Below are positions 1-64,000 of a DNA stretch of 64,000 bases, in pieces. Both the position numbers and the translations under genes were made by a program. How positions within the stretch are numbered: the stretch's first letter is position 1; each line of letters begins with the position of its first letter. A model generated the notes under the pieces. It searched no databases. It worked only from the letters and a program-made list of their open reading frames with translations, and was not told the DNA's origin. Source of the stretch: Amycolatopsis sp. DSM 110486 (lineage in GTDB: Bacteria; Actinomycetota; Actinomycetes; Mycobacteriales; Pseudonocardiaceae); assembly GCF_019468465.1 (NCBI RefSeq), contig NZ_CP080519.1:1565001-1629000 (forward strand). Reading direction: 5' to 3'.

Positions 1-179
1 GCGAGGCGGCCCTCCCAGCTTTCGCCGGCGAGCTCCTCCGCGGCGGTCATGCCCCACTCGCGCACGGCCAGCGGCTTCTCGGGCGGCGAGTAGCCCTCGT
101 CGTACGGGTCGCCGTCCTCGAGGGTGTCTTCGGGGTCGAGCACGCCGGTGTCGGCGTTGTCCTCGATGTCGTCGTCCAC
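1..179 (-). CDS. DUF5709-type acidic protein, cut by window edge
   Basis: The reverse strand encodes a very acidic N-terminus with the motif VLDPEDTLEDGDPYDEGYSP followed by PPEKPLAVREWG and TAAEEL. This resembles the DUF5709 family of small acidic actinobacterial proteins of unknown function. The start is taken as GTG at 177-179 because AGAGAGGAG sits a few bases upstream on that strand. About 59 codons are visible and the C-terminus lies outside the window. It is divergent from the VanZ-like gene. Function is unknown. Confidence 0.75.
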   Translation of the reverse strand, partial: MDDDIEDNADTGVLDPEDTLEDGDPYDEGYSPPEKPLAVREWGMTAAEELAGESWEGRL

Positions 180-300
180 GAACGGCTCCTCTCTCCGTAC
201 CCTGCGCGTGCAGATTACGCACCGCTGCCAGTGTCCCTCGACCGGTGGGTCCCGGCGAAGATCGCTACTCTCGGGCGCGCCTACGGAGGTGGAGGGGTCA

Positions 301-1398
301 GTGACAGAGTGGAGCGGGCCGACGTTGCTGGCCCTGTTCGCCGGGTTCGGGCTGGCATTCGTGCTGGTGGTGCCCTACGCCGTGGTCAGCTACCGCCGCC
401 GGGGCGAGTTCGGCCCGGGTCGCGCGATCGCGGCGCTGGGATTCCTCGTCTACTGCTGCGCGCTGATCACGTACACACTCATGCCGACGCCCGTCGTCGA
501 CGCCGCCTTCTGCGCGAGCCACGAGTCGCTGCGGCACCCCGTCGTGAACCCGCTGCAGTTCCTTTCGGACATGAAGCAGTTCCACACCGGACTGCTCAGC
601 AACCCGGCACTGCGGCAGGTCCTGTTCAACATCGCGCTGTTCGTGCCGTGGGGCGTGTTCATGCGCCGCCTGTACCGGAAGGGCCCGGCCTTCGCGATCG
701 CCACCGGGTTCCTCGTGTCGCTCTTCATCGAGACCACGCAGCTCACGGGCGTCTGGTCCCTCGTCGACTGCCCCTACCGCCTCTTCGACACGGGCGACCT
801 CCTCTCCAACACCATCGGCGCCACGGTCGGTGCCCTGGCCGCCCCGGTGCTCGGCCGCCCCCACGAACGCCTCGACGCGAAGGCCCCCCGCCCCGTCCGC
901 AGCGGGCGTCGCCTGTTCGGCATGCTGCTGGACCTCATCGCGGTGACGCTGCTCGGCGTGGCGCTGAACGTGGCTGTGGTCGCTATCCAGCTCCTGCGCG
1001 ACCCGGACAGCCTTCGTGGTCCTGGCAATCCCGTTGTGAACGCGGTGCTCGGTGAGTGGTTGCCTGCGTTGGTCTTGCTGTTGGCGGTCCCCCTGGCAGG
1101 GAATGGCGCGACTCCTGGGCAGCGCGCGGTGCTCCTGACCGTGGTGAACGCTGCTGACGAGAAGTCTTCTGTGCTGCAGATGGTGGTGCGGTTCGTCTTC
1201 GGGTCGGGCGGGTATTTCGTCGCGCTGGGTGTTGCCACGGCCAGCGCGCAGCCGTCGACGTCGACTGGCGTGTGGATCGTGCTGAGCGGCCTGTTCGCGA
1301 TCTTCACGCGCGGGCATCGCGGGCTGACGGGGTTGTTGGCGAGGCTGCGGGTTGTGGATGCCCGGCGTGAGAGGGAACGGGAGCGGGTTTCGGCCTGA
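301..1398 (+). CDS. VanZ-family membrane protein with C-terminal RDD-like domain
   Basis: Integral membrane protein of 365 residues. Residues 1-190 carry hydrophobic helices and VanZ signatures (YTLMP, NPLQF, NIALFVPWGV, ETTQL, FDTGDLLSNTIGA). Residues 205-355 look like an RDD domain (GRRLFGMLLDLIAVTLLG; NGATPGQRAVLL). VanZ proteins are linked to lipoglycopeptide tolerance in some Gram-positives, but most homologues are uncharacterised, so no resistance role is claimed. The start is GTG at 301, chosen because GGAGGTGGAGG lies just upstream; the frame is open further 5' but without a ribosome site. Confidence 0.85.
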   Translation: MTEWSGPTLLALFAGFGLAFVLVVPYAVVSYRRRGEFGPGRAIAALGFLVYCCALITYTLMPTPVVDAAFCASHESLRHPVVNPLQFLSDMKQFHTGLLSNPALRQVLFNIALFVPWGVFMRRLYRKGPAFAIATGFLVSLFIETTQLTGVWSLVDCPYRLFDTGDLLSNTIGATVGALAAPVLGRPHERLDAKAPRPVRSGRRLFGMLLDLIAVTLLGVALNVAVVAIQLLRDPDSLRGPGNPVVNAVLGEWLPALVLLLAVPLAGNGATPGQRAVLLTVVNAADEKSSVLQMVVRFVFGSGGYFVALGVATASAQPSTSTGVWIVLSGLFAIFTRGHRGLTGLLARLRVVDARRERERERVSA

Positions 1399-1447
1399 CT
1401 CGCTCAGCCCCGCCTGCAGCCCCCAGCCCCTCGACCGAACCGAGCGG

Positions 1448-1699
1448 GTGGCAAACACCACCACGCCCGGCTCCACCGCGACTCGACGAAACCTCGCCCA
1501 CGTCGCGCGGCACATCCTCGAGCGACATGCCGACTTCCGCCGGCTCTTCCCGGGAAATTCGGTGTCACTGCTCGGCTCCAGTGTCACCACCGTCGCAGTG
1601 CCGCTCGCGGTCGTGCTGACGCTCCACACGTCGTCCGTCTACATGGGACTCCTCAAGGCGGCGTCCGCCGCCCAGACAAGCCGGATCCGGGATCTGTGA
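1448..1699 (+). pseudogene. Remnant of an MFS transporter N-terminus
   Basis: About 83 codons from a possible GTG. The segment FRRLFPGNSVSLLGSSVTTV followed by AVPLAVVLTLHTSS and MGLLKAAS matches the first cytoplasmic tail and first membrane helix of MFS drug exporters. The frame stops after the first helix, at the point where the next convergent gene begins. A working MFS protein has 12 helices and about 400 residues, so this is a truncated relic and is unlikely to be functional. Confidence 0.6.
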
Positions 1700-1703
1700 G
1701 CAG

Positions 1704-2546
1704 TCAGCTGGAGTAAGCCTCCAGTTCCACAATCCGCGAATACGCATGATCATTCGAATCCAACGCCACGATCTGCACCCCATCAGCCTGCACCGCCGGG
1801 AACGTGGACGTCACCGAACCCGAAGTGTTGCCCCGCACCGAAGCCACCGTCACCCAGGCGCCGGCCACGTGGGCCTGGACGTCGAAGTCGCGGAGGCCGT
1901 ACTTCGCGGCCGGGTACTTCGTGGAGTCCAGGGTGTCGGTGACGACGCGGCCGACCGCGCCGACAGCGGGCAGGGTCACGGCATAGTTGTCCGGGAAGGC
2001 CGATTTCGTGCCGTCGTTCCAGCCGGTGGTGGTGGACCAGTGGTCGCCGTCCGCGTCGCCGTCGACGGCGCCGCACGGGGAGAAGCTGCCGTTGGTCGAC
2101 GACGGGGTGGCTTGTTCGCCGAGGAGGAGGTTGTCGCCGGGGCCCTTGGGAGGTAAGGGAAGGACGTCTACCGGGACGGACAACCGGGCGCGGTCGGAAG
2201 ACAAGCCCACCGTGTAGTGGCCGGGGCGAGCCGACCGCGGCACGGTGACGCCGACCCGAACCGAAACCGGCTGGCCGACCGGCAGCCAGGACGAGAACAC
2301 CCGTCGGTCGAGAACCAGAGGCCGCGGCGCGGAAAGCTCCATGTCCGCGTACACCGGGCCGCTTCCGTTGTTCGTCATGCCGACGGTGAGGGCGCTCGGC
2401 AGGCAAGGCAGGCCGACGACCTGGATCTGCCCAGGGGTGGCGGACAGCGCCAAAGCGGGCGTGGCCGGGCTGCTCTGGGCGGCGGTCGCCAGTGCCACGC
2501 CGAGCACGACAGCGCCGGCGGCCACGGCGAGGTGACGTCGCTGCAT
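1704..2546 (-). CDS. Secreted protein with NEW3-like and discoidin (F5/8 type C)-like domains
   Basis: 280 residues. An N-terminal signal peptide (residues 1 to about 28, RR then a hydrophobic stretch) is followed by a beta-rich NEW3/CARDB-like region (about 40-135, including GHYTVGLSS) and a C-terminal discoidin-like fold (about 145-278: AVDGDADGDHWSTT, VGRVVTDTLDSTKYPA, GLRDFDVQA, ending RIVELEAYSS). Discoidin modules bind carbohydrates or surface ligands, and no catalytic domain is visible. AGGAG precedes the ATG. It lies 13 bp downstream of the phoD gene on the same strand, so the two are probably co-transcribed. Confidence 0.75.
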   Translation of the reverse strand: MQRRHLAVAAGAVVLGVALATAAQSSPATPALALSATPGQIQVVGLPCLPSALTVGMTNNGSGPVYADMELSAPRPLVLDRRVFSSWLPVGQPVSVRVGVTVPRSARPGHYTVGLSSDRARLSVPVDVLPLPPKGPGDNLLLGEQATPSSTNGSFSPCGAVDGDADGDHWSTTTGWNDGTKSAFPDNYAVTLPAVGAVGRVVTDTLDSTKYPAAKYGLRDFDVQAHVAGAWVTVASVRGNTSGSVTSTFPAVQADGVQIVALDSNDHAYSRIVELEAYSS

Positions 2547-2559
2547 GGGGGAACTCCTG

Positions 2560-4140
2560 TCAGTGGACGTGGATGGCGGGGACGCGGTCTTCGACGGTGA
2601 GCTTGGCGCGCGTGGTGACCTTGCCGTCGCGGATGGAGACCTTGTCGACCACGCGGTAGTCGGCAGTCCACTCGCGCGGGGTGACCTCGCAGCGCACGTA
2701 GCCGCGCTGGAAGTTGCCGAACTTCACGTGCGGGTTCTCGTCGAGGATCACCCTCCCCCCGGCGTCGAGGTCCATGCCGTCCTGACCCGACGTGATCGAC
2801 GTGCCGACGAACTCCGTCGCCACCACCGGCGAGCTCGGGTCCGCGTAGTCCGGTCGCAGCTCCGAAGCGACGCTGCGGTGCAGGTCGCCCGCGATGCTCA
2901 CCAGGTTGCGCACCTCGCGATCCTGCGCGCCGCCGAGGATGCGCTTGCGGGAGGCGACGTAGCCGTCCCACGTGTCCATCGGCACGAGCACGGGTGGGCC
3001 GGCGGCGGTGTCGAGCTGCGCGATCGCGGTCTGGTGCGCGAGCACCTCCCAGCGCGCGGAGTGCTGCGCCATGCCGTCGAGCAGCCACTTCTCCTGCGCG
3101 GCACCGGTGATCGTGCGGTTCGGGTCGAGCGAGTCCGGGTTCGTGGCTTTGGTGCCGTCGCCCGCGGCCTGGTCGTCGCGATACTGGCGCGTGTCGAGCA
3201 CGTTGAAGCGGATCAGGTCGCCGTACTGGAACCGGCGGTACATCTGGATGTCCGGGCCGTTGGGCAGCTGCGTCGTGCGCACGGGCTGGTGCTCCCACCA
3301 CGCGCGGAACGCGTTGGCGCGCCGCACGAGGAACTGCGCGACGGGGTCGTTGTTCTCGGAGATGTCGCCGGCCCAGTTGTTCTCGACCTCGTGGTCGTCG
3401 ATCGTGACGATCCACGGCGCGGCGGCGTGCGCGGCCTGCAGGTCGGGGTCGGTCTTGTAGAGGGCGTAGCGGCCGCGGTAGTCGTCGAGCGTCGTGGTCT
3501 CGCGCTGGAAGTCCACGGCCATGTCCTGCTTGCGCAGCCCTCCGTCGGCACCCACGCCGTACTCGTAGATGTAGTCGCCGAGGTGGAACACGACGTCGTG
3601 GTCCTTCGCCGCCATGTCGCGGTAGGCGGTGTAGAAGCCCTCGTACCAGGCCTGGCAGCTCGCGTACGCCAGCGAGACGGCGGGCATCGACTGGTGCGCG
3701 GTCGGCGACGTGCGGGTGCGGCCGACCGGGCTGGTGTGCCCGCCGACGTGGAAGCGGTAGAAGTAGTGTCGCCACGGCCGCAGCCCGCGGACGTCCACGT
3801 GCACGCTGTGCGACTCCTCGCGTCGGGCGAGTGCGTTGCCGGAGCGCACGACGCGGCGGAACCGTTCGTCCTCGGCGACCTCCCAGCGCACCGACACCGG
3901 GCGGTCGTTCATGCCGCCGAACGGTTCGAGCGGCTTCGGCGCCAGGCGCGTCCAGATCACGACCGCGTCGGGCAGCGGGTCGCCGGAGGCGATGCCGAGC
4001 GTGAACGGGTAGCCGGGCACGCGGTCGGTGTCCACGGTGGTGGCGCCGGAGGCGGTGATGCCGGGCAGCGTGCCGGCGAGCGCCAGAGCGGCGGCGGCTC
4101 CGGTGACGGTGAGGAACTTGCGTCGCGTCGGGTTTTCCAC
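2560..4140 (-). CDS. phoD: Tat-exported alkaline phosphatase, PhoD family
   Basis: Secreted phosphodiesterase/phosphomonoesterase of 526 residues. A twin-arginine signal (TRRKFLTVTG, from residue 5) precedes the PhoD N-terminal Fn3-like domain and the metal-binding catalytic domain: YASCQAWYEGFYTAYRD, HLGDYIYEYG, IDDHEVENNWAGD and IAGDLH carry the expected Asp, Asn and His ligands. PhoD enzymes use calcium and iron to release phosphate from organic phosphates outside the cell. The start is GTG at 4138-4140, with GGAGCGAC directly upstream and the Tat motif at the very N-terminus; an ATG 62 codons upstream would bury the signal. No obvious pho box was identified by eye. Confidence 0.93.
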   Translation of the reverse strand: MENPTRRKFLTVTGAAAALALAGTLPGITASGATTVDTDRVPGYPFTLGIASGDPLPDAVVIWTRLAPKPLEPFGGMNDRPVSVRWEVAEDERFRRVVRSGNALARREESHSVHVDVRGLRPWRHYFYRFHVGGHTSPVGRTRTSPTAHQSMPAVSLAYASCQAWYEGFYTAYRDMAAKDHDVVFHLGDYIYEYGVGADGGLRKQDMAVDFQRETTTLDDYRGRYALYKTDPDLQAAHAAAPWIVTIDDHEVENNWAGDISENNDPVAQFLVRRANAFRAWWEHQPVRTTQLPNGPDIQMYRRFQYGDLIRFNVLDTRQYRDDQAAGDGTKATNPDSLDPNRTITGAAQEKWLLDGMAQHSARWEVLAHQTAIAQLDTAAGPPVLVPMDTWDGYVASRKRILGGAQDREVRNLVSIAGDLHRSVASELRPDYADPSSPVVATEFVGTSITSGQDGMDLDAGGRVILDENPHVKFGNFQRGYVRCEVTPREWTADYRVVDKVSIRDGKVTTRAKLTVEDRVPAIHVH

Positions 4141-4427
4141 GTCGCTCCGATCCAGTGCGGTCCCGGCGGCGCTCGTGCCCGCGGGAGGGCGGACGGCCGC
4201 ACGGTGCGGCACGTGAGTTGTGCTCACCGTCGGCGGCTTCCCCAGTTCGCTTCCTCGCCGGTGGAGCGGGTTTTGAAACGTATCAAGACGGGACGGTTCG
4301 TGCGTGGTTCGTCCCGCGCTGGGCACGTTATCCGGCTGCCGGCGCGCCGTGAACGATCACGGCGGTGAATTCGAGCTGAAGTCTGGGGAAGGTTGTCAGG
4401 GGTAGCGCTGAGTGACCATCGGAGACG

Positions 4428-4470
4428 ACAAATAGTGCCACCAGAATTGTTATCCGGTGACACTATTTGT
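4428..4470. terminator. Long imperfect hairpin with an AT-rich arm
   Basis: ACAAATAGTG (4428-4437) pairs perfectly with CACTATTTGT (4461-4470). After one mismatch, CACC pairs with GGTG inside, giving a roughly 15-bp stem with an AT-rich loop. It lies 12 bp past the stop of the I36-like gene and about 290 bp upstream of phoD. It is probably a terminator for the I36 gene, although there is no U-tract. A protein-binding site upstream of phoD is the alternative. Confidence 0.6.
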
Positions 4471-4482
4471 GGTTCTGTCAGA

Positions 4483-4866
4483 TCAGACGAACAACACGCA
4501 GCTGGCCTTGTTGTCGAAGTTGTTGTTCGAGAAGTCGGTGTCCACCGAGTTCTTCTTGGCCTCGTAGCCCTGGTTGCCGCCGCAGTTGCTCGAGTCGTAG
4601 AGTTTCACGACGTGGCTCGTGTTGTTCTTCATCGAGCTGGCACCGTTGGTGACGAATCCGTTGCCGCCCGCCCACGCGGTCTTGGACAGGTCGATCGCGC
4701 CCGCACGGTAGGCGAACTCGATGTGCTGGCCCTTGTAGTCGTCGTCCTCGAACAGGCAGAAGTGCCCGGAGGCGCAGGTTCCGGCCGCACTGGCGGACGG
4801 CGCCAGCGCGAGCATCGAGCCGGCGCCCACGAGCACGCCGAGGACCAGCGAAATGTGCTTCTTCAT
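4483..4866 (-). CDS. Secreted peptidase-inhibitor I36-like (beta/gamma-crystallin-fold) protein
   Basis: 127 residues with a clear Sec signal peptide (MKKHISLVLG to SASAAG, cleaved near residue 28). The mature part of about 100 residues has four cysteines (CASGHFC, SSNCGGN, KASCVLFV) and the pattern CLFEDDDYKGQHIEF, typical of the I36 (Streptomyces metalloproteinase inhibitor) and crystallin-like family. A role as an extracellular protease inhibitor is family-based; not all members have been tested. Its composition, rich in Asn and Lys, is lower in GC than its neighbours. A possible -10 (TATAGT on the minus strand) lies at 4975-4980. Confidence 0.8.
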   Translation of the reverse strand: MKKHISLVLGVLVGAGSMLALAPSASAAGTCASGHFCLFEDDDYKGQHIEFAYRAGAIDLSKTAWAGGNGFVTNGASSMKNNTSHVVKLYDSSNCGGNQGYEAKKNSVDTDFSNNNFDNKASCVLFV

Positions 4867-5151
4867 TCAATCGCCTTTCGATGGATAAACCCGGCCGACG
4901 GGCCGGATCCGAACAGGCGGGAACGTCCCCAGACGCGTATGGCGAACTTCCCCAGAACTCCCGCCAGTGCGAAAACTATAGCGATCGCTGTTCGGCACAC
5001 ACCGCCGAAGTGGTGATCGTCACCGACCAGTCGGTATGGTGTTTCGGTGATCGGGAAAAGTGCTCCGCCGCCTTCGCCGAGTGTGACGCTCGGTGGGGTG
5101 GTGTCGCATTCCCGCCAGGTTTTGTCGGTGCCGCCGGGCAGACTGGCGGGC

Positions 5152-6615
5152 GTGTACGAGGACATCGAACGCTGCGTGCGCGCGGTGCAGTCGAAGGACG
5201 CCCGGTTCGACGGGTGGTTCTTCACCGCCGTCGTCACCACCGGTATCTACTGCCGGCCGAGCTGCCCGGTCGTGCCGCCGAAGGTCGAGAACATGCGCTT
5301 CTACGGCAGCGCGGCGGCGGCGCAGACGGCCGGGTTCCGCGCGTGCAAGCGCTGCCGGCCCGACGTCACGCCGGGATCGCCGTTGTGGAACGAGCGCGCC
5401 GACGCGGTCGCGCGCGCCATGCGGCTGATCGCCGACGGGGTGGTCGACCGCGAGGGCGTGGGCGGGCTCGCGGCGCGGCTCGGGTACAGCGTGCGGCAGG
5501 TCGAGCGGCAGGTGTACGCCGAGCTTGGCGCCGGCCCGCTGGCGCTCGCGCGAGCCCAGCGCGCCGAAACCGCGCGGCTGCTGGTCGAGACCACCGAGAT
5601 GCCGATGGGCGACATCGCGCACGCCGCGGGGTTCTCGAGCATCCGGACGTTCAACGACACCGTGCGCCAGGTGTTCGCCCTGACACCGAGCGAGCTGCGG
5701 TCGCGGGCGTCCGGCGCGCCGTCGTCGCCGGGGGCGCTGTCGTTGCGCCTGCCGTTCCGCGCGCCGCTGTGCCCGGACAACCTCTTCGGCCACCTGGCGG
5801 CCACCGCCGTGCCGGGCGTCGAGGAATGGCGCGACGGCGCGTACCGGCGCACCCTGCGCCTGCCGCACGGCCACGGCATCGTCTCGCTGGCGCCGACACC
5901 CGACCACATCGCGTGCCGCCTCAGCCTCACCGACCTGCGCGACCTGTCGGCCGCGATCAGCCGCTGCCGGCGCCTCCTGGACCTCGACGCGGACCCCATC
6001 GCGGTCGACGCCCAGCTCTCCTCGGATCCGGCGCTGGCCCCGTTGGTCGCGAAGAACCCCGGACGCCGGGTGCCACGCACGACGGATCCGGCGGAGTTCG
6101 CGATCCGGGCGGTGCTGGGGCAACAGGTGTCCACCGCCGCGGCTCGCACCCACGCCGCCCGCCTGGTCACGGCTCACGGCACGCCCGTCGACGACCGTGA
6201 GGGCGGCCTGGGTTTTCTCTTTCCCACTCCGGCCGATCTTGCGGATCTGGATCCTTCGTCGCTCGCGATGCCACAGTCTCGCCGGCGGACGCTGCTGGGC
6301 CTCATCGCCGCCCTCGCCGCGGGCGACCTCGACCTTTCGCCGGGCGGGGACTGGGCTCGCGCCCGGGCCGAGCTGTCGGCGCTGCCGGGGTTCGGGCCGT
6401 GGACGGTGGAGACCATCGCGATGCGGGCGCTGGGCGATCCGGATGCGTTTGTGCCGACGGACTTGGGGGTGAAGCTGGCGGCTGCGGCGCTGGATCTGCC
6501 GACGTCGCCTTCGGCGCTGACGCGGCATGCTTCCGTTTGGCAACCATGGCGGGCCTACGCGGTGCAGTACCTGTGGGCGACGGGTGATCATCCGATCAAC
6601 TACCTGCCGGCCTAG
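5152..6615 (+). CDS. alkA: Ada-type regulator fused to DNA-3-methyladenine glycosylase (AlkA)
   Basis: 487 residues in three parts. The Ada metal-binding domain (about 1-80) has zinc and methyl-acceptor cysteines in YCRPSCP (Cys34, Cys38) and CKRC (Cys65, Cys68). An AraC-type helix-turn-helix follows (about 85-185, with QVERQVYAELG and AHAAGFSSIRTFND). The AlkA N-terminal domain and the HhH-GPD glycosylase domain (about 200-485) contain LPGFGPWTVETIA and the catalytic Asp in VPTDLGV. It should sense phosphotriester damage and excise alkylated bases. The O6-methylguanine methyltransferase part of E. coli Ada is absent. The GTG start at 5152 places the Ada domain at the N-terminus; the ribosome site is weak, and an upstream ATG at 5047 is possible. 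Confidence 0.9.
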   Translation: MYEDIERCVRAVQSKDARFDGWFFTAVVTTGIYCRPSCPVVPPKVENMRFYGSAAAAQTAGFRACKRCRPDVTPGSPLWNERADAVARAMRLIADGVVDREGVGGLAARLGYSVRQVERQVYAELGAGPLALARAQRAETARLLVETTEMPMGDIAHAAGFSSIRTFNDTVRQVFALTPSELRSRASGAPSSPGALSLRLPFRAPLCPDNLFGHLAATAVPGVEEWRDGAYRRTLRLPHGHGIVSLAPTPDHIACRLSLTDLRDLSAAISRCRRLLDLDADPIAVDAQLSSDPALAPLVAKNPGRRVPRTTDPAEFAIRAVLGQQVSTAAARTHAARLVTAHGTPVDDREGGLGFLFPTPADLADLDPSSLAMPQSRRRTLLGLIAALAAGDLDLSPGGDWARARAELSALPGFGPWTVETIAMRALGDPDAFVPTDLGVKLAAAALDLPTSPSALTRHASVWQPWRAYAVQYLWATGDHPINYLPA

Positions 6616-6621
6616 GGGTGC

Positions 6622-7593
6622 CTATTCCTGCGGGGCGAGGAAATCCAGGAGGGCTGTGGCGACGGCGTCGGGAGCTTCGAGCCAGGGGACGTGGCCGACG
6701 CCCGGCAGCGTCACGCGGGTCGCCGTCGGGAGCGCGGCGTGCAGGGAGTCCACCGCCCAGCGGGGGCGGATGTCCTGGTCACCGTCGACGATGAGGGTGG
6801 GAGTGGGCAGGGCGCGGCAGGCTGCGATGAGCTCGGATTCGGTCGGGGCGTGGTGTTTTTCCTCGGCGTTGATGGCGGCGTTGCAGCCGTAGTTGATCGA
6901 GAACCAGGGCGTGGCCATCTGCTCGGCGTGGGTGAGGGCGGTCGAGGGATCGGGGAAGTCGGCGGACCATTGCAGGACAGCCAATTCTCGGTCCTCGGCC
7001 GGGGTTCGGGCGCGGGAGTTCAGCTCCCTGAGCCGTGAAAGGTCCTGGCCGAGGCGGCCGGCGAGGTTGCGTTCATACGACGGATGCCAGGCGCGACCGA
7101 GGCCGGTTCCGGACACGTAAACCAGCTTGGTGACGTAGGCCGGGTGGTCCAGGGCGTAGTGCAGTGCCAACGTCGCTCCCCAGGAATGGCCCAGAACGGC
7201 GGCACGGGTCAGCCCGTAGTAGCGACGGACGGCGTCCAGGTCGGCGATCGTCTGCGCGAGCGAGTACGGCCCGCGGCGTTCCGAGCGGCCGCACCCGCGC
7301 TGGTCCCAGCGGATCACGCGCAGACGAGTGGCCAGCGCGGCGGCGAGGCCGCCGAACATGTCCCACAGGCCCGGGCCGCCGTGGCACAGGATGAGCGGCT
7401 CGCCCCCGCCGACGGCCGTCGTCCAGAGGCGAGAGCCGTCATCCGCCGAGATCAGGTCCCCAGGGTGATCCGTAGGATTCAGTCTCGCGGGATCCACCTG
7501 GTTCGCGTCCGGATACTCCACGCCGGTCAGCCTCGCATCATCCACGTGCTTCGGCACCGGGCGAACCACGCCGCTCAGCTCCGCATCGTCCAT
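6622..7593 (-). CDS. Alpha/beta hydrolase, proline-iminopeptidase-like
   Basis: 323 residues. From about residue 47 the fold is a classic S33-type hydrolase: oxyanion motif HGGPG, WDQRGCGRS, nucleophile elbow GHSWG, acidic residue in DGDQD and catalytic His in GVGHVPW. It probably cleaves N-terminal prolyl peptides or a small ester or lactone; the substrate is unknown. The N-terminal 45 residues are odd: degenerate repeats of the type VDDARLTGV and VDPARLNPT that read out of a DNA repeat and are not part of the family. The start is uncertain because no ribosome site precedes ATG 7593; internal GTG codons within the repeats are alternatives. It is convergent with alkA, with 6 bp between them. 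Confidence 0.8.
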   Translation of the reverse strand: MDDAELSGVVRPVPKHVDDARLTGVEYPDANQVDPARLNPTDHPGDLISADDGSRLWTTAVGGGEPLILCHGGPGLWDMFGGLAAALATRLRVIRWDQRGCGRSERRGPYSLAQTIADLDAVRRYYGLTRAAVLGHSWGATLALHYALDHPAYVTKLVYVSGTGLGRAWHPSYERNLAGRLGQDLSRLRELNSRARTPAEDRELAVLQWSADFPDPSTALTHAEQMATPWFSINYGCNAAINAEEKHHAPTESELIAACRALPTPTLIVDGDQDIRPRWAVDSLHAALPTATRVTLPGVGHVPWLEAPDAVATALLDFLAPQE

Positions 7594-7690
7594 GCGATCC
7601 GAACCCGCACCATCCAGCCTCGCGTGACCGGCGCGATCCGAACCCGCACGATCCGCGCGGTCCGGTCCGCAAGATCCATGCGGTTCAGTT
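7465..7690. repeat. Degenerate tandem repeat at the 5' end of the hydrolase gene
   Basis: Short motifs recur in this stretch: GCGATCCGAACCCGCAC occurs at about 7590-7606 and again at about 7639-7655, and variants of GGTGGATGATGCGAGGCTG on the minus strand recur at variable spacing. The minus-strand reading frame stays open through the repeats upstream of ATG 7593, giving peptides such as AGSDRAGHARLDGAGSDRMD. It looks like a decayed pentapeptide-like or slippage repeat bordering the hydrolase coding region. Confidence 0.5.
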
Positions 7691-7767
7691 TTGTCCCCAG
7701 CCGCGCCGAAACGGGTGGGGACAGAGCGTGGGTTACACGGCAGTCAGCTCCACACAGCCGAAGGCCC

Positions 7768-8592
7768 TCACTTGAACAAGCCGTTCAAAGCGCCGAAATC
7801 CATCGCAGAGTCCAGTTCGTCGTAGGTGCCCGCGCCGAGCATTTCCTGGGCCGCGCGGAGGGCCACGGCGTAGGCGCCCTGGGCCAGCGCTGTGCCGACG
7901 GTGACGCGGCGGACGCCGGCAGCCGCGAAGTCCGACGCCGAGGGCGCGCCCGGCCCGGCCATGGCGGCGACCGGCAGAGGAGAAGCGGCCGTCAGCTCGC
8001 GAAGCAAGGCCAGGTCCACCAAGCCCGGCACGAAGATGCTGTCCACGCCGGCCTCGGCGTACGCGTGGGCGCGCGCCACCACGTCGCCGAAGCGGGCCTC
8101 CGGCTTGCCGACGCCGAAGAGGTACACGTCCGTCCGGGCGTTGATCCACAGCTCCGGCAAGCCGGCCGATGCAGCGGCCGCACGGCCTGCCGCCAGGCGT
8201 GCGGCCTGGACCTCCGGAGAGAACAGCGAGAGTGTGCCCGCCCTGGAGTCCTCCAGGTTGACGCCGACCGCGCCGGCGGCGATGACCTCCTCGACGGTCG
8301 CGGCGACGTCCGCGGGATCGGGGCCGTAGCCGCCTTCGATGTCGGCGGTCACCGGCACCGAGACGGCCCCGACGATCTGCCGCACGGCAGCCGTCATCTC
8401 AGAGCGCGTCAAACCCTGGCCGTCACTGCGACCGAGCGCCCACGAGACCCCGCCGCTCGTGGTGGCGATGGCCTTCGCGCCGGCGTGCTGGATGACGGCC
8501 GCGCTGCCGGCGTCCCACGCGTTCGGCAGTACCACCATCGGCTGAGCGTGCAGCTCTCTGAACGCCTTTGCCTTGTCCTGCAACGATTCCAT
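7768..8592 (-). CDS. Isocitrate lyase / PEP mutase family enzyme
   Basis: 274 residues forming a PEP-mutase/ICL-type TIM barrel. LPNAWDAGSA near the N-terminus, TADIEGGYG (metal and substrate loop), VGVNLEDS, INARTDVY and VDSIFVPG follow in family order. Members act on C-C or P-C bonds of oxaloacetate, phosphoenolpyruvate or methylisocitrate-like acids. The CGH loop of true isocitrate lyases is not seen, so a lyase or hydrolase of unknown substrate is most likely. ATG 8592 has a strong GGGAGGAAT ribosome site. It is last in a same-strand run after the adh genes. Confidence 0.85.
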   Translation of the reverse strand: MESLQDKAKAFRELHAQPMVVLPNAWDAGSAAVIQHAGAKAIATTSGGVSWALGRSDGQGLTRSEMTAAVRQIVGAVSVPVTADIEGGYGPDPADVAATVEEVIAAGAVGVNLEDSRAGTLSLFSPEVQAARLAAGRAAAASAGLPELWINARTDVYLFGVGKPEARFGDVVARAHAYAEAGVDSIFVPGLVDLALLRELTAASPLPVAAMAGPGAPSASDFAAAGVRRVTVGTALAQGAYAVALRAAQEMLGAGTYDELDSAMDFGALNGLFK

Positions 8593-8653
8593 GCGATTCC
8601 TCCCAGTCGAACCCGAACAAGGGAGGACGCTAGCAGCGGGCACCGACAAAAAC

Positions 8654-9346
8654 TCAGCTCAACGAGATCTCGCTCAGATCGATCGACACCATCACCGTCT
8701 CCTCCCGGTACGCGCGCCGCCGCGTCGGGAAGCTCAAGCCCGAGAACACGGCGTGGTCGTACACGTACTGCACCCCGGGAAACCCGCCCGCCACGTCGAC
8801 GTTGTAGTCGTGCCGGCGCAGCAGCCCGTCCGGCCCGAAGAAGAATCGCTGCACCCGCGAGTGGCTCGCCACCGAGTCCGGGAACGTCGCCTCCAGCACG
8901 TGCCACCGCTCACCGTTCACGACCACCAGCGCGGTCTCCACGACCGAAAACCCCTCACCCGCCAGGAGGAACGGTGTCGTCAGGTACGTCCACAACGCGT
9001 ACCCGTTGAAGTACGCGCGGTGCAGCGGGTCCCATGGCGTCGTCAGCCCGTGCCCCGCGAACGACTCGCGCGGGTTGTCGCGCGAAGCAACGACAGTGCC
9101 GTCCAGCTTCTCGATCGCGATGCGCCCCGGCTCGAAGCGCGTGCGCTGGTCGGGCGCGCCGAACGGGTGCAACGAACCCTCCTCGCGCACCAGCGACACC
9201 GTCATCCGCCGCGGGTTCGGGTCCTGCACGAGGCCCTTCATCGCCCAGAACTCGCCACCGGTCACGATCGTCGCGGTCAGCGAGGTGAACTGGCGCCAGC
9301 GGTCGAGGCCGCCGTGGGCATCGAGGACGTCGTCGAGCAGTGCCAC
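8654..9346 (-). CDS. Conserved hypothetical protein, LolA/lipoprotein-sorting-like
   Basis: 230 residues, no membrane helix and no signal peptide. The motif order DAHGGLDRWRQFTSLTA, GGEFWAMKG, PFLLAGEGFSV and RHDYNVDVAGGFPGVQYVYD suggests an antiparallel beta-sheet protein resembling the LolA-like family seen beside oxidoreductases. The catalytic role is unknown. Its GTG start (9344-9346) lies one base after the adh stop codon, so it is translationally coupled to the dehydrogenase and probably works with it. Confidence 0.6.
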   Translation of the reverse strand: MALLDDVLDAHGGLDRWRQFTSLTATIVTGGEFWAMKGLVQDPNPRRMTVSLVREEGSLHPFGAPDQRTRFEPGRIAIEKLDGTVVASRDNPRESFAGHGLTTPWDPLHRAYFNGYALWTYLTTPFLLAGEGFSVVETALVVVNGERWHVLEATFPDSVASHSRVQRFFFGPDGLLRRHDYNVDVAGGFPGVQYVYDHAVFSGLSFPTRRRAYREETVMVSIDLSEISLS

Positions 9347-9347
9347 G

Positions 9348-10364
9348 TCAGGCCGCCAGGTCGAGGACGACACGGAAGCGCGCCTGGCCGGACAGCATGC
9401 GCTCATACGCCTTCGGGGCGTCGGTCCACGGGACGATCTCGTTCATCGGCCGCACGCCGCGGGCCTCGGCGAACGCGAGGCTGTCCTCGTTCTCGACGGC
9501 CGAACCGGTGAGGCTGCCGGACACCGTGCGCGTGCCGAAGATCAGGTCCGTAGTGCCGATCGACAGCGGGTCGGGCGCCGCGCCGACGACCACCAGCCGC
9601 CCGCGCGGCGCGAGCCCCGCGACCAGCGGCGACATGGACGTGCCACTCGAGGCCGTCGCGACGATCGCCGCCGCGCCGCCCAGCTTCTGCAGCTGCGCGC
9701 CGGGGTCGGCGGCGGTGCTGTCGACGTACTCGTCCGCACCGAGGCGGGTGGCGAGCTCGGCCTTGTCCGTGCCACGCGCGATCGCCGCGACGCGGTAGCC
9801 CAGCGCCTTCGCGTACTGCACACCGAGGTGGCCCAGCCCGCCGATGCCCTGCACCGCGACCAGCGAGCCCGGACGCGCGTCGAGCTTGCTCAACGCGCTG
9901 TACGTGGTGATCCCCGCGCACAGCAACGGTGCGGCGTCCGAAGAGGACAGTCCACTCGGGACGCGGACTAGGCCGGTCGTACGGGCGTAGGCGTATTCGG
10001 CGTAACCGCCGTCGACGTGCGTGCCGGTCCACGGCTGGTCGGTGCAGTTGACGAAGTCGCCGCGCCGGCAGGACTCGCACTCGCCGCAGTGCCCGCCCAG
10101 GTAACCGATGCCCACGCGCTCACCCACGTGCCACGCCCGCACACCCTCGCCGACGGCGTCGATCACCCCGACGATCTCGTGGCCGGGCACCCGCGGCACG
10201 TCCGGGTCGGCGCGCATCCCCTCGACCGCCAGCACGTCGGAGTGGCAGACGCCGCAGTACTCCACTTTGACCCGCACCTGCCCGTGCGACGGCGCGACGA
10301 GCTCCCGCTCGCTGAGCGCGAACTGGCGGGTGCCGGTGACTTCCAGAGCTCGGTAAGTTGTCAT
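9348..10364 (-). CDS. Zinc-dependent alcohol dehydrogenase (MDR superfamily)
   Basis: 338 residues. Catalytic zinc ligands lie in YCGVCHSD and GHEIVG, and the structural zinc cluster is GGHCGECESCRRGDFVNC. The NAD(P)-binding motif is GIGGLGHLGVQYAK. This layout matches the AdhA/CAD subgroup that oxidises primary alcohols or reduces aldehydes. ATG 10364 begins the conserved part. A palindromic site at 10372-10387, identical to one upstream of the nearby TetR gene, sits 7 bp before the start, so the gene is probably repressed by that TetR. Confidence 0.9.
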   Translation of the reverse strand: MTTYRALEVTGTRQFALSERELVAPSHGQVRVKVEYCGVCHSDVLAVEGMRADPDVPRVPGHEIVGVIDAVGEGVRAWHVGERVGIGYLGGHCGECESCRRGDFVNCTDQPWTGTHVDGGYAEYAYARTTGLVRVPSGLSSSDAAPLLCAGITTYSALSKLDARPGSLVAVQGIGGLGHLGVQYAKALGYRVAAIARGTDKAELATRLGADEYVDSTAADPGAQLQKLGGAAAIVATASSGTSMSPLVAGLAPRGRLVVVGAAPDPLSIGTTDLIFGTRTVSGSLTGSAVENEDSLAFAEARGVRPMNEIVPWTDAPKAYERMLSGQARFRVVLDLAA

Positions 10365-10371
10365 GAATTGA

Positions 10372-10387
10372 ATATGACCGGTCGTCT
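10372..10387. promoter_or_regulatory. TetR operator upstream of adh
   Basis: ATATGACCGGTCGTCT is centred on the perfect palindrome GACCGGTC. The same 16 bases occur exactly at 11650-11665 in front of the tetR gene. The sequence resembles the GACCGGTC core reported for LmrA/YxaF-type TetR repressors. Confidence 0.75.
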
Positions 10388-10431
10388 TACTCGCTGTCAA
10401 GGGTCACACCCGAATCGAGCACCCGCGTTTT

Positions 10432-11058
10432 TCAGGGCAGGTCGAAGCCCAGTTCCTTGGCGGCGTCGACCGGCGTCGGCTGCGCCCACCGCTGCGCGAC
10501 GGACTGGTGCGTCGACAGCGAACGCAGCTCCGCACGGTCGAGATAGAGCACGCCACCGAGATGGTCGGTCTCGTGCTGGACGATGCGCGCCGGCCAGCCC
10601 GCGAACTCCTCGTCGACGGCCGCGCCCGTCTCGTCCTGCGCCTCAAGCCGGACGCGCAACGGCCGCGCGACCACGGCCTGCCAGCCGTTCACGCTCAGGC
10701 AGCCCTCGAAGAACGCGACCCGCTCCGAGCCCAGCGCCGTGTACCGCGGGTTCACCAGCACGCGAAACGGCAACGGCCCGATCCCCCGCACTGCCAGCAC
10801 CTCGGGCGGCGTGTTCGGCCGCTCGTAGTCCTCGACCACGGCGAGCTGCACCGGGAGCCCGATCTGCGGCGCGGCCAGCCCGACGCCGGGCGCCGCGTGC
10901 ATCGTCTCCTTCATGCCCTCGATCAGCCCGGCGAGCGCGGCGTCACCCAACTGGCCTTCGTAGGGCGCCGCGGCCGTGCGCAGCACCGGGTCACCGGCCT
11001 GGACGATGGGCCACGGGAGCGGCTGGGCGAGCAGTTCGTCCACCAGGTCGGCGAGCAC
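10432..11058 (-). CDS. def: Peptide deformylase
   Basis: 208 residues with all three deformylase motifs: GVGLAAPQIG, EGCLSV (metal Cys) and QHETDHLGG (HExxH metal His pair and catalytic Glu). It removes the formyl group from nascent N-terminal methionine and uses iron or zinc. The N-terminal extension of about 25 residues and the helical C-terminus ending in AAKELGFDL are typical of an actinobacterial accessory deformylase. It starts at GTG 11058, 15 bp after the tetR stop, so it is probably transcribed with the regulator. The reason for the pairing is not obvious; a duplicate deformylase can contribute to actinonin tolerance. Confidence 0.9.
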   Translation of the reverse strand: MLADLVDELLAQPLPWPIVQAGDPVLRTAAAPYEGQLGDAALAGLIEGMKETMHAAPGVGLAAPQIGLPVQLAVVEDYERPNTPPEVLAVRGIGPLPFRVLVNPRYTALGSERVAFFEGCLSVNGWQAVVARPLRVRLEAQDETGAAVDEEFAGWPARIVQHETDHLGGVLYLDRAELRSLSTHQSVAQRWAQPTPVDAAKELGFDLP

Positions 11059-11073
11059 GCTGGGGGCACCTTC

Positions 11074-11640
11074 CTACAGCAGGGAGCCGAACACCACGTC
11101 GAAGAAGTCGTCCAGCGGGGCGACGCTCTTGGCCACCTTGGTACGGATGATCGCACCCTCCCACGCGTCGAGTACGAACCGCCCGAGCAGCTCCGGGTCC
11201 TTGTCGCCCTTGACCTCGCCGGCGGCCTGCGCCTGGCGGATGGAGTCGGTGATGCTGTCCGACCAGTGCGTGAGGCTCTCCCCGACCTGCTTGCGGATCA
11301 CGGGACTGTGGTCGGCGCGCTCGGAGCCCATGTTGCCGATGAGGCAGCCGCGGGTGAACTCGTTGTCCACCAGCACGTCGCGCATCACGGTGAACCGCGC
11401 GCGCAACGTTTCGAGCGGACCGAGGTCGCCGTGGCCGTCGCGCCAGCCGGAGCTTTCGGCGTAGCGCGCGACGACCTCCGCGCCGAGGTCTTCCTTGCTC
11501 TTGAAGTGGTTGTAGAACGACCCCTTGGGCACGCCGGCCGCCCGGGTGATGGTGTCGACCGAACACGCGGCGAAGCCGTAGCGGTGGAACTCGGTGACCG
11601 CGGTGTCGACGATCACCTCACGAACGCTGGGACGTGGCAT
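11074..11640 (-). CDS. TetR repressor, LmrA/YxaF-like
   Basis: 188 residues. The N-terminal helix-turn-helix is canonical (VDTITRAAGVPKGSFYNHFK), and the C-terminal ligand domain carries TRGCLIGNMGSE, the cysteine-containing loop of the LmrA/YxaF branch. The 16-bp palindrome at 11650-11665 overlaps its own promoter, and the same site lies before adh, so it probably represses itself, def and the adh unit. The inducer is unknown; an aldehyde or other electrophile handled by the dehydrogenase is a reasonable guess. Confidence 0.87.
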   Translation of the reverse strand: MPRPSVREVIVDTAVTEFHRYGFAACSVDTITRAAGVPKGSFYNHFKSKEDLGAEVVARYAESSGWRDGHGDLGPLETLRARFTVMRDVLVDNEFTRGCLIGNMGSERADHSPVIRKQVGESLTHWSDSITDSIRQAQAAGEVKGDKDPELLGRFVLDAWEGAIIRTKVAKSVAPLDDFFDVVFGSLL

Positions 11641-11649
11641 CTGTCGATT

Positions 11650-11665
11650 ATATGACCGGTCGTCT
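11650..11665. promoter_or_regulatory. TetR operator upstream of tetR-def
   Basis: Exact 16-base copy of the site at 10372-10387, 9 bp upstream of the tetR ATG. Self-repression is the simplest reading. Confidence 0.75.
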
Positions 11666-11757
11666 CAGCTGTCGACCAAGCTGCCCTGACCAGGGTCGGA
11701 GGCGGGATCCACGGCCGATCTCGCACCCGCCTGATCGCTTCCGGCATGCTGGGCTCC

Positions 11758-12954
11758 GTGGCCTATGACGTGAACGCGATCCGCAAGCATTTCCCCGCCC
11801 TTACCGAAGGGGCTGCGCACTTCGACGGGCCCGGGGGCTCACAGGTGCCGGACGTGGTGGGGGAAGCCGTGGCGGCCGTCCTCTGCTCCGCGATCGCCAA
11901 CCGGGGAACCGTGACGCCGGCCGAGCGGCGCGCCGACGGGGTCGTGCGCGAGGCGCGCCAGGCGGTGGCCGATCTGCTCGGCGCGAAGCCCCAGGGCGTC
12001 GTCTTCGGGCGCAGCATGACGCAGGTGACGTACGACTTCTCGCGCACGCTGGCCAAGACGTGGGAGACCGGGGACGAGGTCGTGGTCACGCGGCTCGATC
12101 ACGACGCCAACATCCGGCCGTGGGTGCAGGCGGCGGCCACGCGTGGAGTCACCGTGCGGTGGGCCGACTTCGACCCGACGACGGGTGAGCTGCCGGTCGA
12201 GGCGGTCACGGCGCTGCTGACCGACAAGACGCGGCTGGTGGCCGTGACGGCGGCGTCCAACCTGCTCGGCACGCGGCCGGACGTCGCGGCGATCACGGCG
12301 AAGGCGCGCGAAGCCGGGGCACTCAGCTACGTCGACGGGGTGCACCTCACACCGCACGCCACGGTCGACCTCAAAGCACTCGGCGCCGACTTCTACGCGT
12401 GCTCCGCGTACAAGTTCCTCGGCCCGCACCTCGGCGTGCTCGCGGCCGCGCCCGAGCTGCTGGAGACGCTGCGGCCGGACAAGCTCGTGCCGTCCAGCGA
12501 CGCCGTGCCGGAGCGCTTCGAGCTGGGCACGCTCCCCTACGAGCTGCTCGCCGGCACGACCGCGGCCATCGACTTCCTCGCCAATCTGGTGCCGGCCGAG
12601 GGCACGCGACGCGAGCGCCTGGCCACGTCGCTGGCCGCGCTCGAGGTCCACGAGCAGGAAATGCTGCAGCGCCTCGACGACGGGCTCGCCGCGCTGCCCC
12701 GGGTGGTCCGCTACGGCTCCCCGAGCCGCGAGCGCACGCCGACCGTCCTGTTCTCCGTGAAGAACCACGAGCCCAAGGCCGTGTACGAACACCTCGCGAG
12801 CCACAACGTCAACGCGCCGGCCGCGAGCTTCTACGCCATCGAGTGCTCCCGCCACCTCGGCCTCGGTGACACGGGCGCGGTCCGCGCGGGCATCGCTCCG
12901 TACACGACAGCGGCCGAGGTCGACCGGCTGGTCAGCGCGGTAGCGGAGCTGTGA
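11758..12954 (+). CDS. Cysteine desulfurase-like PLP enzyme (class V aminotransferase)
   Basis: 398 residues of the selenocysteine-lyase/cysteine-desulfurase fold. Cofactor motifs include the Asp/His pocket (YVDGVHLTPH) and the Schiff-base lysine in SAYKFLGPH. The N-terminal AHFDGPGGSQVP is characteristic of the cysteine desulfurase-like SufS-type subgroup whose physiological substrates are mostly unknown. VAYDVNAIRKHFPAL marks the usual start, so GTG 11758 is preferred over ATG 11746; neither has a good ribosome site. Its last 23 bp overlap a convergent amidohydrolase relic. Confidence 0.85.
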   Translation: MAYDVNAIRKHFPALTEGAAHFDGPGGSQVPDVVGEAVAAVLCSAIANRGTVTPAERRADGVVREARQAVADLLGAKPQGVVFGRSMTQVTYDFSRTLAKTWETGDEVVVTRLDHDANIRPWVQAAATRGVTVRWADFDPTTGELPVEAVTALLTDKTRLVAVTAASNLLGTRPDVAAITAKAREAGALSYVDGVHLTPHATVDLKALGADFYACSAYKFLGPHLGVLAAAPELLETLRPDKLVPSSDAVPERFELGTLPYELLAGTTAAIDFLANLVPAEGTRRERLATSLAALEVHEQEMLQRLDDGLAALPRVVRYGSPSRERTPTVLFSVKNHEPKAVYEHLASHNVNAPAASFYAIECSRHLGLGDTGAVRAGIAPYTTAAEVDRLVSAVAEL

Positions 12955-13160
12955 CCGCCGTCCCGCGCACGTAGACCGCGCGGATGTCGTGGATGGCCGC
13001 CGGGTCGGTGAACGGGTTGCCGCCCACCGCGAGCACGTCGGCGTCGAAGCGCCAGGCGGCCCTTGCGGTGGCCCAGCCCGCACACCCCGGCGGCCACAGA
13101 CGTCGCGGCACGGAAGGTGTCCACTGTGGACATCCCGGACAGTTCCAGCATGTGCGCGCA
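12932..13160 (-). pseudogene. Frameshifted C-terminus of an amidohydrolase
   Basis: Two reverse-strand frames together read as the end of an amidohydrolase/imidazolonepropionase-like protein: MSTVDTFRAATSVAAGV then GLGHRKGRLA in one frame, and FDADVLAVGGNPFTDPAA then IRAVYVRGTAV in the next. The frame changes near 13050 where a few bases are missing. No metal-binding N-terminal part exists nearby, so this is a dead fragment of roughly 75 codons. Confidence 0.7.
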
Positions 13161-13221
13161 CGAGTTGCCGGAACGGCCAGTACGGCGGATACCGGCAGTC
13201 GCGCCACCCCAGGCCTCGGCA

Positions 13222-13380
13222 GCCCGGCCCGGCGCACGACCTCGGCGGCCAGCCGGCTCTTGCCCACGCCCGGCTCGCCGGGCGATCAGCACGACGCGCC
13301 CCGATGCCGTCCGCTGTGGCCCGGGCGTGCGCGTCGAGCACGGACGGCTCCCGCTGCCGCCCCACGAAGCCGGCTTCGTC
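13222..13380 (-). pseudogene. Frameshifted P-loop N-terminus of an AAA/LuxR-type regulator
   Basis: The reverse strand reads FVGRQREPSVLDAHARATA in one frame and EPGVGKSRLAAEVVRRAG (a Walker A motif) in another, with a frameshift between. This order is the start of a large ATP-binding LuxR or SARP-type regulator. The remaining 700 or more residues are absent. It abuts the amidohydrolase relic, and 13381-13460 holds no recognisable gene, so the whole 12.95-13.46 kb interval is a gene graveyard. Confidence 0.6.
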
Positions 13381-13460
13381 TGTGTTGCCTCCCGAGGTAA
13401 CCGTCCACCCCGTCGATCGTCACCGCCGTGAGGAGTGTGTCAGTTTTCTCCGGTTTCGGG

Positions 13461-14507
13461 TCACGCGTCGGCGACGGTCCGGCGCACGGTCGTGCGCCGG
13501 TCGTCGACCGAGCCCCACTGGTCGCCGTACGTGCTGGCCTTGATCCGGTCGCTGCGCAGCACGTCGTGCGGGAAGCCGAGAGACGGCCGGCTGAGCTCGT
13601 CGAGCCGAGCAACCCGAGACGCGTCCAGCACGACGTCCGCGCTCGCCAGGTTGTCCCGCAGCTGCGCCTCCGAACGCGCGCCGATGAGCGGGATGATCCC
13701 GCGCTGCCGCAGCCACGCCAGCGCCACCTGCGCCGGCGACCAGCCGCCTTCCCGAGCGATGGCGACGACCTCCCGCACCACGGCGTCGTTGTCCTCGCCA
13801 GGTCGGAACGTGCCGCCGAGGTCGAGCCGGCCCGGTTCGCCACGCAGGTACTTGCCCGTGAGCCGCCCTTCGGCGAGCGGTCCCCACGCCAGCACCGGCA
13901 GGTCGAACACGTGCGCCATCGGCAGCAGCTCGCGCTCCGGCGTGCGTTCCAGCAGGTTGTAGCGGATCTGCAGGGCGACGAACGGGGACCAGTCGCGCAG
14001 CTCGGCGAGTGTGTTGGCCTGCGCGACCTCCCACGCGGGCCAGTCGGAGACACCGACGTAGAGGACCTTGCCCGCGCGCACCTGGTCGTCGAGCGCGCGC
14101 ATCACCTCGGGCACCGGTGTGAGCGTGTCTCGCACGTGGACCCACAGCAGGTCGACGCGGTCCGTCCGCAGGCGGCGCAGGCTCGTTTCCAGGGAGTCGA
14201 CGAGGTTCTTGCGGTGGTTGCCCGCCGAGTTCAGGTCGCCCGCGCGGGTCTGGGCCGTGTACTTCGTGGTGAGCACGAACCGGTCGCGGCGGCCGTCGAG
14301 CAGCTCGCCGAGGATGCGTTCGGACGAGCCCTGTGTGTAGGTGCTCGCGGTGTCGAGGAAGGTGCCGCCGGCCTCGGCGTAGAGGTCGAGCAGCCGCGCG
14401 CTGGTCTCGCGCGGCGCGCCCCAGCCCCAGTCCTCGCCGAAGGTCATCGTGCCCAGGGCGAGCTCGGAGACCCGCACGCCCGTTTTGCCCAGCAGTGTGT
14501 AGCGCAT
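13461..14507 (-). CDS. Aldo/keto reductase
   Basis: 348 residues forming an AKR (alpha/beta)8 barrel. The catalytic tetrad is recognisable (FLDTASTY with Asp and Tyr, LTTKY with Lys, LLWVHVRD with His), and the C-terminal NADPH-binding signature is IPLIGARSEAQLRDNL. Substrates are probably aldehydes or ketones; this subgroup is broad and poorly defined. ATG 14507 is the natural start. It is divergent from the MmyB-type regulator with 116 bp between them, a common arrangement in which the regulator controls the reductase. Confidence 0.88.
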   Translation of the reverse strand: MRYTLLGKTGVRVSELALGTMTFGEDWGWGAPRETSARLLDLYAEAGGTFLDTASTYTQGSSERILGELLDGRRDRFVLTTKYTAQTRAGDLNSAGNHRKNLVDSLETSLRRLRTDRVDLLWVHVRDTLTPVPEVMRALDDQVRAGKVLYVGVSDWPAWEVAQANTLAELRDWSPFVALQIRYNLLERTPERELLPMAHVFDLPVLAWGPLAEGRLTGKYLRGEPGRLDLGGTFRPGEDNDAVVREVVAIAREGGWSPAQVALAWLRQRGIIPLIGARSEAQLRDNLASADVVLDASRVARLDELSRPSLGFPHDVLRSDRIKASTYGDQWGSVDDRRTTVRRTVADA

Positions 14508-14623
14508 GCGTCCACGGTGCGGCGGCCGCGAAAGCCGGCGCCACGGCGCGTTCGTCCGTAGGACCACCAGTACCAGGCTGGCCGGTTCTCGCGCGGGCGC
14601 CGGCCGGCGTGATACTGCCGGAC

Positions 14624-15439
14624 ATGACCGAGCTCGCCGACTTCCTGCGCGCCAGCCGCTCGCGCGTGCACCCGGGCGACGTCGGGTTCGCCGCCGACGC
14701 CAAGCCGCGGCGGGTGCCGGGGCTGCGGCGAGAGGAGGTGGCGCAGCTGGCGAACGTGAGCGTCGACTACCTCGTGCGCCTGGAGCAAGGCCGCACCACC
14801 AACGTCTCGCGCGGGGTGCTCGAATCGCTCGCCGACGCGTTGCAGCTGGCGCCCGACGCGCGCGAGTACCTCCTGACCATCGCCGGCCCGGCCGACCCCG
14901 CCCCACCCGTCGGGGAGGTCCGGGACCAGACGCGGCGGCTGCTCGCGTCACTCGACCTGCCGGCGCTCGTGGTCGGGCGCGCGCTCGACGTGCTGGCCTG
15001 GAACCCGGTCGCGGCCGCGTTGTTCGCCGAGTTCGGCGCGCTGGAGCCGGAGCGGCGCAACATGGTGCGGATGGTGTTCCTCGACCCGGACTACCGCGCG
15101 ATGGTCGCCGACTGGCCGCAGGTGGCGCGCGAGTGCGTCGCCTGTCTGCGCCGCGACGCCGGACACTATCCGGACGACCCGCGGCTGGCCGCGCTCGTCG
15201 AGGAGGTGTCGGCGGCCGACCCGGACTTCCGCACGTGGTGGGTCGATCACCGCGTGCGGATGGCGGGGTTCCGGCGCAAGACGTTCCTGCATCCGCGCGT
15301 CGGGCCGGTGACGGTGGACTCGCAGCGCCTCGGGGTGGAGACCGACCCCGGTCAGTTCGTGGTGGTGTACTCGGCCGAGCCCGGTTCGGCGTCGGAAGCC
15401 GCGTTGCGCAGCCTCGCCGAGATGGCGTTGACCGGCTGA
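14624..15439 (+). CDS. XRE-family regulator, MmyB-like
   Basis: 271 residues. An N-terminal helix-turn-helix (RRVPGLRREEVAQLANVSVD then YLVRLEQGR, about 25-65) is followed by the MmyB-like ligand-binding PAS-type domain (about 90-270: LPALVVGRALDVLAWNPVAA, ARECVACLRRDAGHYPDDPR). Such proteins usually sit divergent from an oxidoreductase, as here with the aldo/keto reductase, and are thought to bind a small hydrophobic molecule. The start at ATG 14624 fits the family start. Confidence 0.9.
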   Translation: MTELADFLRASRSRVHPGDVGFAADAKPRRVPGLRREEVAQLANVSVDYLVRLEQGRTTNVSRGVLESLADALQLAPDAREYLLTIAGPADPAPPVGEVRDQTRRLLASLDLPALVVGRALDVLAWNPVAAALFAEFGALEPERRNMVRMVFLDPDYRAMVADWPQVARECVACLRRDAGHYPDDPRLAALVEEVSAADPDFRTWWVDHRVRMAGFRRKTFLHPRVGPVTVDSQRLGVETDPGQFVVVYSAEPGSASEAALRSLAEMALTG

Positions 15440-15464
15440 GTTCCGTTGTGGAACTCTCGGGGGC

Positions 15465-16217
15465 ATGAGCATCGACGTCGTGGCCGGCGAAGCCGTCACC
15501 ACCGTGACGATCAACCGTCCGGACAAGCGCAACGCGCTGACCACGGCCCTGTACTCGGCCCTGGCCGAAGCGCTGGAGACCGCGGCCACACCGATCGTCG
15601 TCCTCACCGGCGCCGGCGGCACGTTCACCGCGGGCAACGACCTGGGCGATTTCCTCGCGCCCGACGAGGGCAGCGGGGACGACACACCCGTGCGGCGTTT
15701 CCAGGAGGCGCTGCTCGCCACGCGCGCGGTGGTGGTCGCGGCCGTCGACGGCCCGGCCGTCGGCATCGGCGCGACGCTGCTGCTGCACTGCGACCTCGTG
15801 TACGCGACCGAGCGCAGCTACCTGCAGTTCCCGTTCACGTCGCTGGGCCTGGTGCCGGAGTACGGCAGCAGCTTCGTGCTGCCGCGTCTGCTCGGCCCGC
15901 AGCGCGCCGCCGAGCTGCTGCTCTTCGGCGGCCGCGTGCCCGCCGCCGAGGCGCACCGGCTGGGGCTCGTCAACGAGGTGCTGGCCGACGCGGCGGCGCT
16001 GGAGGCCCGCGTCGCCGACCGGACGGCCGCGCTGGCCGCGCAGCCGGCTTCGTCGCTGGCGCTGACCCGCGAGCTGCTGCGCGATACCGAGAACACCAGC
16101 GTGCGCGCGCGGATGGACGTGGAGTCGCAGCACTTCGCGAAGCTGCTGCACGACCCGGCGACGGTCGCCAACCTGCGCGCGAAGCTCCGACGCCGTTACC
16201 AATCCGACCAGAAGTAG
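15465..16217 (+). CDS. Enoyl-CoA hydratase/isomerase family protein
   Basis: 250 residues of the crotonase fold: NRPDKRNALT, GAGGTFTAGNDL (first oxyanion NH and CoA-binding loop), VDGPAVGIGATLLLHCDLVY (second oxyanion loop) and FGGRVPAAEAHRLGLVNEV. One of the two usual catalytic Glu positions appears substituted (FTSLGLVPEYGSS keeps a Glu). It probably hydrates or isomerises an acyl-CoA; substrate unknown. Its last codons (RRRYQSDQK and the stop) lie inside the left arm of palindromic element A, suggesting the element replaced or modified the original 3' end. Confidence 0.88.
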   Translation: MSIDVVAGEAVTTVTINRPDKRNALTTALYSALAEALETAATPIVVLTGAGGTFTAGNDLGDFLAPDEGSGDDTPVRRFQEALLATRAVVVAAVDGPAVGIGATLLLHCDLVYATERSYLQFPFTSLGLVPEYGSSFVLPRLLGPQRAAELLLFGGRVPAAEAHRLGLVNEVLADAAALEARVADRTAALAAQPASSLALTRELLRDTENTSVRARMDVESQHFAKLLHDPATVANLRAKLRRRYQSDQK

Positions 16218-16286
16218 GCGGGAATCCAGCAGGACGTGACTGCGTCCAGCAACCGTTCCCGCCGTGACTGTGGTCGGATTGGTAAC
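16195..16286 (+). repeat. Palindromic element A (92 bp)
   Basis: Perfect 16-bp terminal inverted repeats, GTTACCAATCCGACCA (16195-16210) and TGGTCGGATTGGTAAC (16271-16286). After an asymmetric internal loop (GAAGTA against GTGACTG) a second stem GGCGGGAA/TTCCCGCC follows, then a small apical hairpin GGACG/CGTCC. It lies between convergent echA and tetR and could serve as a two-way terminator. Related copies are at 25610-25703 and 32902-32992. Confidence 0.85.
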
Positions 16287-16296
16287 CGACAACGCA

Positions 16297-16905
16297 TCAG
16301 GCGAGCTTGCGGCGGCGCTTGTCCACGGCGCCGTCAAGCAGCGGCCGCAGCTCCTCGACGATCGAGTCGAGCGGGGCGACGTCTTGCTCGGCGCGCGCGA
16401 GCACGATCGCGCCTTCGAGCGAGCTGATCATCAGCACGGCCAGCGAAGCCGCGCGCGTGGGAGATACGCCCATCTGCTCCAGTGCTTCCACGAGCGGTTT
16501 ACGCCATTCGGCGAATGCGCCGGCCGTACTCTCCCGCAGCTTTTCGCTCATCGCGGCGGAATCGGCGACCGTGGCGACGATCGGGCAGCCGTTCCCGAAT
16601 CCCTGATCGGCGAATTCGGCGCGCCACGGCGCGACCATCGCGGCGAAGAGGTTGCCCGGCGTCGCGTCTTCCAGCGATTCGGCGTTGCGGCGCACGCGGC
16701 GCGCGGCGTACCTGCCGGCCCAGGCGACCGCTTCGGCGACGAGCTGCTCCTTACCCCCGGGGAAGTAGTGCTGCAGCGACCCCCGCGGTGCGTTCGCGTG
16801 GGTCACCACGTCCCGCAGGCCCGTACCGCCGACGCCCTGCGTCCGCAGCAGCTGCGCGGCGCTGAACACCATCCGGTCCCGCGCCGGCCTCTCCGACTCC
16901 GCCAC
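16297..16905 (-). CDS. TetR repressor of the LmrA/YxaF branch
   Basis: 202 residues. Helix-turn-helix: LRDVVTHANAPRGSLQHYFP. The C-terminal domain carries GNGCPIVATVADS, the conserved Cys-containing loop of the LmrA/YxaF group. GTG 16905 is chosen because AAGGAGGT lies 5 bases upstream; a TTG two codons earlier sits too close to it. An ATGAC-N4-GTCAT palindrome (16920-16933) lies just before the ribosome site, and two more lie around the GNAT start, so it probably represses the GNAT-tetR unit. Its first ~155 bp overlap the GNAT frame. Confidence 0.85.
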   Translation of the reverse strand: MAESERPARDRMVFSAAQLLRTQGVGGTGLRDVVTHANAPRGSLQHYFPGGKEQLVAEAVAWAGRYAARRVRRNAESLEDATPGNLFAAMVAPWRAEFADQGFGNGCPIVATVADSAAMSEKLRESTAGAFAEWRKPLVEALEQMGVSPTRAASLAVLMISSLEGAIVLARAEQDVAPLDSIVEELRPLLDGAVDKRRRKLA

Positions 16906-17392
16906 CGACAACCTCCTTCATGACGCTGGTCATGCTAGTCGGCACGACCCGTTCGAACTCCTTCTCGCCCCGCTCGAATGTCGCGACCGGGCGGAAGCCG
17001 TGTGCGCGCAGCAGGCCCTCGGCCGGCGCGTTGCCGACCTGGACGGTGGCGTGCAGCGTCCAGCCCGCCCATCGGACGTCCTCGGTCAGGCTGCGCACGA
17101 GCGCGCTCGCGATGCCGCGGCGGTGCCAGGCGTCGGCCACGAGCACCGCGAGCTCGGCCCGGCGCTCGCCTTCCGGCACGAGGTTGACCAAGCCGACCGC
17201 AGCGTCGTCGACCTTGGCGACGAGGGCCGCGCCGGCGAGCAGGAACGCGCGGTAGCGCACCAGGACCCAGTCGGGCGCCGGGCGCACGGGCAACGTGAAG
17301 CGCCACGCGAGGCTCTCCGGCGAGCACGCTCGCACGAGTCCCTCCACGGCACCGGCGGTCGCCGGCTCGACGGTCACTATGACAGCTGTCAT
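16751..17392 (-). CDS. GNAT N-acetyltransferase, C-terminus running into tetR
   Basis: 213 codons, of which about residues 1-160 are a normal GNAT: a beta strand with VGLVNLVPEGERRAELAVLV, the acetyl-CoA loop WHRRGIASALVRSL (the Q/RxxGxG/A position) and ANAPAEGL-type helix VGNAPAEGLLRAHGFRPVA. The conserved domain ends near 16930. The frame then continues for about 50 codons of Gly/Ala/Arg-rich sequence that is simply another frame of the tetR gene, so the original stop was probably lost. The acceptor substrate is unknown. The ATG at 17392 is embedded in an operator palindrome. Confidence 0.78.
   Translation of the reverse strand: MTAVIVTVEPATAGAVEGLVRACSPESLAWRFTLPVRPAPDWVLVRYRAFLLAGAALVAKVDDAAVGLVNLVPEGERRAELAVLVADAWHRRGIASALVRSLTEDVRWAGWTLHATVQVGNAPAEGLLRAHGFRPVATFERGEKEFERVVPTSMTSVMKEVVGGGVGEAGAGPDGVQRRAAAADAGRRRYGPAGRGDPRERTAGVAAALLPRG
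16919..16934. promoter_or_regulatory. ATGAC-N4-GTCAT operator before tetR
   Basis: CATGACGCTGGTCATG, a perfect 6+6 palindrome with a 4-base spacer, 14 bp before the tetR start. It matches the pattern of the sites at 17379 and 17428. Confidence 0.75.
17379..17392. promoter_or_regulatory. ATGAC-N4-GTCAT operator covering the GNAT start codon
   Basis: ATGACAGCTGTCAT is a perfect 14-base palindrome whose right end contains the GNAT initiation codon read on the minus strand. Binding here would block transcription or initiation directly. Confidence 0.75.
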
Positions 17393-17427
17393 GGCCCATG
17401 GGTAGCACGGTTTTCCTGATCGACTCA

Positions 17428-17445
17428 CTATGACGGACGTCATAG
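17428..17445. promoter_or_regulatory. ATGAC-N4-GTCAT operator upstream of GNAT
   Basis: CTATGACGGACGTCATAG, 7+7 palindrome with a 4-base spacer, 36 bp upstream of the GNAT start. It is the longest and most symmetric of the three sites and probably the primary operator. Confidence 0.78.
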
Positions 17446-17720
17446 TCGTGCTCACGCTACCGACACGGCCGGCCCCGACCGAGACCCACACCGCCCAGTC
17501 GAACGGTGGGACATGACCGGTTCTGGGTAATCCGATTTCACTTCCCGTGTGCGCCATCACCCAGTGCGCTGAAAAATGCCGGCAATTCATGCGTGGAACA
17601 CAATCTGTCGCGCCGTGAGCCTTATCGGGTGAAAACCGTTCCCGAAACCTTCCGACCTCGTGATTCTTCTCTATCTTCTAATCTAATCTTCTCGAAACAG
17701 TGCACGAAGGGGACGCGGTC
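17446..17720. other. Intergenic region with AT-rich 3' half
   Basis: Divergent spacer between GNAT and the 140-residue hypothetical gene. From about 17570 it becomes unusually AT-rich for this genome (TTCTTCTCTATCTTCTAATC at about 17662-17681), consistent with a promoter for the rightward gene, possibly with TAATCT as the -10. No coding sequence is seen. Confidence 0.5.
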
Positions 17721-18143
17721 ATGACCCAGTCGATCGAAGCTCCGGCGAAGGAATTCTGCGTCGACTGGGAGATGGAGGGAAACGACGGCGGCCGTGTGAA
17801 CGTCACGCTGTCGGGTCACGTGAGCCTGCTCGACGGCAGCCGCTTCTACAAGGTCGACGGCGTGCTCTACATCGCGGAAGGCGCCGAGTACTGCCGCGAG
17901 GTCGGCAACCCGCGCCTCTACGTCCGGCGCAACGGCGTGGAAGCCAGCGGCCGGCACTGGGGCTGGGAGACGATCAGCTCGCGCAAGACCGCCAACCGCC
18001 TCTGCACGATGGACGGGTACTTCGTGCGCACCGGTTACTGGGCCCCGTCCGACCGGTCGATCCAGCTGAGCATCGTGGCGGAGCACGGCATCACGCGACG
18101 CAAGTCATACAGCGGTACGGCGACCGTCCGGCTCGTGGACTGA
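17721..18143 (+). CDS. Hypothetical protein
   Basis: 140 residues, soluble and without signal peptide or membrane helix. It is rich in beta-strand patterns (GGRVNVTLSGHVSLLDGS, RFYKVDGVLYIAEGAEYC, NPRLYVRRNGVEASG) and contains three Cys. I do not recognise a family. ATG 17721 has a GAAGGGG ribosome site 7 bases upstream. The AT-rich leader suggests its own promoter; the next gene on the strand is about 190 bp away. Confidence 0.6.
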   Translation: MTQSIEAPAKEFCVDWEMEGNDGGRVNVTLSGHVSLLDGSRFYKVDGVLYIAEGAEYCREVGNPRLYVRRNGVEASGRHWGWETISSRKTANRLCTMDGYFVRTGYWAPSDRSIQLSIVAEHGITRRKSYSGTATVRLVD

Positions 18144-18330
18144 CGCAGGTTTCCGGGCTCCGCATTCAACGCGTGGCGAGCATCGGGCAAGTCGATCACG
18201 ACGTGAAGTGACGGCGTTCACCCACAAGTGGGGTGAAGACCTTGAGCGTGCTGAGGAACACACCGTTTTCCCAGGAAAATCAAAGAAAACGTTGTGCTGG
18301 ACACAGCGCGCGCGGGCGTGTACGAGGACC

Positions 18331-18960
18331 ATGGAGCCCATGCGGAACAAGGCTCGGGCTGGCAGACCACCTCTTCTCTTCACCCGTTTCCTACGACGAC
18401 TGGGATTCGCGCGGAATCCGCTCGTGCGGCGCTCCGACCGGATCGAGGGTCTCCTCGCCGGCCTGGCCGCGCTGATCGCGATCTTGGCGCTCCCGCTCGT
18501 GGTACTGCTCGGCAATGCCGACGTCTCCCACGAGACCGCGGCGTCGGACGCGCAGCTGCACGCGCGCCACCAAGTCACCGCGACCGTGCTCGCGCCCGCG
18601 CCGAAGACGGCGTCGATGGGCGACAGCGCCCCGATCGCCCACAGCTCTCGAGTAACCGCCAACTGGCAGCTGCCGAACGGCTCGCCGCAGACCGGCGTCG
18701 TGACGGTGCCCGCGGGCGCCGGCAACCCCGGTTCGCAGGCGCCGATCTGGCTGGACGACAACGGCAAGCAGACCACCGCCCCGCTCACCCACGCCGACGC
18801 GGTGACCAACGGCGTGCTCGTGGGCACCTTCACGTGGCTCTGCGCGATCGGCCTGCTGGCCGGCGCGTTCTGGATCGCCCGGCGCGTGCTCGACCACCGG
18901 CGAGCGATCCGCTGGGCCGACGAATGGGCACAGCTCGCCGGCCCGGAGGCAGTTCGCTGA
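18331..18960 (+). CDS. Rv1733c-family membrane protein
   Basis: 209 residues with two membrane helices, about 43-62 (LLAGLAALIAILALPLVVLL) and about 163-185 (GVLVGTFTWLCAIGLLAGAF), separated by an extracytoplasmic domain with VTANWQLPNGSPQTGVV and APIWLDDNGKQTTAPLT. The layout and the RNPLVRRSDRIE N-terminal motif match mycobacterial Rv1733c, a latency-associated antigen whose function is unknown. GAGGA precedes ATG 18331. Confidence 0.85.
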   Translation: MEPMRNKARAGRPPLLFTRFLRRLGFARNPLVRRSDRIEGLLAGLAALIAILALPLVVLLGNADVSHETAASDAQLHARHQVTATVLAPAPKTASMGDSAPIAHSSRVTANWQLPNGSPQTGVVTVPAGAGNPGSQAPIWLDDNGKQTTAPLTHADAVTNGVLVGTFTWLCAIGLLAGAFWIARRVLDHRRAIRWADEWAQLAGPEAVR

Positions 18961-19056
18961 AGCCGGCTGCCTCCGGGCCCCGGCCGGCGGACCGGCGGAG
19001 CGACACCCCCAGCGCCGCCCCGCGGCAGTGCAACGCCTACCGCTAAGCCTGTGTTG

Positions 19057-19081
19057 GCGAGTTAACTAACAGCTAACTCGC
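19057..19081. promoter_or_regulatory. Inverted repeat upstream of the XRE/ImmA operon
   Basis: GCGAGTTA (19057-19064) and TAACTCGC (19074-19081) are perfect inverted copies around ACTAACAGC. A partial repeat, AACTGTCAGCTAATCTG, lies at 19119-19135 next to the predicted promoter. It is likely an operator for the XRE protein encoded just downstream. Confidence 0.55.
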
Positions 19082-19113
19082 ACTGCTCACAGTCTTGTGT
19101 AGGGGAGCCCTGA

Positions 19114-19142
19114 TTGTCAACTGTCAGCTAATCTGGGATAGT
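19114..19142 (+). promoter_or_regulatory. Predicted promoter for the XRE/ImmA operon
   Basis: -35 TTGTCA (19114-19119) and -10 GATAGT (19137-19142) with a 17-base spacer, 45 bp before the XRE start codon. Confidence 0.6.
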
Positions 19143-19186
19143 CGACCTAGCTGAGAGCAATCAGTCGCTGACCGGAGGGGGCGGAC

Positions 19187-19633
19187 ATGTCCAGTGACTC
19201 GAGTGATGACACTCGGCCGACGTTGGCCTCCAGGCTCGACGATCTGTTCCGCACGGTGCGCCCGCAGGGCAAGCACTGGACGAACGCCGAGGTCGTGACC
19301 GAGCTCAAGCGCGTGTCGCCGGAGCTGAAGGTCGGCTCGGTGTACCTGTCGCAGCTGCGGTCGGGCAAGCGCACCAACCCGTCGCAGGAGCTGTTGGCGG
19401 CGCTGGCGAAGTTCTTCGGGGTGTCCGTCGCGTACTTCTTCGACGAGAAGGTGGCGGGCGACGTGCTGAGCGAGCTGGCCGCCATCGAGGCGATGCGGCA
19501 GGCGGGCGTGCGCGCGGTCGCGATGCGCGCGGCGGGGATGCGCGAGGAGAACCTGCAGGCGATCACCACGATCATGGACCAGTACCGCCAGATGCAGGGC
19601 CTGCCGCCGGTCAGCGACGAAGCGGCGGGCTGA
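19187..19633 (+). CDS. XRE-family DNA-binding protein (EspR-like layout)
   Basis: 148 residues. An N-terminal helix-turn-helix (KHWTNAEVVTELKR, VGSVYLSQLRSGKRTNPSQE) recognises DNA, followed by FFGVSVAYFFDEKV and a C-terminal helical region that probably dimerises. The long recognition spacing resembles EspR-type regulators. ATG 19187 follows GGAGGGGGCGG. Its stop is two bases before the ImmA start, so the pair is one operon. In comparable XRE/ImmA pairs the protease cleaves the repressor; here that is inference only. Confidence 0.85.
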   Translation: MSSDSSDDTRPTLASRLDDLFRTVRPQGKHWTNAEVVTELKRVSPELKVGSVYLSQLRSGKRTNPSQELLAALAKFFGVSVAYFFDEKVAGDVLSELAAIEAMRQAGVRAVAMRAAGMREENLQAITTIMDQYRQMQGLPPVSDEAAG

Positions 19634-19635
19634 GC

Positions 19636-20166
19636 ATGGCGGAGGAGCGTCGCGACCAGCTCAAGCGGATGCGCGAAGAGGGCGCCCGGCGGATCGCCGA
19701 GCTGGATCTGCCGAAGGGCTGCGACCTCCCGACTCTGTGCGAACGGCTGGGCACCATCCGCGAACGGCCGATCACGCTCGTGCCGATGCCCATGCCGGCC
19801 TCCCACCCGTGCGGCATGTGGGTTGCGGCGCAACAAGAAGACCTCATCTTCTTCGACGCCAACACCACCGGCGCACACCAGGAGCACATCATCTTGCACG
19901 AGCTCGGTCACATCATCTGCTGCCACCGCGGCTCGGGCCTGCTCGACGACGAGAGCGCCCGGTCCCTCTTCCCCAACCTCGACCCGGACATCGTCCGCGA
20001 CATGCTGATGCGCGCCACCTACGACGACGCGCAGGAGCAGGAGGCGGAGATCATCGCGTACCTGCTGTCCGAGCGGATGGGCGTGGTGCCGGCTCCCGCC
20101 CCGGCCGCGAAGGTCCCGGCGGCGGAGGAGAAGCCGATCGACCGGATCGAGCGGATGCTGCTGTAG
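19636..20166 (+). CDS. ImmA/IrrE-type zinc metalloprotease-like protein
   Basis: 176 residues with the metalloprotease signature HELGH (about residue 88) preceded by IIL and followed by IICCHRG, plus the downstream acidic stretch DDAQEQEAEIIAYLLSERM that supplies the third zinc ligand in this family. No signal peptide, so cytoplasmic. ImmA/IrrE proteins cleave phage-type repressors or DdrO in response to stress. Coupled to the XRE gene upstream; the tail is rich in Pro and Ala. Convergent with the KS-AOS gene, with 3 bp between stops. Confidence 0.85.
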   Translation: MAEERRDQLKRMREEGARRIAELDLPKGCDLPTLCERLGTIRERPITLVPMPMPASHPCGMWVAAQQEDLIFFDANTTGAHQEHIILHELGHIICCHRGSGLLDDESARSLFPNLDPDIVRDMLMRATYDDAQEQEAEIIAYLLSERMGVVPAPAPAAKVPAAEEKPIDRIERMLL

Positions 20167-20169
20167 AGC

Positions 20170-23100
20170 TCACTTCTCCCGCAGCCGGGCGAGTTCCGTG
20201 GCCACCGTTGTCGTCGTGTATTCCAGCTGCGCCGCCTCGTGGTCGCTGGTGAGGAAGAAGCGCAGGCGGGTCTGGGATTCGTCGACGGCCGGGTGGAGGA
20301 TCGGGTCGACGATGATGCCGCGGTCGTAGAGGGTGCTGGCCAGGCGGAGGGTCGTGGTGGAGTCGCCGATGACGCAGGGGACGATGGGCGTCGCGGAGGC
20401 GGAGCCGGTGGGCAAGCCGGCGGCCTGGGCCAGCCTCAAGAAAGACGCGGAGTTTTCGCGGAGGCGAGCCAGCCGCGAGGGTTCTGCGCGCAGGACGCGC
20501 AGGGCGGCCAGGGAAGCGGCGGCGCTGGCGGGCGTGAGGCCGACGCTGTAGACGAAGCCCGGCAATGAATACCGCAGCCACTGGACCGTTCGCGACGAGC
20601 CGGCCAGGTAGCCGCCGCAGCCGGCCAGGGACTTGGACAGCGTGCCCATCCAGAGGTCGACCTCGGATCGCTCGACGCCGAAGTGTTCGCCGACGCCGGC
20701 GCCCGTGGCGCCGACCGTGCCGATGCTGTGGGCCTCGTCGACCATCAGCAAGGCGCCGTAGCGCTTCTTGACCTCGATCAGGCCCGGTAGGTCGGCGAGG
20801 TCGCCGTCCATGCTGTAGGCGCCCTCGACCACGATGAGCACGCGGCGGAACCGAGCGCGCGTGCGGCGCAGGATGTCTTCGAGCTGCGCGACGTCGTTGT
20901 GCGGGAACGGGCGGCGCGTCGCTCCGGAGAGGGTGCAGCCCTGCAGGATGCTGTCGTGCGCGAGCGAGTCGTGCACGATGAGGTCGCCGGGGCCGACGAG
21001 GTGGCCGATGGCGCTGACGTTGGTGGCGTGGCCGCTCACCAGCGCGAGGCAGTCGTCCGTGCCGAGGAACGTCGCCAGCTCCGTCTCCAGCCCACGCGTG
21101 AGGTCGCGGTCGCCCGCGAGGAGGCGGCTGCCGGACACCGAGGTGCCATAGCGTTCCACGGCGTCGTGCACCGCGGCCGTCACGGCCGGGTGGCCGGAGA
21201 GACCCAGGTAGTTGTAGCTGGAGAACGACAGGTACTGCCGGCCGCCGACGGTCGTCGTGCTGGTCAGGAGACCTTGGTGCTTGCGGAAGTACGGGTTCGG
21301 CACGCCGAGGTCCGAGAACTCCCGCAGCCGCGCGTCGATCGCCGCGGCCTCGGGGAAGTCGTCGATCGACGCCGTGGCGGGGTCGAACGCGACGGTCTCC
21401 GAAGGCAGTGGCACGGGCACCGGCACGGCGGGCGTGATGAGCCCCGCCACCGCACCGGCCGTGACACCGCGCTCCTGCTCGATCTCGAAGCGCTGCCCGG
21501 GGAAGCGCTTGCGGAGGTTGGCTTCCAGCTCCGTCAGCATGAGGGAGTCGAACCCGAGATCGTCGATCAACGCGTGCCCGGCGCACAGGTCACCGACCGG
21601 GAACGCACTCGTGCGCGCGACCTCCTCCAGCACCACGGCCAGCACGTCCCGCGACGACGGAAGTCCCTGTGGCTCAACGGGTTCCGCGGACGAGACAGCA
21701 CTCAGCGGCGGCAACGACTGCGCCTTCACCCGCTTCGCCTCGTCGACGACCCAGTGGTGACGCGGGCTGAGCGGGCTCGGCGGCAGCGTGCACGGCGGCG
21801 TCCGGCCGATCGCGGGCCGCAGCCCGGCGCCGGTCACGGCCAGCGCGGCCAGCTCCAGCAGCGGCAGTTCCGGCGCGGGCACCTCGGCGCCCGGCGCCAC
21901 GACCCCCGCGTACGTCGCCGGCGCCAGCTCCCCCGCCGTCCCGGATTCCAGTGCGACGGACGCCGCCACCAGCTTCGACACCGCGTCGCCGGCATCGTCG
22001 GCCACCACGGCGAGCCGTTCGGCGAACAACGCGCGACGCGCCAAAGTGGACGCCACCGCGGCCAGCGGCAGCGGATCGCGCGAGAGCACCTCCGCGACCT
22101 CACGCGCGTGCCGGGCCAAGCCCGCCCGGTCGCGCGCGGTCAGCAGCAGCAACTGCGGACCATCAACAGAAACCGTTGGCACCGCAGGGGATTCCTCGAG
22201 CACCACGTGCACGTTCGTCCCACCGAAGCCGAACGCGCTCACCCCCGCGCGGCGCGGACCGTCGGCAGTCCACGGCGTCACCTCCCCGGCCACCCGCAGA
22301 CCGGCCTCGTCGAGCGCCAGGTGCCCGGCCGGCTCGAAGTCCGGCTGCGGCAGGATCTGTCCCTTGTGGACCGACAACACCGACTTGATCAGCCCGGCGA
22401 TCCCCGCGGTCCCGAGCGAATGCCCCACCACGGACTTCGCGGCGCCGAGGTACGCGGGAGTGGTCGCGTCGCGACGCAGCTCGCCCAGCGCGTTGATCTC
22501 CACGTCGTCGCCCACCGACGTCGCCGTGCCGTGCGCTTCCAGGTACCCGACGGAGCCAGGCTCCACGTCGGCGTCGCGGTACGCGCGGCGCAACGCCAGC
22601 AGCTGGCCCGACTCCTGCGGCATCATGCCGCCCTTGACCGTGCCGTCGTTGGACAGCCCGACGCCGCGGATCACCGCGTAGATCCGGTCGCCGGCGGCCT
22701 GCGCGTCGGCCAGCGGGCGCAGCACGAGCACGCCGGCACCTTCACCCAGCACGAACCCGTCGGCCCGGCTGTCGAACGGCCGGCACTCGCCGGTGCGGGA
22801 AACCGCACCGATGCGGCACAAACCCACCAGCAGGTCCGGCGTGAGCACCAGCTGCGCACCACCGGCCACGGCGATGCGGCAGCGGCCCGCCCGCAGCGCG
22901 AACACCGCGTTGGCCACCGCCGTGAGGCCGCCGGAGCAGGCTGCATCGAGCGCGTAGCTTTCGCCGTGCAGGTCGAACACGGAGCTGATCGAGCTCGGGC
23001 CCATGTTGAGCAGCAGCCCGGCCATGGCCGTGGCGTGCAGACCACCGACGGCCGAGCCCGCCTCCGCCAGCTCGGCGCCCGCCGAGCGGCCGAACTCGCC

Positions 23101-23565
23101 GCCCGCGAACTGGCGCAGGCGAATGTGAAGCGTGCTCATCTCGCGGTAGCCGCTCTCGGACAGCGACATGATCACCGACGTGTCTTCGCGCTCGAAGCCG
23201 CCGGCCTCCCAGCCGGCGTCCTGCAGCGCTTCGCGCGTGAGGTCGACCAGCAGCCGGTGCTGCGGGTCGAGTGATTTCGCGCGGCGCGGCGGGATGCCGT
23301 AGTGCCCGGCGTCGAAGTCGCCGACGTCGTCGAGCAGCGCCATCTTGTCGGAGTACGCGGCCGAGGTGTCCCGGAAATCGTCGTTGTAGAACGAGTCCCG
23401 GCACCACCTCGAATCCGGGACGGTCCTGAACTGAGGCTTCGGCTCACTGAGCAGATCCCAGTACTCGTTCACGTTCCGCGCACCGGGAAAACGGCACCCG
23501 ATGCCGACAATAGCGATGTCCGGTCGATTTCCGATTTCTTGCGCAGCAGATCCCCAAGACGCCAT
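20170..23565 (-). CDS. AT-less polyketide synthase: ketosynthase, ACP and alpha-oxoamine synthase
   Basis: 1131 residues. KS about 14-458: Cys210 in the unusual DAACSGGL (canonical DTACSSSL), His345 in EAHGTATS and His382 in GHSLGTAG complete the triad. Residues 460-615 join a pre-AT linker (LLLLTARDRAGL) directly to a post-AT-like linker (PLSPRHHWV), so the acyltransferase is missing. ACP about 635-710 has the phosphopantetheine Ser674 in LGFDSLM. A PLP alpha-oxoamine synthase fills about 740-1125, with Lys978 in TLSKSLAG and VDEAHSIG. Expected chemistry: extension or loading of an acyl chain on the ACP, then decarboxylative condensation with an amino acid to give an alpha-aminoketone. The acyl source, amino acid and product are unknown. 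GAGGAAG precedes ATG 23565. The epimerase gene is 109 bp upstream on the same strand. Confidence 0.92.
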   Translation of the reverse strand: MASWGSAAQEIGNRPDIAIVGIGCRFPGARNVNEYWDLLSEPKPQFRTVPDSRWCRDSFYNDDFRDTSAAYSDKMALLDDVGDFDAGHYGIPPRRAKSLDPQHRLLVDLTREALQDAGWEAGGFEREDTSVIMSLSESGYREMSTLHIRLRQFAGGEFGRSAGAELAEAGSAVGGLHATAMAGLLLNMGPSSISSVFDLHGESYALDAACSGGLTAVANAVFALRAGRCRIAVAGGAQLVLTPDLLVGLCRIGAVSRTGECRPFDSRADGFVLGEGAGVLVLRPLADAQAAGDRIYAVIRGVGLSNDGTVKGGMMPQESGQLLALRRAYRDADVEPGSVGYLEAHGTATSVGDDVEINALGELRRDATTPAYLGAAKSVVGHSLGTAGIAGLIKSVLSVHKGQILPQPDFEPAGHLALDEAGLRVAGEVTPWTADGPRRAGVSAFGFGGTNVHVVLEESPAVPTVSVDGPQLLLLTARDRAGLARHAREVAEVLSRDPLPLAAVASTLARRALFAERLAVVADDAGDAVSKLVAASVALESGTAGELAPATYAGVVAPGAEVPAPELPLLELAALAVTGAGLRPAIGRTPPCTLPPSPLSPRHHWVVDEAKRVKAQSLPPLSAVSSAEPVEPQGLPSSRDVLAVVLEEVARTSAFPVGDLCAGHALIDDLGFDSLMLTELEANLRKRFPGQRFEIEQERGVTAGAVAGLITPAVPVPVPLPSETVAFDPATASIDDFPEAAAIDARLREFSDLGVPNPYFRKHQGLLTSTTTVGGRQYLSFSSYNYLGLSGHPAVTAAVHDAVERYGTSVSGSRLLAGDRDLTRGLETELATFLGTDDCLALVSGHATNVSAIGHLVGPGDLIVHDSLAHDSILQGCTLSGATRRPFPHNDVAQLEDILRRTRARFRRVLIVVEGAYSMDGDLADLPGLIEVKKRYGALLMVDEAHSIGTVGATGAGVGEHFGVERSEVDLWMGTLSKSLAGCGGYLAGSSRTVQWLRYSLPGFVYSVGLTPASAAASLAALRVLRAEPSRLARLRENSASFLRLAQAAGLPTGSASATPIVPCVIGDSTTTLRLASTLYDRGIIVDPILHPAVDESQTRLRFFLTSDHEAAQLEYTTTTVATELARLREK

Positions 23566-23674
23566 GACAGAACTTCCTCGCGCCGATCGCCCACCCAGTA
23601 GGTGAGAGATTGCCCCGTGGCGATCGGATTTTCAAGAGCGTCCCGGAATTCGTGCGAAAATCCCCGACCGCAGG

Positions 23675-24616
23675 TCAACCCACGGTAGCCGACCGATCAC
23701 GCCACCAGCTCACCGTCGCCGCCGCCTGCTCGCCGAGCGGGGTGGCTTCCTCGCCTGAGAATTCCGTGAACGCACGGGAATCCACCACGAACGGGCGGTC
23801 GAACTGGTAGCGAACCTCCTGCAGTTCTCGCAGCAAAGGCGAAAACGCGGCCGCCATCCGCAGCAGCGGCGCCGGAAGCCGTTGTACGCCGACCGGCGGC
23901 ACACTCGCTGCTTCGCACAGCACGCCGACCATCACGCGCGACGAACGCGCCGGCAGCGTCGGCACGTGCCACGCGCGACCCCACGCCTTTTCCTCCGCGG
24001 CAACGCGCACCAGCGTGCGCGCCACGTCGGGGATGTAGGTCCAGCTGTGCGGCGCGTCCGGGTCGCCCATCACCTGAACCTTGCGTCCCTTCAGCACCGC
24101 CGGCACCACTCGCGCGCCCAGGTGCCCACCGTCGGTCACGCCGGGGCCGAAGAAGTCCGACGCCCGCACCTCGGCGGCGCGAATCCGGCCCTGCTCGTGC
24201 AGATCGTGCAGCTGCTTCCACAGCTGCACGCGCACGCGGCCCTTGGGGCCCGTCGCTTCGAGCGGCAGGTCCTCGGTGATCGGACCTTCGACGGGCCCGT
24301 AGGCGTACAGGTTCCCGAGCGCCACGAGGACGGCGCCGGTCGCCTCGGCCGCCGCGGCGGTGGCGGCGGCCAGCGGCGGCCAGTCGCGCGTCCACCGGTG
24401 ATAAGGCGGGCTCGCGCACTGGTAAATCGCGTCAGCACCCTCAGCTGCGGCGGTCAGTGCGGCGCTGTCGGTGGCGTCGAGCACCACGTGCTCGATCCCC
24501 GCTTCCTCCGGTCGCGGCGACCTGCCGATCACCTTCACCCGCTCGCCCCGTTCGGCGAGCAGCCTCGCCGTCGCCGCCCCCGCCGGGCCGAACCCGATCA
24601 CCACGTGAAGACTCAT
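23675..24616 (-). CDS. NAD-dependent epimerase/dehydratase (extended SDR)
   Basis: 313 residues. N-terminal Rossmann motif VVIGFGPAGAATARLLAERG is followed by family motifs (YQCASPPYHRW, LVALGNLYAYGP with the Tyr region, HSWTYIPDVARTLV). Members reduce, epimerise or dehydrate sugar nucleotides or small ketones. The YxxxK is atypical (substrate-loop residues QLWKQLHD follow), so the reaction cannot be assigned. ATG 24616 begins the conserved part; an upstream ATG would add 22 poorly conserved residues. It lies upstream of the KS-ACP-AOS gene and may act on its aminoketone product, but this is a guess from position. Confidence 0.82.
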   Translation of the reverse strand: MSLHVVIGFGPAGAATARLLAERGERVKVIGRSPRPEEAGIEHVVLDATDSAALTAAAEGADAIYQCASPPYHRWTRDWPPLAAATAAAAEATGAVLVALGNLYAYGPVEGPITEDLPLEATGPKGRVRVQLWKQLHDLHEQGRIRAAEVRASDFFGPGVTDGGHLGARVVPAVLKGRKVQVMGDPDAPHSWTYIPDVARTLVRVAAEEKAWGRAWHVPTLPARSSRVMVGVLCEAASVPPVGVQRLPAPLLRMAAAFSPLLRELQEVRYQFDRPFVVDSRAFTEFSGEEATPLGEQAAATVSWWRDRSATVG

Positions 24617-24885
24617 GCGCCACACCATAGTCAGCCCGGTGAGCGGGATTGGCTTTTCAGGTATCCGTAACTTCGGGTTCACCGCGAACTTCTTCGGACA
24701 GTTGTCCGTAAACCTCTCGGATGCCTCACGACACCCTCGTGAAATGACTCGCGATTAATCGGATTCACAGGGACTTCTCAGTGGTCTTCACTCAAGTCTT
24801 CACTGTGGCCGGAGCCGCTTTTCGGACCCTAGGCGGCCGACTGGCGTTGGTGTAAGGTCGCCGATCATGGACAGTTCCGACAAGG

Positions 24886-25602
24886 ATGCCTATGTCTTCT
24901 GAAGATCTCCCCCGGCTCGTCAAGGACACGGCTCGCCGTCAGCTCGCCGAGACCGGTGCGACCGGTCTGACGCTGCAGACGGTGGCCGTCGAAAGCGGCG
25001 TGACCGTGGCCGAGGTGCAACCGTTTTTCGGAGATCGTGACGATCTCCTGACCGCATTGATCATCGACGCTTACAACGCCTCCGGCGGGGCCATGGAACA
25101 GGCCGATCCCGGCGAGCGGGAAACGGATCCCGGCGCGCGCCTGCTGGCCGTCACCCGCGCATTGCGCGAATGGTCGCTCGCGAACCCGGCCGAGTTCGCC
25201 TTGCTCTACGGCTCGCCCGTGCCCGGCTACGCGGCACCGGAGACCACCGTGGGCCCGGCTTCGCGCACGCCCGCGGCGCTCGCCGCGGTGCTGCGTTCCG
25301 CGCTGGCGGCGGGATCCCTCACGCCGCCGAGCCGGCCGCTGCCCGGTCCGACGCTTGTGACCGCCGAGGCCGTCGCGCTCTTCGGCGGACAGCCCGAGGC
25401 TCCGTACGGCGATCTGCTCGAACGCGGGATCGTGCTGTGGAGCAACCTGATCGGCCTGCTGGTGTTCCAGGTGTTCAGCCGTACGCACGACAGCGTCGCC
25501 GACCAGTCGGCCTTCTTCGACTACGCGGTGGCCGTGGCGGCGGAAGCCGTCGGCCTGGCCGTGCCGCTCGAAGGAAGCCGGCGCGAGGCCGTGAACGCCT
25601 GA
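24886..25602 (+). CDS. TetR-family regulator with WHG-like C-terminal domain
   Basis: 238 residues. Helix-turn-helix: LTLQTVAVESGVTVAEVQPF then FGDRDDLLTA. The C-terminal part contains LREWSLANPAEFALLYGSPV, the signature of TetR proteins with a WHG domain. It is divergent from the epimerase with about 270 bp between, so it may control the epimerase/KS-AOS unit. Palindromic element B begins 8 bp after its stop, between it and the MAB_1171c gene. Confidence 0.85.
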   Translation: MPMSSEDLPRLVKDTARRQLAETGATGLTLQTVAVESGVTVAEVQPFFGDRDDLLTALIIDAYNASGGAMEQADPGERETDPGARLLAVTRALREWSLANPAEFALLYGSPVPGYAAPETTVGPASRTPAALAAVLRSALAAGSLTPPSRPLPGPTLVTAEAVALFGGQPEAPYGDLLERGIVLWSNLIGLLVFQVFSRTHDSVADQSAFFDYAVAVAAEAVGLAVPLEGSRREAVNA

Positions 25603-25609
25603 ATCTCGA

Positions 25610-25703
25610 GTTACTAATCCGGCCAAAAGCAGGCCGACCCCCCACGCGGCGCGTAACCGTTGCTACGAAGCCATTCGGCCGTGACTGTGGTCGGATTAGT
25701 AAC
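25610..25703 (+). repeat. Palindromic element B (94 bp)
   Basis: Terminal arms GTTACTAATCCGGCCA (25610-25625) and TGGTCGGATTAGTAAC (25688-25703) match at 15 of 16 positions. As in element A, an internal loop (AAAGCA against GTGACTG) separates the outer stem from an inner stem (GGCCGA/TCGGCC). The outer arm of the right half, GTGACTGTGGTCGGATT, is identical to element A over 17 bases. Confidence 0.85.
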
Positions 25704-25736
25704 AATCGATACAGAACACAACTGGGGTGGTCTGGT

Positions 25737-26870
25737 GTGAACGCGCTGAAGATCGTGCTCTTCGCGTCGTCCGCGGTGTCGTCGTACGCCGCGTTCCTCT
25801 ACAAGCTCGCGTCGATCCGGCGCGGCTGGGGTGACATCGGGTACGTGACGATGATGGTGACGCTGGTACTGCAGTGCCTCACGTTCACGATGGGGGCGGT
25901 GTCGCTCAGCATCGTCACGTTCTTCGGCGTGCAGAACCTGGCCATCCTCGTGCTGCACCTCTCGGCGGTCGCCTACTGCATCAGCGCGCAGATCCTGCTG
26001 ATGCAGTGGGCGAACCCGCTCTCGGAGGTGCGGCGCGCGATCCGGGCGTGGATCATCGCCGGCGTCGTGCTGTGCGTGGTGCTCACAGCGTTGTTCTTCA
26101 TCGGCAATCGCCCCGGCACGCCGGCGTCGGCGTTCGGCACCGGCAGCAGCAATCCGGTCATCCTCGTCTACCTGCTGCTGTTCATCGTCTCGCAGGCGGT
26201 GCCGTGCGTGACGATCTACCGCCAGTGCATCCCATACGCGCGAAGCACCACGAAACCGTGGCTGCGCCGCGCTTTGCGGATGCTCGCGGTCGGCGCGGTG
26301 GTGCTGTTCCTCTACTGCGCCGCGCGCACGGTGAACATCGTGAGCCCCATGTTCGGCCTGTCGGTCGGACCGTGGGCCATCGCGGCGTCGCTGTTCAGCG
26401 CGCTCGGCATCGTGATCGTGTCGCTGGGGCTGACCATGCCGTCGTGGGGCGGGCACGTGTCGAACCTCCTTGCGTGGGGCCGGAACTACAGCTCCTACCG
26501 CGCGCTCTACCCGCTGTGGCACTCGCTGTACGAGTCGTCGCCGGGCATCGCGCTGGAGCCGCCGTCCGGTGCCGACCGCCAGTGGTCCGACCTGCACTAC
26601 CGCCTGCACCGCCGCGTGATCGAGATCCGCGACGGCTGGCGGGCGCTGCGGCCGTACATGGACCGCGCCGAGTCCTCCCCGGCCGAAGCGCCGGACCAGG
26701 CCCTGATCGAGGCCACGAAGATCAAGCACGCGCTGCGGGCGAAGAACTCCGGCGTCACCCCCGCACACAGCCAGGACAACGGCAGCTTCGGCGACCACGA
26801 CGCCAAGACCTTCGCCGCGGAAGTCGAGTGGCTCACGCAGGTTTCGGCCGCCTACGGCCGACTGGACTGA
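25737..26870 (+). CDS. MAB_1171c-family membrane protein (putative transporter)
   Basis: 377 residues. About seven membrane helices occupy residues 1-245 (for example IVLFASSAVSSYAAFLY, VILVYLLLFIVSQAVPC, WAIAASLFSALGIVIVSLGL), followed by a cytoplasmic C-terminal domain of about 130 residues (YPLWHSLYESSPGIALEP, LHRRVIEIRDGWRALRPYM). This is the layout of the MAB_1171c family, which in many actinobacteria clusters with XRE and ImmA/IrrE genes, as it nearly does here. Transport activity is unproven. GTG 25737 follows GGGGTGG. Only 33 bp separate element B from the start. Confidence 0.8.
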   Translation: MNALKIVLFASSAVSSYAAFLYKLASIRRGWGDIGYVTMMVTLVLQCLTFTMGAVSLSIVTFFGVQNLAILVLHLSAVAYCISAQILLMQWANPLSEVRRAIRAWIIAGVVLCVVLTALFFIGNRPGTPASAFGTGSSNPVILVYLLLFIVSQAVPCVTIYRQCIPYARSTTKPWLRRALRMLAVGAVVLFLYCAARTVNIVSPMFGLSVGPWAIAASLFSALGIVIVSLGLTMPSWGGHVSNLLAWGRNYSSYRALYPLWHSLYESSPGIALEPPSGADRQWSDLHYRLHRRVIEIRDGWRALRPYMDRAESSPAEAPDQALIEATKIKHALRAKNSGVTPAHSQDNGSFGDHDAKTFAAEVEWLTQVSAAYGRLD

Positions 26871-26898
26871 ACCACTTTCGTCCGAAGTGGACCGCGGC

Positions 26899-27546
26899 TC
26901 AGGCCTGGACCAGTTCGCTGCGGTCGTGCGGCAGGTCGGCCAGCAGCGCGTCGCCCTTCACCAGCCACGAGACGCCGAACGCGATCACTGCGAGGGATTC
27001 CAGCCACACCGTCGGGTGCAGTGAAGCCGTGGCCGCGTCGAAGAAGAGCCCGTTGATCACGATCAGCACCAGTGCCACCAGCATCACGCCGCCACACACG
27101 CGGTAGACGACGTTGCGCACGGCTTTGCGCGAGGTCGGCGACGTCTCGTCGGACTTGGTGAACAGGAAGAAGCAGAAGAACGCCAGCGTGAGGAAGAAGA
27201 TCGCGGCGAACACGAGGTGCGCCACTCCCACAGCCCGCTCGGTGCCCGTCGGCGAGGCCGGGCTGGTCGGGAAGAGCGCGACGCCGATGGCGGCGACCGC
27301 CGCGACGTTGCCGGCGATGTCGTCGATCCGCCCGTAGCCCCGGTAGGAGACGAGGAAAACGCCGATGGCGCACATCGTGCCGACGAAGACGTCGCGCAGG
27401 TCGCTGTAGTAGTAGCCGCTCAGCGAACCCTGCAGGCCGCCGCCTTGCAGCAGCTCCTTGCCGATGATCACGACGAACGGCAGCGCGAGGCCGAGCACCC
27501 CGATTGCTCGGCGGAGGAAGAGGAACGAGCGCACGAGGGTGTTCAC
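26899..27546 (-). CDS. DUF998-like membrane protein
   Basis: 215 residues, about six membrane helices. The N-terminal GYYYSDLRDVFVGTM loop and the CAIGVFLVSYRGY segment match the DUF998 family of unknown function. Other helices include VAHLVFAAIFFLTLAFFCFF and VMLVALVLIVINGLF. GTG 27546 is preferred over the upstream codon because GGGGAGGCAACC precedes it. It is transcribed toward the MAB_1171c gene with 28 bp between their ends. Confidence 0.75.
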   Translation of the reverse strand: MNTLVRSFLFLRRAIGVLGLALPFVVIIGKELLQGGGLQGSLSGYYYSDLRDVFVGTMCAIGVFLVSYRGYGRIDDIAGNVAAVAAIGVALFPTSPASPTGTERAVGVAHLVFAAIFFLTLAFFCFFLFTKSDETSPTSRKAVRNVVYRVCGGVMLVALVLIVINGLFFDAATASLHPTVWLESLAVIAFGVSWLVKGDALLADLPHDRSELVQA

Positions 27547-27598
27547 GGTTGCCTCCCCGGTGTGGTCCACACTTATTTTTACCGGGTCGGCCTGGTTT

Positions 27599-27928
27599 TC
27601 ACAGGGTGACTGGAGTCGTTCCCAAAACGTTGTCGAGCTCGGCGAGCAGCCGGGCCTTCGAGCGGGCTCCGACGATGGTGTGCACCGGTTCGCCGCCGCG
27701 GAACAGAATCAGTGTGGGCAGCGACATGACCTGGTACTTCCGCGCCGTCTCGGGGTTCAGGTCGCTGTCGATCTGGCGCACCGTCAGGGAATCCGCGCGC
27801 ATCGCCGCGATCTCGGCCAGCATCGGCGCGATCATCCGGCAGGGCGGGCACCACTCGGCCCAGAAGTCGACGAGCACCGGCTTGTCGTGGTCGAGGACGT
27901 CGGCGGCGAAGGTCGCATCGGTGGTCAT
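27599..27928 (-). CDS. Thioredoxin
   Basis: 109 residues, the normal thioredoxin length. FWAEWCPPCRMIAP contains the redox-active CPPC (most thioredoxins have CGPC, so this one is a variant), and the cis-proline is in MSLPTLILF. It reduces protein disulfides in the cytoplasm. Its ATG overlaps the MerR stop by four bases, so the pair is translationally coupled. Confidence 0.9.
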   Translation of the reverse strand: MTTDATFAADVLDHDKPVLVDFWAEWCPPCRMIAPMLAEIAAMRADSLTVRQIDSDLNPETARKYQVMSLPTLILFRGGEPVHTIVGARSKARLLAELDNVLGTTPVTL

Positions 27929-28308
27929 CGGATCTCCTCGGCAACACAGGGGTCGTGCCGGGCCGAAGCCTCGGCGAGCTTGTCCATCAACGCGGTCCGC
28001 ACGGCGCCGAGGTCGGCCAGGCACTTCTCGACTTCCTCGAGCTTGCGCCGGTACACCTCGACCGAAGCCGGGCAGGCGTCGCCGGACTTGTGGCCGGTGC
28101 GCAGGCAGTCGACGAACGGGCGGGTGTCTTCGAGGGTGAACCCGACCGTGCGCAGCGTCTGGATCTCGCTGACCAGCCGTAGATCGTTCTCGTCGTACTC
28201 CCGGTACCCGTTCGCCGACCGCCCCGCCGGCAGCAGCCCCTGCGCCTCGTAGAAGCGCAACGCCCGTGGTGTCGTCCCCGCCCGCCGGGCGAGCTCGCCG
28301 ATCCGCAT
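27925..28308 (-). CDS. MerR-family regulator with redox- or metal-type cysteines
   Basis: 127 residues. N-terminal MerR winged helix (MRIGELARRAGTTPRALRFY, GYREYDENDLRLVSEI) is followed by a dimerisation helix and several cysteines (DCLRTGHKSGDACPA, KCLADLG, DPCVAEEI) spaced for metal or thiol sensing. Coupling to thioredoxin suggests it reports thiol or metal stress. The operator at 28324-28343 lies 16 bp before the ATG, which is so close to the promoter that the transcript may be leaderless. Confidence 0.85.
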   Translation of the reverse strand: MRIGELARRAGTTPRALRFYEAQGLLPAGRSANGYREYDENDLRLVSEIQTLRTVGFTLEDTRPFVDCLRTGHKSGDACPASVEVYRRKLEEVEKCLADLGAVRTALMDKLAEASARHDPCVAEEIR

Positions 28309-28323
28309 GCGTCCGACGGTAGA

Positions 28324-28343
28324 CCTTGACGTGCGCGTCAAGG
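28324..28343. promoter_or_regulatory. MerR operator
   Basis: CCTTGACGTGCGCGTCAAGG is a perfect 8+8 inverted repeat with a 4-base centre. The TTGACG half-sites double as a -35, as in MerR-type promoters. Confidence 0.78.
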
Positions 28344-28350
28344 CCACCTC

Positions 28351-29538
28351 TCAACCCGCGAGCTTGCCGGTGTACTCCTGGTACTGCACCGCGTTCGCCG
28401 CCCGGGTGCTCATGTAGTCGAACACCTTCCCGAACACCGGGCCGGTCAGCATGCGGTACATCCGGTTGCGGCTGCGCAGCTTCTTCTCGTTCTCCGGCAC
28501 GAGGAACCCGCCCGAGCCGGCACCGTTCTTGTGGCCGATGTGCGCCGGCTTGCGCAGGCGCTGCTCGTACTTCTCGAACGCGGTCACGTGGTCGCCGTTC
28601 GCGGCCGCCAGCTCACCGGCGAGGATCTGCGCGCCCATCATCGCCAGGCCCGTGCCGGAGCCGCCGGGGCCGGCGCACCACGCGGCGTCGCCGAGCAGCA
28701 CCACACGGCCCTTCGACCACTTGTCCATGCTGATCTGGCCGATGGTGTCGAAGTACAGGTCCGGAGCGTCGTCGACCGCGCCCAGCAGCCGAGGCAGCTC
28801 CCAGCCCGCGCCGGCGAAGACGTCGGCCACGATCTCCTTCTGCCGCTCGAGGTCCGGGCGGCCGTAGCCGCGCGGGTCGCCGCGGAAGAACAGGCCGACG
28901 TTCACGGTCTCGGAGTCGCGTCCGCTGTAGACCATCGCGCCGCGGCCCGGCTCGCTGTAGATCAGGCCGCTGTGGTCCAGTCCGAGGTGGTTCCGCGCGG
29001 TGAAGCCGGCGACGTGGTAGCCGAGGTCCTTGCGAAAGCGCGACTCCGCACCGAAGGCGGCCGTCCGCACGCCCGAGTGCACGCCGTCGGCGCCGACCAC
29101 CAGGTCGAACCGGCGGGGCGCGCCGTGGCGGAAGGTCACCTCGACGCCGTCGGCCGTCTCGGTCAGCGACGTGACGCGGTCGCCGAAGACGTACTCGGTG
29201 TAGTCCACGGTGCGGTCGTAGAGGATGCGGGCGAGGTCGCCGCGCAGGATCTCGAGCTCGCCGCTGGCGAACGAGCTGGGCACGGTCACGATCGGCTTGC
29301 CCGCCGAGTTCAGCAGCAGCTGGTCGCCCATCGCGGTCTCGTACTTGCGCAGCTCCTCGGTGAGCCCCATCGCGTCGATCAGTTTCATCTGCTCGCCGCG
29401 GAAGTCCACGGCCTGGCCGCCGGGCCGCAGCGCCGGCGCCGCCTCGACGACGGTCACGGAGTAGCCGTGGTGGTGCAGCCAGAAGGCGGCCGACGGCCCT
29501 GCCACGCTGGCACCGGAAACGAGCACGGTCTTGGTCAT
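28351..29538 (-). CDS. FAD-dependent aromatic/tetracycline-type monooxygenase
   Basis: 395 residues of the class A flavoprotein monooxygenase fold: GASVAGPSAAFWLHHHGYSV (FAD GxGxxG variant), VVGADGVHSGVR (DG motif) and VVLLGDAAWCAGPGGSGTG (GD motif). The overall layout resembles the TetX/Rv0575c group rather than the long phenol hydroxylases. A TetR gene and a MarR gene lie directly upstream on the same strand, so it is probably an inducible detoxifying or tailoring hydroxylase. ATG 29538 follows AAGGGAC. The substrate is unknown. Confidence 0.87.
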   Translation of the reverse strand: MTKTVLVSGASVAGPSAAFWLHHHGYSVTVVEAAPALRPGGQAVDFRGEQMKLIDAMGLTEELRKYETAMGDQLLLNSAGKPIVTVPSSFASGELEILRGDLARILYDRTVDYTEYVFGDRVTSLTETADGVEVTFRHGAPRRFDLVVGADGVHSGVRTAAFGAESRFRKDLGYHVAGFTARNHLGLDHSGLIYSEPGRGAMVYSGRDSETVNVGLFFRGDPRGYGRPDLERQKEIVADVFAGAGWELPRLLGAVDDAPDLYFDTIGQISMDKWSKGRVVLLGDAAWCAGPGGSGTGLAMMGAQILAGELAAANGDHVTAFEKYEQRLRKPAHIGHKNGAGSGGFLVPENEKKLRSRNRMYRMLTGPVFGKVFDYMSTRAANAVQYQEYTGKLAG

Positions 29539-29662
29539 CGCTGGAGTCCCTTCTCGGGGTTCGGCGTTTCGATGACGCAAGACTGCGGCCCGGCGCTGAC
29601 CACGCCCGCACGGTGCGCTGACGGGGGTGGTGCGCGCTCGTCAGCAGGGGTCGAGGCGACCG

Positions 29663-30313
29663 TCAGCGCAAGCCGCGAACACCCGAAACCAGCAGGTCGA
29701 CGCCTCGCTCGAAGTACGAGTCCTCGTCGCCGCACACGGCCAGCGCGTCAGCGGCGGCCGCGACGTTCGGGAAGCGCTCGGGCGGCAAAGCGGCCAGCGC
29801 GACCCGCTTGCGCTCCACTGCTTCGTCGCGCGAAGACGCGGGGTGGACGTCGGTGGCGCCGGGCTCGGCCGTCACGAGGGTGACGCCGGCGCACAGCAGG
29901 TAGCCGCCGAGCTCCGCGGCTTCTTCGGCGGTGAAGCCGGCTTTGCGCAGCAGGCCGAGCACGTGGTCGGCCACGGTGAGGCCGGCGTCGGACTCGAGGA
30001 TGCGCGGCGGGACGAGGCCGGCGACCGCGGGGTGGGGGCGCACGGCGGCCAGCACCGCCACGAGCGCGGCCCGCAGCCGCGTGTCCCAAGGCCCGTCGGA
30101 GTCCGGCAGCGAGACGTCCGCCAGCAGGCGTTCGGCCAGGCCGGCCACGAGCTCGTGCTTGTCCTTGAAGTGCCAGTACAGGGCCATCGGCGTGACGCCG
30201 TGGTCCTGCGCGAGGCGGCGGATCGTCAGCGCGTCGAGGCCTTCGCGATCGGCGAGCGCGAGGGCGCCGTCGACGATCGTTTCGCGGCTGAGCTTCTCGC
30301 GAGTTTTGGCCAC
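29663..30313 (-). CDS. TetR regulator with TetR_C-type domain
   Basis: 216 residues. Helix-turn-helix with LTIRRLAQDHGVTPMALYWH then FKDKHEL, followed by a C-terminal domain resembling that of class-1 TetR repressors, with HPAVAGLVPPRILESDAGL and GYLLCAGVTLVT. GTG 30313 starts 10 bp after the MarR stop, so MarR and TetR are in one transcript. It lies immediately upstream of the flavin monooxygenase, whose inducer it may sense. Confidence 0.85.
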   Translation of the reverse strand: MAKTREKLSRETIVDGALALADREGLDALTIRRLAQDHGVTPMALYWHFKDKHELVAGLAERLLADVSLPDSDGPWDTRLRAALVAVLAAVRPHPAVAGLVPPRILESDAGLTVADHVLGLLRKAGFTAEEAAELGGYLLCAGVTLVTAEPGATDVHPASSRDEAVERKRVALAALPPERFPNVAAAADALAVCGDEDSYFERGVDLLVSGVRGLR

Positions 30314-30323
30314 GAACCCGACT

Positions 30324-30806
30324 TTACCTCGTACAGGGGCCGTCTTCGTCGTCCGCGTTGAGGCGCGAGACCATGCGGTCGAAGACGCGTTCCAGCACCT
30401 CGAGCTCGTCGGGTTTGACCTGCTCGAAGAAGTACCGCCGCACGGTCTCCACGTGCTCGGGCGCGGCCGCCTCGATCGCTTCGCGCCCGGCCGGCGTGAG
30501 GCGCACCATGGCGCCGCGCGCGTCGTCCGAGCAGTCTTCGCGCGTGACGAGGCCGCGTTTCTCCATCCGGCTCACGTGGTGCGACAGCCGGCTGCGGTCC
30601 CACCTGATCTGCATCCCGAGGTCGCGCATGCGCAGCACGTCGCCGGGCGCCTCGGACAGCGGCACCATCAGCGTGTAGTCCGGGCCCGAAAGCCCCGCGT
30701 CGCGCACGAGCTGCCGGTCGATGGCGCCGTTCAAGGACCGCTGGAGCAGGTGGAACAGCTTCCAGACGTGCAACTCGCGCTCGTCGAGCCAGCGTGCGTC
30801 CGTCAT
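30324..30806 (-). CDS. MarR-family regulator
   Basis: 160 residues, winged-helix MarR fold: LRMRDLGMQIRWDRSRLSHH then VSRMEKRGLVTREDCSDDAR (the beta wing) and LTPAGREAIEAAAPEHVETV. The N-terminal half WKLFHLLQRSLNGAIDRQLV forms the dimer interface. It is the first gene of a MarR-TetR-monooxygenase run and probably senses an aromatic compound. The upstream leader includes TTGTTGACGTATCA, a possible operator or promoter. Confidence 0.87.
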   Translation of the reverse strand: MTDARWLDERELHVWKLFHLLQRSLNGAIDRQLVRDAGLSGPDYTLMVPLSEAPGDVLRMRDLGMQIRWDRSRLSHHVSRMEKRGLVTREDCSDDARGAMVRLTPAGREAIEAAAPEHVETVRRYFFEQVKPDELEVLERVFDRMVSRLNADDEDGPCTR

Positions 30807-30849
30807 GAAGTGAGTCTACCCAATTTGTTGACGTATCACTCTATTGTTT

Positions 30850-30868
30850 GCCCCGCCTCCGGCGGGGC
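30850..30868. terminator. GC-rich hairpin
   Basis: GCCCCGCC (30850-30857) pairs with GGCGGGGC (30861-30868) around TCC. It is a strong small hairpin in the spacer between the feruloyl-CoA-synthetase-like gene end and the MarR start. Confidence 0.55.
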
Positions 30869-30870
30869 GT

Positions 30871-30963
30871 GCGAGATCGCCTAGGAGCCGGCGTCTCGAT
30901 CGGGCGGTCGGATCGGCCGGGGGCCGATCGCACCGCCCGATCGAGACGCCGGCGCGATCTCGC
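30871..30963. terminator. 32-bp-stem hairpin after the acyl-CoA synthetase gene
   Basis: GCGAGATCGC (30871-30880) pairs with GCGATCTCGC (30954-30963); beyond a bulge, 22 bases (30887-30908) pair perfectly with 30932-30953; an inner stem GATCGGCC/GGCCGATC caps it. It lies 82 bp downstream of the gene at 31045 and probably ends that transcript. The right arm is part of a direct repeat (see 30934-31038). Confidence 0.7.
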
Positions 30964-31038
30964 GGGTTGCCTCAAGCAGTGAGGGGCGGTCAGCCCGCGT
31001 CGCCCGATCGAGACGCCGGCGCGATCTCGCGGGTTGCC
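30934..31038. repeat. 38-bp exact direct repeat
   Basis: 30934-30971 and 31001-31038 are identical over 38 bases, beginning CGCCCGATCGAGACGCCGGC and ending GGGTTGCC. The following GGGCGGTCAGCCCGCG also recurs, and in the second copy it forms the end of the acyl-CoA synthetase gene. The arrangement looks like a tandem duplication of the gene's 3' end that also extended the hairpin. It is too short and too few in copy number to be CRISPR. Confidence 0.8.
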
Positions 31039-31044
31039 GGGCGG

Positions 31045-32853
31045 TCAGCCCGCGACGATCACCGCGGCGTCCGGTTCACCAGCGTAAAGACGCTCGACGA
31101 ACGCCACCCGCCGGGCCAGCACGCGGCGCTGGTTGAGGTAGCCCTTGTCCGTGATCTCGCCCGCGTCGAGGTCCGGCGGCTCGGCCAGCACCACGAGCCG
31201 CTCGACTCGGCCCGCCGACCCGGCCGCCGCGTTCATCGCGGCCAGCAGCTTCCCGACGTGCGCGCGCAGCTCGGCGTGGACCACACAGCCGTCCGAGGCA
31301 TCGAGCGAACCCGCGAACAACGCCCGCGCTTCGGCCTGGTTGAGCCAGGCCAGCGCACTGACGTACGAGCGGTTCTCCCCCGCGATCACCGCGTCGGACA
31401 GCAGCGGCACGGCCGAGAGCAGCGCCGTGCGCAGCGCGCCGACGCGGACGAACGTGCCCGTGTCGAGCTTGAAGTCCTCCGCGATGCGGCCACCGAACAG
31501 CAGCCCGGCGTTCGGGTCGGCCGAGGCCGGCACGGCGGCGTCGCCGGTGCGGTAGAAGCCTTCCTCGTCGAACGCCGCGTCCGTGAGGTCGGGCCGGTGC
31601 AGGTAGCCGGGCGTCACGGAGGCGCCGCGCACGCGGATCTCCCGCGCCTCGCCCACGGGCGCGAGCTTGACCTCGAGCCCCGGCAGCGGCACGCCGATGC
31701 ACCGCGCGTCCTCGAACGGGAAGTGCGCGCTCGTCACCGCGGGCGCCGTCTCGGTCGCGCCCCACGAGCTCGTCAGCGGCACGTCGACGCCGGCTGCCCT
31801 GGCCGCGTCCGCCAGCCGCGTGCGCAACGCCGCCGGCAACGCGGCCGCCGCGTTGAACAGCAACCGCAGCCGCGAGAAGAACACGCGCGCGAAGTCGGGG
31901 TCCTGCTCCAGCACGGGTACGAGCTGTGCGTAGCCGGCGGGCACGTTGAAGTAGAGCGTGGGCTGCGCCGAACGCAGGTTCTCCAGGCTGCGGCCGAACA
32001 GCTGCGGCGCCGGCTTGCCGTCGTCCACGTAGAGCGTGCCGCCGTTGTGCAGCACCAGGTCCACGTTGTGGTTGCCGCCGAAGGTGTGGCTCCACGGCAG
32101 CCAGTCGACGAGCACAGGCCGCTCCTCGCCCAGGAACGGCCACGCCTGCCGGATCGACTGCTGGTTCGCGCACAGCATCCGGTGCGTGTTGAGCACGCCC
32201 TTCGGCGAACCGGTCGAGCCCGACGTGAAGAGCACCTTCGCTAGCGTGTCCGGTCCCGTCGCGGAGTACGCGGCTTCAAGCTCCGGGCCCGGCGAAGTGG
32301 CCAGCAGGTCGTCGAGGGATTCCGCGCCCGGCACAGTGTCGACCTCGCGCGCCAGCACAACACTGGGCCGATCAACACCGGGCGCCTCGACGGCGGCGAG
32401 CGCCTTCGCGAACGGACCACCGGCCTCGGCGAACACCAGCCCCGGCTTCAGTACCTTCGCGATCTCCCGGATCCGCGCGTGGTCGCTGCTGAGCAGGGAG
32501 TACGCGACGCTGATCGGCGCCACCGGCACGCCCGCCGTCAGCGCGCCGAGCGTGAGCACGAAGTGCGCGACGGAGTTGCCGGAAAGGATCATCACCGGCC
32601 GGTCCGGCCCCAGACCGCGGTCGAGCAGCGCCTGCCCGAGCGCGTCGGCGCGACGGCGGACCTCGCCGTAGGTCAGCGTCGCCCAGCCGTCGCCGTCGCG
32701 CTCGGCCACCAGCGGGTAGCCGGGGTCGACTCCGGCCCAGTCCCGCAGCATCGCGGCCACGCTGCGCGGGTAAGCACCCAGCGGGTCGCGGGAGCGGAAG
32801 ACGACGCTCCCGTCCGGCCGGTCCTCGCGTTCGACGTCGGGTTCAGCGAACAT
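31045..32853 (-). CDS. Acyl-CoA synthetase, feruloyl-CoA synthetase-like
   Basis: 602 residues of the adenylate-forming superfamily. The AMP-binding P-loop is VLFTSGSTGSPKGVLNTHRM, with motif A5 SSWGATETAP, and the Tyr/Asp/Arg region FYRTGDA followed by GGRIAEDFKLDTGTFVRVGA. GRIAEDFKL and the wording around LPWSHTFGG are close to bacterial feruloyl-CoA synthetases, which activate hydroxycinnamic acids with ATP and CoA. A MarR gene lies just upstream, a known partner for this enzyme type. ATG 32853 follows GGAGGAGACGG. Product specificity is inferred. Confidence 0.85.
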   Translation of the reverse strand: MFAEPDVEREDRPDGSVVFRSRDPLGAYPRSVAAMLRDWAGVDPGYPLVAERDGDGWATLTYGEVRRRADALGQALLDRGLGPDRPVMILSGNSVAHFVLTLGALTAGVPVAPISVAYSLLSSDHARIREIAKVLKPGLVFAEAGGPFAKALAAVEAPGVDRPSVVLAREVDTVPGAESLDDLLATSPGPELEAAYSATGPDTLAKVLFTSGSTGSPKGVLNTHRMLCANQQSIRQAWPFLGEERPVLVDWLPWSHTFGGNHNVDLVLHNGGTLYVDDGKPAPQLFGRSLENLRSAQPTLYFNVPAGYAQLVPVLEQDPDFARVFFSRLRLLFNAAAALPAALRTRLADAARAAGVDVPLTSSWGATETAPAVTSAHFPFEDARCIGVPLPGLEVKLAPVGEAREIRVRGASVTPGYLHRPDLTDAAFDEEGFYRTGDAAVPASADPNAGLLFGGRIAEDFKLDTGTFVRVGALRTALLSAVPLLSDAVIAGENRSYVSALAWLNQAEARALFAGSLDASDGCVVHAELRAHVGKLLAAMNAAAGSAGRVERLVVLAEPPDLDAGEITDKGYLNQRRVLARRVAFVERLYAGEPDAAVIVAG

Positions 32854-32901
32854 TCGACCGTCTCCTCCTCGAGACCCGCTGTGTCTCCATCTGTGCTGCT
32901 G

Positions 32902-32992
32902 GTTATGAAGCCGACCACAGCCACGGCGGGAGCGGTTGCCAGACAAGGCGACCGCCGGTGAGTACCCGCCTACTTTTGGTTGGCTTCATAAC
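32902..32992 (-). repeat. Palindromic element C (91 bp), inverted relative to A and B
   Basis: Arms GTTATGAAGCCGACCA (32902-32917) and TGGTTGGCTTCATAAC (32977-32992) match at 15 of 16 bases. Read on the minus strand it shows the same order as A and B: outer arm, AAAAGTA loop, inner stem GGCGGG, variable centre, CCCGCC, GTGGCTG loop, outer arm. The first base overlaps the last base of the MarR stop codon. Confidence 0.85.
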
Positions 32993-33468
32993 TATTGCGG
33001 GCCGCGAGGAATTTGTCGAATGTCAGTTTCCGCGCCGTCGGTCATCCGGCGCAGCACCGCGCCCGCCTTGAGCAGCAGCTCGACCTCGTCCTGCTCGAGA
33101 TCGCCGAACCGCTCCACGAGCACCCGAGACTCGTCGCGCACCACCGCGCCCAGCCGGCGCCGGCCCAGCTGGGTGAGGTGCACGTAGCTCACGCGCTTGT
33201 CGCCGGCGTCGGCCGCACGCGCGACGAAGCCGGCCTCCTCCATGGCGTGCACGACCTTCGTGGCCGTGGGCTGGGAACAGCCGACCTCCTCGGCGAGCGT
33301 CCCGATGCGCAGGGGTCCGGAGCGGGCCAGCTTGGCGAGCACCAGTAGCTGCGTGCGCGGGAGGTTGTCGGGTGGCGCCGCCCGGTGCAGCTCGCGCAGC
33401 AGCCGGTGCAGCGACAGCACGAACTGGAACGCTTCGTCGGCGTCGACGTCCGGCGACTCGCCCACCAT
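32992..33468 (-). CDS. MarR-family regulator
   Basis: 158 residues with a MarR winged helix: LARSGPLRIGTLAEEVGCSQ then PTATKVVHAMEEAGFVARAA and the wing DAGDKRVSYVHLTQLGRRRL. It is placed just upstream of the feruloyl-CoA-synthetase-like gene, so it may repress it in response to a hydroxycinnamoyl-CoA, as in known CouR/FerR systems. ATG 33468 is preferred (GAGGAG 8 bases upstream); a GTG 9 codons upstream is the alternative. Element C begins at its stop codon. Confidence 0.83.
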   Translation of the reverse strand: MVGESPDVDADEAFQFVLSLHRLLRELHRAAPPDNLPRTQLLVLAKLARSGPLRIGTLAEEVGCSQPTATKVVHAMEEAGFVARAADAGDKRVSYVHLTQLGRRRLGAVVRDESRVLVERFGDLEQDEVELLLKAGAVLRRMTDGAETDIRQIPRGPQ

Positions 33469-33496
33469 GGCCCGCTCCTCACCCCTCGTGGTCACC

Positions 33497-35332
33497 TCAC
33501 CGGATGCGCAGCTCCGGTGAGTACAGATCGAACCAGGTCGCGAAGTTCAGCACACGCTCCACGAGTGGCCGGAGGAAGGGCACGGTGTCCTCCCGGGCAA
33601 GCAGGCCCACGAGCAGGCCGCGGTCGAACAGGTCGAACACGGGGTGCGCCGGCGCGGCCAGCAGGTCGCCGACCTGGTCGCGCAGGGCTTCGAGGTACTT
33701 CGGGTCCTGCGTCGACGGGTACGGGCTTTTCACCCGTTCGGCCACCGACACCGGCAGCACGTCGCGGGCCGCCGCGCGCAGCAGGCTCTTCTCGCGACCG
33801 TCGAACGTCTTCGTCGTCCACGGCGTGTTGTAGACGTACTCCACGAGCCGGTGGTCGCAGAACGGCACCCGCACCTCGAGGCCGGTGGCCATGCTCAGGC
33901 GGTCCTTGCGGTCGAGCAGGATGCGCACGAACCGCGTGAGGTGCAGGTAGCCGATCACGCGCATGCGACGCTCATGCTCGGTCTCGCCGGGCCGTGTGCC
34001 GGCCTCCGCGACCGCCGCCGAGTACGAGTCCCGCAGGTGCGTGGCAAGGTCCAAAGAGGACCGCACACTCTCGGCGAAGATCCGGCTCACCCCGCGTTCG
34101 CCCGACTGCAGCCGCCGCGCGAGCCACGGGAAGGTGTCGGCCTGCTGCACCTTCGGGTCGTGGAACCACGCGTAACCACCGAAGACCTCGTCGGCCGACT
34201 CACCGGACAACGCGACGGTGGAGCGCTCGCGGATCGCGCGGAACAGCAGGTACAGCGAGCCGTCCATGTCGCCCAGCCCCGTCGGCAGGTCGCGAGCGCG
34301 CACCACGGCGCGGCGCACGGCCGGGTCGGCGAGCTCCGCCGAGTCGAGCACGATGTCCTGGTGCATCGAACCGACGTGCTCGTGGACGTCACGCACATAC
34401 GGCGCGTCCGGAGTGGACCGCAACGCGTCCGGCACGAAGTTGTCTTCCTGCCCCACGAAATCCACCGCGAAGCTGCGCACCCGCTCGTCCTGATCGGCCA
34501 GCTGCCGTGCGGCCAGCGCGGTGATGACACTGGAGTCGAGCCCGCCCGAGAGCAGCACGCAGCGCGGCACGTCGGCCACGAGCTGACGGCGCACGATGTC
34601 GTCGAGCAGCTCGCGCACGTGCTGCACGGTCACGCCGATGTCGTCGGTGTGCTCGGCCGGCTGCAGCTGCCAGTAGCGGCGCACCTTCAGGCCGGTCCGG
34701 TCCAGCGTCACGACGGTGCCGGGCTCGACCTCGCGCATGCCCGCCCACACGGCCTGGCCGGGGTTCTTGGTGAACGACAAGAGCTCACGCAGGCCGTCCG
34801 TCTCCACGACGGGCCGGATTTCGGGGTGCGCGAGGATCGCCTTGGGCTCGGAGCCGAACAGCAGCCCGTCGCCGTGCGGCGAGTAGTACAGCGGCTTGAT
34901 GCCCATCCTGTCGCGGATCAGGACCAGGCGCTCCTCACGCGGGTCCCAGATCCCGAACGCGTACATGCCGTTGAGGCGTTCGGCCAGGCCGGTGCCCCAT
35001 TCCAGGTAGCCGCGCAGGACCACCTCGGTGTCGCTGTTCGTGGTGAAACGGTGCCCACGCGCCTGCAGCTCCGCGCGCAGCTCGGCGAAGTTGTAGACCT
35101 CACCGCTGTAGGTCAGCGCGACAGTGCCGCCGGCCTCGGCCGTCATCGGCTGCGTGCCCAGCTCGAGGTCGATGATGGCCAGGCGCCGATGGCCGAACGC
35201 CACGTGACGGTCGAACCACATCCCGCTCGCGTCCGGCCCGCGGCACGCCATGGTGGCCGTCATGGCCGCCACCGTCTCCCGCTCGGCCGCCAGGTCGCGG
35301 CCGTAGTCCACCCATCCCGTGATCCCGCACAT
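33497..35332 (-). CDS. asnB: Asparagine synthetase (glutamine-hydrolysing)
   Basis: 611 residues. The mature N-terminal nucleophile Cys2 is in MCGITGW, giving a Ntn-type glutaminase domain (about 2-200: RLAIIDLELG, YNFAEL, DTEVVL). The C-terminal synthetase domain has the ATP pyrophosphatase loop LLSGGLDSS and downstream LSGESADEVFGGY. It makes asparagine from aspartate, glutamine and ATP. The start is fixed by the conserved Cys2; three upstream codons are discarded. Same strand as the MarR and feruloyl-CoA synthetase genes, but no functional link is apparent. Confidence 0.95.
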   Translation of the reverse strand: MCGITGWVDYGRDLAAERETVAAMTATMACRGPDASGMWFDRHVAFGHRRLAIIDLELGTQPMTAEAGGTVALTYSGEVYNFAELRAELQARGHRFTTNSDTEVVLRGYLEWGTGLAERLNGMYAFGIWDPREERLVLIRDRMGIKPLYYSPHGDGLLFGSEPKAILAHPEIRPVVETDGLRELLSFTKNPGQAVWAGMREVEPGTVVTLDRTGLKVRRYWQLQPAEHTDDIGVTVQHVRELLDDIVRRQLVADVPRCVLLSGGLDSSVITALAARQLADQDERVRSFAVDFVGQEDNFVPDALRSTPDAPYVRDVHEHVGSMHQDIVLDSAELADPAVRRAVVRARDLPTGLGDMDGSLYLLFRAIRERSTVALSGESADEVFGGYAWFHDPKVQQADTFPWLARRLQSGERGVSRIFAESVRSSLDLATHLRDSYSAAVAEAGTRPGETEHERRMRVIGYLHLTRFVRILLDRKDRLSMATGLEVRVPFCDHRLVEYVYNTPWTTKTFDGREKSLLRAAARDVLPVSVAERVKSPYPSTQDPKYLEALRDQVGDLLAAPAHPVFDLFDRGLLVGLLAREDTVPFLRPLVERVLNFATWFDLYSPELRIR

Positions 35333-35497
35333 GTCCAGCCCCCGGAACATCTTCAGAGAGAAACATTCATAGGGAATGAAACTGGCTCACGGGCGCGGAC
35401 GCCACCCGGACGAATCGGACTTGCGCGTGCCGATCCGGCCGGGGCGCCGACGTTTGCGCTGCTGGAGCGAGCGCGGAACCGAGAGGGGTGACCTGCG

Positions 35498-36088
35498 TCA
35501 CGAAGTGGGGTAGAGGCGGCCCATCAGCTCGAGGACCTCCTCGATCATCTGCCCCGCCTTCGCCTTCGACCCAGCGGCCGCGACCTCGCGGCCCGCCTCC
35601 GTCGACATCGCGGTGAGCGAGAGCACGAGCATGTCCGAAAGCGGCCGGGTGTGGCCGTTGACCAGCGTGGCGTTGGCCGTGAGCCACTCCCGGAACCGCT
35701 CGCGCGTGAGCAGGCCGAAGCCCGCCGGGCCGTTGCCGGACAGGAACAGCCGGGCGAGCTTGCGCTCCTGCCAGCACCCTTCGAGGTAGGCGCGCGCTCC
35801 GGAGATGTAGAGCCGGAGCGCGTCCTCCTCACCCTGCGCCAGCGCCGTGCGGAACGCCTTGGCGGACCGGTGCTGCTGGCGGCGGTTGTATTCGTTGTAG
35901 AGCGTGATGTACAGATCGGACTTCGCGACGAAGTGGTGGTACAGACTGCCGATGCTGGCGCCGGCCCGTTCGGCGATGGCGGCCATGCTCGCCTGCTCGT
36001 ACCCCGACGCGGTGAAGACCTCACCGGCCGCCTCGAGCAGCGCCGCGCGGGTCGCTTGCGCCCGCTTGCTCCCTGTCGCCTCCGTCAT
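35498..36088 (-). CDS. TetR-family regulator
   Basis: 196 residues. Helix-turn-helix: MAAIAERAGASIGSLYHHFV. The C-terminal domain has EDALRLYISGARAYLEGCWQ and FLSGNGPAGFG, a pattern seen in several actinobacterial TetRs with no known ligand. ATG 36088 lies 22 bp after the liv substrate-binding protein stop, so it is probably the last gene of the transporter operon and may autoregulate it. Confidence 0.83.
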   Translation of the reverse strand: MTEATGSKRAQATRAALLEAAGEVFTASGYEQASMAAIAERAGASIGSLYHHFVAKSDLYITLYNEYNRRQQHRSAKAFRTALAQGEEDALRLYISGARAYLEGCWQERKLARLFLSGNGPAGFGLLTRERFREWLTANATLVNGHTRPLSDMLVLSLTAMSTEAGREVAAAGSKAKAGQMIEEVLELMGRLYPTS

Positions 36089-36110
36089 GGCGTGATTGTG
36101 CCGGACGGAC

Positions 36111-37415
36111 TCACGCCGCGGGGATGCCGTTGGCCGGAGCCGGAGGTTGCGGTTGTGTGTAGGGGGTCACGGGACCGTCACCGTCGTCCGTCGTGAGCGG
36201 CGTACCGGACGCCACCTGCTTGCCGTCCTTGATGGTCGCGATCTGCCCGCCGGTGTAGCCGGCGTGCGAATCCGCGCCGTAGCGGAACGGCACCAGGCCC
36301 GGCCCGGTGAGGCCGCCCTTCTTCAGCGCGTCGACCACGCCCTGGCGCGTCGGGTTCTGCCCGGCGCGGGCGAGCGCCTGCGTGAAGGTGTAGGCGTAGG
36401 CCATGGCGTAGTAGACGTTGCCGTCGAAGGGCACATTCGGGATGTACTGGTCGTGGATCTTCTTGAACAGCGCGGTCCACGAGTTGCTCGTGTCGTCGAG
36501 CGGCGGCAGGTAGGCCGACGTGACCAGGCCTTCGATGAGGTCCTGGCCCTTCACCGACGAACCCGCCTGCTTGGCGAAGTTCTCCAGCAGCCCCGACACC
36601 GTGATCGGGTCGGCGCCCACACTGGACGCGACGAGCGTCGGCGAGTAACCGAGCTTCAGCGACGTCAGCTTGAACAACGCGGTGTAGGCCGGGATCGCCT
36701 CGAGCACCACGACGTCGGCCTTCGACGCCGCGATCGCCGACACCTGCGCGGCCACGTCGGTGTTACCCGGCTGGTACGGCTGGCGCGAGACGACGAGGCT
36801 CTGGTCGATGTACTTGTCGAGGCCCTTCATGCCGTCGCGGCCGAAGTCGTCGTCCTGGTAGAAATACGCGACCTTCTTGCCGGCCAGGTTCTTCTTCACG
36901 TAGTCGCCGAGGATCTTGCCCTCCACCGTGTAGTCCGGCTGCCAGCCGAACGTGTAGGGGTTCTTCTGCGGCTGGTCCCAGCACGTGCAGCCGGACGCGA
37001 CGAACAGGTCGGGCACGCGCGAGGAGTTGAGGAAGTCCACGACCTTCGTGTGCGTCGGTGTGCCGAGCGAGCCGACGATCGCGAACACCTTGTCCTGCAA
37101 CACGAGCTGCTTGGTCAGCGTGACGGTCTGGGCCGGGTTGTAGGCGTCGTCGAGGTACTTGAGGGTGATCTTGCGGCCGTTGATACCGCCGTTGGCGTTG
37201 ATGTAGTCGAAGAACGCCTTCGCGGCCGGACCCTGCTCGCTGTAACCCGGCGCGGCCGTGCCCGTGAGCGGGATGGTGGACCCGATGGTGACGGTGTCGG
37301 CGGTGATCCCGGGCGTGGACTCCGCGGCGTCGTCACCCGAGGCACAGGCGGTGGCCGTGAGGGCGACCACCGCGGCCAAGGCGACCGCGACGGATACTGG
37401 TCGGCGTACGGTCAT
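36111..37415 (-). CDS. ABC transporter substrate-binding lipoprotein, Liv-like
   Basis: 434 residues. A lipoprotein signal (lipobox ending in TATAC, Cys about residue 24) anchors the protein outside the membrane. The mature part is a type-1 periplasmic binding protein of the branched-chain-amino-acid/amide group (TVTIGSTIPLTG, INGRKITLKYLDDAYNPAQT, VFAIVGSLGTPT, LVASSVGADPITVSGLLENF). The specific ligand cannot be read from sequence; amides and other small polar organics are as likely as branched amino acids. Its start overlaps the permease stop by four bases. Confidence 0.9.
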   Translation of the reverse strand: MTVRRPVSVAVALAAVVALTATACASGDDAAESTPGITADTVTIGSTIPLTGTAAPGYSEQGPAAKAFFDYINANGGINGRKITLKYLDDAYNPAQTVTLTKQLVLQDKVFAIVGSLGTPTHTKVVDFLNSSRVPDLFVASGCTCWDQPQKNPYTFGWQPDYTVEGKILGDYVKKNLAGKKVAYFYQDDDFGRDGMKGLDKYIDQSLVVSRQPYQPGNTDVAAQVSAIAASKADVVVLEAIPAYTALFKLTSLKLGYSPTLVASSVGADPITVSGLLENFAKQAGSSVKGQDLIEGLVTSAYLPPLDDTSNSWTALFKKIHDQYIPNVPFDGNVYYAMAYAYTFTQALARAGQNPTRQGVVDALKKGGLTGPGLVPFRYGADSHAGYTGGQIATIKDGKQVASGTPLTTDDGDGPVTPYTQPQPPAPANGIPAA

Positions 37416-38482
37416 CTTCTCGTCTCCTGACGGGTCTGGAGTGGACGGACGAAACGAGCCTGGAGCAAGGCGCCGAGTTTGCGGACTCCCGACTGGATGC
37501 CGCCGGGGAACGCGATGATCACCACGATCAGCACCAGCCCGTAGAGCACGAGCGGGATGTTCGCGTAGATCGCGCGGGGCAGGTCGGCCTGCTGCGCGAG
37601 GTCGGCGGTCCAGTTGGGCAGCAGGGTCACGATCACCGCGCCGTACACCGCGCCGGCGAGGCTGCCGAGCCCGCCGAGCACGGCCGCGGTGAGCAGGGAC
37701 AGGGAAAGCGACAGCGTGAACGCACCCGGCGCGGCCAGGCTGTTGACGATCGCGAACAGCCCGCCCGCCAGGCCCGCGAACGCCGCGCTGATGCCGAACG
37801 TGACGATCTGCGTGCGGGCCACGTGCACGCCCGACAGTGCGGCGGCCTGTTCGTCTTCGCGCACCAGCCGCATGTCCCGGCCGATGCGGCTGCGCGTGAG
37901 GTTGGCGAGCAGGAACAACGTGACCACCAGGCAGAGGCCACAGATCCAGGCCTGCCAGCGTTCGAGCGGGAAGGTCTCGCCGAGGGAAAGCGGCGGCGGG
38001 TCGGAGGTCACGATGAGGCCGTTGGCGCCGCCGAGCAGGTCGCGCAGGCCGTGGTAGTCGGCCAGCGAGGGCAGGCCGACGGCGAGCGCGAGCGTCGCAC
38101 CCGCCAGGTACGGGCCGCGCAACCGCGCTGCCGCCACGCCGACGAGCGAACCCAGCGCGCCGCCGACGACCACCGAACCGAGCAGCACGAGCACGAGCGG
38201 CCAGTCGAGGTGTTCCAGCAGCAGCGCCGTGGTGTAGGCCCCGACGGCCACGAACGCGCCGTGGCCCAGGGAGATCTGGCCGGACAGTCCGGAAAGGACG
38301 GTCAGGCCCGCCGTCGCGATAGCGGTGTAGCAGATCTGCGCGAACTGGAGGTTCGCGAACGAGTCGAGCGAGGTCGTCACGAAGTACAGCACGATCAGCC
38401 CCAGCACCGAGAGCGTGAGGTGGCGGACCAGCGTGGACCGCTGCCAAAAGCGGACCGGTGCCGCCGCGGCGAGCGCCGTCAT
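37412..38482 (-). CDS. livM: Branched-chain amino-acid ABC permease, LivM-type
   Basis: 356 residues, about ten membrane helices. LSGLSGQISLGHGAFVAVGA is the LivM hallmark, and GRDMRLVREDEQAAALSGV is the EAA-type loop contacting the ATPases. It overlaps both neighbours by four bases (ATGA type), showing a tight operon. The extra 30 C-terminal residues after IAFPGGIQSG are cytoplasmic. Confidence 0.93.
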   Translation of the reverse strand: MTALAAAAPVRFWQRSTLVRHLTLSVLGLIVLYFVTTSLDSFANLQFAQICYTAIATAGLTVLSGLSGQISLGHGAFVAVGAYTTALLLEHLDWPLVLVLLGSVVVGGALGSLVGVAAARLRGPYLAGATLALAVGLPSLADYHGLRDLLGGANGLIVTSDPPPLSLGETFPLERWQAWICGLCLVVTLFLLANLTRSRIGRDMRLVREDEQAAALSGVHVARTQIVTFGISAAFAGLAGGLFAIVNSLAAPGAFTLSLSLSLLTAAVLGGLGSLAGAVYGAVIVTLLPNWTADLAQQADLPRAIYANIPLVLYGLVLIVVIIAFPGGIQSGVRKLGALLQARFVRPLQTRQETRR

Positions 38483-39357
38483 ACCCGCCTTCCCTTCGTC
38501 GATCCGAACAGCCCTTGCGGACGCAGCATGAGCACCCCGATGAGGACGACGAGCGAGGCCAGCGTGACGATGTCGGACCCGAGGTAGCCGGCCACGTAGC
38601 TGAGCACGATGCCGAGCGCGAGCCCGCCGACGACGGCGCCCGGCGGGCTGTCGAGGCCGCCGATCACCGCCGCGGTGAACCCGAACACCAGCACCGCGTC
38701 GAACGCCGTGGGGCTCACGAACGTGCTGGGCGCCACGAGCACACCGGCGATCGCACCGACCGCCGCGGCCAGGGCCCAGCCGACCGTGAGCATCCGCCCG
38801 ACGCGCACACCCAGCAGGCGGGCGACTTCCGGCGCGAAGGCCGAGGCCCGCATCCGCAGGCCGAGGTTCGTCTTGCGGAACACCAGCGCCAGCACGGCCA
38901 TCATGACCAGGACCACGAGCACGATCCACAGGTCGTTGGGCGCGAACAGCAGCTGCCGATCGCCCGCCTTGAACCCGGCGATGCCGAACGCCGGCGGGTA
39001 CGAGCGCGGGGTGCCGCCGAAGAGCATGCCGGCCACACCCTGCAGCAGCACGAGCAGGCCGAAGGTGACCACCACCGCGTCGAGCGGCGATCTCTTCTCC
39101 ACCGGCCGCACGAGCACACGTTCCACCACGGCGCCGAGAATCAGTCCACTGAGGACGGCCACGATCAGCGCCAGCCAGTACGAGCCGCCGTGGGAGACGA
39201 TCGTGTAGGCGATGAACGTGGTGATCATCAGCATGCCGCCCTGCGCGAAGTTCACGATCCGCGTGGAGCGCCAGATCAGCACGAGCGCCAGCGCGACGGC
39301 CGAGTACACGGCCCCGCTGGTGAGCCCGGCGAGAGTCAGGTCGAGGAAGCGGCCCAT
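38479..39357 (-). CDS. livH: Branched-chain amino-acid ABC permease, LivH-type
   Basis: 292 residues, eight or so helices. LTSGAVYSAVALALVLIWRS then TRIVNFAQGGMLM at the N-terminus and GLRMRASAFAPEVARLLGV (coupling loop) are LivH features. ATG 39357 overlaps the ATPase stop by one base (TGATG). It forms the second half of the membrane channel with LivM. Confidence 0.93.
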   Translation of the reverse strand: MGRFLDLTLAGLTSGAVYSAVALALVLIWRSTRIVNFAQGGMLMITTFIAYTIVSHGGSYWLALIVAVLSGLILGAVVERVLVRPVEKRSPLDAVVVTFGLLVLLQGVAGMLFGGTPRSYPPAFGIAGFKAGDRQLLFAPNDLWIVLVVLVMMAVLALVFRKTNLGLRMRASAFAPEVARLLGVRVGRMLTVGWALAAAVGAIAGVLVAPSTFVSPTAFDAVLVFGFTAAVIGGLDSPPGAVVGGLALGIVLSYVAGYLGSDIVTLASLVVLIGVLMLRPQGLFGSTKGRRV

Positions 39358-40064
39358 CACACCTCCAGGTAGGCGCGGCGCACGCGGTCGTCGGCCGCGA
39401 GGGTGTCGGCGGTGTCGTCGGCGACCTTGCGGCCGAGGTGCAGGACGACGGCCCGGTCGGCGACCGACAGCGCGGTCGCCGCGTTCTGCTCCACCAGCAG
39501 CAGCGTGAGGCCGTTCTCCTCGCGCAGCGTCCGCAGCACGGCCACGATCCGGGCCGAAACCCGTGGCGCGAGGCCGAGTGAGGGTTCGTCGAGCAGGAGC
39601 AGCTCGGGCCGGCTCATCAGCGCGCGGCCGATGGCGAGCATCTGGCGCTCACCGCCGGAAAGCGCTTCCGCACGCTGGTGCCGACGGTCCGCCAACGGGG
39701 GGAACAGGTCGTACATCTCGCCGGTGCCCGCTTTGAGCCACTTGCGCTCGCGTCGCCAGAGCCCGCCGAGACGCAGGTTCTCCTCCACCGTCAGCTCGGC
39801 GATCACGCCGCGGCCCTCGGGCACGTGCGCGACCCCGAGGCGCACGAGATCTTCGGGCGCCAGGCGGGTGATGTCGCGGCCGTCGAGCTGCACGGCGCCG
39901 TCACGCGGGCGGTGCAGACCACTGAGCGCCCGCAGCAGCGTGGTCTTGCCGGCACCATTGGAGCCCAGCACGGCGGTGATGGATCCCTGCTCCACCACCA
40001 GGTCGACGTGGTCGAGCGCCCGCACCGGCCCGTAGTCCACGACGAGCCCGCTGACGTCAAGCAT
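39357..40064 (-). CDS. livF: ABC ATPase, LivF-type
   Basis: 235 residues with Walker A (GSNGAGKTTLL), signature LSGGERQMLAIGRALMS, Walker B (LLLLDEPSLGLAP) and the H-loop region (LLLVEQNAATAL). LivF-type features include GVAHVPEGRGVIAELTVEEN. It hydrolyses ATP on the cytoplasmic side. ATG 40064 sits 8 bases after GGAGAGGG; a GTG two codons earlier is possible. Confidence 0.93.
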   Translation of the reverse strand: MLDVSGLVVDYGPVRALDHVDLVVEQGSITAVLGSNGAGKTTLLRALSGLHRPRDGAVQLDGRDITRLAPEDLVRLGVAHVPEGRGVIAELTVEENLRLGGLWRRERKWLKAGTGEMYDLFPPLADRRHQRAEALSGGERQMLAIGRALMSRPELLLLDEPSLGLAPRVSARIVAVLRTLREENGLTLLLVEQNAATALSVADRAVVLHLGRKVADDTADTLAADDRVRRAYLEV

Positions 40065-40866
40065 GCGCACCGCCCTCTCCCGCGGCGGCCGCCACGGGGT
40101 CGCCCAGATAGGCCCGCTGCACCTGCGGGTCGGCCCGCACCTGCGCCGGCGTACCTCGGGCGATGACCTCGCCGAAGTCGAGCACCACCAGCCGGTCGCA
40201 CAGGTTCATCACGAAGTCCATGTGGTGCTCGACGAGCATCACCGTGGTGGTCGGCGCCAGGCCTCGGACGATGTCGGCCAGCTCCCCGACCTCCGTCGCC
40301 GACAGGCCGGCCGCCGGTTCGTCGAGCAGCAGCAGCCGGGGCTCACTCACCAGGACTCGCGCGAGGGCGACGCGTTTACGCACCCCGTAGGGCAACCCGG
40401 CGCAGATCCGGCCCGCGTCACCGTCGATCCCGAGCTCGCGCAGCACCTCCCTCGCGCGGCCGGCGAGGGCTCGTTCGTCGCGGTCGGCCCAGGGCGACGC
40501 GAGCAGCGCGCCGCCGAGGCTCGTGCGCGAGCGGTGCGTGGCGCCCGCGACCACGTTGTCCAGCACCGTCAATCCCGCGAACAGACCGAGTCCTTGCAAC
40601 GTGCGGGCGATGCCGTGACTCGTGAGCCGCTCGGGCCTGGGCCGTTCGAGGGCGTGGCCGGCGAAGGTGATCGTGCCGGAGTCGGGCCGCACGAACCCGC
40701 AGATCGCGTTGAACAGCGTGGTCTTGCCCGCGCCGTTCGGGCCGATGACGCCGAGCACGCACCCGGCGTGAACCTCCAGCGAAACCTGCCTGAGCACCTC
40801 GAGCCCGCCGAAGGAGACACAGAGTCCCTCAGCGCGCAGGAGTACAGGATCCTCGACCACGCTCAC
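40057..40866 (-). CDS. livG: ABC ATPase, LivG-type
   Basis: 269 residues: Walker A GPNGAGKTTLFNAICGF, LivG-type insertion (GIARTLQGLGLFAGLTVLDN), degenerate signature LPYGVRKRVALARVLVS, Walker B LLLLDEPAAGLS and H-loop VEHHMDFVMNLCDR. GTG 40866 has GAGG seven bases upstream, while ATG 40935 has its ribosome site too close. First gene of livG-livF-livH-livM-SBP-tetR. The promoter lies in 40867-41026. Confidence 0.9.
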   Translation of the reverse strand: MSVVEDPVLLRAEGLCVSFGGLEVLRQVSLEVHAGCVLGVIGPNGAGKTTLFNAICGFVRPDSGTITFAGHALERPRPERLTSHGIARTLQGLGLFAGLTVLDNVVAGATHRSRTSLGGALLASPWADRDERALAGRAREVLRELGIDGDAGRICAGLPYGVRKRVALARVLVSEPRLLLLDEPAAGLSATEVGELADIVRGLAPTTTVMLVEHHMDFVMNLCDRLVVLDFGEVIARGTPAQVRADPQVQRAYLGDPVAAAAGEGGAHA

Positions 40867-41026
40867 CCCACCGCCTCGTTGCAGTGACACCGGCAAAGCA
40901 GAATCCGATTCGGACGCGACGAACAGTACAGACATCTCCCTTGCTTGCCCAGACCTGTTATCGGGCCGAGTTCGCGGTTACCGAAGCTTGATCGGGCAGA
41001 CCTTGATCAACTGATGCGGCCGAATG

Positions 41027-41056
41027 TTGTTCTGGCTAAGTAATGCGTGCTATACC
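41027..41056 (+). promoter_or_regulatory. Predicted promoter for the DUF6351 gene
   Basis: -35 TTGTTC (41027-41032), 18-base spacer, -10 TATACC (41051-41056). A small hairpin GGCACCGC/GCGGTGCC (41069-41090) lies between it and the start codon. Confidence 0.45.
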
Positions 41057-41110
41057 CGGCACTTGCGTGGCACCGCACCCGAGCGGTGCCGTGAGCAACG
41101 AGGTGCGAAG

Positions 41111-43213
41111 TTGAGAAACCGTACTTGGCGCTCGACCGCGGTAGTGGCCGCTCTGGCCGTGCCGATCCTCCTCACCACAGCGGCGACCTCGGCCGTCGCG
41201 CAACCCGATCACCACTCCCGGTTGGGAATCACGACCGTCTCCAACCCGCGGCCCGATCTGGTCAGCGGAGGCCAGGTCCTGGTCAGAGTCACGCCGCCGG
41301 ACGCTCGCGCGGCTGTTCGCGTGTCCGCCGGCGGCCACGACGTCACGCGGTCGTTCCACGCCGAGCCCGACGGCAGCCTGCTCGGGCTCGTCACGGGGCT
41401 GCGAGACGGCTCGACCGACCTGGTCGCGACTGCCGGACATGATCGCGCGAGCGTGCGCGTGGTGAACCACTCGATCACCGGCCCGGTGTTCTCCGGGGCG
41501 CAGCAGAAGCCGTTCTACTGCGAGACCACCGCGTTCGGCCTGCCGCCGGCGACCATGCCGCTGTGCAGCGCGCCAACGCAGGTTACCTACCAGTACAAGA
41601 ACACCGCGGGCAAGTTCGTGGCGCTGGCCGACCCGGCGAGCCGCCCGGCCGACCTCGCCACCGCGGCCGGCGGCGTGCCCTACATCGTGCGGATCGAACG
41701 CGGCACGATCGACCGCGCGGTGTACGAGATCGCCGCGCTGGCTTCCGGGCCGGCCACGCCGTCACCGTTTGTTGCCACTCCGGGCTGGAACGACAAACTG
41801 GTCTACACCTTTGGCGGCGGCTGCAACTCCGGCTACCACCAGGGCAATGGCACCGGTGGTGTGGTCAACGACCTGTTCCTCTCGCAGGGCTACGCGGTCG
41901 CGTCGTCGAGCCTGAATGTGCTCGACAACAACTGCAGCCCGATCATCTCGGCCGAGGCCGCGATGATGGTGAAGGAACACTTCGTCGAAACCTACGGCCC
42001 TGTGCAGCACACCATCGGCTGGGGCGGTTCCGGCGGGGCCATCCAGCAGTACGACATCGCCGAGAACTACCCCGGCATCGTCGACGGCATCATCCCCGGC
42101 GTGTCCTTCCCGGACCCGATCACCACGGCCGGCCCGGTGGCGGACTGCCGTTTGCTGAACCGGTACTTCGCCTCTGCCGCGTTTACTGATGCCCAGAAGC
42201 TCGCCGTGGCGGGCTGGAACTCGTACTCGAGCTGCCTCTCGTGGGACGCCACCTTCGCCAGCCGCGCGACCGCCACGGACAGCTGCAACTCGGCCATCCC
42301 CGTCGACGTGCGCTGGGACCCGGTGACGAACCCGCACGGCGTGATCTGCAATTCGAATGAGCAGTTCGCGAACCAGCTGGGCCGCGACCCGCGCACGGGT
42401 TTCGTGCGGAACACGCTGGACAACGTAGGTGTGCAGTACGGGCTGGACGCCTTGAAGGCCGGGAAGATCTCGGCGGCGCAGTTCGTGTCGTTGAACGCGT
42501 CGATCGGCGGGTTGGACTACACGGGTAAGCCGGTGGCCGCCCGGTCGTCAGCCGACCCGAAGGCCCTGGATGCTTTGTACCGCGACGACATCTTCAACAC
42601 GGCGTCGCAGGGCTTGGCGTCGACGCCGATCATCGACCAGCGCACGGACCTCGACCTGGCGGGCGCCGGGAACGACATCCACACTTCGGAGTGGTCGTTC
42701 GTGCTGCGGCAGCGGTTGCTGTCCGCGAATGGGACCGCGGCCAACCAGGTGATCATCGCCAACCATCCGACTGGTGCGGAGCAGGCCGCGGCGAGCGCGT
42801 ATGAGCTGGACGCGATGGACCGTTGGTTGACGGCGATTTCTGCTGACCACTCGAACCGCAATGCCGCTTCGAAGGTCATCGCGGCTCGCCCACACGACCT
42901 CTCGGACGGCTGCTACCTCTCAGCGACCCAGCGGGTGCAGGAGAAGCTGACCGACCCGTCGTCGGGCCAGTGCGGTGCGCTGTACCCGGTGGCGGAGAAC
43001 ACCCGGATGGCGGCTGGTGAAGGCTTGGCCATGGATGTGTTGAAGTGCCAGACACGCCCGCTGGACTTCGGCTCCTACCCGGTCAAGTTCACGGCGGCCG
43101 AGAAGGCTTCGCTGAAGCAGACCTTCCCGACGGGGGTTTGTGACTACCACCGCGACGGCGTCGGCGAGCGCGAGCCCGCCGGCGTGTGGCGGAACTACGG
43201 CAGCCGCGCGTAG
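41111..43213 (+). CDS. Secreted DUF6351-type alpha/beta-hydrolase-like protein
   Basis: 700 residues. Signal peptide about 1-32 (TAVVAALAVPILLTTAATSA). The body has an N-terminal beta domain and a hydrolase-like core with the nucleophile elbow GWGGSGGAIQQY, an oxyanion-type strand (YTFGGGCNSGYH) and many cysteines (about 12) suited to an extracellular protein. DUF6351 proteins are related to tannase/feruloyl-esterase-like hydrolases, but no activity is established. TTG 41111 with GAGGTGCG upstream is the best start; ATG 41024 would place it before the signal. Terminator at 43227. Confidence 0.75.
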   Translation: MRNRTWRSTAVVAALAVPILLTTAATSAVAQPDHHSRLGITTVSNPRPDLVSGGQVLVRVTPPDARAAVRVSAGGHDVTRSFHAEPDGSLLGLVTGLRDGSTDLVATAGHDRASVRVVNHSITGPVFSGAQQKPFYCETTAFGLPPATMPLCSAPTQVTYQYKNTAGKFVALADPASRPADLATAAGGVPYIVRIERGTIDRAVYEIAALASGPATPSPFVATPGWNDKLVYTFGGGCNSGYHQGNGTGGVVNDLFLSQGYAVASSSLNVLDNNCSPIISAEAAMMVKEHFVETYGPVQHTIGWGGSGGAIQQYDIAENYPGIVDGIIPGVSFPDPITTAGPVADCRLLNRYFASAAFTDAQKLAVAGWNSYSSCLSWDATFASRATATDSCNSAIPVDVRWDPVTNPHGVICNSNEQFANQLGRDPRTGFVRNTLDNVGVQYGLDALKAGKISAAQFVSLNASIGGLDYTGKPVAARSSADPKALDALYRDDIFNTASQGLASTPIIDQRTDLDLAGAGNDIHTSEWSFVLRQRLLSANGTAANQVIIANHPTGAEQAAASAYELDAMDRWLTAISADHSNRNAASKVIAARPHDLSDGCYLSATQRVQEKLTDPSSGQCGALYPVAENTRMAAGEGLAMDVLKCQTRPLDFGSYPVKFTAAEKASLKQTFPTGVCDYHRDGVGEREPAGVWRNYGSRA

Positions 43214-43226
43214 GTACTGCTCGAAG

Positions 43227-43269
43227 ACGGCTCCTCGCCAAGGTTCACGCCCTGACGAGGAGCCGTTTT
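43227..43269 (+). terminator. Rho-independent terminator of the DUF6351 gene
   Basis: CGGCTCCTCG (43228-43237) pairs with CGAGGAGCCG (43256-43265), followed by TTTTC. Near-identical to the structure at 43496-43539. Confidence 0.85.
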
Positions 43270-43495
43270 CGTTCGTCGAGCAGGAGTGGGTCAGCCTCAC
43301 GCAGCCGGCACGGTCCGCCGGCCGGCTTCGACGCCGAGCGTCATGCCATCGGCGACAACGACACCGAGGCCGGCCGCGCCTCGCGGACCGAGCGCGACGT
43401 CGGACGCGACGATGGCGTCGGACCTCAAATGCGATGGCAGGCGGCGAAATCCGCGTCACATCGAGCGGACCTACCGTGGGCACAGACGTGTTTGA
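43270..43495. other. Spacer between two look-alike terminators
   Basis: 226 bp with no convincing gene. On the minus strand short open runs such as GLGVVVADGMTLGVEAG look protein-like, possibly a small relic, but there is no start with a ribosome site and no full domain. It ends in the second terminator. Confidence 0.4.
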
Positions 43496-43539
43496 ACGGC
43501 TCCTCGCCAGGAATCACACCCCGGCGAGGAGCCGTTTTG
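43496..43539. terminator. Terminator, near-copy of 43227-43269
   Basis: ACGGCTCCTCGCC (43496-43508) pairs with GGCGAGGAGCCGT (43523-43535), then TTTTG on the plus strand. It lies 15 bp past the end of the minus-strand hydrolase gene at 43554 and probably acts in both directions. The stem bases and the core of the loop (about 45 bp) repeat the upstream terminator. Confidence 0.8.
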
Positions 43540-43553
43540 TCGGTTGAGCGGTG

Positions 43554-45104
43554 TCAGAACAGCTTGCGCTTCGCAGCCTGGCTGATCAGCGTGCGACCGT
43601 CCTCCTGGAGGAGGAAGTGCTGGGTCTCCAGCCGTTGCACGACATCGGCCACCTGCTGCCGGTAGTCGTTATTGCTGTAATACAACGACTTCAGCTGAGC
43701 AGCGTCGAAGTCGCGGTGGGTGCCGTAGAGGACGCAGAAGGAGCTGAGCGGGTTGTCGAGGTTGGCGGGTGAGTTGATGCCGTCGTTGACGCCCGTGGGG
43801 ACTTCCACGTCGGGCAGGCGGATGCCGCCCTGGGCGAGGCCGTTGGCGTCACGGGCGATACTCGCGGGCGGGCCCGGATCGATCAGAGCCAGCGGCGCAG
43901 CGCGGCGAGGCGCAATGCCGCGGCTGACCCATTTGTCGAGCGCGTCGTAGGCGGCGTGGAAGACCGTCCAGGATTCGACCTGGCTCGGGCCGGGGTTGGT
44001 GCAGGAGAATGGGGCCTGCTCGCCGAACTCGCGGGACTGGATGGCGCCGAGCGTGGTGCGGAAGTCGTTCGGGTCGGTGCCGGTCGAGTAGGCGGGCACG
44101 TGCGAGGCGCCGGCGATTTCCCATGTGCGCAGGGAATCGCTGTCGGGCGCGGTCTTGCTCGGCACGCCGGCGCCGCGGTAGACGTCGTTTTCGGTGTAGA
44201 CGCGGATGGCCTTGGTGCCGACGCCCTCGCGCGGCGGCAGGGAGCTGTCGGAGAGGGCGAAGAGGAAGCCGTCGTAGACGTGGCGCAGGGGCTGCACCGT
44301 GTTGTAGTACACGCCGAGGTAGCGGCCGGACTGCGACGCACCGCCGGCGTACACGCGGTCGATGCCGAGGTCTGCCAGCGGGTTCTTCTTGCCGCGGCCC
44401 TTGAGCAGCTGCGCGATCTGCGTGTAGATGTCGAACGACTGCGAGTCGTCGAGCACGGCGCCGCCGTGGGTGACGTCGAGCGAGCCGTAGCGCTGCGGGC
44501 TCCACTGCGTGAGGCCGAGGCCGGCGGTCCCGCCTGTGGTGGCGCCGTTGACGCCGACGCGCTGCACCGAAGCACCCACCCACGTCCAGCCGTTGCGGAC
44601 GTAGTAGTCGGCGCTCGTTCCCCACTCGGTGTCGATGTCGTGCCCGGCGGTCACGTTCTGCCAGTCGACCACCGCGACGCCGGCCGATTTCGCGGGCTTC
44701 ACCGGGCGCCGCACCACGATCCGGGTCGTGTACGGCGTGGTGCCCAGCGGGGTGGCGACCTGCTTCTGCTCGTCGACGGTCGGGTTCGGGTTGTACCGCG
44801 TGGCGGTGCCGGAGATGAAGAACTCTTCCTCCTCGTAGCCGGCCTTCTTCAGGTCGTACGGCGTCGAGTAGAAGACGTAGTCGTGCGCAGAATCCCCAGG
44901 TTTGCCCTGCGCGGGGATGGGACCGGTGATCTTCGCCGGGCCGTTGCCCGGAGCGGAGGTCGGGGGCTTCGACGGCGGGGCCTTCGCGGCGGGAGCGGCG
45001 GGAGCGGCTGGAGCGGCGAGCGCCGGTGTCGCGGCGAGCAAGAGGGTGAGCGGTGCCAGGAGGATGGTGGTTCGCAGTCTTCGTTGAGTGCGGTTTCCGG
45101 ACAT
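43554..45104 (-). CDS. Secreted alpha/beta-hydrolase domain protein
   Basis: 516 residues. Signal peptide about 1-30 (TTILLAPLTLLLAATPALA), then a Pro/Ala/Lys-rich linker to about residue 60. The core carries the motif YAGGASQSGRYLGVYYN (nucleophile Ser in GxSxG), VDWQNVTAGHDIDTEW and WEIAGASHVPAY, the order of the alpha/beta-hydrolase domain family (PF20091-like). Such secreted proteins are often linked to degradation of polyesters or plant esters. It is convergent with the DUF6351 gene and divergent from oleate hydratase. Confidence 0.78.
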   Translation of the reverse strand: MSGNRTQRRLRTTILLAPLTLLLAATPALAAPAAPAAPAAKAPPSKPPTSAPGNGPAKITGPIPAQGKPGDSAHDYVFYSTPYDLKKAGYEEEEFFISGTATRYNPNPTVDEQKQVATPLGTTPYTTRIVVRRPVKPAKSAGVAVVDWQNVTAGHDIDTEWGTSADYYVRNGWTWVGASVQRVGVNGATTGGTAGLGLTQWSPQRYGSLDVTHGGAVLDDSQSFDIYTQIAQLLKGRGKKNPLADLGIDRVYAGGASQSGRYLGVYYNTVQPLRHVYDGFLFALSDSSLPPREGVGTKAIRVYTENDVYRGAGVPSKTAPDSDSLRTWEIAGASHVPAYSTGTDPNDFRTTLGAIQSREFGEQAPFSCTNPGPSQVESWTVFHAAYDALDKWVSRGIAPRRAAPLALIDPGPPASIARDANGLAQGGIRLPDVEVPTGVNDGINSPANLDNPLSSFCVLYGTHRDFDAAQLKSLYYSNNDYRQQVADVVQRLETQHFLLQEDGRTLISQAAKRKLF

Positions 45105-45470
45105 GTACGTCCCTTCACGAGGGTGACAGCCTCTTTCCGGCGCCAGCCAGTGAACGCCCGCTTAGTCGGCCATGTCAAGAATCTGATTCGGTTTTGACCG
45201 GCGGTCACGGCCGCGCCGGCACCGAGACGAGCGGACACCCACCGCCCGGACCGGCGAACACGTTCCGTCACCCGAACAGGTACAGCCCGTCGCAGGGCAC
45301 GGAACCCCTGTTATGTTTCGAAGGGAAGCGTGCTCACTGCCGAGCCCGATTCCCGCGGCGTTTCCGCCGCCTTCACTGAAAACAATTCAAGTTCCTCCCC
45401 GTGACCACAACTGCGGGCGGAAACCTGTCATTTTCCGGGGAGCGCTTGTTCGGAGGAACGGGAGAGCTCT
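45105..45470. other. Divergent promoter region, hydrolase and ohyA
   Basis: 366 bp without a gene. A TTGACA -35 on the minus strand (45173-45178) could drive the hydrolase. No conserved -10 was certain on either side. Confidence 0.4.
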
Positions 45471-47039
45471 GTGGCAAAGGCATACCTGGTGGGTAGTGGG
45501 ATTGCGGCGCTGTCCGCAGCGGCTTTTCTGATCCGGGAGGGCGGTTTCTCCGGCTCGGACATCACCATTCTGGAGGAACAGGACCGCACGGGTGGCAGCC
45601 TCGACGCTGCGGGTTCACCCGACAGCGGCTACACGATGCGCGGCGGCCGCATGTTCGAGGTCCATTTCGACTGCACCTACGACCTCCTTTCCTCCATCCC
45701 TTCCCTCGGCGATCCGAGGAAATCGGTCACCGAGGACACTTTCGAGTTCCACGAACACTTCGCGTGGGACGACCACGCCCGCCTGATCGACAAAGACGGC
45801 AAACCCGTCGACGCCCATTCCATGGGATTCTCCGAACGAGAACGCCTCGAGCTCGTCAAGTGCGTGTCGACGCCGGAAAGACTCCTGGACGGCAAGCGGA
45901 TCTCCGACTGCTTCCACCCCGAATTCTTCACCACGAACTTCTGGTACATGTGGTGCACGACGTTCGCGTTCGAGCCCTGGCACAGCGCGATCGAGTTCCG
46001 CCGGTACCTGAACCGGTTCGTCCACCTGTTCAAGACCTTCGACACGATGTCGGGTATCTACCGAACGAAGTTCAACCAGTACGACTCGATCGTGCGTCCC
46101 CTGCTGGCCTGGCTCGACGCACAGGGAGTCACCATCCAGCTCGGCACGACCGTCACCGACCTCGCGTTCGCCGCTGGTTCCGAGGTCACCGTCCAGGCAC
46201 TGCAGTGGACCCGCAAGGGCGCCACCGAGCAGATCGCCCTCGGTCCCGACGACCTCGTCTTCGTCACCAACGGCTCGATGACCGCCGACTCCACGCTGGG
46301 CTCGACCACCACACCCCCGGCACTGGACACCACCCGTTCAGCGGGCGCGTGGAAGCTGTGGCGCACGCTGGCGGCCAAGAACGACGGCTTCGGCGACCCG
46401 TCGGTGTTCGACTCCAGCATCGACGAGTCGACCTGGACCTCGTTCACCGTCACCACCAAGGATCCGACGTTCTTCACGCTCATGGAAGAGTTCAGCGGCA
46501 GCGAAGCCGGCAAGGGCGGCCTGATCACGTTCAAGGACTCCAGCTGGCTGCTGACCATCGTGCTCAACCACCAGCCGCACTTCCACGAACAACCCTCGGA
46601 CACGTTCGTCTGGTGGGGCTACGCGCTGTTCCCCCACAAGAAGGGCGATCACATCGGCACGACCATGGCCGAGAGCTCCGGGCGCGACATCCTCGCCGAG
46701 GTACTCGGCCACCTGCACTTCGACGACGTCCGCGACCGGATCCTCGACAGCTCCATCGTGCTGCCGGCGACCATGCCGTACATCACCAGCCAGTTCCTGG
46801 TCCGCAAGGCCGGCGACCGCCCGCAGGTCGTCCCGCCGGGCTCCACCAACCTGGCCTTCATCGGCCAGTACGCCGAAGTCCCGGACGACGTCGTGTTCAC
46901 CGTCGAGTACTCCGTCCGCACCGCGTGGACGGCCGTCGCCCAGCTCCTGCACCTGGACCGGCAACCACCGGCCGTCTACAAGGGACAGCACAACCCCAAG
47001 GTGCTCGTCGAAGCGCTCGAGACGCTGCACCGCCGCTGA
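45471..47039 (+). CDS. ohyA: Oleate hydratase
   Basis: 522 residues, slightly shorter than the 550-590 of many family members. An N-terminal FAD Rossmann motif (YLVGSGIAALSAAAFLI then EEQDRTGGSLDAAG) and MCRA signatures (GGRMFEVHFDCTYDLLSSIP, NFWYMWCTTFAFEPWHSA, EFRRYLNRF) are present. It adds water to the C9-C10 double bond of unsaturated fatty acids to give 10-hydroxy acids, needing FAD. GTG 45471 has GGAGGAACGGGAGAG upstream. Strong terminator at 47046. Standing between secreted hydrolases, it may help to use or detoxify free fatty acids. Confidence 0.93.
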   Translation: MAKAYLVGSGIAALSAAAFLIREGGFSGSDITILEEQDRTGGSLDAAGSPDSGYTMRGGRMFEVHFDCTYDLLSSIPSLGDPRKSVTEDTFEFHEHFAWDDHARLIDKDGKPVDAHSMGFSERERLELVKCVSTPERLLDGKRISDCFHPEFFTTNFWYMWCTTFAFEPWHSAIEFRRYLNRFVHLFKTFDTMSGIYRTKFNQYDSIVRPLLAWLDAQGVTIQLGTTVTDLAFAAGSEVTVQALQWTRKGATEQIALGPDDLVFVTNGSMTADSTLGSTTTPPALDTTRSAGAWKLWRTLAAKNDGFGDPSVFDSSIDESTWTSFTVTTKDPTFFTLMEEFSGSEAGKGGLITFKDSSWLLTIVLNHQPHFHEQPSDTFVWWGYALFPHKKGDHIGTTMAESSGRDILAEVLGHLHFDDVRDRILDSSIVLPATMPYITSQFLVRKAGDRPQVVPPGSTNLAFIGQYAEVPDDVVFTVEYSVRTAWTAVAQLLHLDRQPPAVYKGQHNPKVLVEALETLHRR

Positions 47040-47045
47040 CGCCCT

Positions 47046-47089
47046 GGCTCGCCGAGCTCCCCCGGTACGACAGGGGGACTCGGCGAGCC
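47046..47089 (+). terminator. Terminator of ohyA
   Basis: GGCTCGCCGAG (47046-47056) pairs with CTCGGCGAGCC (47079-47089), with inner CCCCC/GGGGG. No U-tract, typical for high-GC actinobacteria. Confidence 0.75.
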
Positions 47090-47171
47090 CCTTCTCACCG
47101 GGCCGGGACGACGTTCTTCTGGCAAGATCCACGCCCGAACGGTTGATCTTCACCACCGGAAGGCGTGGCGC

Positions 47172-48632
47172 ATGGCCCTGGGCAGAAGGCTGACGGTCGT
47201 CACCGCGGCGGTCACCACACTCGCGGCTCTGCTCGCCGCCCCGGCCGGCGCCGCGCGCGAGACCGTCGACTGGAAACCGTGCCCCACCGCCGCCGGCGTC
47301 GACTGCGGCACGGTCACCGTCCCGATCGACTGGGCGAATCCCGGCGACGGCACGATCCAGCTCGCCCTCGCGCGGCGCAAGGCCACCGACCCCGCCCACC
47401 GCATCGGCTCCATCCTCATGGACCCCGGCGGCCCGGGCGGCGAGGGCGCGGGTGAGGTGCAGGACGGCTGGACCCTGTCGCCCGCCATCACCGCCCGCTT
47501 CGACACCGTGGGCTTCGACCCGCGCGGCGTCGGGCAGAGCAGCCCCGTGCGCTGCGGCCTCACCGAGGTGACGGCCCCGAACCCGCAGCTGCCGAAGAGC
47601 GTCGCCGAGTTCCGCCAGCTGGCCGCGCGCAACCAGGCTCTCGGCACGAGCTGCGCGAAAACCACCGGGCCGCTCGCCTCGCACGTCGACACCACGAGTG
47701 TGGCCCACGACATCGACGCCATCCGCGTCGCGCTCGGCGAAAGCAAGCTGACGTACTACGGCACTTCCTACGGCACGCTCATGGGCCAGGAGTACGCCGA
47801 GGCCTACCCGGACCACGTCCGCGCGCTGGTGCTCGACGGGACGATGGACCACTCCGTGCGCAGCACGTGGGAGTTCCTGAGCTCGCAGACTCGCGCGACG
47901 CAGGAGATGTTCGGCCAGTTCGTCCACTGGTGCGCCACCACCACGACGTGCGCCTTGCACGGCCAGGACGTCCGCTCGGTCATGGCCCAGCTCTACTCCC
48001 GCGCCGAACACGGCACCCTCGGCACTCCCGACGACACGCTCGACCCGGTCGCGCTGATGGGCATGATCACCCACGCCTTCTACGGCCCCGACTGGTCCGG
48101 CCTCGCCACGAGCATGGTCAACCTGCGCGACGGCAAACCCGCCGAGTCCGGGTTCGGCGACATCACCGTGCCCACCTCGTTCAGCAGCATCTTCTGCTCC
48201 GACTGGCGCCTGCCCGTCAGCGGCTACGGCGAGCTCGAAACCTTCCGCCGCTCGCTGGGCGCGATCGCCCCGGACATCCGGTTCTCACCCCTGGCCTGGA
48301 CCTCCGCCACCGGCTGCCTCGGCTGGCCCGGCACCGTCCGCGACCCGCAGCGCGCACCCGGCTTCCTGGGCAACCTGCCCGTGCTGCTCCTGAACAGCCG
48401 CTACGACCCCGCCACGCCTTACTCCTGGGCCCAGCACGTCGCCCGCCAAACCGGCGCACCCCTCCTGACCTACGACGGCTGGGGCCACAGCGCATACTTC
48501 AAGAACAGCGACTGCATGGTGTCCACCACGGACAAGTTCCTCATCGACGGTGTGCTTCCCGCCCGCGGAACCCACTGCGCCGCCGTGACTCCTGGTCCAT
48601 CGAAGTCCAGAATGGACGGACCTACCTACTGA
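47172..48632 (+). CDS. Secreted tripeptidyl-aminopeptidase-type alpha/beta hydrolase
   Basis: 486 residues. Signal peptide about 1-28. The S33 hydrolase core shows LMDPGGPGGEG (oxyanion), FDPRGVGQSSPV, nucleophile YYGTSYGTLMG, catalytic Asp in LNSRYDPATPY and His in YDGWGHSAYF. The C-terminal TAP-like domain with paired cysteines (SDCMVSTTDKFL, GTHCAAV) matches Streptomyces tripeptidyl aminopeptidases, which remove N-terminal tripeptides from secreted proteins. ATG 47172 follows GGAAGG. Terminator at 48638. Confidence 0.92.
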   Translation: MALGRRLTVVTAAVTTLAALLAAPAGAARETVDWKPCPTAAGVDCGTVTVPIDWANPGDGTIQLALARRKATDPAHRIGSILMDPGGPGGEGAGEVQDGWTLSPAITARFDTVGFDPRGVGQSSPVRCGLTEVTAPNPQLPKSVAEFRQLAARNQALGTSCAKTTGPLASHVDTTSVAHDIDAIRVALGESKLTYYGTSYGTLMGQEYAEAYPDHVRALVLDGTMDHSVRSTWEFLSSQTRATQEMFGQFVHWCATTTTCALHGQDVRSVMAQLYSRAEHGTLGTPDDTLDPVALMGMITHAFYGPDWSGLATSMVNLRDGKPAESGFGDITVPTSFSSIFCSDWRLPVSGYGELETFRRSLGAIAPDIRFSPLAWTSATGCLGWPGTVRDPQRAPGFLGNLPVLLLNSRYDPATPYSWAQHVARQTGAPLLTYDGWGHSAYFKNSDCMVSTTDKFLIDGVLPARGTHCAAVTPGPSKSRMDGPTY

Positions 48633-48637
48633 ACCGA

Positions 48638-48671
48638 GAAGGGCCTCCCAGGTTTCCTTGGGAGGCCCTTC
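48638..48671 (+). terminator. Rho-independent terminator
   Basis: GAAGGGCCTCCCA (48638-48650) pairs with TGGGAGGCCCTTC (48659-48671) around GGTTTCCT, followed by TTCGATT. It lies 5 bp after the aminopeptidase stop and, on the other strand, 12 bp after the YbjN-like gene. Confidence 0.85.
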
Positions 48672-48683
48672 TTCGATTGCCGG

Positions 48684-49091
48684 TCAGTAATCGTCACGTC
48701 CGGTGAACTGCTGCTCCAGCAACTCCGCCGACCCGGCCACCAGCTCCAGCGGGTCCGTGAACTCGTTGATGTCGAGGTTCACCAACGGCAACGAATGCCG
48801 CAGGACAACGTGCTCCCCCATCACCACGATCCCCCCGACCACGAGCGTGTGCCCCACCTCGGTCAGCACGTCGAGCAGGTCCACCTCGTCCACCCGCGCG
48901 AACGGCGTCGCGATCTGCACCCAGTCTTCCTTCTTGTCGAAGACCTCGTGCGCGACCACCACCACCTGCGCGCGCCCGGTCGTCTCCGCATCCTCCCCGA
49001 ACGCCATGCGAATCCGCACCTCGTCGGGCTCCTCCCGGATCACCCGGTACTCCTGCCTCATGAACGCGACCAGATCGGCCCATCCCGCCAC
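48684..49091 (-). CDS. YbjN/T3SS-chaperone-like conserved protein
   Basis: 135 residues, small, acidic and soluble. Regular alternation (VVVVAHEVFDKKEDWVQIAT, FARVDEVDLLDVLTEV, VGGIVVMGEHVVLRHSLPLV) fits the YbjN-type chaperone-like fold, known from actinobacterial proteins of unknown function. GTG 49091 has GGAGGAAGCC upstream. Neighbours give no hint of role. Confidence 0.6.
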   Translation of the reverse strand: MAGWADLVAFMRQEYRVIREEPDEVRIRMAFGEDAETTGRAQVVVVAHEVFDKKEDWVQIATPFARVDEVDLLDVLTEVGHTLVVGGIVVMGEHVVLRHSLPLVNLDINEFTDPLELVAGSAELLEQQFTGRDDY

Positions 49092-49176
49092 GCGGCTTCC
49101 TCCGTTTCGTGAGCGAACAGGGGGAAGCGTAGTGAAGGTCCGACGGTCGGGCTGGGAGTGTCTCCAATGTCCGTTT

Positions 49177-49728
49177 CTAGGCTGAGCGCTTCGGCTCGTA
49201 CTTCATCGCGACCGCACCGGACTCGAACTCCGCCCGGTCCACCAGCCGCAGGTCGAGGTACTCGGGCAGCCCTGCGAACAACGTCGGCCCGTGGCCCGCC
49301 ACGCGAGGATGTACGACGAACTCGTACTCGTCGATCAACCCCAGCTCTGCCAGTGCCATCGGCAGCTTCACGCCACCCGTGTAGATCCCTTCGCCCGGCT
49401 CTGCTTTGAGACGCCGGACTGCCTCACCCAGATCCCCGCGCACAAGCTCGGCGTTCCAGTCCACCTGCTCCAGTGTGCCCGACACGACGTACTTCTTCGC
49501 CGCACCGATCGTCTCCGCAAACGGCAACATCCACTCCGGCATCGCCGGATCCGGCTCCCGCCAGGCGGCTTCCATCATCTCGTAGATCACCCGCCCGAAG
49601 AGCAGCGCATCCGCCCGCGCGATGACCCCAGTCGCATGCCGATGGATCTCCTCATCGGGCGTACCCGCCCGATGATCACAACACCCGTCGAGGGTGATGT
49701 TGATCGAATACCTCAAAGGCCTCATCAC
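49177..49728 (-). CDS. Dihydrofolate-reductase-family (RibD C-terminal) protein
   Basis: 183 residues: RPLRYSINITLDGCCD, LLFGRVIYEMMEAAWRE, KKYVVSGTLEQVDWN and GEGIYTGGVKLPMALAELGL are the RibD_C/DHFR-like NADPH-binding motifs. These stand-alone proteins are common in actinobacteria, and few have a known substrate. Single gene between oppositely oriented neighbours. Confidence 0.85.
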   Translation of the reverse strand: MMRPLRYSINITLDGCCDHRAGTPDEEIHRHATGVIARADALLFGRVIYEMMEAAWREPDPAMPEWMLPFAETIGAAKKYVVSGTLEQVDWNAELVRGDLGEAVRRLKAEPGEGIYTGGVKLPMALAELGLIDEYEFVVHPRVAGHGPTLFAGLPEYLDLRLVDRAEFESGAVAMKYEPKRSA

Positions 49729-49771
49729 GACAACCTACCCCCGGCCGACCCAGACGAGCGCGTAGTTTCTT

Positions 49772-51163
49772 CTAAAGAAGCTTCCAAGCCCCTGTCAAAG
49801 TCTCGCGGAGGATTTGTTCCATCTCGTCGAATTCCTTCTGACCGCAGATCAGCGGCGGAGACAACTGGATGACTGGCTCAGCGCGGTCGTCGGCACGGCA
49901 GTAAAGGCCTGCTTCGAAGAGGGCGTCGGAGAGGTAGCCTCGCAGGACCCGTTCGGATTCCTCCGACGTGAAGGTTTCCTTCGTGGCCTTGTCCTTCACC
50001 AGCTCGATCCCATAAAAGAACCCCGCACCTCGGACATCACCGACGATCGGGAGATCCAGCAGCCGGTCAAGCGTGGAACGGAAAGCTGATTCCTGAGCAA
50101 GGACATGACCGTAAATGCCCTCACGTTCGATCAGATCCAGGTTGGCCAACGCCACAGCACACGAAACCGGATGGCCACCATAAGTGGAGCCATGCATGAA
50201 CGTCGTCGACCCGGTCTCAAACGGCTCCATCAACCGGTCACTCACGAGCACCGCACCCAGCGGAGCATAACCGGACGTGAGCCCCTTGGCCGTGGTGATG
50301 ATGTCGGGCTGATATCCATACCGCTTGGCCGCGAAGTCATACCCGACCCGGCCGAACGCACAAATCACCTCATCCGAAACCAGCAACACATCATGTCGGT
50401 CACAGATCTCTCGAACCCGCTCGAAGTACCCGGGCGGGGGGACAAAACAACCACCGGTGTTCTGCACCGGCTCGAGGAACACCGCGGCAACCGTATCCGC
50501 ACCTTCGAACTCGATGGCCTGCTCGATCTGATCAGCCGCCCACCGACCATAAGCCTCGTAGTCATCAGCATGCTCAGGAGCACGGTAGAAGTTCGTATTG
50601 GGCACCCGCAACGTACTAGGCACCAACGGTTCGAAGTCCGCCTTCGCACCAGGAATGCCGGTGATCGACAACGCCCCCTGGGAAGTGCCGTGATACGCGA
50701 GCGCGCGGCTGATCACCTTGTGCTTGGTCGGCTTGCCGACGATCTTGAAGTACTGCTTGGCCAGCTTCCAAGCCGTCTCCACGGACTCACCACCGCTGAC
50801 GGTGAAGAAGACCCGGTTCAGATCCCCGGGCGCGGCAGCCGTGAGACGCTCGGCCAACTCGATCGCCGGCGGGTGAGCGTGACCCCACAGCGGGAAGTAC
50901 GCGAGTTGCTTCGTCTGCCGGGCCGCCGCTTCCGCAAGCTCGTCACGGCCGTGACCGACCTGGACGGCAAACAGACCGGCGAGCCCGTCGAGGTAACGCT
51001 TGCCGCGGGAGTCCCAGATGTACGCACCTTCCCCACGCACGATCACGGGGACCTCCGAGGACTCGAAGCCCGAGTGGCGCGTGAAGTGCAGCCAGAGATT
51101 CTCGCGCGCGGACTCGGCCAGGCCGGTCGCGGCGGCGGCGTTGGGTTCGGCGGTGGTGGTCAT
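49772..51163 (-). CDS. Class III (omega) aminotransferase, aspartate-aminotransferase-family annotation
   Basis: 463 residues, PLP-dependent. GGESVETAWKLAKQYFK, the Asp in LLVSDEVICAFGRVG and the Schiff-base lysine in TTAKGLTSGYAPLG are all present. Sequence layout is close to transaminases acting on amines such as putrescine, beta-alanine or taurine with pyruvate or 2-oxoglutarate. Codon use is noticeably lower in GC at both ends than in neighbouring genes, hinting at transfer. Lrp-type sites at 51261-51336 lie upstream, and the Lrp regulator gene follows on the same strand. Confidence 0.9.
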   Translation of the reverse strand: MTTTAEPNAAAATGLAESARENLWLHFTRHSGFESSEVPVIVRGEGAYIWDSRGKRYLDGLAGLFAVQVGHGRDELAEAAARQTKQLAYFPLWGHAHPPAIELAERLTAAAPGDLNRVFFTVSGGESVETAWKLAKQYFKIVGKPTKHKVISRALAYHGTSQGALSITGIPGAKADFEPLVPSTLRVPNTNFYRAPEHADDYEAYGRWAADQIEQAIEFEGADTVAAVFLEPVQNTGGCFVPPPGYFERVREICDRHDVLLVSDEVICAFGRVGYDFAAKRYGYQPDIITTAKGLTSGYAPLGAVLVSDRLMEPFETGSTTFMHGSTYGGHPVSCAVALANLDLIEREGIYGHVLAQESAFRSTLDRLLDLPIVGDVRGAGFFYGIELVKDKATKETFTSEESERVLRGYLSDALFEAGLYCRADDRAEPVIQLSPPLICGQKEFDEMEQILRETLTGAWKLL

Positions 51164-51260
51164 GGCTCCTCGCAAGCGGACCTCGAAGTACCGGGCACGC
51201 ATGGCGGTGCGAACCGGCCGGACCTATTCGTTATCGCACGAGTTGACCATTGGATGCAAG

Positions 51261-51336
51261 CGGATCAGTCGCCAAGAAGACCAATGTCGACTAATTCTAG
51301 GCCACCTACAACGCCAGACCTTCGGATTTAGTCGTC
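51261..51336. promoter_or_regulatory. Three Lrp/AsnC-type half-sites upstream of the aminotransferase
   Basis: CGGATTTAGTCGTC (51323-51336), CGGATCAGTCGCC (51261-51273) and the inverted GTCGACTAA (51286-51294) share a core GRNTYNGTCG. An exact 14-base copy of the first lies at 51913-51926 before the Lrp gene. These are probably binding sites of that regulator. Confidence 0.65.
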
Positions 51337-51341
51337 CGAGA

Positions 51342-51839
51342 TCAGCGAGTGCCCCACTGGTACGACTGCTTGCGCAGCTTCAGGTACACGAGCGTCTCCG
51401 CGGTGCGGACGCCCGGGAGCGTGCGGATGCGGTTGGAGATCAAGTCCAGCAGGGCCTCGTCGTCGGCGCACACGGCTTCGCACAGCACGTCGAAGCGGCC
51501 GGCGCAGAGCACGACGTAGTCGATTTCCGCCATCTCCGCGAGCGCGTCCGCGACGGGCTCGAGCGGGCCGTCCACGGTGATCGCCACCATGGCCTGACGC
51601 AAAAGCCCTACCTGCAAGGGATCCGACACCGCGACGATCTGGATCACCCCGGAATCGGACAGGCGCTGCACGCGCTGGCGCACCGCGGCCTCCGACAGGC
51701 CGACGGCCTTGCCGATCGTCGCGTAGGCGCGGCGGCCGTCCTCCTGAAGCTGAGCGATGATCTTCTTCGAGATGTCGTCGATCACCGGCGGCGCGGGCCG
51801 GGGGTGGTTCGGTTCCTGGCTGGTCACCCCCCGGATCAT
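51342..51839 (-). CDS. Lrp/AsnC-family regulator
   Basis: 165 residues. N-terminal winged helix (IDDISKKIIAQLQEDGRRAY then ATIGKAVGLSEAAVRQRVQR) and the C-terminal RAM ligand domain (VDGPLEPVADALAEMAEIDY, LCAGRFDVLCEAVCADDEAL) are complete. Two cysteines in the RAM domain are unusual. Amino acids usually tune these proteins. It probably controls the aminotransferase downstream and itself; see the repeated 14-mer. Confidence 0.9.
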   Translation of the reverse strand: MIRGVTSQEPNHPRPAPPVIDDISKKIIAQLQEDGRRAYATIGKAVGLSEAAVRQRVQRLSDSGVIQIVAVSDPLQVGLLRQAMVAITVDGPLEPVADALAEMAEIDYVVLCAGRFDVLCEAVCADDEALLDLISNRIRTLPGVRTAETLVYLKLRKQSYQWGTR

Positions 51840-51912
51840 CCCCGACCCGCCCGACGCCCGGCAAGCCAGTGCGTGAGCCGTTTAACGCGACCGTCCACAG
51901 TGCGACAGGCGA

Positions 51913-51926
51913 CGGATTTAGTCGTC
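51913..51926. promoter_or_regulatory. Lrp/AsnC-type site upstream of the Lrp gene
   Basis: CGGATTTAGTCGTC, identical to 51323-51336, 74 bp before the Lrp start. Confidence 0.7.
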
Positions 51927-52005
51927 TTGACGGCGTTGACAACACCGAATCAGTGCTGTTCCATCCGTCGAAACATTGCGCCGCCGACGGAGGGACATCG
52001 CCCCA

Positions 52006-52881
52006 ATGCCCCCTGATCCGGCTCTCGCCGAGTCCACCACGACGGCCGATTACCTCGCCCCGATCGTGCACCTCGACCCCTCGCCGGCCGGCGCCGCGGT
52101 GATGCTGGCGTCGACTGTCATGGGGCTGGCGAACCTGCGCTCCAACGCGTGGATCACCGGCGTGTTCCTCGCCATCGAGCTCATCGCCGTGGTGGTCGTG
52201 TCGGTGCTCGGGTTCGCGCACGCCGACCGCTCGCCCGCGGTGCTGTGGACGCTCGGCATCAGCGCGCTCGTCATCCTCGTCCCCGTCGTCGCCATCACGC
52301 TCGCCGACACCGGCTCCCTGGGCGACGTCGACCTCACCGCCCTGGTCGTGAGCCGGAGCGGCTCGACGCTCGGCACCGTCATCAGCCTCTGCATCGCCGC
52401 CGCGATCGTGAACGCGGTGATCGTGATGGTCATCCAGAACTCGCGCGTGCTCTACGCGTCGGGCCGCGACCGCGCCTGGCCGGACCCGGTGAACCGTGCC
52501 CTGAGCGTGGTCAGCTCCCGCTTCGGCTCGCCGTGGGTCGCGACGCTCGTGGTGGGCCTGTCGGAGGCTGTGCTGTGTTTCGTCCCGGTCGAGACGCTGA
52601 GCGGCGTCACGGGTGTCGCCGTGGTCGCGCTCTACCTGGCCATCGCGATCACCGTGCTCGGCGCCCGCCGCGCTGCCCACCGCGGCCCGCACGTCTGGCG
52701 GATGCCGGGCTGGCCCGTGATCCCGGTGGTCGTGGTGCTGGCACTGGGGTACGTGCTCGTCGAGCAGACCGCGCTGGACCTGGGCATCACGGCCGCTGTG
52801 CTCGTGGTGTCGGGCGTGTACTGGCTTTGCTACCTGCGTCGGCGTTCCGGCCGGTGGCTGGTGACGGTTCCCGGCCACTGA
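52006..52881 (+). pseudogene. Truncated APC-family amino-acid permease
   Basis: About 291 codons read as the second half of an APC permease: GNLRSNAWITGVFLAIELI-like helix (here NLRSNAWITGVF), VVVVSVLGFAHADRSP, then directly AVLWTLGISALVILVPVVAI. In intact transporters about 70 residues, including the loop rich in GYGSA/SEET motifs, lie between those two segments. The first three helices are also missing. VIVMVIQNSRVLYASGRDRA and the last helices are normal. A working APC protein has about 450-480 residues and 12 helices. It is best taken as a decayed gene with an in-frame internal deletion, beside an Lrp and an aminotransferase that could once have shared an operon. Confidence 0.65.
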
Positions 52882-52885
52882 CCCG

Positions 52886-55114
52886 TCAGGTGATCGGGAA
52901 GTTCCGGTTGAAGACGCCGTCCGGGTCCCATTCCGCCTTGAGCGCGCGCAGTTTCGTGAGCACCGGCTCGGGGAACGCGTCGAGGAGGCGTTCGGGGCGG
53001 GTGTCCGTCTCGAAGCTCAGGTACATGCCGTCCAAGTGCGCGCGGAAGCCGTCCCAGTGGCGGTCCATCCTCTCGCGCAACGCGGGGGCGGTAGTAGCCA
53101 GCACGGAGAAGTTCTGCGTGCGGTGCGAGTAGGCCATGGCGTCGGCCGGCTGGTCGTTCACCGCGCCGCCGGCGGAGCGGAACTGGACCATGAGGATGTC
53201 ACCCGAAGCCAGGAGATCGGCGGCGGCGTTCGCGACCGGCGAGGTCACGTGCGTGAGCAGACCGCTGCGGGTGTCGGACAGGCCTTGGCCGTGGTGCGGA
53301 CTGTGGTGGGCCACCATGATCGCCGCGTACGGCACGAGTTGCGCCTGCTGTGCGAGCACCGGGCCGACGTCGAGGAAACGGCTGAAGACCTCCTGTGCGG
53401 CTTCGACGTCGTCGTTGGAGTAGATCAGGGTGATCTGCGCGGTGGGCGCGCCTCGGCGGCGCCCGGGCAGCAGAGCCAGGAAGCTGCTCAGCTCGCGCGG
53501 CGCGTTCTCGACGGTCGTGGCCCAGGCTTCCAGCAGGCCCGCGGTGTCGGTCGCGTCCACGGTGAGGTTGGCGAACGCGACATTGTCCACTTCGTACGCT
53601 TCGAGCTCGAACGCCGTGACCACACCGAAGTTGCCGCCCGCGCCGCGGAGGGCCCAGAACAGGTCCGGGTAGTGGGCGGCATCCACGCGCAGCACCCGAC
53701 CGTCGGCGACCACCAGCTCGGCCGCGACGACGTGGTCGATGGTGAGCCCGTACTTCCGCGCCAGGTACCCGAGACCGCCGGCGGTGGCGAGGCCGCCGAC
53801 CCCGACGTCGCCGTAGTCACCGGAGCTCATCGCGAGGCCTTCACGCGCCAGCACCTGCGCGACGTCGCCCCACCGCGCGCCCGGCTCGAGGCGCACCAAG
53901 CGTTTCGCGCGATCCAGGACCTCGACGGCGTTCATGCGGCCCAGGTCGAGCACGATCCCGCGGTCGAGCGTCGACCGACCACTGATGCCGTGGCCACCGC
54001 TGCGCACGGCCAACGTCAGGTTTTGCCTACGCGCGAAGGCCAGTGTGTCCACCACGTCCTGTGTGGACCGAGCGCGGACCACCAGGCTCGGCGACCCCGT
54101 GCGCACATACGTGTGCCGCACCTGCTCGTACGCGGAATCCCCCGGCTCTACAGCCTTGCCCGCCAACGATGACGGCATCGCGTCGTAGTCCACCCCGTGG
54201 TGCCGCTGAGCCAACGCAGCCGCCGAGCGCACCCCACTGCGTTCCTTCTCCACGGCCTCCCGCACCGCCGGCACGACCTCCTCGCCGAGGATCCGCATCA
54301 CGCGCGGATCGTCACCCCCGAAGAGGAAGCCGGTGATGCCGACGTCGAGGATCAGCGGCAGCAGCTCGTCGACCCACTGTTCGGGCGGCCCCTGCAGAAA
54401 CCCTTGCCGTGTGGGCGAGAAGCCGACGTTCATCACGTTCAGCAGCCGCCGCACCGCCGCCGGGTCGCGCCCGGCTTCGGCGGCGGCGTGGTCGATGCGC
54501 TTGATCGCCTCGGTGAGGCCGGGGTTCCGGAGGTACTCGTAGGTGGGCAGCCAGCCGTCGGCCGCGCGGCCGGTGAGGGCGAGCATGCGTGGCTGGTACG
54601 CGCCGAGCCAGATGCCGATGTCGTGCGCCGGCCGCGGACCGCGCTTGAGGCCCGGGACCTGGTAGTGCTTGCCGTCGTGGCGCAGCGGGCCGGAAGCGCC
54701 GGTGTCCCAGATACCGCGCATGACGTCGATGGCCTCCGTCAGCGCCTCGATCGACTCGCCCGTGCTGCGGCGCTGGCCGGTCATCCGGAACGCGGCGTCG
54801 GCGAACGCACCCGCGCCCAGCCCCAGCTCGAAACGCCCACCGGACAACAAGTCCAACGACGCCGCCGCCTTCGCCAGCACCTGCGGCGGGCGCAGCGGCA
54901 GGTTGGTGACGTTCGCCGCGACCCGCAGCTTCGTCGTCCTCGCCGCGAGCCAGGTCAGCAGCGTTTGCGTGTCGAGGTGGCCGGCGTTGTAGGGGTGGTC
55001 CTGCACGGTCACCAGGTCCAGCCCCGCGCGTTCGGTCTCGATCGCCAGGTCGACGACATGCTCGGGGTGGTGCGCGTCGGGCGTCAGAAAGGTCCCGAAC
55101 AGCAGGTCGTGCAT
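52886..55114 (-). CDS. Fused LLM-class flavin oxidoreductase and BBE-type FAD oxidase
   Basis: 742 residues in two enzymes. Residues 1-300 are a luciferase-like monooxygenase barrel (LLFGTFLTPDAHH, LLSGGRFELGLGAGAFADAA, DIGIWLGAYQPRMLALTG). Residues 335-742 are a berberine-bridge-type oxidase: FAD domain with RSGGHGISGRST, where His375 is the expected covalent 8alpha-histidyl flavin site, GVGGLATAGGLGYLARKYGL, and a BBE tail ending EWDPDGVFNRNF. The second covalent Cys of bicovalent BBEs is replaced (SSGDYGDVG). The fusion suggests two flavin-dependent steps on one substrate, perhaps channelled. MarR-controlled promoter with three 16-bp repeats upstream. Confidence 0.9.
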   Translation of the reverse strand: MHDLLFGTFLTPDAHHPEHVVDLAIETERAGLDLVTVQDHPYNAGHLDTQTLLTWLAARTTKLRVAANVTNLPLRPPQVLAKAAASLDLLSGGRFELGLGAGAFADAAFRMTGQRRSTGESIEALTEAIDVMRGIWDTGASGPLRHDGKHYQVPGLKRGPRPAHDIGIWLGAYQPRMLALTGRAADGWLPTYEYLRNPGLTEAIKRIDHAAAEAGRDPAAVRRLLNVMNVGFSPTRQGFLQGPPEQWVDELLPLILDVGITGFLFGGDDPRVMRILGEEVVPAVREAVEKERSGVRSAAALAQRHHGVDYDAMPSSLAGKAVEPGDSAYEQVRHTYVRTGSPSLVVRARSTQDVVDTLAFARRQNLTLAVRSGGHGISGRSTLDRGIVLDLGRMNAVEVLDRAKRLVRLEPGARWGDVAQVLAREGLAMSSGDYGDVGVGGLATAGGLGYLARKYGLTIDHVVAAELVVADGRVLRVDAAHYPDLFWALRGAGGNFGVVTAFELEAYEVDNVAFANLTVDATDTAGLLEAWATTVENAPRELSSFLALLPGRRRGAPTAQITLIYSNDDVEAAQEVFSRFLDVGPVLAQQAQLVPYAAIMVAHHSPHHGQGLSDTRSGLLTHVTSPVANAAADLLASGDILMVQFRSAGGAVNDQPADAMAYSHRTQNFSVLATTAPALRERMDRHWDGFRAHLDGMYLSFETDTRPERLLDAFPEPVLTKLRALKAEWDPDGVFNRNFPIT

Positions 55115-55140
55115 GGGTTGCCGCCTTCTCGTCTGTGCTG

Positions 55141-55188
55141 CAACTTATCTAACCCACAACTCATCTGTTTGACAACCTATTCCCAGGC
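55141..55188 (-). promoter_or_regulatory. Promoter overlapped by three 16-bp direct repeats
   Basis: Consecutive 16-base units begin at 55141 (CAACTTATCTAACCCA), 55157 (CAACTCATCTGTTTGA) and 55173 (CAACCTATTCCCAGGC), sharing CAACYYATYY. On the minus strand -35 TTGTCA (55170-55175) and -10 TTAGAT (55147-55152) with 17-base spacer lie within them, 33 bp before the start of the fusion gene. They are probably MarR-binding sites. Confidence 0.7.
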
Positions 55189-55220
55189 AAGCGTCAACCA
55201 GGCAAGGAGGGCGAGAAGGA

Positions 55221-55712
55221 TCAGCGCAGAGCTTCGGAGACGGTGCGGCACGAGTCCGCCACCGGGTCTTGCTCGTGGATCAGGCACGCGGCCTGGTAGG
55301 TGAGGTTCTGGAACAACGCACGCTGCTCAGCGGTCAGCCCGCCCAGCACGTCTTCCTCCACGGCGGCGACGCGGCGCTCGGCGTCGGCCAGCGCTTCGCG
55401 GCCCTGGGCCGTGGCGACGATGCGGCGCACCCGGCGGTCTTCCGGCGCGGGCTTGCGTTCGACGAGATCCGCGGCGACGAGCTCGTCGATGAGGTAGGTC
55501 ATCACCGTGCGGTCGATGCCGAGGTGTGCGGCGAGCGCGGCCTGGGTCGGGATGTCGGCGTGGACGACGGCACCCAGGACCTGGAAGCCGCGCGGACCTT
55601 GGGGCAGGCCGGCGAGGACGTGGTCGACCTCGCCGTTCCAGCGGCGCAGCACCGTGCCCAGCGCCCAGCCCAGGTTGCCGGCCGGCCGGTCTTCGGGCCC
55701 GTGTGTCGCCAT
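55221..55712 (-). CDS. MarR-family regulator
   Basis: 163 residues: ALAAHLGIDRTVMTYLIDEL-like recognition helix, VERKPAPEDRRVRRIVATAQ (wing) and ALADAERRVAAVEEDVLGGL. It lies directly upstream of the LLM/BBE fusion, whose promoter carries three tandem repeats, and is probably its repressor. ATG 55712 begins the family fold. Confidence 0.87.
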   Translation of the reverse strand: MATHGPEDRPAGNLGWALGTVLRRWNGEVDHVLAGLPQGPRGFQVLGAVVHADIPTQAALAAHLGIDRTVMTYLIDELVAADLVERKPAPEDRRVRRIVATAQGREALADAERRVAAVEEDVLGGLTAEQRALFQNLTYQAACLIHEQDPVADSCRTVSEALR

Positions 55713-55734
55713 GTTTCGAGATTACCTCTCGCGC

Positions 55735-56802
55735 TCACGCGGCGAGCGCGGCCGGCGTGCCGAGCGACGCGGCGACCCGGGCGACGAACTCGGTGTTGGA
55801 CTTCGTGGTGCGGACCTGGTCGAGGAACTGCTCGGTCGCGCGCTTGGGGTCCTGGCCGGACAGGGCGCGGCGGACCTCGTTCATGACCTGCAGCTCCGCG
55901 GCCGGCACGAGCAGCTCGTCGCGGCGGGTGCCGGAGCCGAAGAGCTCCACGGCGGGGAACACGCGGTTGTCGGCCAGCACGCGGTCGAGCCGCAGCTCGG
56001 AGTTGCCGGTGCTCTTGAGCTCCTCGAAGAACACGGTGTCGGCGAGCGAGCCGGTGCCGACGAGCGCCGTGGCGATGATCGTGAGCGAACCGCCGTCCTC
56101 GATGTTGCGCGCGGCGCCGAGGATCTTCTTCATCGGGTGCAGCGCACTGGCGTCGACACCGCCGGAGAGGACACGGCCCGACGTGCGAGCGGCGAGGTTG
56201 TAGGCGCGGCCGAGGCGGGTGAGCGAATCGAGCAGCAGCACGACGTCGCGGCCGCGTTCCACGAGCCGCTTGGCGCGCTCGACGGCCAGCTCGGCCACGG
56301 CCACGTGCTCGGCCGGCTTGCGGTCGAACGTCGACGCGACCACTTCACCGCGCACCGACCGCTGCATGTCGGTGACCTCCTCGGGCCGCTCGTCGGCGAG
56401 CAGCACCATGAGGTGCACGTCGGGGTGGTTCACGGCCACGGCTTGCGCGATCGCCTGCAGCACCGACGTTTTCCCGGTCCGGGGCGGCGCCACGATCAGC
56501 GCGCGCTGCCCCTTGCCGACGGGCGCGACGAGGTCGAGCACGCGGGTGGTGAGCTGATGGCGGGTGGTTTCGAGGACGAGGCGCTGGTCGGGGTGCACCG
56601 GCGTGAGCCGTTCGAACTCCGGGCGGTTCTGCGCCGGAGGAGCACCGTTGACCGAGACGACCTGCTCGCCCTCTACGACGATCTCGTCGCCGCGCCGCAG
56701 GTTGTGCTTGCGGATCAGTCCAAAGGGGACGGACGGACCGCCCGGCGTGTAGCCGAGGGCGGCGGTCTTGCCCTGGATGTCGAGAATTCCTTGGTATGAC
56801 AT
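55735..56802 (-). CDS. Compact Rho-type transcription terminator, second copy
   Basis: 355 residues. An N-terminal OB-like RNA-binding module (GILDIQGKTAALGYTPGGPS then VPFGLIRKHNLRRGDEIVVE), Walker A APPRTGKTS at 105-112, Walker B VVLLLDSLTRLGRA, Q-loop ALHPMKKILGAARN and the secondary RNA site GTGSLADT are intact. The usual actinobacterial Rho has 600 or more residues, with a long basic N-terminal insert; this one lacks it. Whether it terminates globally or serves a special class of transcripts is unknown. ATG 56802 follows AAGGAG. Confidence 0.87.
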   Translation of the reverse strand: MSYQGILDIQGKTAALGYTPGGPSVPFGLIRKHNLRRGDEIVVEGEQVVSVNGAPPAQNRPEFERLTPVHPDQRLVLETTRHQLTTRVLDLVAPVGKGQRALIVAPPRTGKTSVLQAIAQAVAVNHPDVHLMVLLADERPEEVTDMQRSVRGEVVASTFDRKPAEHVAVAELAVERAKRLVERGRDVVLLLDSLTRLGRAYNLAARTSGRVLSGGVDASALHPMKKILGAARNIEDGGSLTIIATALVGTGSLADTVFFEELKSTGNSELRLDRVLADNRVFPAVELFGSGTRRDELLVPAAELQVMNEVRRALSGQDPKRATEQFLDQVRTTKSNTEFVARVAASLGTPAALAA

Positions 56803-56977
56803 GGTTTTGACTCCTTGAAGGATGGAAAGCGTCTCTCGGTGAGATCGCGAAACGAGCGAACGCCGCATCGAGGCGACGCAGCTTTCGTGAAAGTTGAGAA
56901 CTCCCCCGGGCGGCCGTGCCGGCATCCATGGGGATCGAGGTGAGCATAGCGCAAGGGCGCCGAGGACCACAACACGC

Positions 56978-56983
56978 TATAAT
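56978..56983. promoter_or_regulatory. Consensus TATAAT -10 between rho paralogue and DUF6412 gene
   Basis: TATAAT occurs inside GCTATAATCG, 30 bp before the DUF6412 start, with a weak -35. Such perfect -10 boxes are rare here, so it may indicate strong or sigma-specific expression of the right-hand genes. Confidence 0.6.
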
Positions 56984-57012
56984 CGCGGCGACGGAGAAAC
57001 GGGGACGTCGCC

Positions 57013-57318
57013 ATGTACACGCTGCTGCACCTTGCTTCACCACTGCATCTGGCGTTCCCCGCCGTCCACGTCTTCGACCAAGCCGGCCCGGCCGCGATCC
57101 TCGCGTTCGCCTCCGTGGTGGCCGCGAGCCTGCTCGTGGTCCTGGTCGTCAGCAACGCCAACCGCGGTGAGCTGGCCGCGTGGACCATCCCGGTCCGCGC
57201 CCGCCGCACCGCGCTGAACCAGCGCGCCCGTCGCGCGGCTTTCCTGCGGCTGCGCGATCCCGGCGCCCCCGGCCGAAGCCGGCCCCGCGCACCCGGGTGG
57301 CACTCCCCGGCTGCGTAA
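57013..57318 (+). CDS. DUF6412-like small membrane protein
   Basis: 101 residues. One transmembrane helix (GPAAILAFASVVAASLLVVL, about 25-46) is followed by a basic cytoplasmic tail (RARRTALNQRARRAAFLRLR) and a Pro/Gly-rich end. This matches DUF6412, which in several actinobacteria precedes a second YidC. It probably assists or positions the insertase. Confidence 0.7.
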   Translation: MYTLLHLASPLHLAFPAVHVFDQAGPAAILAFASVVAASLLVVLVVSNANRGELAAWTIPVRARRTALNQRARRAAFLRLRDPGAPGRSRPRAPGWHSPAA

Positions 57319-57399
57319 CCCCTTTCCAGGTCAGTCCGATCAGGACGGTCCGCAGCCGATTCCGCCTGCCCTGAACCGACTTTCCCCTGGAGTGCTGTC

Positions 57400-58071
57400 A
57401 TGCCTGAAATCTTCGACGTGCCCGTCGCCGGCGCGTACCACCTCGTCCACTGGCTCGCCTCGGCGACCGAACCACTCACCGGCTCGTTCGCGGCCGCCGC
57501 CGCGATCGTGCTGTTCACCGTCGCCGTGCGGCTGCTGCTCGTACCGTTCGCCCGGGCAGCGGCTCGCGGTCAGCAGGCCCGCACCGCGTTGGCCCCGGAA
57601 ATCCGCAAACTGCAGGAGAAGCACGGCAAGAACCGCGAAAAGCTCGCCGCGGAGATGGCGAAACTCCAGCAGGAGTCGGGCACGTCGATGTTCGTCGGGT
57701 GCCTGCCGATGCTCGCGCAGCTGCCGTTCTTCTGGGTGATGTACCACCTCTTCAGCACGGCCGTGATCTCCGGCGCACCCAACGCCCTGCTCGGCAGCAC
57801 GTTGTTCGGCATCACCCTCGGCGCCCACGGACTGGCGGCGGCACCGGTCGTGTTCGTGGTGGCCGGCCTGCTCGCCGTGGTGGCGTGGTTCTCGATCCGG
57901 TGGCAGGACCGCCAGCGCGACCTCACCGCTCCCGGCGCTCGGTTCCTGCGCCTCCTGCCTTATGGAACAGTCGCGGTCACCGCTTTTGTTCCCTTGGCCG
58001 CTTCGCTGTACCTGCTGACGACTACGACGTGGACGGTGGTGGAGCGAGCGGTGCTGTATCGGGTGGGCTGA
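57400..58071 (+). CDS. YidC/Oxa1-family membrane insertase, second copy
   Basis: 223 residues with five helices, as in short Gram-positive YidC2-type proteins. The cytoplasmic helical hairpin EIRKLQEKHGKNREKLAAEM then AKLQQESGTSMFVGCLPMLA is diagnostic, followed by LPFFWVMYHLFS. A conserved Arg needed in the groove is likely in TVAVRLLLVPFAR. It inserts small membrane proteins, perhaps alongside a main YidC elsewhere. Starts ATG 57400, 81 bp after the DUF6412 stop. Confidence 0.88.
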   Translation: MPEIFDVPVAGAYHLVHWLASATEPLTGSFAAAAAIVLFTVAVRLLLVPFARAAARGQQARTALAPEIRKLQEKHGKNREKLAAEMAKLQQESGTSMFVGCLPMLAQLPFFWVMYHLFSTAVISGAPNALLGSTLFGITLGAHGLAAAPVVFVVAGLLAVVAWFSIRWQDRQRDLTAPGARFLRLLPYGTVAVTAFVPLAASLYLLTTTTWTVVERAVLYRVG

Positions 58072-58085
58072 ACTCACGACGCCGG

Positions 58086-58117
58086 GGTCCCCTGGTGCGG
58101 GGTCGCATCAGGGGACC
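58086..58117. terminator. Bidirectional hairpin terminator
   Basis: GGTCCCCTG (58086-58094) pairs with CAGGGGACC (58109-58117), extended internally by TGC/GCA. It separates yidC from the convergent DUF397 gene. Confidence 0.75.
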
Positions 58118-58136
58118 TCGGGGTTCGTGGCAGTGC

Positions 58137-58331
58137 TTAGGCAGCCCGTCGAGGGCTGGCCTTAAGGCATCCGAGAAGTGCGGCGAAGCCGGCGGCCGGT
58201 ACTTCGAAGAATCCTCCGTCAGGGTCCTTGCTGTCCCGGATGAGCCGCAGCTCGGCTTCTTCGGCCACCTCGACGCAGTTGTTGGTCTCCCCGCCGGAAT
58301 ACCTACTCTTCCGCCACTTTCGTTCGTCCAT
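58137..58331 (-). CDS. DUF397-family protein
   Basis: 64 residues, a normal DUF397 size: WRKSRYSGGETNNCVEVAE and VRDSKDPDGG-like IRDSKDPDGGFFEVP. These proteins occur next to XRE/DUF5753 regulators throughout actinobacteria, in the style of BldB/AbaA-linked pairs, and are thought to act with them. Its start overlaps the end of the adjoining regulator by 29 bp. Confidence 0.92.
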   Translation of the reverse strand: MDERKWRKSRYSGGETNNCVEVAEEAELRLIRDSKDPDGGFFEVPAAGFAALLGCLKASPRRAA

Positions 58332-59196
58332 TGCCTTCTAGCGCCCTTACACGTCGATGGAGAAGGTCCCTCGTGTCATCGGTCGACAACGCGAGTTTCC
58401 GGGCGTCCTTGTGACTGGCAGTGAAGCGCCCGGTGTCTTTGGGGTTCTCGTACCATCGTCCGCCACCGGGAAACTCGATGTACAGGCCAGGAGGGGCGTC
58501 GGACTCCTCGTAGTAGACGATGTTGTAGCCGCCCGAGAGCAACCCGTACGCGCCCTGCTTGTGCTCGATCACCCGAATCGTGACGTTCGGGTACTCCATC
58601 ACAGCGACCACATGGCGTAGCTGTTCCGCCATTGTCTGTGGACCGCCGACGTACCCGTTGACGACGGCCTCATCAACCAGGAACTCGGCTTTGAGCGGCT
58701 TCGGGTCGTTGGGCGCCAAGCGTTCCTGCCGTTCCAGGCGGCCCTTGATCACATTCTCGACTCTGGCGTTCGAGTCGTTGAAATGCGGAGCGGCGTCGAA
58801 GAGGGCAGAGGCGTAGGCCCGAACCTGAAGCAGACCAGGCCACATGGTTCGCTCGCACGCCCAAAGCTCGACGCCATCCCGCTCGGCAGCCAAGTAGCGG
58901 CGGAACTCGTTCGGCGCATCCGCGGGCAGCCGAACCGGAGGCGGCTCGTCATCGGCGATCCTGAACAACCGCTCCGCCTCGACGAACTGGTCGTCACTGG
59001 CGCCGTAGTGCCTGCACATGTCGCGGACGACGGAGATCTTCATGAGGACGTCGCCGTTCTCGTACCTGGTGACCGACGGCGCCGACATGCCCAGGTACTC
59101 AGCGACCTCCACGACCGTGCGCTTGCCCACGTCCTTGCGCAGAAACGTCAGGTAGGCACCCAAGAGGCGCCTCGCGCGGGTGCGGGTTTGAGCCAT
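58303..59196 (-). CDS. XRE/DUF5753-type regulator
   Basis: 297 residues. Helix-turn-helix near the N-terminus (KRTVVEVAEYLGMSAPSVTR) and a DUF5753 C-terminal domain (LWACERTMWPGLLQVRAYAS, EFLVDEAVVNGYVGG, RVIEHKQGAYGL). DUF5753 proteins associate with DUF397 partners in developmental or stress regulation. ATG 59196 is chosen because upstream codons lack a ribosome site; an ATG at 59226 is an alternative. Direct repeats at 59256-59280 lie upstream. Confidence 0.9.
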   Translation of the reverse strand: MAQTRTRARRLLGAYLTFLRKDVGKRTVVEVAEYLGMSAPSVTRYENGDVLMKISVVRDMCRHYGASDDQFVEAERLFRIADDEPPPVRLPADAPNEFRRYLAAERDGVELWACERTMWPGLLQVRAYASALFDAAPHFNDSNARVENVIKGRLERQERLAPNDPKPLKAEFLVDEAVVNGYVGGPQTMAEQLRHVVAVMEYPNVTIRVIEHKQGAYGLLSGGYNIVYYEESDAPPGLYIEFPGGGRWYENPKDTGRFTASHKDARKLALSTDDTRDLLHRRVRALEGNGRTKVAEE

Positions 59197-59255
59197 TCGC
59201 GCAGCATATCGCCGGGTCGTGGTCATTCATGTACATGAGCTTGCACCCATGAACA

Positions 59256-59280
59256 TGCACGTGTTTAATGTGCACGTGTT
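59256..59280. promoter_or_regulatory. Direct repeats upstream of the XRE/DUF5753 gene
   Basis: TGCACGTGTT occurs at 59256-59265 and 59271-59280, 15 bases apart. CATGTACATG (59229-59238) nearby is a further palindrome. Together they may be operators of the XRE protein. Confidence 0.55.
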
Positions 59281-59467
59281 GGTCCGGTCACCGCCCGTGA
59301 AGAGCTGCTTCCGATCCCGGCAGTGAAGAGCAGCTCTTCATCGTCACCGGCCAGCCGACGGCAGGCGGGTCCACTGTTCACAAGGTGGGCCTCGCCTGCC
59401 CGACCACTCGACGAGCAGCGTGGGAAGGGACAAGGCATGACCATCTCCGTGGACGACTACACAGTTG

Positions 59468-59920
59468 GTGTCCGAAGAGCTGTTCGAGCAGCTCACGCGA
59501 CGGATCGTCAAGGAACAGGGGATGTCCGCCGAGTTCGCGGCCCGCATCGTGGACCAAGTCTTGGCGTTCCTCGCGGCCTGTGCCCGGTCGGAGGCACCGC
59601 TCTCGCCGAGCAGCACCGTCGACATCGGATGGCACGCGTTCATCCTCTACACGAAGGAATACGCGGATTTCTGCGACGGGATCGCCGGGCACTTCCCGCA
59701 CCACGACCCGACACCGCTCGGCGTGACACCGAAGGGTTTTTCTCCGCAGAAGAACGTCGACCGCTCGATCCGGGCAATGCGTGACGCCGGGTTCGCGGTC
59801 GACTTGGCGCTTTGGGATGCGTCGGCGAGGTGCTCCCAGCGCCAGCAGGGCTGCACCCACTCCGGGGGCAACACCGGGTGCCATCACCGTTCGGTGCAAA
59901 CGGAGACAATCACCTCGTGA
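59468..59920 (+). CDS. Conserved protein of the glycine-rich-domain-like family, possibly frameshifted at its start
   Basis: About 150 residues with VDIGWHAFILYTKEYADFC as the diagnostic motif, plus FCDGIAGHFPHHDPT and a Cys-rich tail. Function unknown. A good start, ATG 59437 with GGGAAGGGACAAGGC ahead, encodes MTISVDDYT and then runs out of frame; in frame the natural join would be near 59462. Without frameshift the start is GTG 59468 or TTG 59465, both without a ribosome site. Either a 1-2 base indel or sequencing error is likely. Its stop overlaps the next gene by four bases. Confidence 0.65.
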   Translation: MSEELFEQLTRRIVKEQGMSAEFAARIVDQVLAFLAACARSEAPLSPSSTVDIGWHAFILYTKEYADFCDGIAGHFPHHDPTPLGVTPKGFSPQKNVDRSIRAMRDAGFAVDLALWDASARCSQRQQGCTHSGGNTGCHHRSVQTETITS

Positions 59921-60816
59921 TCGAACGGTACGGATGGGACGCCCTACCGGAGCCTGTCCGGGGTGTGATCCGACAGCACCTCGGACAGCCAACGGTTCTT
60001 CGCGAAGTCGAGCAGGGGCAGAACTGCAATCTGGCGCTCGTCGTCAAAAACGACCGCGGGACTGCCTTCCTCAAGGGCGTGCGGGGTGTCAGTCCCCGGA
60101 TGCGGTGGCTGCGCAACGAGGCCACGGCCGGCGAGCTGGCCACCGGGCTCGCCCCGGCGACCCGGTTCTGTGAGGACGTCGATCCGGACTGGCTCGTCGT
60201 GGGCTTCGAGTACCTTTCCGGCCGCCCGGCCGTTCTGGTTCCCGACTCCGCCGATCTGCCGCTGATCGCGGAGACTGTGACCAGGATCAGCGAGTTCGAC
60301 GGCGGCACCGCTCAACCGCTCAGCGCGCGGTGGGCGGCGGCGGACTGGTGGACCAAGCTGGCCGAGGTCGCTTCGGAGGACGTCGTCGGCTGGGACCTCG
60401 ACGAGGTGACGGAGTGGAGCCGGCGAGCGGCCCGGCTCGTCAGCGGAAGCGCGTTGCTCCACACGGATCTCCACGAGCACCAGTTCATGATCGACGACAA
60501 GACCGGCCGGGTCCGAGTGATCGACTGGGGTCGGCCCGCTTCCGGCGCGGCCTGGGTGGATGTCGCCTTCCTGGTCATCCGTCTGATCGCCGTAGGTCAC
60601 CGACCAGCTGACGCAGAACAATGGGCGACCGACATGCCGAGCTGGAAGACCGCGACGAAAGAAGCCTTGACGGCGTTCGCGTGCTACGTCGCTGGTTTGT
60701 GGACCTACCGCGGTGTCACGAGTCCCTTCACCGGCTCCACCGAGCTCAGTTTCGCGGCGAAAGACTACGCCGCCCACAGGTTGGCCGGCTGGAATGAGCG
60801 GCCGCGCCGTGTGTAG
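59917..60816 (+). CDS. Aminoglycoside-phosphotransferase-like kinase
   Basis: 299 residues. The phosphotransferase core is recognisable: SALLHTDLHEHQFMID has the catalytic Asp of HxDxxxxN, although the usual Asn is a Gln, and VRVIDWGRPASG supplies the metal-binding Asp. The N-terminal lobe (VEQGQNCNLALVVKN, FLKGVRG) is an ATP-type lobe with an unusual glycine loop. A substrate cannot be assigned; resistance to aminoglycosides is not implied. GTGA overlap with the upstream gene, followed 14 bp later by a regulator, suggests an operon. Confidence 0.75.
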   Translation: MIERYGWDALPEPVRGVIRQHLGQPTVLREVEQGQNCNLALVVKNDRGTAFLKGVRGVSPRMRWLRNEATAGELATGLAPATRFCEDVDPDWLVVGFEYLSGRPAVLVPDSADLPLIAETVTRISEFDGGTAQPLSARWAAADWWTKLAEVASEDVVGWDLDEVTEWSRRAARLVSGSALLHTDLHEHQFMIDDKTGRVRVIDWGRPASGAAWVDVAFLVIRLIAVGHRPADAEQWATDMPSWKTATKEALTAFACYVAGLWTYRGVTSPFTGSTELSFAAKDYAAHRLAGWNERPRRV

Positions 60817-60830
60817 AAAGAAGGTTCGTC

Positions 60831-61748
60831 GTGCGGGACACGCAAACTCTCAGCCCACGGGTCAGGATCCTCGGCGCCAGCTTGCGCGAAGCTCGCCAGG
60901 CTGCCCGGTTCGGCCTGCGTGAACTGGCGCGCCGCCTGGACGTGAATCCTTCGATCCTCGCGCACTGGGAGCACGGCACCCGAACTCCCGATTCGGAAGA
61001 GGTGTCACGGGTGCTCGGCGCGCTCGGCGTGCGACGCGACCAGGCCCGGCACATCCTCAACCTCGCACGCGGACTCTCCGACCCGAACTCGATCACCTTC
61101 GGGTCGAAGGCCGCCCTGGGCCACCACCTGGCCGAGACCGCGCACGAGGCCGTCGCAACCGCGATGACGATCTGGAGCCCCCTGCTCATCCCGCCTCTGT
61201 TGCAGATCCCCGATTACCTCCGCGCAACGGTGAAGGCCGCGCTGCCGACCGTCGTCGCCCGTGAGGCCTACCTCGCCGAATTCCTCGAACGACGGACGTC
61301 TTCTCCGGCAGGAACCCGCGTGCCTGTCGACGTGTTCGTCGGGGCGGCCGCGTTGCAAGAGACCGTCGACAACGACGACACGATGGTGCGCCAGCTGCGG
61401 TTCCTCGGTGACACCACGGCCATCAACGCCGCCGTGACCATTCGACTCGTGCCGAGCGACGTTGGTTTCCACCCCGGGCTGGCGGGCGCGTTCACCTTGT
61501 TCACGATGCCGCAAGGCGATCCCATCGTCCGGTGCGACGCCTATGACACCTCGGTCTTCCTCGTCGACAAGCGCGGCCACTATCGAACCGCCGCCGAGAA
61601 CCTCGATGCGCGAGGACTTTCGCGCGAAGACTCAGTTGCAGCACTCGAAGCGTGCGTCGCGGAGCGGGAATCGCGCGTGCGACAGGATATTTCCGAAGTG
61701 TCGAGCAACGCGGAAGACGAGTTGTGGGCGCAGTTGATGACGAGGTAG
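60831..61748 (+). CDS. XRE/DUF5753-type regulator, second copy
   Basis: 305 residues. Helix-turn-helix (ARFGLRELARRLDVNPSILA then HWEHGTRTPDSEEVSRVL) and DUF5753 domain (IWSPLLIPPLLQIPDYLRAT, DVFVGAAALQETVDNDDTMV). No DUF397 partner is adjacent. GTG 60831 follows AAGAAGG. It is the last gene of a run with the kinase-like gene and may control it. Confidence 0.87.
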   Translation: MRDTQTLSPRVRILGASLREARQAARFGLRELARRLDVNPSILAHWEHGTRTPDSEEVSRVLGALGVRRDQARHILNLARGLSDPNSITFGSKAALGHHLAETAHEAVATAMTIWSPLLIPPLLQIPDYLRATVKAALPTVVAREAYLAEFLERRTSSPAGTRVPVDVFVGAAALQETVDNDDTMVRQLRFLGDTTAINAAVTIRLVPSDVGFHPGLAGAFTLFTMPQGDPIVRCDAYDTSVFLVDKRGHYRTAAENLDARGLSREDSVAALEACVAERESRVRQDISEVSSNAEDELWAQLMTR

Positions 61749-61756
61749 GGATCGGA

Positions 61757-63772
61757 TCAGCCGAGCCGCAGGCCCGGCGGCAGTCGCAGGTCCGTCACCG
61801 TCCCGTCGGCGGCCACAGTGACGTCCAGCGTGCCCCCGGCCAGCGGCAGGTCCGTTACGCGCAGGGCGCCCACCGGGCTTGGCCGCGGCGGGTCGAGGGT
61901 GACCACGCCGGCGGGCACGTCGACGCGCAGGCCCAGGAACGTGACCAGCAGCGTCACCGCGGAGGCCGCCGCCCAGGCCTGGGGGCGGCACGACGCGGGG
62001 TAGGGCAGCGGAGACGACACGTCGTCCGAGCCGTAGCCCGAGAACAGCTCCGGCAGGCGGTTGTCGAAGCCGCCGGCCGCGTGCACGAGCTGCAGCCCGA
62101 GCGAAGCGGCGCGCGATGACTGGCCCGCCGCGTGCAGGCCGCGGACGACGACGGCCGTGTCGTGGGGCCAGACGGAGCCGCAGTGGTAGCTCAGCGGCGA
62201 GAAGCCGCCCGCGGTCGAGGACATCGTGCGCAGGCCGAAGCCGGCGGCCATCGACGGGTGGAGCAGCAACTCGCCGACCGAAGCGCTCTCGGCCGGGTCC
62301 AGGATGCCCGTGCCCAGGAGGTGCCCGATGTTGCTCGTCAGCGAATCCACCGGTTGCTTCGCGCCGTCCAGGGCCAGGGCCGGGAAGTGGCCGTCCGAAG
62401 TGGACACCCAGAAGTGCGAGCGGAAGCGCGAGCGCAAGGCCTCGGCCCACGAAAGCAGCCCGTCGGCCGGTTCGCCGAGCGCGGCGAGCAGCTCGGCGGC
62501 GTGTACGGCGGCCTCGTATTGATAGCCCTGCACCTCGGACAGCGCGACGGGCGGTTTGGCGATCGTGCCGTCGGCGAAGCGCACGGCGTCGCCCGAGTCC
62601 TTCCAGCCCTGGTTGGCCAGGCCGCGGCCGCTTTCGTCGAGGTACTCCGCGAAGCCGTCGCCGTCGGTGTCGGACAGGCCGGTGATCCAGAACAACGCGG
62701 CGCGCAGGTTCGGCAGCAGCGCGCGGACCTCGGCCTCGGGCAGGCCCCAGCGCCAGGCGTCGTACAGCAGGCCGACCCACAGGGCGGTCGCGTCGACGGT
62801 GCCGTAGTAGCGCGCGGGCAGCGACATGCCGTGGACCTCGAAGCCGGCGCGACGGCGTTCGTGCAGAATCTTGCCGGGCGCCTCGCCGGTCGCCGGGTCG
62901 TGGCGCTCGCCCTGGGCCCGCGCGAGCGTGCGCAGCGTGCCGCCCGCCAGCGAAAGCGACAGCGGCAACGCCAGGCGCGCGGCCCAGAGGCTGTCGCGGC
63001 CGAAGAGCGTGAAGAACCACGGCGCACCCGCACCGGCGAACACGTCACCCGGGTGCTCGCGTTCGGCCAGCAGCAACGCATCCAGATCGTCGAGCGAACG
63101 GTTGAGCAACGCGGTGAACCGCCGGTCGTCGGCCTCCACCACGGGCGTCGGCAGCCGCGCGGCCGAGCCCGGCACGAAGGGCGCTTCCGGGTCCGTGGCG
63201 GTCAGCGTCCAGTGCAGCTCCACGCGGTCCTCGACGCGCACCCGCCACTTCACCAGAACGCGAGCACCGTCCACAGTGGTCCCGCCGTCGGTGGCGACCA
63301 CGGCCTTGACCAGGCCCTGCTCCCACCGCACGCCACCGTCGACGCGCACCGGCTCCAGCGGGACCGTCGAGCCGCCGGACTTGATCACCTCGATCGACGC
63401 GAAGTCCGCCGCCAGCGCGAGCTCGACCACGCACTCCACGGCCTCGGACGCCGACGACACCAGCTCCAGCTTCTCCGTCACCCCGCTCGCCGTGACGCGG
63501 CGGTGGCGGCGCAGCCACACCGTCGGGTCCGGGCCGGGGTTGCCGAGGTGGCGCACCAGCCCGGTGAAGGTGCCGCGGTCCGCCGCCGGCTCCTCGAAGC
63601 CGATCGGTTCGGGCTCGTGACCGTCGACGGTCACTACCGCTTCGCTCACCAACCGCAGGTCACCGTGCAGCAGACCCTGCGTGCCGTTGCCGCGGATCTG
63701 CCCGTCGCGACCGGAGAGGACGACGGTCGGCGCGCGCAGGGCGATCGCGAGGTCGTGGAGCAGCGGCTGCAT
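61757..63772 (-). CDS. Glycogen-debranching-type / amylo-alpha-1,6-glucosidase-family glycosidase
   Basis: 671 residues. An N-terminal beta-sandwich (about 1-230: GNGTQGLLHGDLRLVSEA, TWLRRHRRV-like VWLRRHRRVTA) is followed by an (alpha/alpha)6 barrel (about 240-670: APWFFTLFGRDSLWAARLAL, NQGWKDSGDAVRFADG with catalytic-type acids, CGSVWPHDTAVVVRGL). This matches the debranching GH15/GH133-like family used on oligosaccharides or glycogen. No signal peptide, so cytoplasmic. GGAGGACG precedes ATG 63772. Two palindromic operators and a divergent LacI gene lie upstream. Confidence 0.88.
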   Translation of the reverse strand: MQPLLHDLAIALRAPTVVLSGRDGQIRGNGTQGLLHGDLRLVSEAVVTVDGHEPEPIGFEEPAADRGTFTGLVRHLGNPGPDPTVWLRRHRRVTASGVTEKLELVSSASEAVECVVELALAADFASIEVIKSGGSTVPLEPVRVDGGVRWEQGLVKAVVATDGGTTVDGARVLVKWRVRVEDRVELHWTLTATDPEAPFVPGSAARLPTPVVEADDRRFTALLNRSLDDLDALLLAEREHPGDVFAGAGAPWFFTLFGRDSLWAARLALPLSLSLAGGTLRTLARAQGERHDPATGEAPGKILHERRRAGFEVHGMSLPARYYGTVDATALWVGLLYDAWRWGLPEAEVRALLPNLRAALFWITGLSDTDGDGFAEYLDESGRGLANQGWKDSGDAVRFADGTIAKPPVALSEVQGYQYEAAVHAAELLAALGEPADGLLSWAEALRSRFRSHFWVSTSDGHFPALALDGAKQPVDSLTSNIGHLLGTGILDPAESASVGELLLHPSMAAGFGLRTMSSTAGGFSPLSYHCGSVWPHDTAVVVRGLHAAGQSSRAASLGLQLVHAAGGFDNRLPELFSGYGSDDVSSPLPYPASCRPQAWAAASAVTLLVTFLGLRVDVPAGVVTLDPPRPSPVGALRVTDLPLAGGTLDVTVAADGTVTDLRLPPGLRLG

Positions 63773-63806
63773 GGAAACGTCCTCCGGTGGGGTCGGGTGC
63801 CTTCGA

Positions 63807-63820
63807 TTTGATCGATCAAA
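63807..63820. promoter_or_regulatory. LacI-type operator 1
   Basis: TTTGATCGATCAAA is a perfect 14-base palindrome with the central CG typical of LacI operators, 35 bp before the glycosidase start. Confidence 0.8.
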
Positions 63821-63888
63821 CCGGGTTCGTGTCAAGTTGGATTGAAGTCTTGACAGGTCAGCGGCCAACGTTCAGAGTAGCCGCCAGA

Positions 63889-63900
63889 TTGAACGTTCAA
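63889..63900. promoter_or_regulatory. LacI-type operator 2
   Basis: TTGAACGTTCAA is a perfect 12-base palindrome with central CG, 46 bp before the lacI start. A half-site AACGTTCA lies at 63867-63874. Confidence 0.75.
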
Positions 63901-63946
63901 ATCTGCACCTCGATCGAGGTGCGGGACCAGGTCACCAGGAGGCGGG

Positions 63947-64000
63947 ATGGCGCAGCGGGCCACGCTGAACTCGGTCGCGGAGGCCGCCTCCGTCTCGCGC
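63947..64000 (+). CDS. LacI-family regulator, cut by window edge
   Basis: The first 18 codons (MAQRATLNSVAEAASVSR) are the start of a LacI helix-turn-helix. AGGAGGCGGG precedes the ATG. It is divergent from the debranching-type glycosidase, with two palindromic operators between them, and probably represses both. The remainder lies outside the window. Confidence 0.85.
   Translation, partial: MAQRATLNSVAEAASVSR

Follow-up and report, generated by a model that had tools for sequence, protein, structure and literature searches.

Enterobacterial repetitive intergenic consensus (ERIC) elements are imperfect palindromes for which we know of no transposase, and the MIRU of mycobacteria are intergenic units of ∼50 to 100 bp, sometimes in tandem, that overlap stop and start signals. 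Among the Y1 transposase genes, subclass 1.1 is the IS200 class. According to published accounts, ERIC has 7-bp terminal repeats, while RUP and Correia/NEMIS elements have terminal inverted repeats, those of RUP resembling IS630-Spn1 (PMC2229807); REPs are 20 to 40 bp long and are tagged GTAG or CGTC (PMC3733652); and, of the Y1 genes, the large actinobacterial genomes in one survey have subclass 1.1 alone (PMC6006769).

Here, we describe a family of hairpins from Amycolatopsis, an antibiotic-producing genus, whose positions differ between close relatives. From its sequence and distribution, the family is probably a recently mobile, small, non-coding insertion element and not a 3′ regulatory RNA. 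By analogy, its mode of action would be that of ERIC, RUP, or Correia elements, although it has no ordinary terminal inverted repeats.

Three copies within the window

The window, a 64-kb stretch of Amycolatopsis sp. DSM 110486 (genome G000), contains three copies, whose neighboring genes bear the names echA, tetR, and marR given by an earlier, sequence-only reading. G028 is a close relative with ∼95% identity.

16194 to 16297, plus strand: element copy 1 (stem, 16195 to 16286; 3′ tail, 16287 to 16297), match to G000:C1:1581194-1581297, plus strand
16215 to 16217, plus strand: present-day echA stop codon, from the element's own AAGTAG (sequence, gene calls, and G028 ortholog)
25609 to 25714, plus strand: element copy 2 (stem, 25610 to 25703; tail, 25704 to 25714), match to 1590609-1590714, plus strand
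32891 to 32993, minus strand: element copy 3 (stem, 32902 to 32992; tail, 32891 to 32901), match to 1597891-1597993, minus strand

The sequence-only reading had proposed three palindromic copies at these places, and this was borne out: they are alignable (mean column identity, 83%) and fold far better than shuffled sequences (z = −8.96, −5.67, and −6.97 for copies 1 to 3 on the element strand). On folding energy alone, the opposite strand comes close (z = −8.13, −3.67, and −7.40) and, for copy 3, is slightly better. Other details required adjustment. The proposed size of 91 to 94 bp fits the stem spans, but the unit measures ∼102 nt once the 3′ tail, 11 conserved nucleotides that lie beyond the stem, is counted. 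The loop sides given as AAAAGYA and GTGRCTG are common to the three copies, except that copy 1 reads AGAAGTA. The apex, described as variable, is not simply so, as ACGT(N)ACCG recurs within it.

Copy 1, which belongs to a subfamily with a CCCGCC inner stem, sits in the stop codon of echA (15465 to 16217). The orthologous site in G028 lacks the element and reads CCGC^TAGGCG; echA stops there at the target TAG, and the CTAG is common to the stop of a convergent gene. Copy 2 begins 7 nt past the TGA of tetR (which ends at 25602), and G028 has these flanks too, with the element missing between them. At copy 3, the last base of the marR TAG is the first base of the stem; the G028 site is element free but rearranged and hence provides no clean empty site.

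Copy number, anatomy, and gene context

The repeats form a genuine dispersed family. A genome-wide search of G000 returned 52 copies at 47 sites, where at least five copies had been expected of such a family. The total comprises 51 copies at E < 1e-9 and one (7105191) at 4e-5, the remaining 16 of 68 rows being opposite-strand shadows; of 13,214 first-look candidates, 150 went on to scoring, and weak copies may be absent from the 52. The element was present in 19/36 genomes of the genus (its own included) and in 20/297 genomes of the family, with patchy copy number among genomes, and in 0/24 genomes of other families. Searches of phages and plasmids (blastn with one copy) and of viral contigs (exact pattern) gave no match.

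Each unit is a polar hairpin followed by the unpaired tail, with GANCRGCACAG as the conserved sequence 3′ of the stem. The unit is asymmetric at its ends, TTAC (head) and CACAG (tail): one arm of a 15-pair stem forms the 5′ end, and the tail forms the 3′ end. There are no terminal inverted repeats, as the 3′ arm of the stem stops 11 nt short of the 3′ end and the left and right termini are unmatched. Like MITE-like elements, the family is shorter than 200 bp, non-coding, mobile, and present in many copies, but it is not A+T-rich: GC content spans 53 to 71% across 108 copies (a set lacking 7105191, 3321036, and 4954456 of the 52 own copies) versus 69% in the window. Tandem head-to-tail units occur; one array has 3 units, and an array lies at 4.954 Mb. 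No strand bias relative to replication was clear, with no origin placeable.

Copies lie mostly between genes. The sequence-only reading held that they always follow stop codons in constant orientation, which is true of the three window copies but does not extend to the genome, where orientation relative to upstream genes is random. At 23/47 sites, the element and the nearest upstream gene share a strand; in the named genomes, the same is true of 26/54 copies. Context counts for the named genomes cover 55 of 59 copies; those omitted are two close to the ends of their loci (L261 and L263), one on a short locus (L298), and one of two in L274; L011, which is not a copy, was removed from the first 30 loci.

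Filled and empty sites in a close relative

In a comparison of two genomes, G000 and G028, 41 sites had orthologous flanks in G028. By manual reading, 31 lack the element (one of them lacking the complete 3-unit array), 9 are filled in both genomes, and 1 holds a remnant. Reciprocally, 10 of 17 G028-only sites could be located in G000, and all 10 are without the element (manual reading); 9 of them have TA, and 7 have TTA. Gain (or loss) of copies has set the two lineages apart. The net insertion is ∼102 bases. Net length at 29 parsed sites, a count that omits both units of the 4.954-Mb array, equals the core plus 2 bases at 13 sites, plus 1 at 5, and plus 3 at 1. At the other 10, the junctions are inexact and do not parse cleanly; these irregular or misparsed cases include all of the few rows whose left edge was set wrongly by the automated core search (e.g., 1597891, 5955749, and 10505734). 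Where G028 has a C before TA, the filled copy has T at four sites (manual reading), more than would be expected from divergence.

These comparisons bear on one of the two interpretations offered by the sequence-only reading, namely, a functional 3′ RNA structure, such as a conserved 3′-UTR RNA or terminator. The strong fold, the covariation described below, the conserved internal loops, and the sense orientation of 3/3 window copies relative to the upstream gene are what such an RNA would display. Even so, we regard it as highly improbable, given the random orientation genome-wide, the emptiness of most orthologous places in G028, and the lack of a T-run (U-run in RNA) after the hairpin. Rfam likewise gave 0 matches in the window, and a permissive search with one copy gave two matches, which fell below threshold and lay beyond the element.

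Insertion target and placement near gene ends

The second interpretation, a MITE/REP-like element that targets gene ends, was right in kind, as filled and empty sites attest, but the target is TA or TTA and not gene ends as such. By manual reading, TA occurs within 2 bases of the insertion point at 20/29 sites (one a remnant), and 18 of these 20 are TTA or CTA; the other 9/29 have no nearby TA. The right flank is TA in 37/55 copies from the named genomes. TA is usually left on both sides, although 1- and 3-base variants occur too. Either duplication of 2 bases or a staggered exchange with the same outcome would be consistent with such junctions, and the TTA at the left end could be element borne rather than duplicated target.

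Among 29 sites empty in G028, 9 are at a stop codon (6 TAA/TAG and 3 TGA), a further 6 are ≤16 nt from a start, 5 fall inside a called gene, and 9 are at no stop, start, or gene. That six of the G028 targets are TAA/TAG codons at which flanking genes stop argues for insertion over excision. TTA/TAA is ∼8-fold denser between genes (6.6 per kb in noncoding DNA versus 0.79 in coding DNA). Placement near gene ends and starts seems to follow from insertion at TA, because TTA/CTA marks stop codons and −10 boxes here; when the genome is GC-rich, a target as short as TA can mimic gene-end targeting. TANNNT directly after CACAG was found in 9/26 own-genome cases with a same-strand gene start within 100 nt but in 0/18 facing a gene end (9/24 versus 2/24 in the named genomes). 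The idea that the element serves as a promoter was dropped, as it is the target that contributes the −10 motif. Insertion on stop codons or −10 boxes can lengthen proteins and puts new DNA before promoters.

Covariation in the stem

Compensatory stem changes, which the sequence-only reading had put forward as a check, are present. In an alignment that had been fitted to the structure, 96.4% of cells are paired, and double changes occur at 13/25 stem pairs versus 5.7 after shuffling. G·U greatly outnumbers A·C in stem pairs (196 versus 17) and is favored at 17 pairs, A·C at 4. Taken together with the paired double changes, this excess indicates that one folded (top) strand was selected; the top strand has to fold. 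Covariation could partly arise from hairpin-templated repair, given the long palindrome.

Candidate mobilizers

REP/RAYT, integron, and IS630 partners were each tested, and none was supported. An ordinary DDE-transposase MITE, moved in trans by a TA-duplicating IS630-type transposase like RUP/Correia, would account for TA at both junctions of most sites and for a short, non-coding, mostly intergenic element, and IS630-type DDE_3 genes are present in 30/60 genus genomes (9 matches in the own genome). We nonetheless consider this origin unlikely. The actual termini carry no inverted repeats, DDE_3 shows no association with the element (10/19 element-bearing versus 8/17 element-free genomes), and the two of three own IS630 types that could be delimited both begin CTAGTG.., unrelated to the element ends. 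Nor did searches for a longer version using the right end retrieve one. All 37 hits of a 24-nt pattern in G000 fell within known short elements; with ≤3 mismatches allowed, a 34-nt pattern hit G000 44 times and G028 20 times, in every case within a full short element; and 57/57 exact right ends in public genomes had a left end 62 to 74 nt upstream.

The top-strand-polar hairpin with internal bulges, the short target, and the asymmetric ends recall REP/RAYT or IS200/IS605-derived single-strand elements moved by a Y1 (HUH) transposase. The CACAG tail and TTAC head each complement internal stretches, like the cleavage sites and guides of that family (PMC6006769). This origin is very unlikely and largely refuted by the Y1 transposase search, in which PF01797 matched 0/60 genus genomes compared with 5/14 control genomes. 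Strictly speaking, the element is therefore no REP. It also has no GTAG/CGTC tag, and the 25 largest clusters of 1,010 called neighbor proteins contained no transposase-like cluster by eye.

Scarcely tenable is a geneless, integron-like attC cassette moved by a tyrosine integrase that recognizes a folded strand. Regularly spaced bulges on a folded single strand, head-to-tail arrays, and insertion next to TT would suit it, but the copies are single scattered units and not cassette arrays, and their boundaries misfit G^TT at most sites. The integron integrase model TIGR02249 had no match over the cutoff in 60 genus genomes, although it had none in 14 controls either and lower-scoring matches occurred in 60/60.

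A possible mechanism

For a small mobile insertion element, a putative enzyme supplied in trans may recognize the folded top strand (as single-stranded DNA or RNA) together with both ends; the same enzyme would excise or copy the element and join it at TTA. The density of TTA/TAA between genes in a 69% GC genome, combined with purging of gene hits, would then explain the placement noted by the sequence-only reading. Tandem head-to-tail units may point to a circular or rolling intermediate or to unequal crossing-over. The internal stretch GTGRCTGTG is nearly invariant and provides a 9-nt complement (one wobble) to the tail-head junction CACAG/TTAC, which forms only when an element tail meets a head, as in a circle or a tandem array.

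A more speculative and rather doubtful version is a new type of nucleic-acid-guided element, in which the folded strand or its RNA would itself recognize its junction and the TTA target and position them for a recombinase borrowed from unrelated elements. Such a scheme would account for the lack of a longer element with these ends. An IS110-type RNA-guided element is disfavored by the scarcity of target sequence beyond TTA. If the fold itself guides the reaction, the family would join the few transposition systems that are guided by nucleic acid; with the three usual suspects not supported, naming the mobilizer is a clear, testable problem.

Comparison with known systems

No small mobile hairpin family in Amycolatopsis was found among the literature matches listed. 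Compared by description only, ERIC (127 bp) is similar in being short, mostly intergenic, and widely variable in copy number among strains, with TA at its termini (PMC2229807 and PMC10969869), but it occupies other hosts, and the Amycolatopsis element has a 3′ tail outside the stem and a strand-polar fold. RUP (107 bp, Streptococcus pneumoniae) and Correia/NEMIS (105 to 155 bp) share a dispersed distribution, a length of ∼100 bp, and TA at the termini (PMC2229807); in contrast, the Amycolatopsis element lacks their terminal inverted repeats and, in its own genome, IS630-like ends. REP/REPIN sequences with RAYT are likewise high-copy intergenic hairpins, some bulged inside, and are recognized as one strand, whereas the present element is ∼102 nt long, ends in TTAC and CACAG in place of a GTAG/CGTC tag, and occurs in a genus with no Y1 gene in 60 genomes. 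MIRU offer a further likeness as small intergenic units of an actinobacterium, some of them tandem, at stop and start signals.

Copies of the element in the window and the genome

The element is a mobile, non-coding, strand-polar hairpin; its mobility is well supported, and how it moves is what we infer. Each unit, ~102 nt in all, consists of a hairpin and an 11-nt 3' tail ending in CACAG. The positions of the three palindromes recognized by the sequence-only reading were confirmed, the copies can be aligned end to end, and all three fold far better than shuffled sequence, as does the opposite strand.

16194-16297 (+), element copy into which echA reads
25609-25714 (+), element copy
32891-32993 (-), element copy

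The window also encodes, at 20170-23472 (-), a large protein that opens with ketoacyl synthase domains and closes with a class I/II aminotransferase domain; it resembles a polyketide-synthase/alpha-oxoamine-synthase fusion.

Searching the window's own genome (G000; 11 Mb) with the conserved GTGRCTGTGGTCGG returned many further loci. Among the first 30, 29 were copies (L011 was not), and a covariance model was built from these 29. The genome-wide search with this model, a check of the kind that the sequence-only reading had proposed, scored 150 of 13,214 first-look candidates and gave 68 matches, 16 of which represent the same places on the other strand. At least 52 copies were thus retrieved, all with E<1e-9 except one with an E-value of 4e-5. 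These copies occupy 47 sites once arrays of 3, 3, and 2 units are merged. The arrays run head to tail (2-3 units, period 103-105).

L079:3501-3810, head-to-tail array
L061:3501-3814, head-to-tail array
L094:3501-3709, head-to-tail array

The distribution on the chromosome is uneven: the first half holds 38 of the 47 sites (p 2.5e-5), and 7.3-9.7 Mb holds no copies. Seven of the nine IS630-type matches of this genome lie at 8.4-8.8 Mb, inside that element-free region.

Anatomy and fold

The unit reads TTACNAATCCGRCC-AAAAGYA-GGC.. apex ..GCC-GTGRCTG-TGGTCGGATTNGTAA-CGANCRGCACAG, and its 3' tail is almost as conserved as the stem. Conservation falls at GTT on the left and after the last G of the tail on the right, where the next bases (T in 32/46, A in 27/46) belong to the target. 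In a structure alignment of 108 copies (49 from G000 and 59 from named Amycolatopsis records), 96.4% of cells were paired, compared with at most 44% in slid versions. Double changes occurred at 13 of 25 stem pairs versus 5.7 in shuffles, in an alignment that was fitted to the model and is thus biased towards structure. G.U outnumbered A.C in stem cells by 196:17 (two columns give 108 of the G.U cells), with 17 stem pairs preferring G.U and 4 preferring A.C. Because G.U here would be A.C on the opposite strand, it is the fold of the strand shown that counts, whether in RNA or in single-stranded DNA. The apex, previously described as variable, carries ACGT(N)ACCG in both subfamilies and is therefore not free to vary.

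After the fact, complementarity was noticed between GTGRCTGTG, almost invariant except at R, and the tail-head junction CACAGTTAC. The longest junction-spanning run reached at least 9 nt in 72 of 107 copies and was absent from 17; in 2140 shuffle trials, the value of the copy itself was matched 366 times. A single consensus-like copy was also compared with 3000 single-base shuffles, 9 of which did equally well; when wobble was disallowed, no such run existed. This complementarity suggests that guide-like pairing may occur.

Filled and empty sites

In the close relative G028, flanks are mostly 93-98% identical to those of G000. Both flanks were present for 41 of the 47 sites (6 had no fetched ortholog); by hand, 9 were filled, 1 held a remnant, and 31 lacked the element. 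One shared site has one unit in G028 and two in G000, and the 3-unit array at 3.32 Mb of G000 is entirely missing from G028. Reciprocally, 16 copies and one remnant made up 17 G028-only sites; 10 of these were found in fetched G000 stretches, every one without the element. The two-genome comparison favours insertion as the source of these differences, since several G028 targets are natural stop codons of flanking genes. The remnant orthologous to G000:C1:3074864 (L206) keeps both ends and has lost the hairpin interior; G028:C1:217959-218006 is likewise shortened (the full model matches it over 48 nt). From these two copies, hairpin deletion is a likely decay route.

Target and orientation

At site 4554107, which gives a typical pair, the empty sequence CGT/TATGACT corresponds to the filled CGT/TACC...CACAG/TATGACT. 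Across 29 sites, the net gain was the core (taken to start at the C of CNAATCC and end with CACAG) plus 2 bases in 13, 1 in 5, and 3 in 1; the remaining 10 were irregular or misparsed. This gain fits TA duplication; insertion without duplication of an element starting TTA fits nearly as well, and by hand suits sites 5955749 and 10439901 better. TA lay within 2 bases of the insertion point at 20 of 29 sites (by hand, remnant included), as TTA or CTA at 18 of these 20; at 10 reciprocal sites examined by hand, TA occurred at 9 and TTA at 7. In the window, TTA/TAA density is 6.6 per kb between genes versus 0.79 within.

Stop codons, after which every copy had been placed by the sequence-only reading, are the target at 9 of 29 sites (6 TAA/TAG and 3 TGA). 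Of the rest, 6 are no more than 16 nt from a start, 5 are inside a called gene (a count affected if the gene caller over-extends), and 9 belong to none of these classes. In G028, echA stops at a CTAG shared with the end of the convergent gene; in the window, it reads on into the copy and ends at the element's own TAG. This accounts for the "stop codon inside" described earlier.

Constant orientation relative to genes did not hold. With genes around every copy called by a custom codon-based caller, element and closest upstream gene were on the same strand at 23 of 47 G000 sites and for 26 of 54 copies in named genomes; therefore, there is no strand lock. For the closest downstream gene, this was so at 29 of 47 G000 sites, and 1 of 55 copies in named genomes fell within a called gene.

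TANNNT is the actinobacterial -10 box, with leaderless starts 6-8 nt downstream. In G000, it immediately follows CACAG at 9 of the 26 sites where a same-strand gene starts no more than 100 nt away, compared with 0 of the 18 sites that face the end of a gene (9/14 versus 0/8 for sites beginning with TA; Fisher p 0.006). The trend is weaker in named genomes (9/24 versus 2/24; 9/20 versus 2/14 when TA bearing).

Spread and search for a mobiliser

Covariance-model matches occurred in 19 of 36 genus genomes, own included (0-54 per genome; the 54 of G000 include two opposite-strand shadows), and in 0 of 24 genomes of other families. A wider family draw gave 20 of 297: 11 with the window's own genus label, 7 with a second, and 2 (weak) with a third. 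All 56 loci from an exact-pattern scan of GTDB species bear the title Amycolatopsis. At L274:3837-4110 (A. alkalitolerans), two copies 170 bp apart have near-identical flanks, probably a local duplication of element plus flank.

Among 60 genus genomes, none contained a Y1 transposase (controls matched in 5/14) or an integron integrase over the cut-off (control genomes also had none). IS630-type genes occurred in 30 of the 60, in 10 of 19 element-bearing versus 8 of 17 element-free genomes. Of the three IS630 types in G000, two could be delimited, and both have unrelated ends. Pattern searches of G000, G028, and public genomes found no longer element sharing the right end, and searches of phage, plasmid, and viral sequences gave no element match.

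Although it differs from ERIC, RUP, and Correia in end anatomy, in base composition, and in that no mobiliser was found among those searched, the element is of the same kind.
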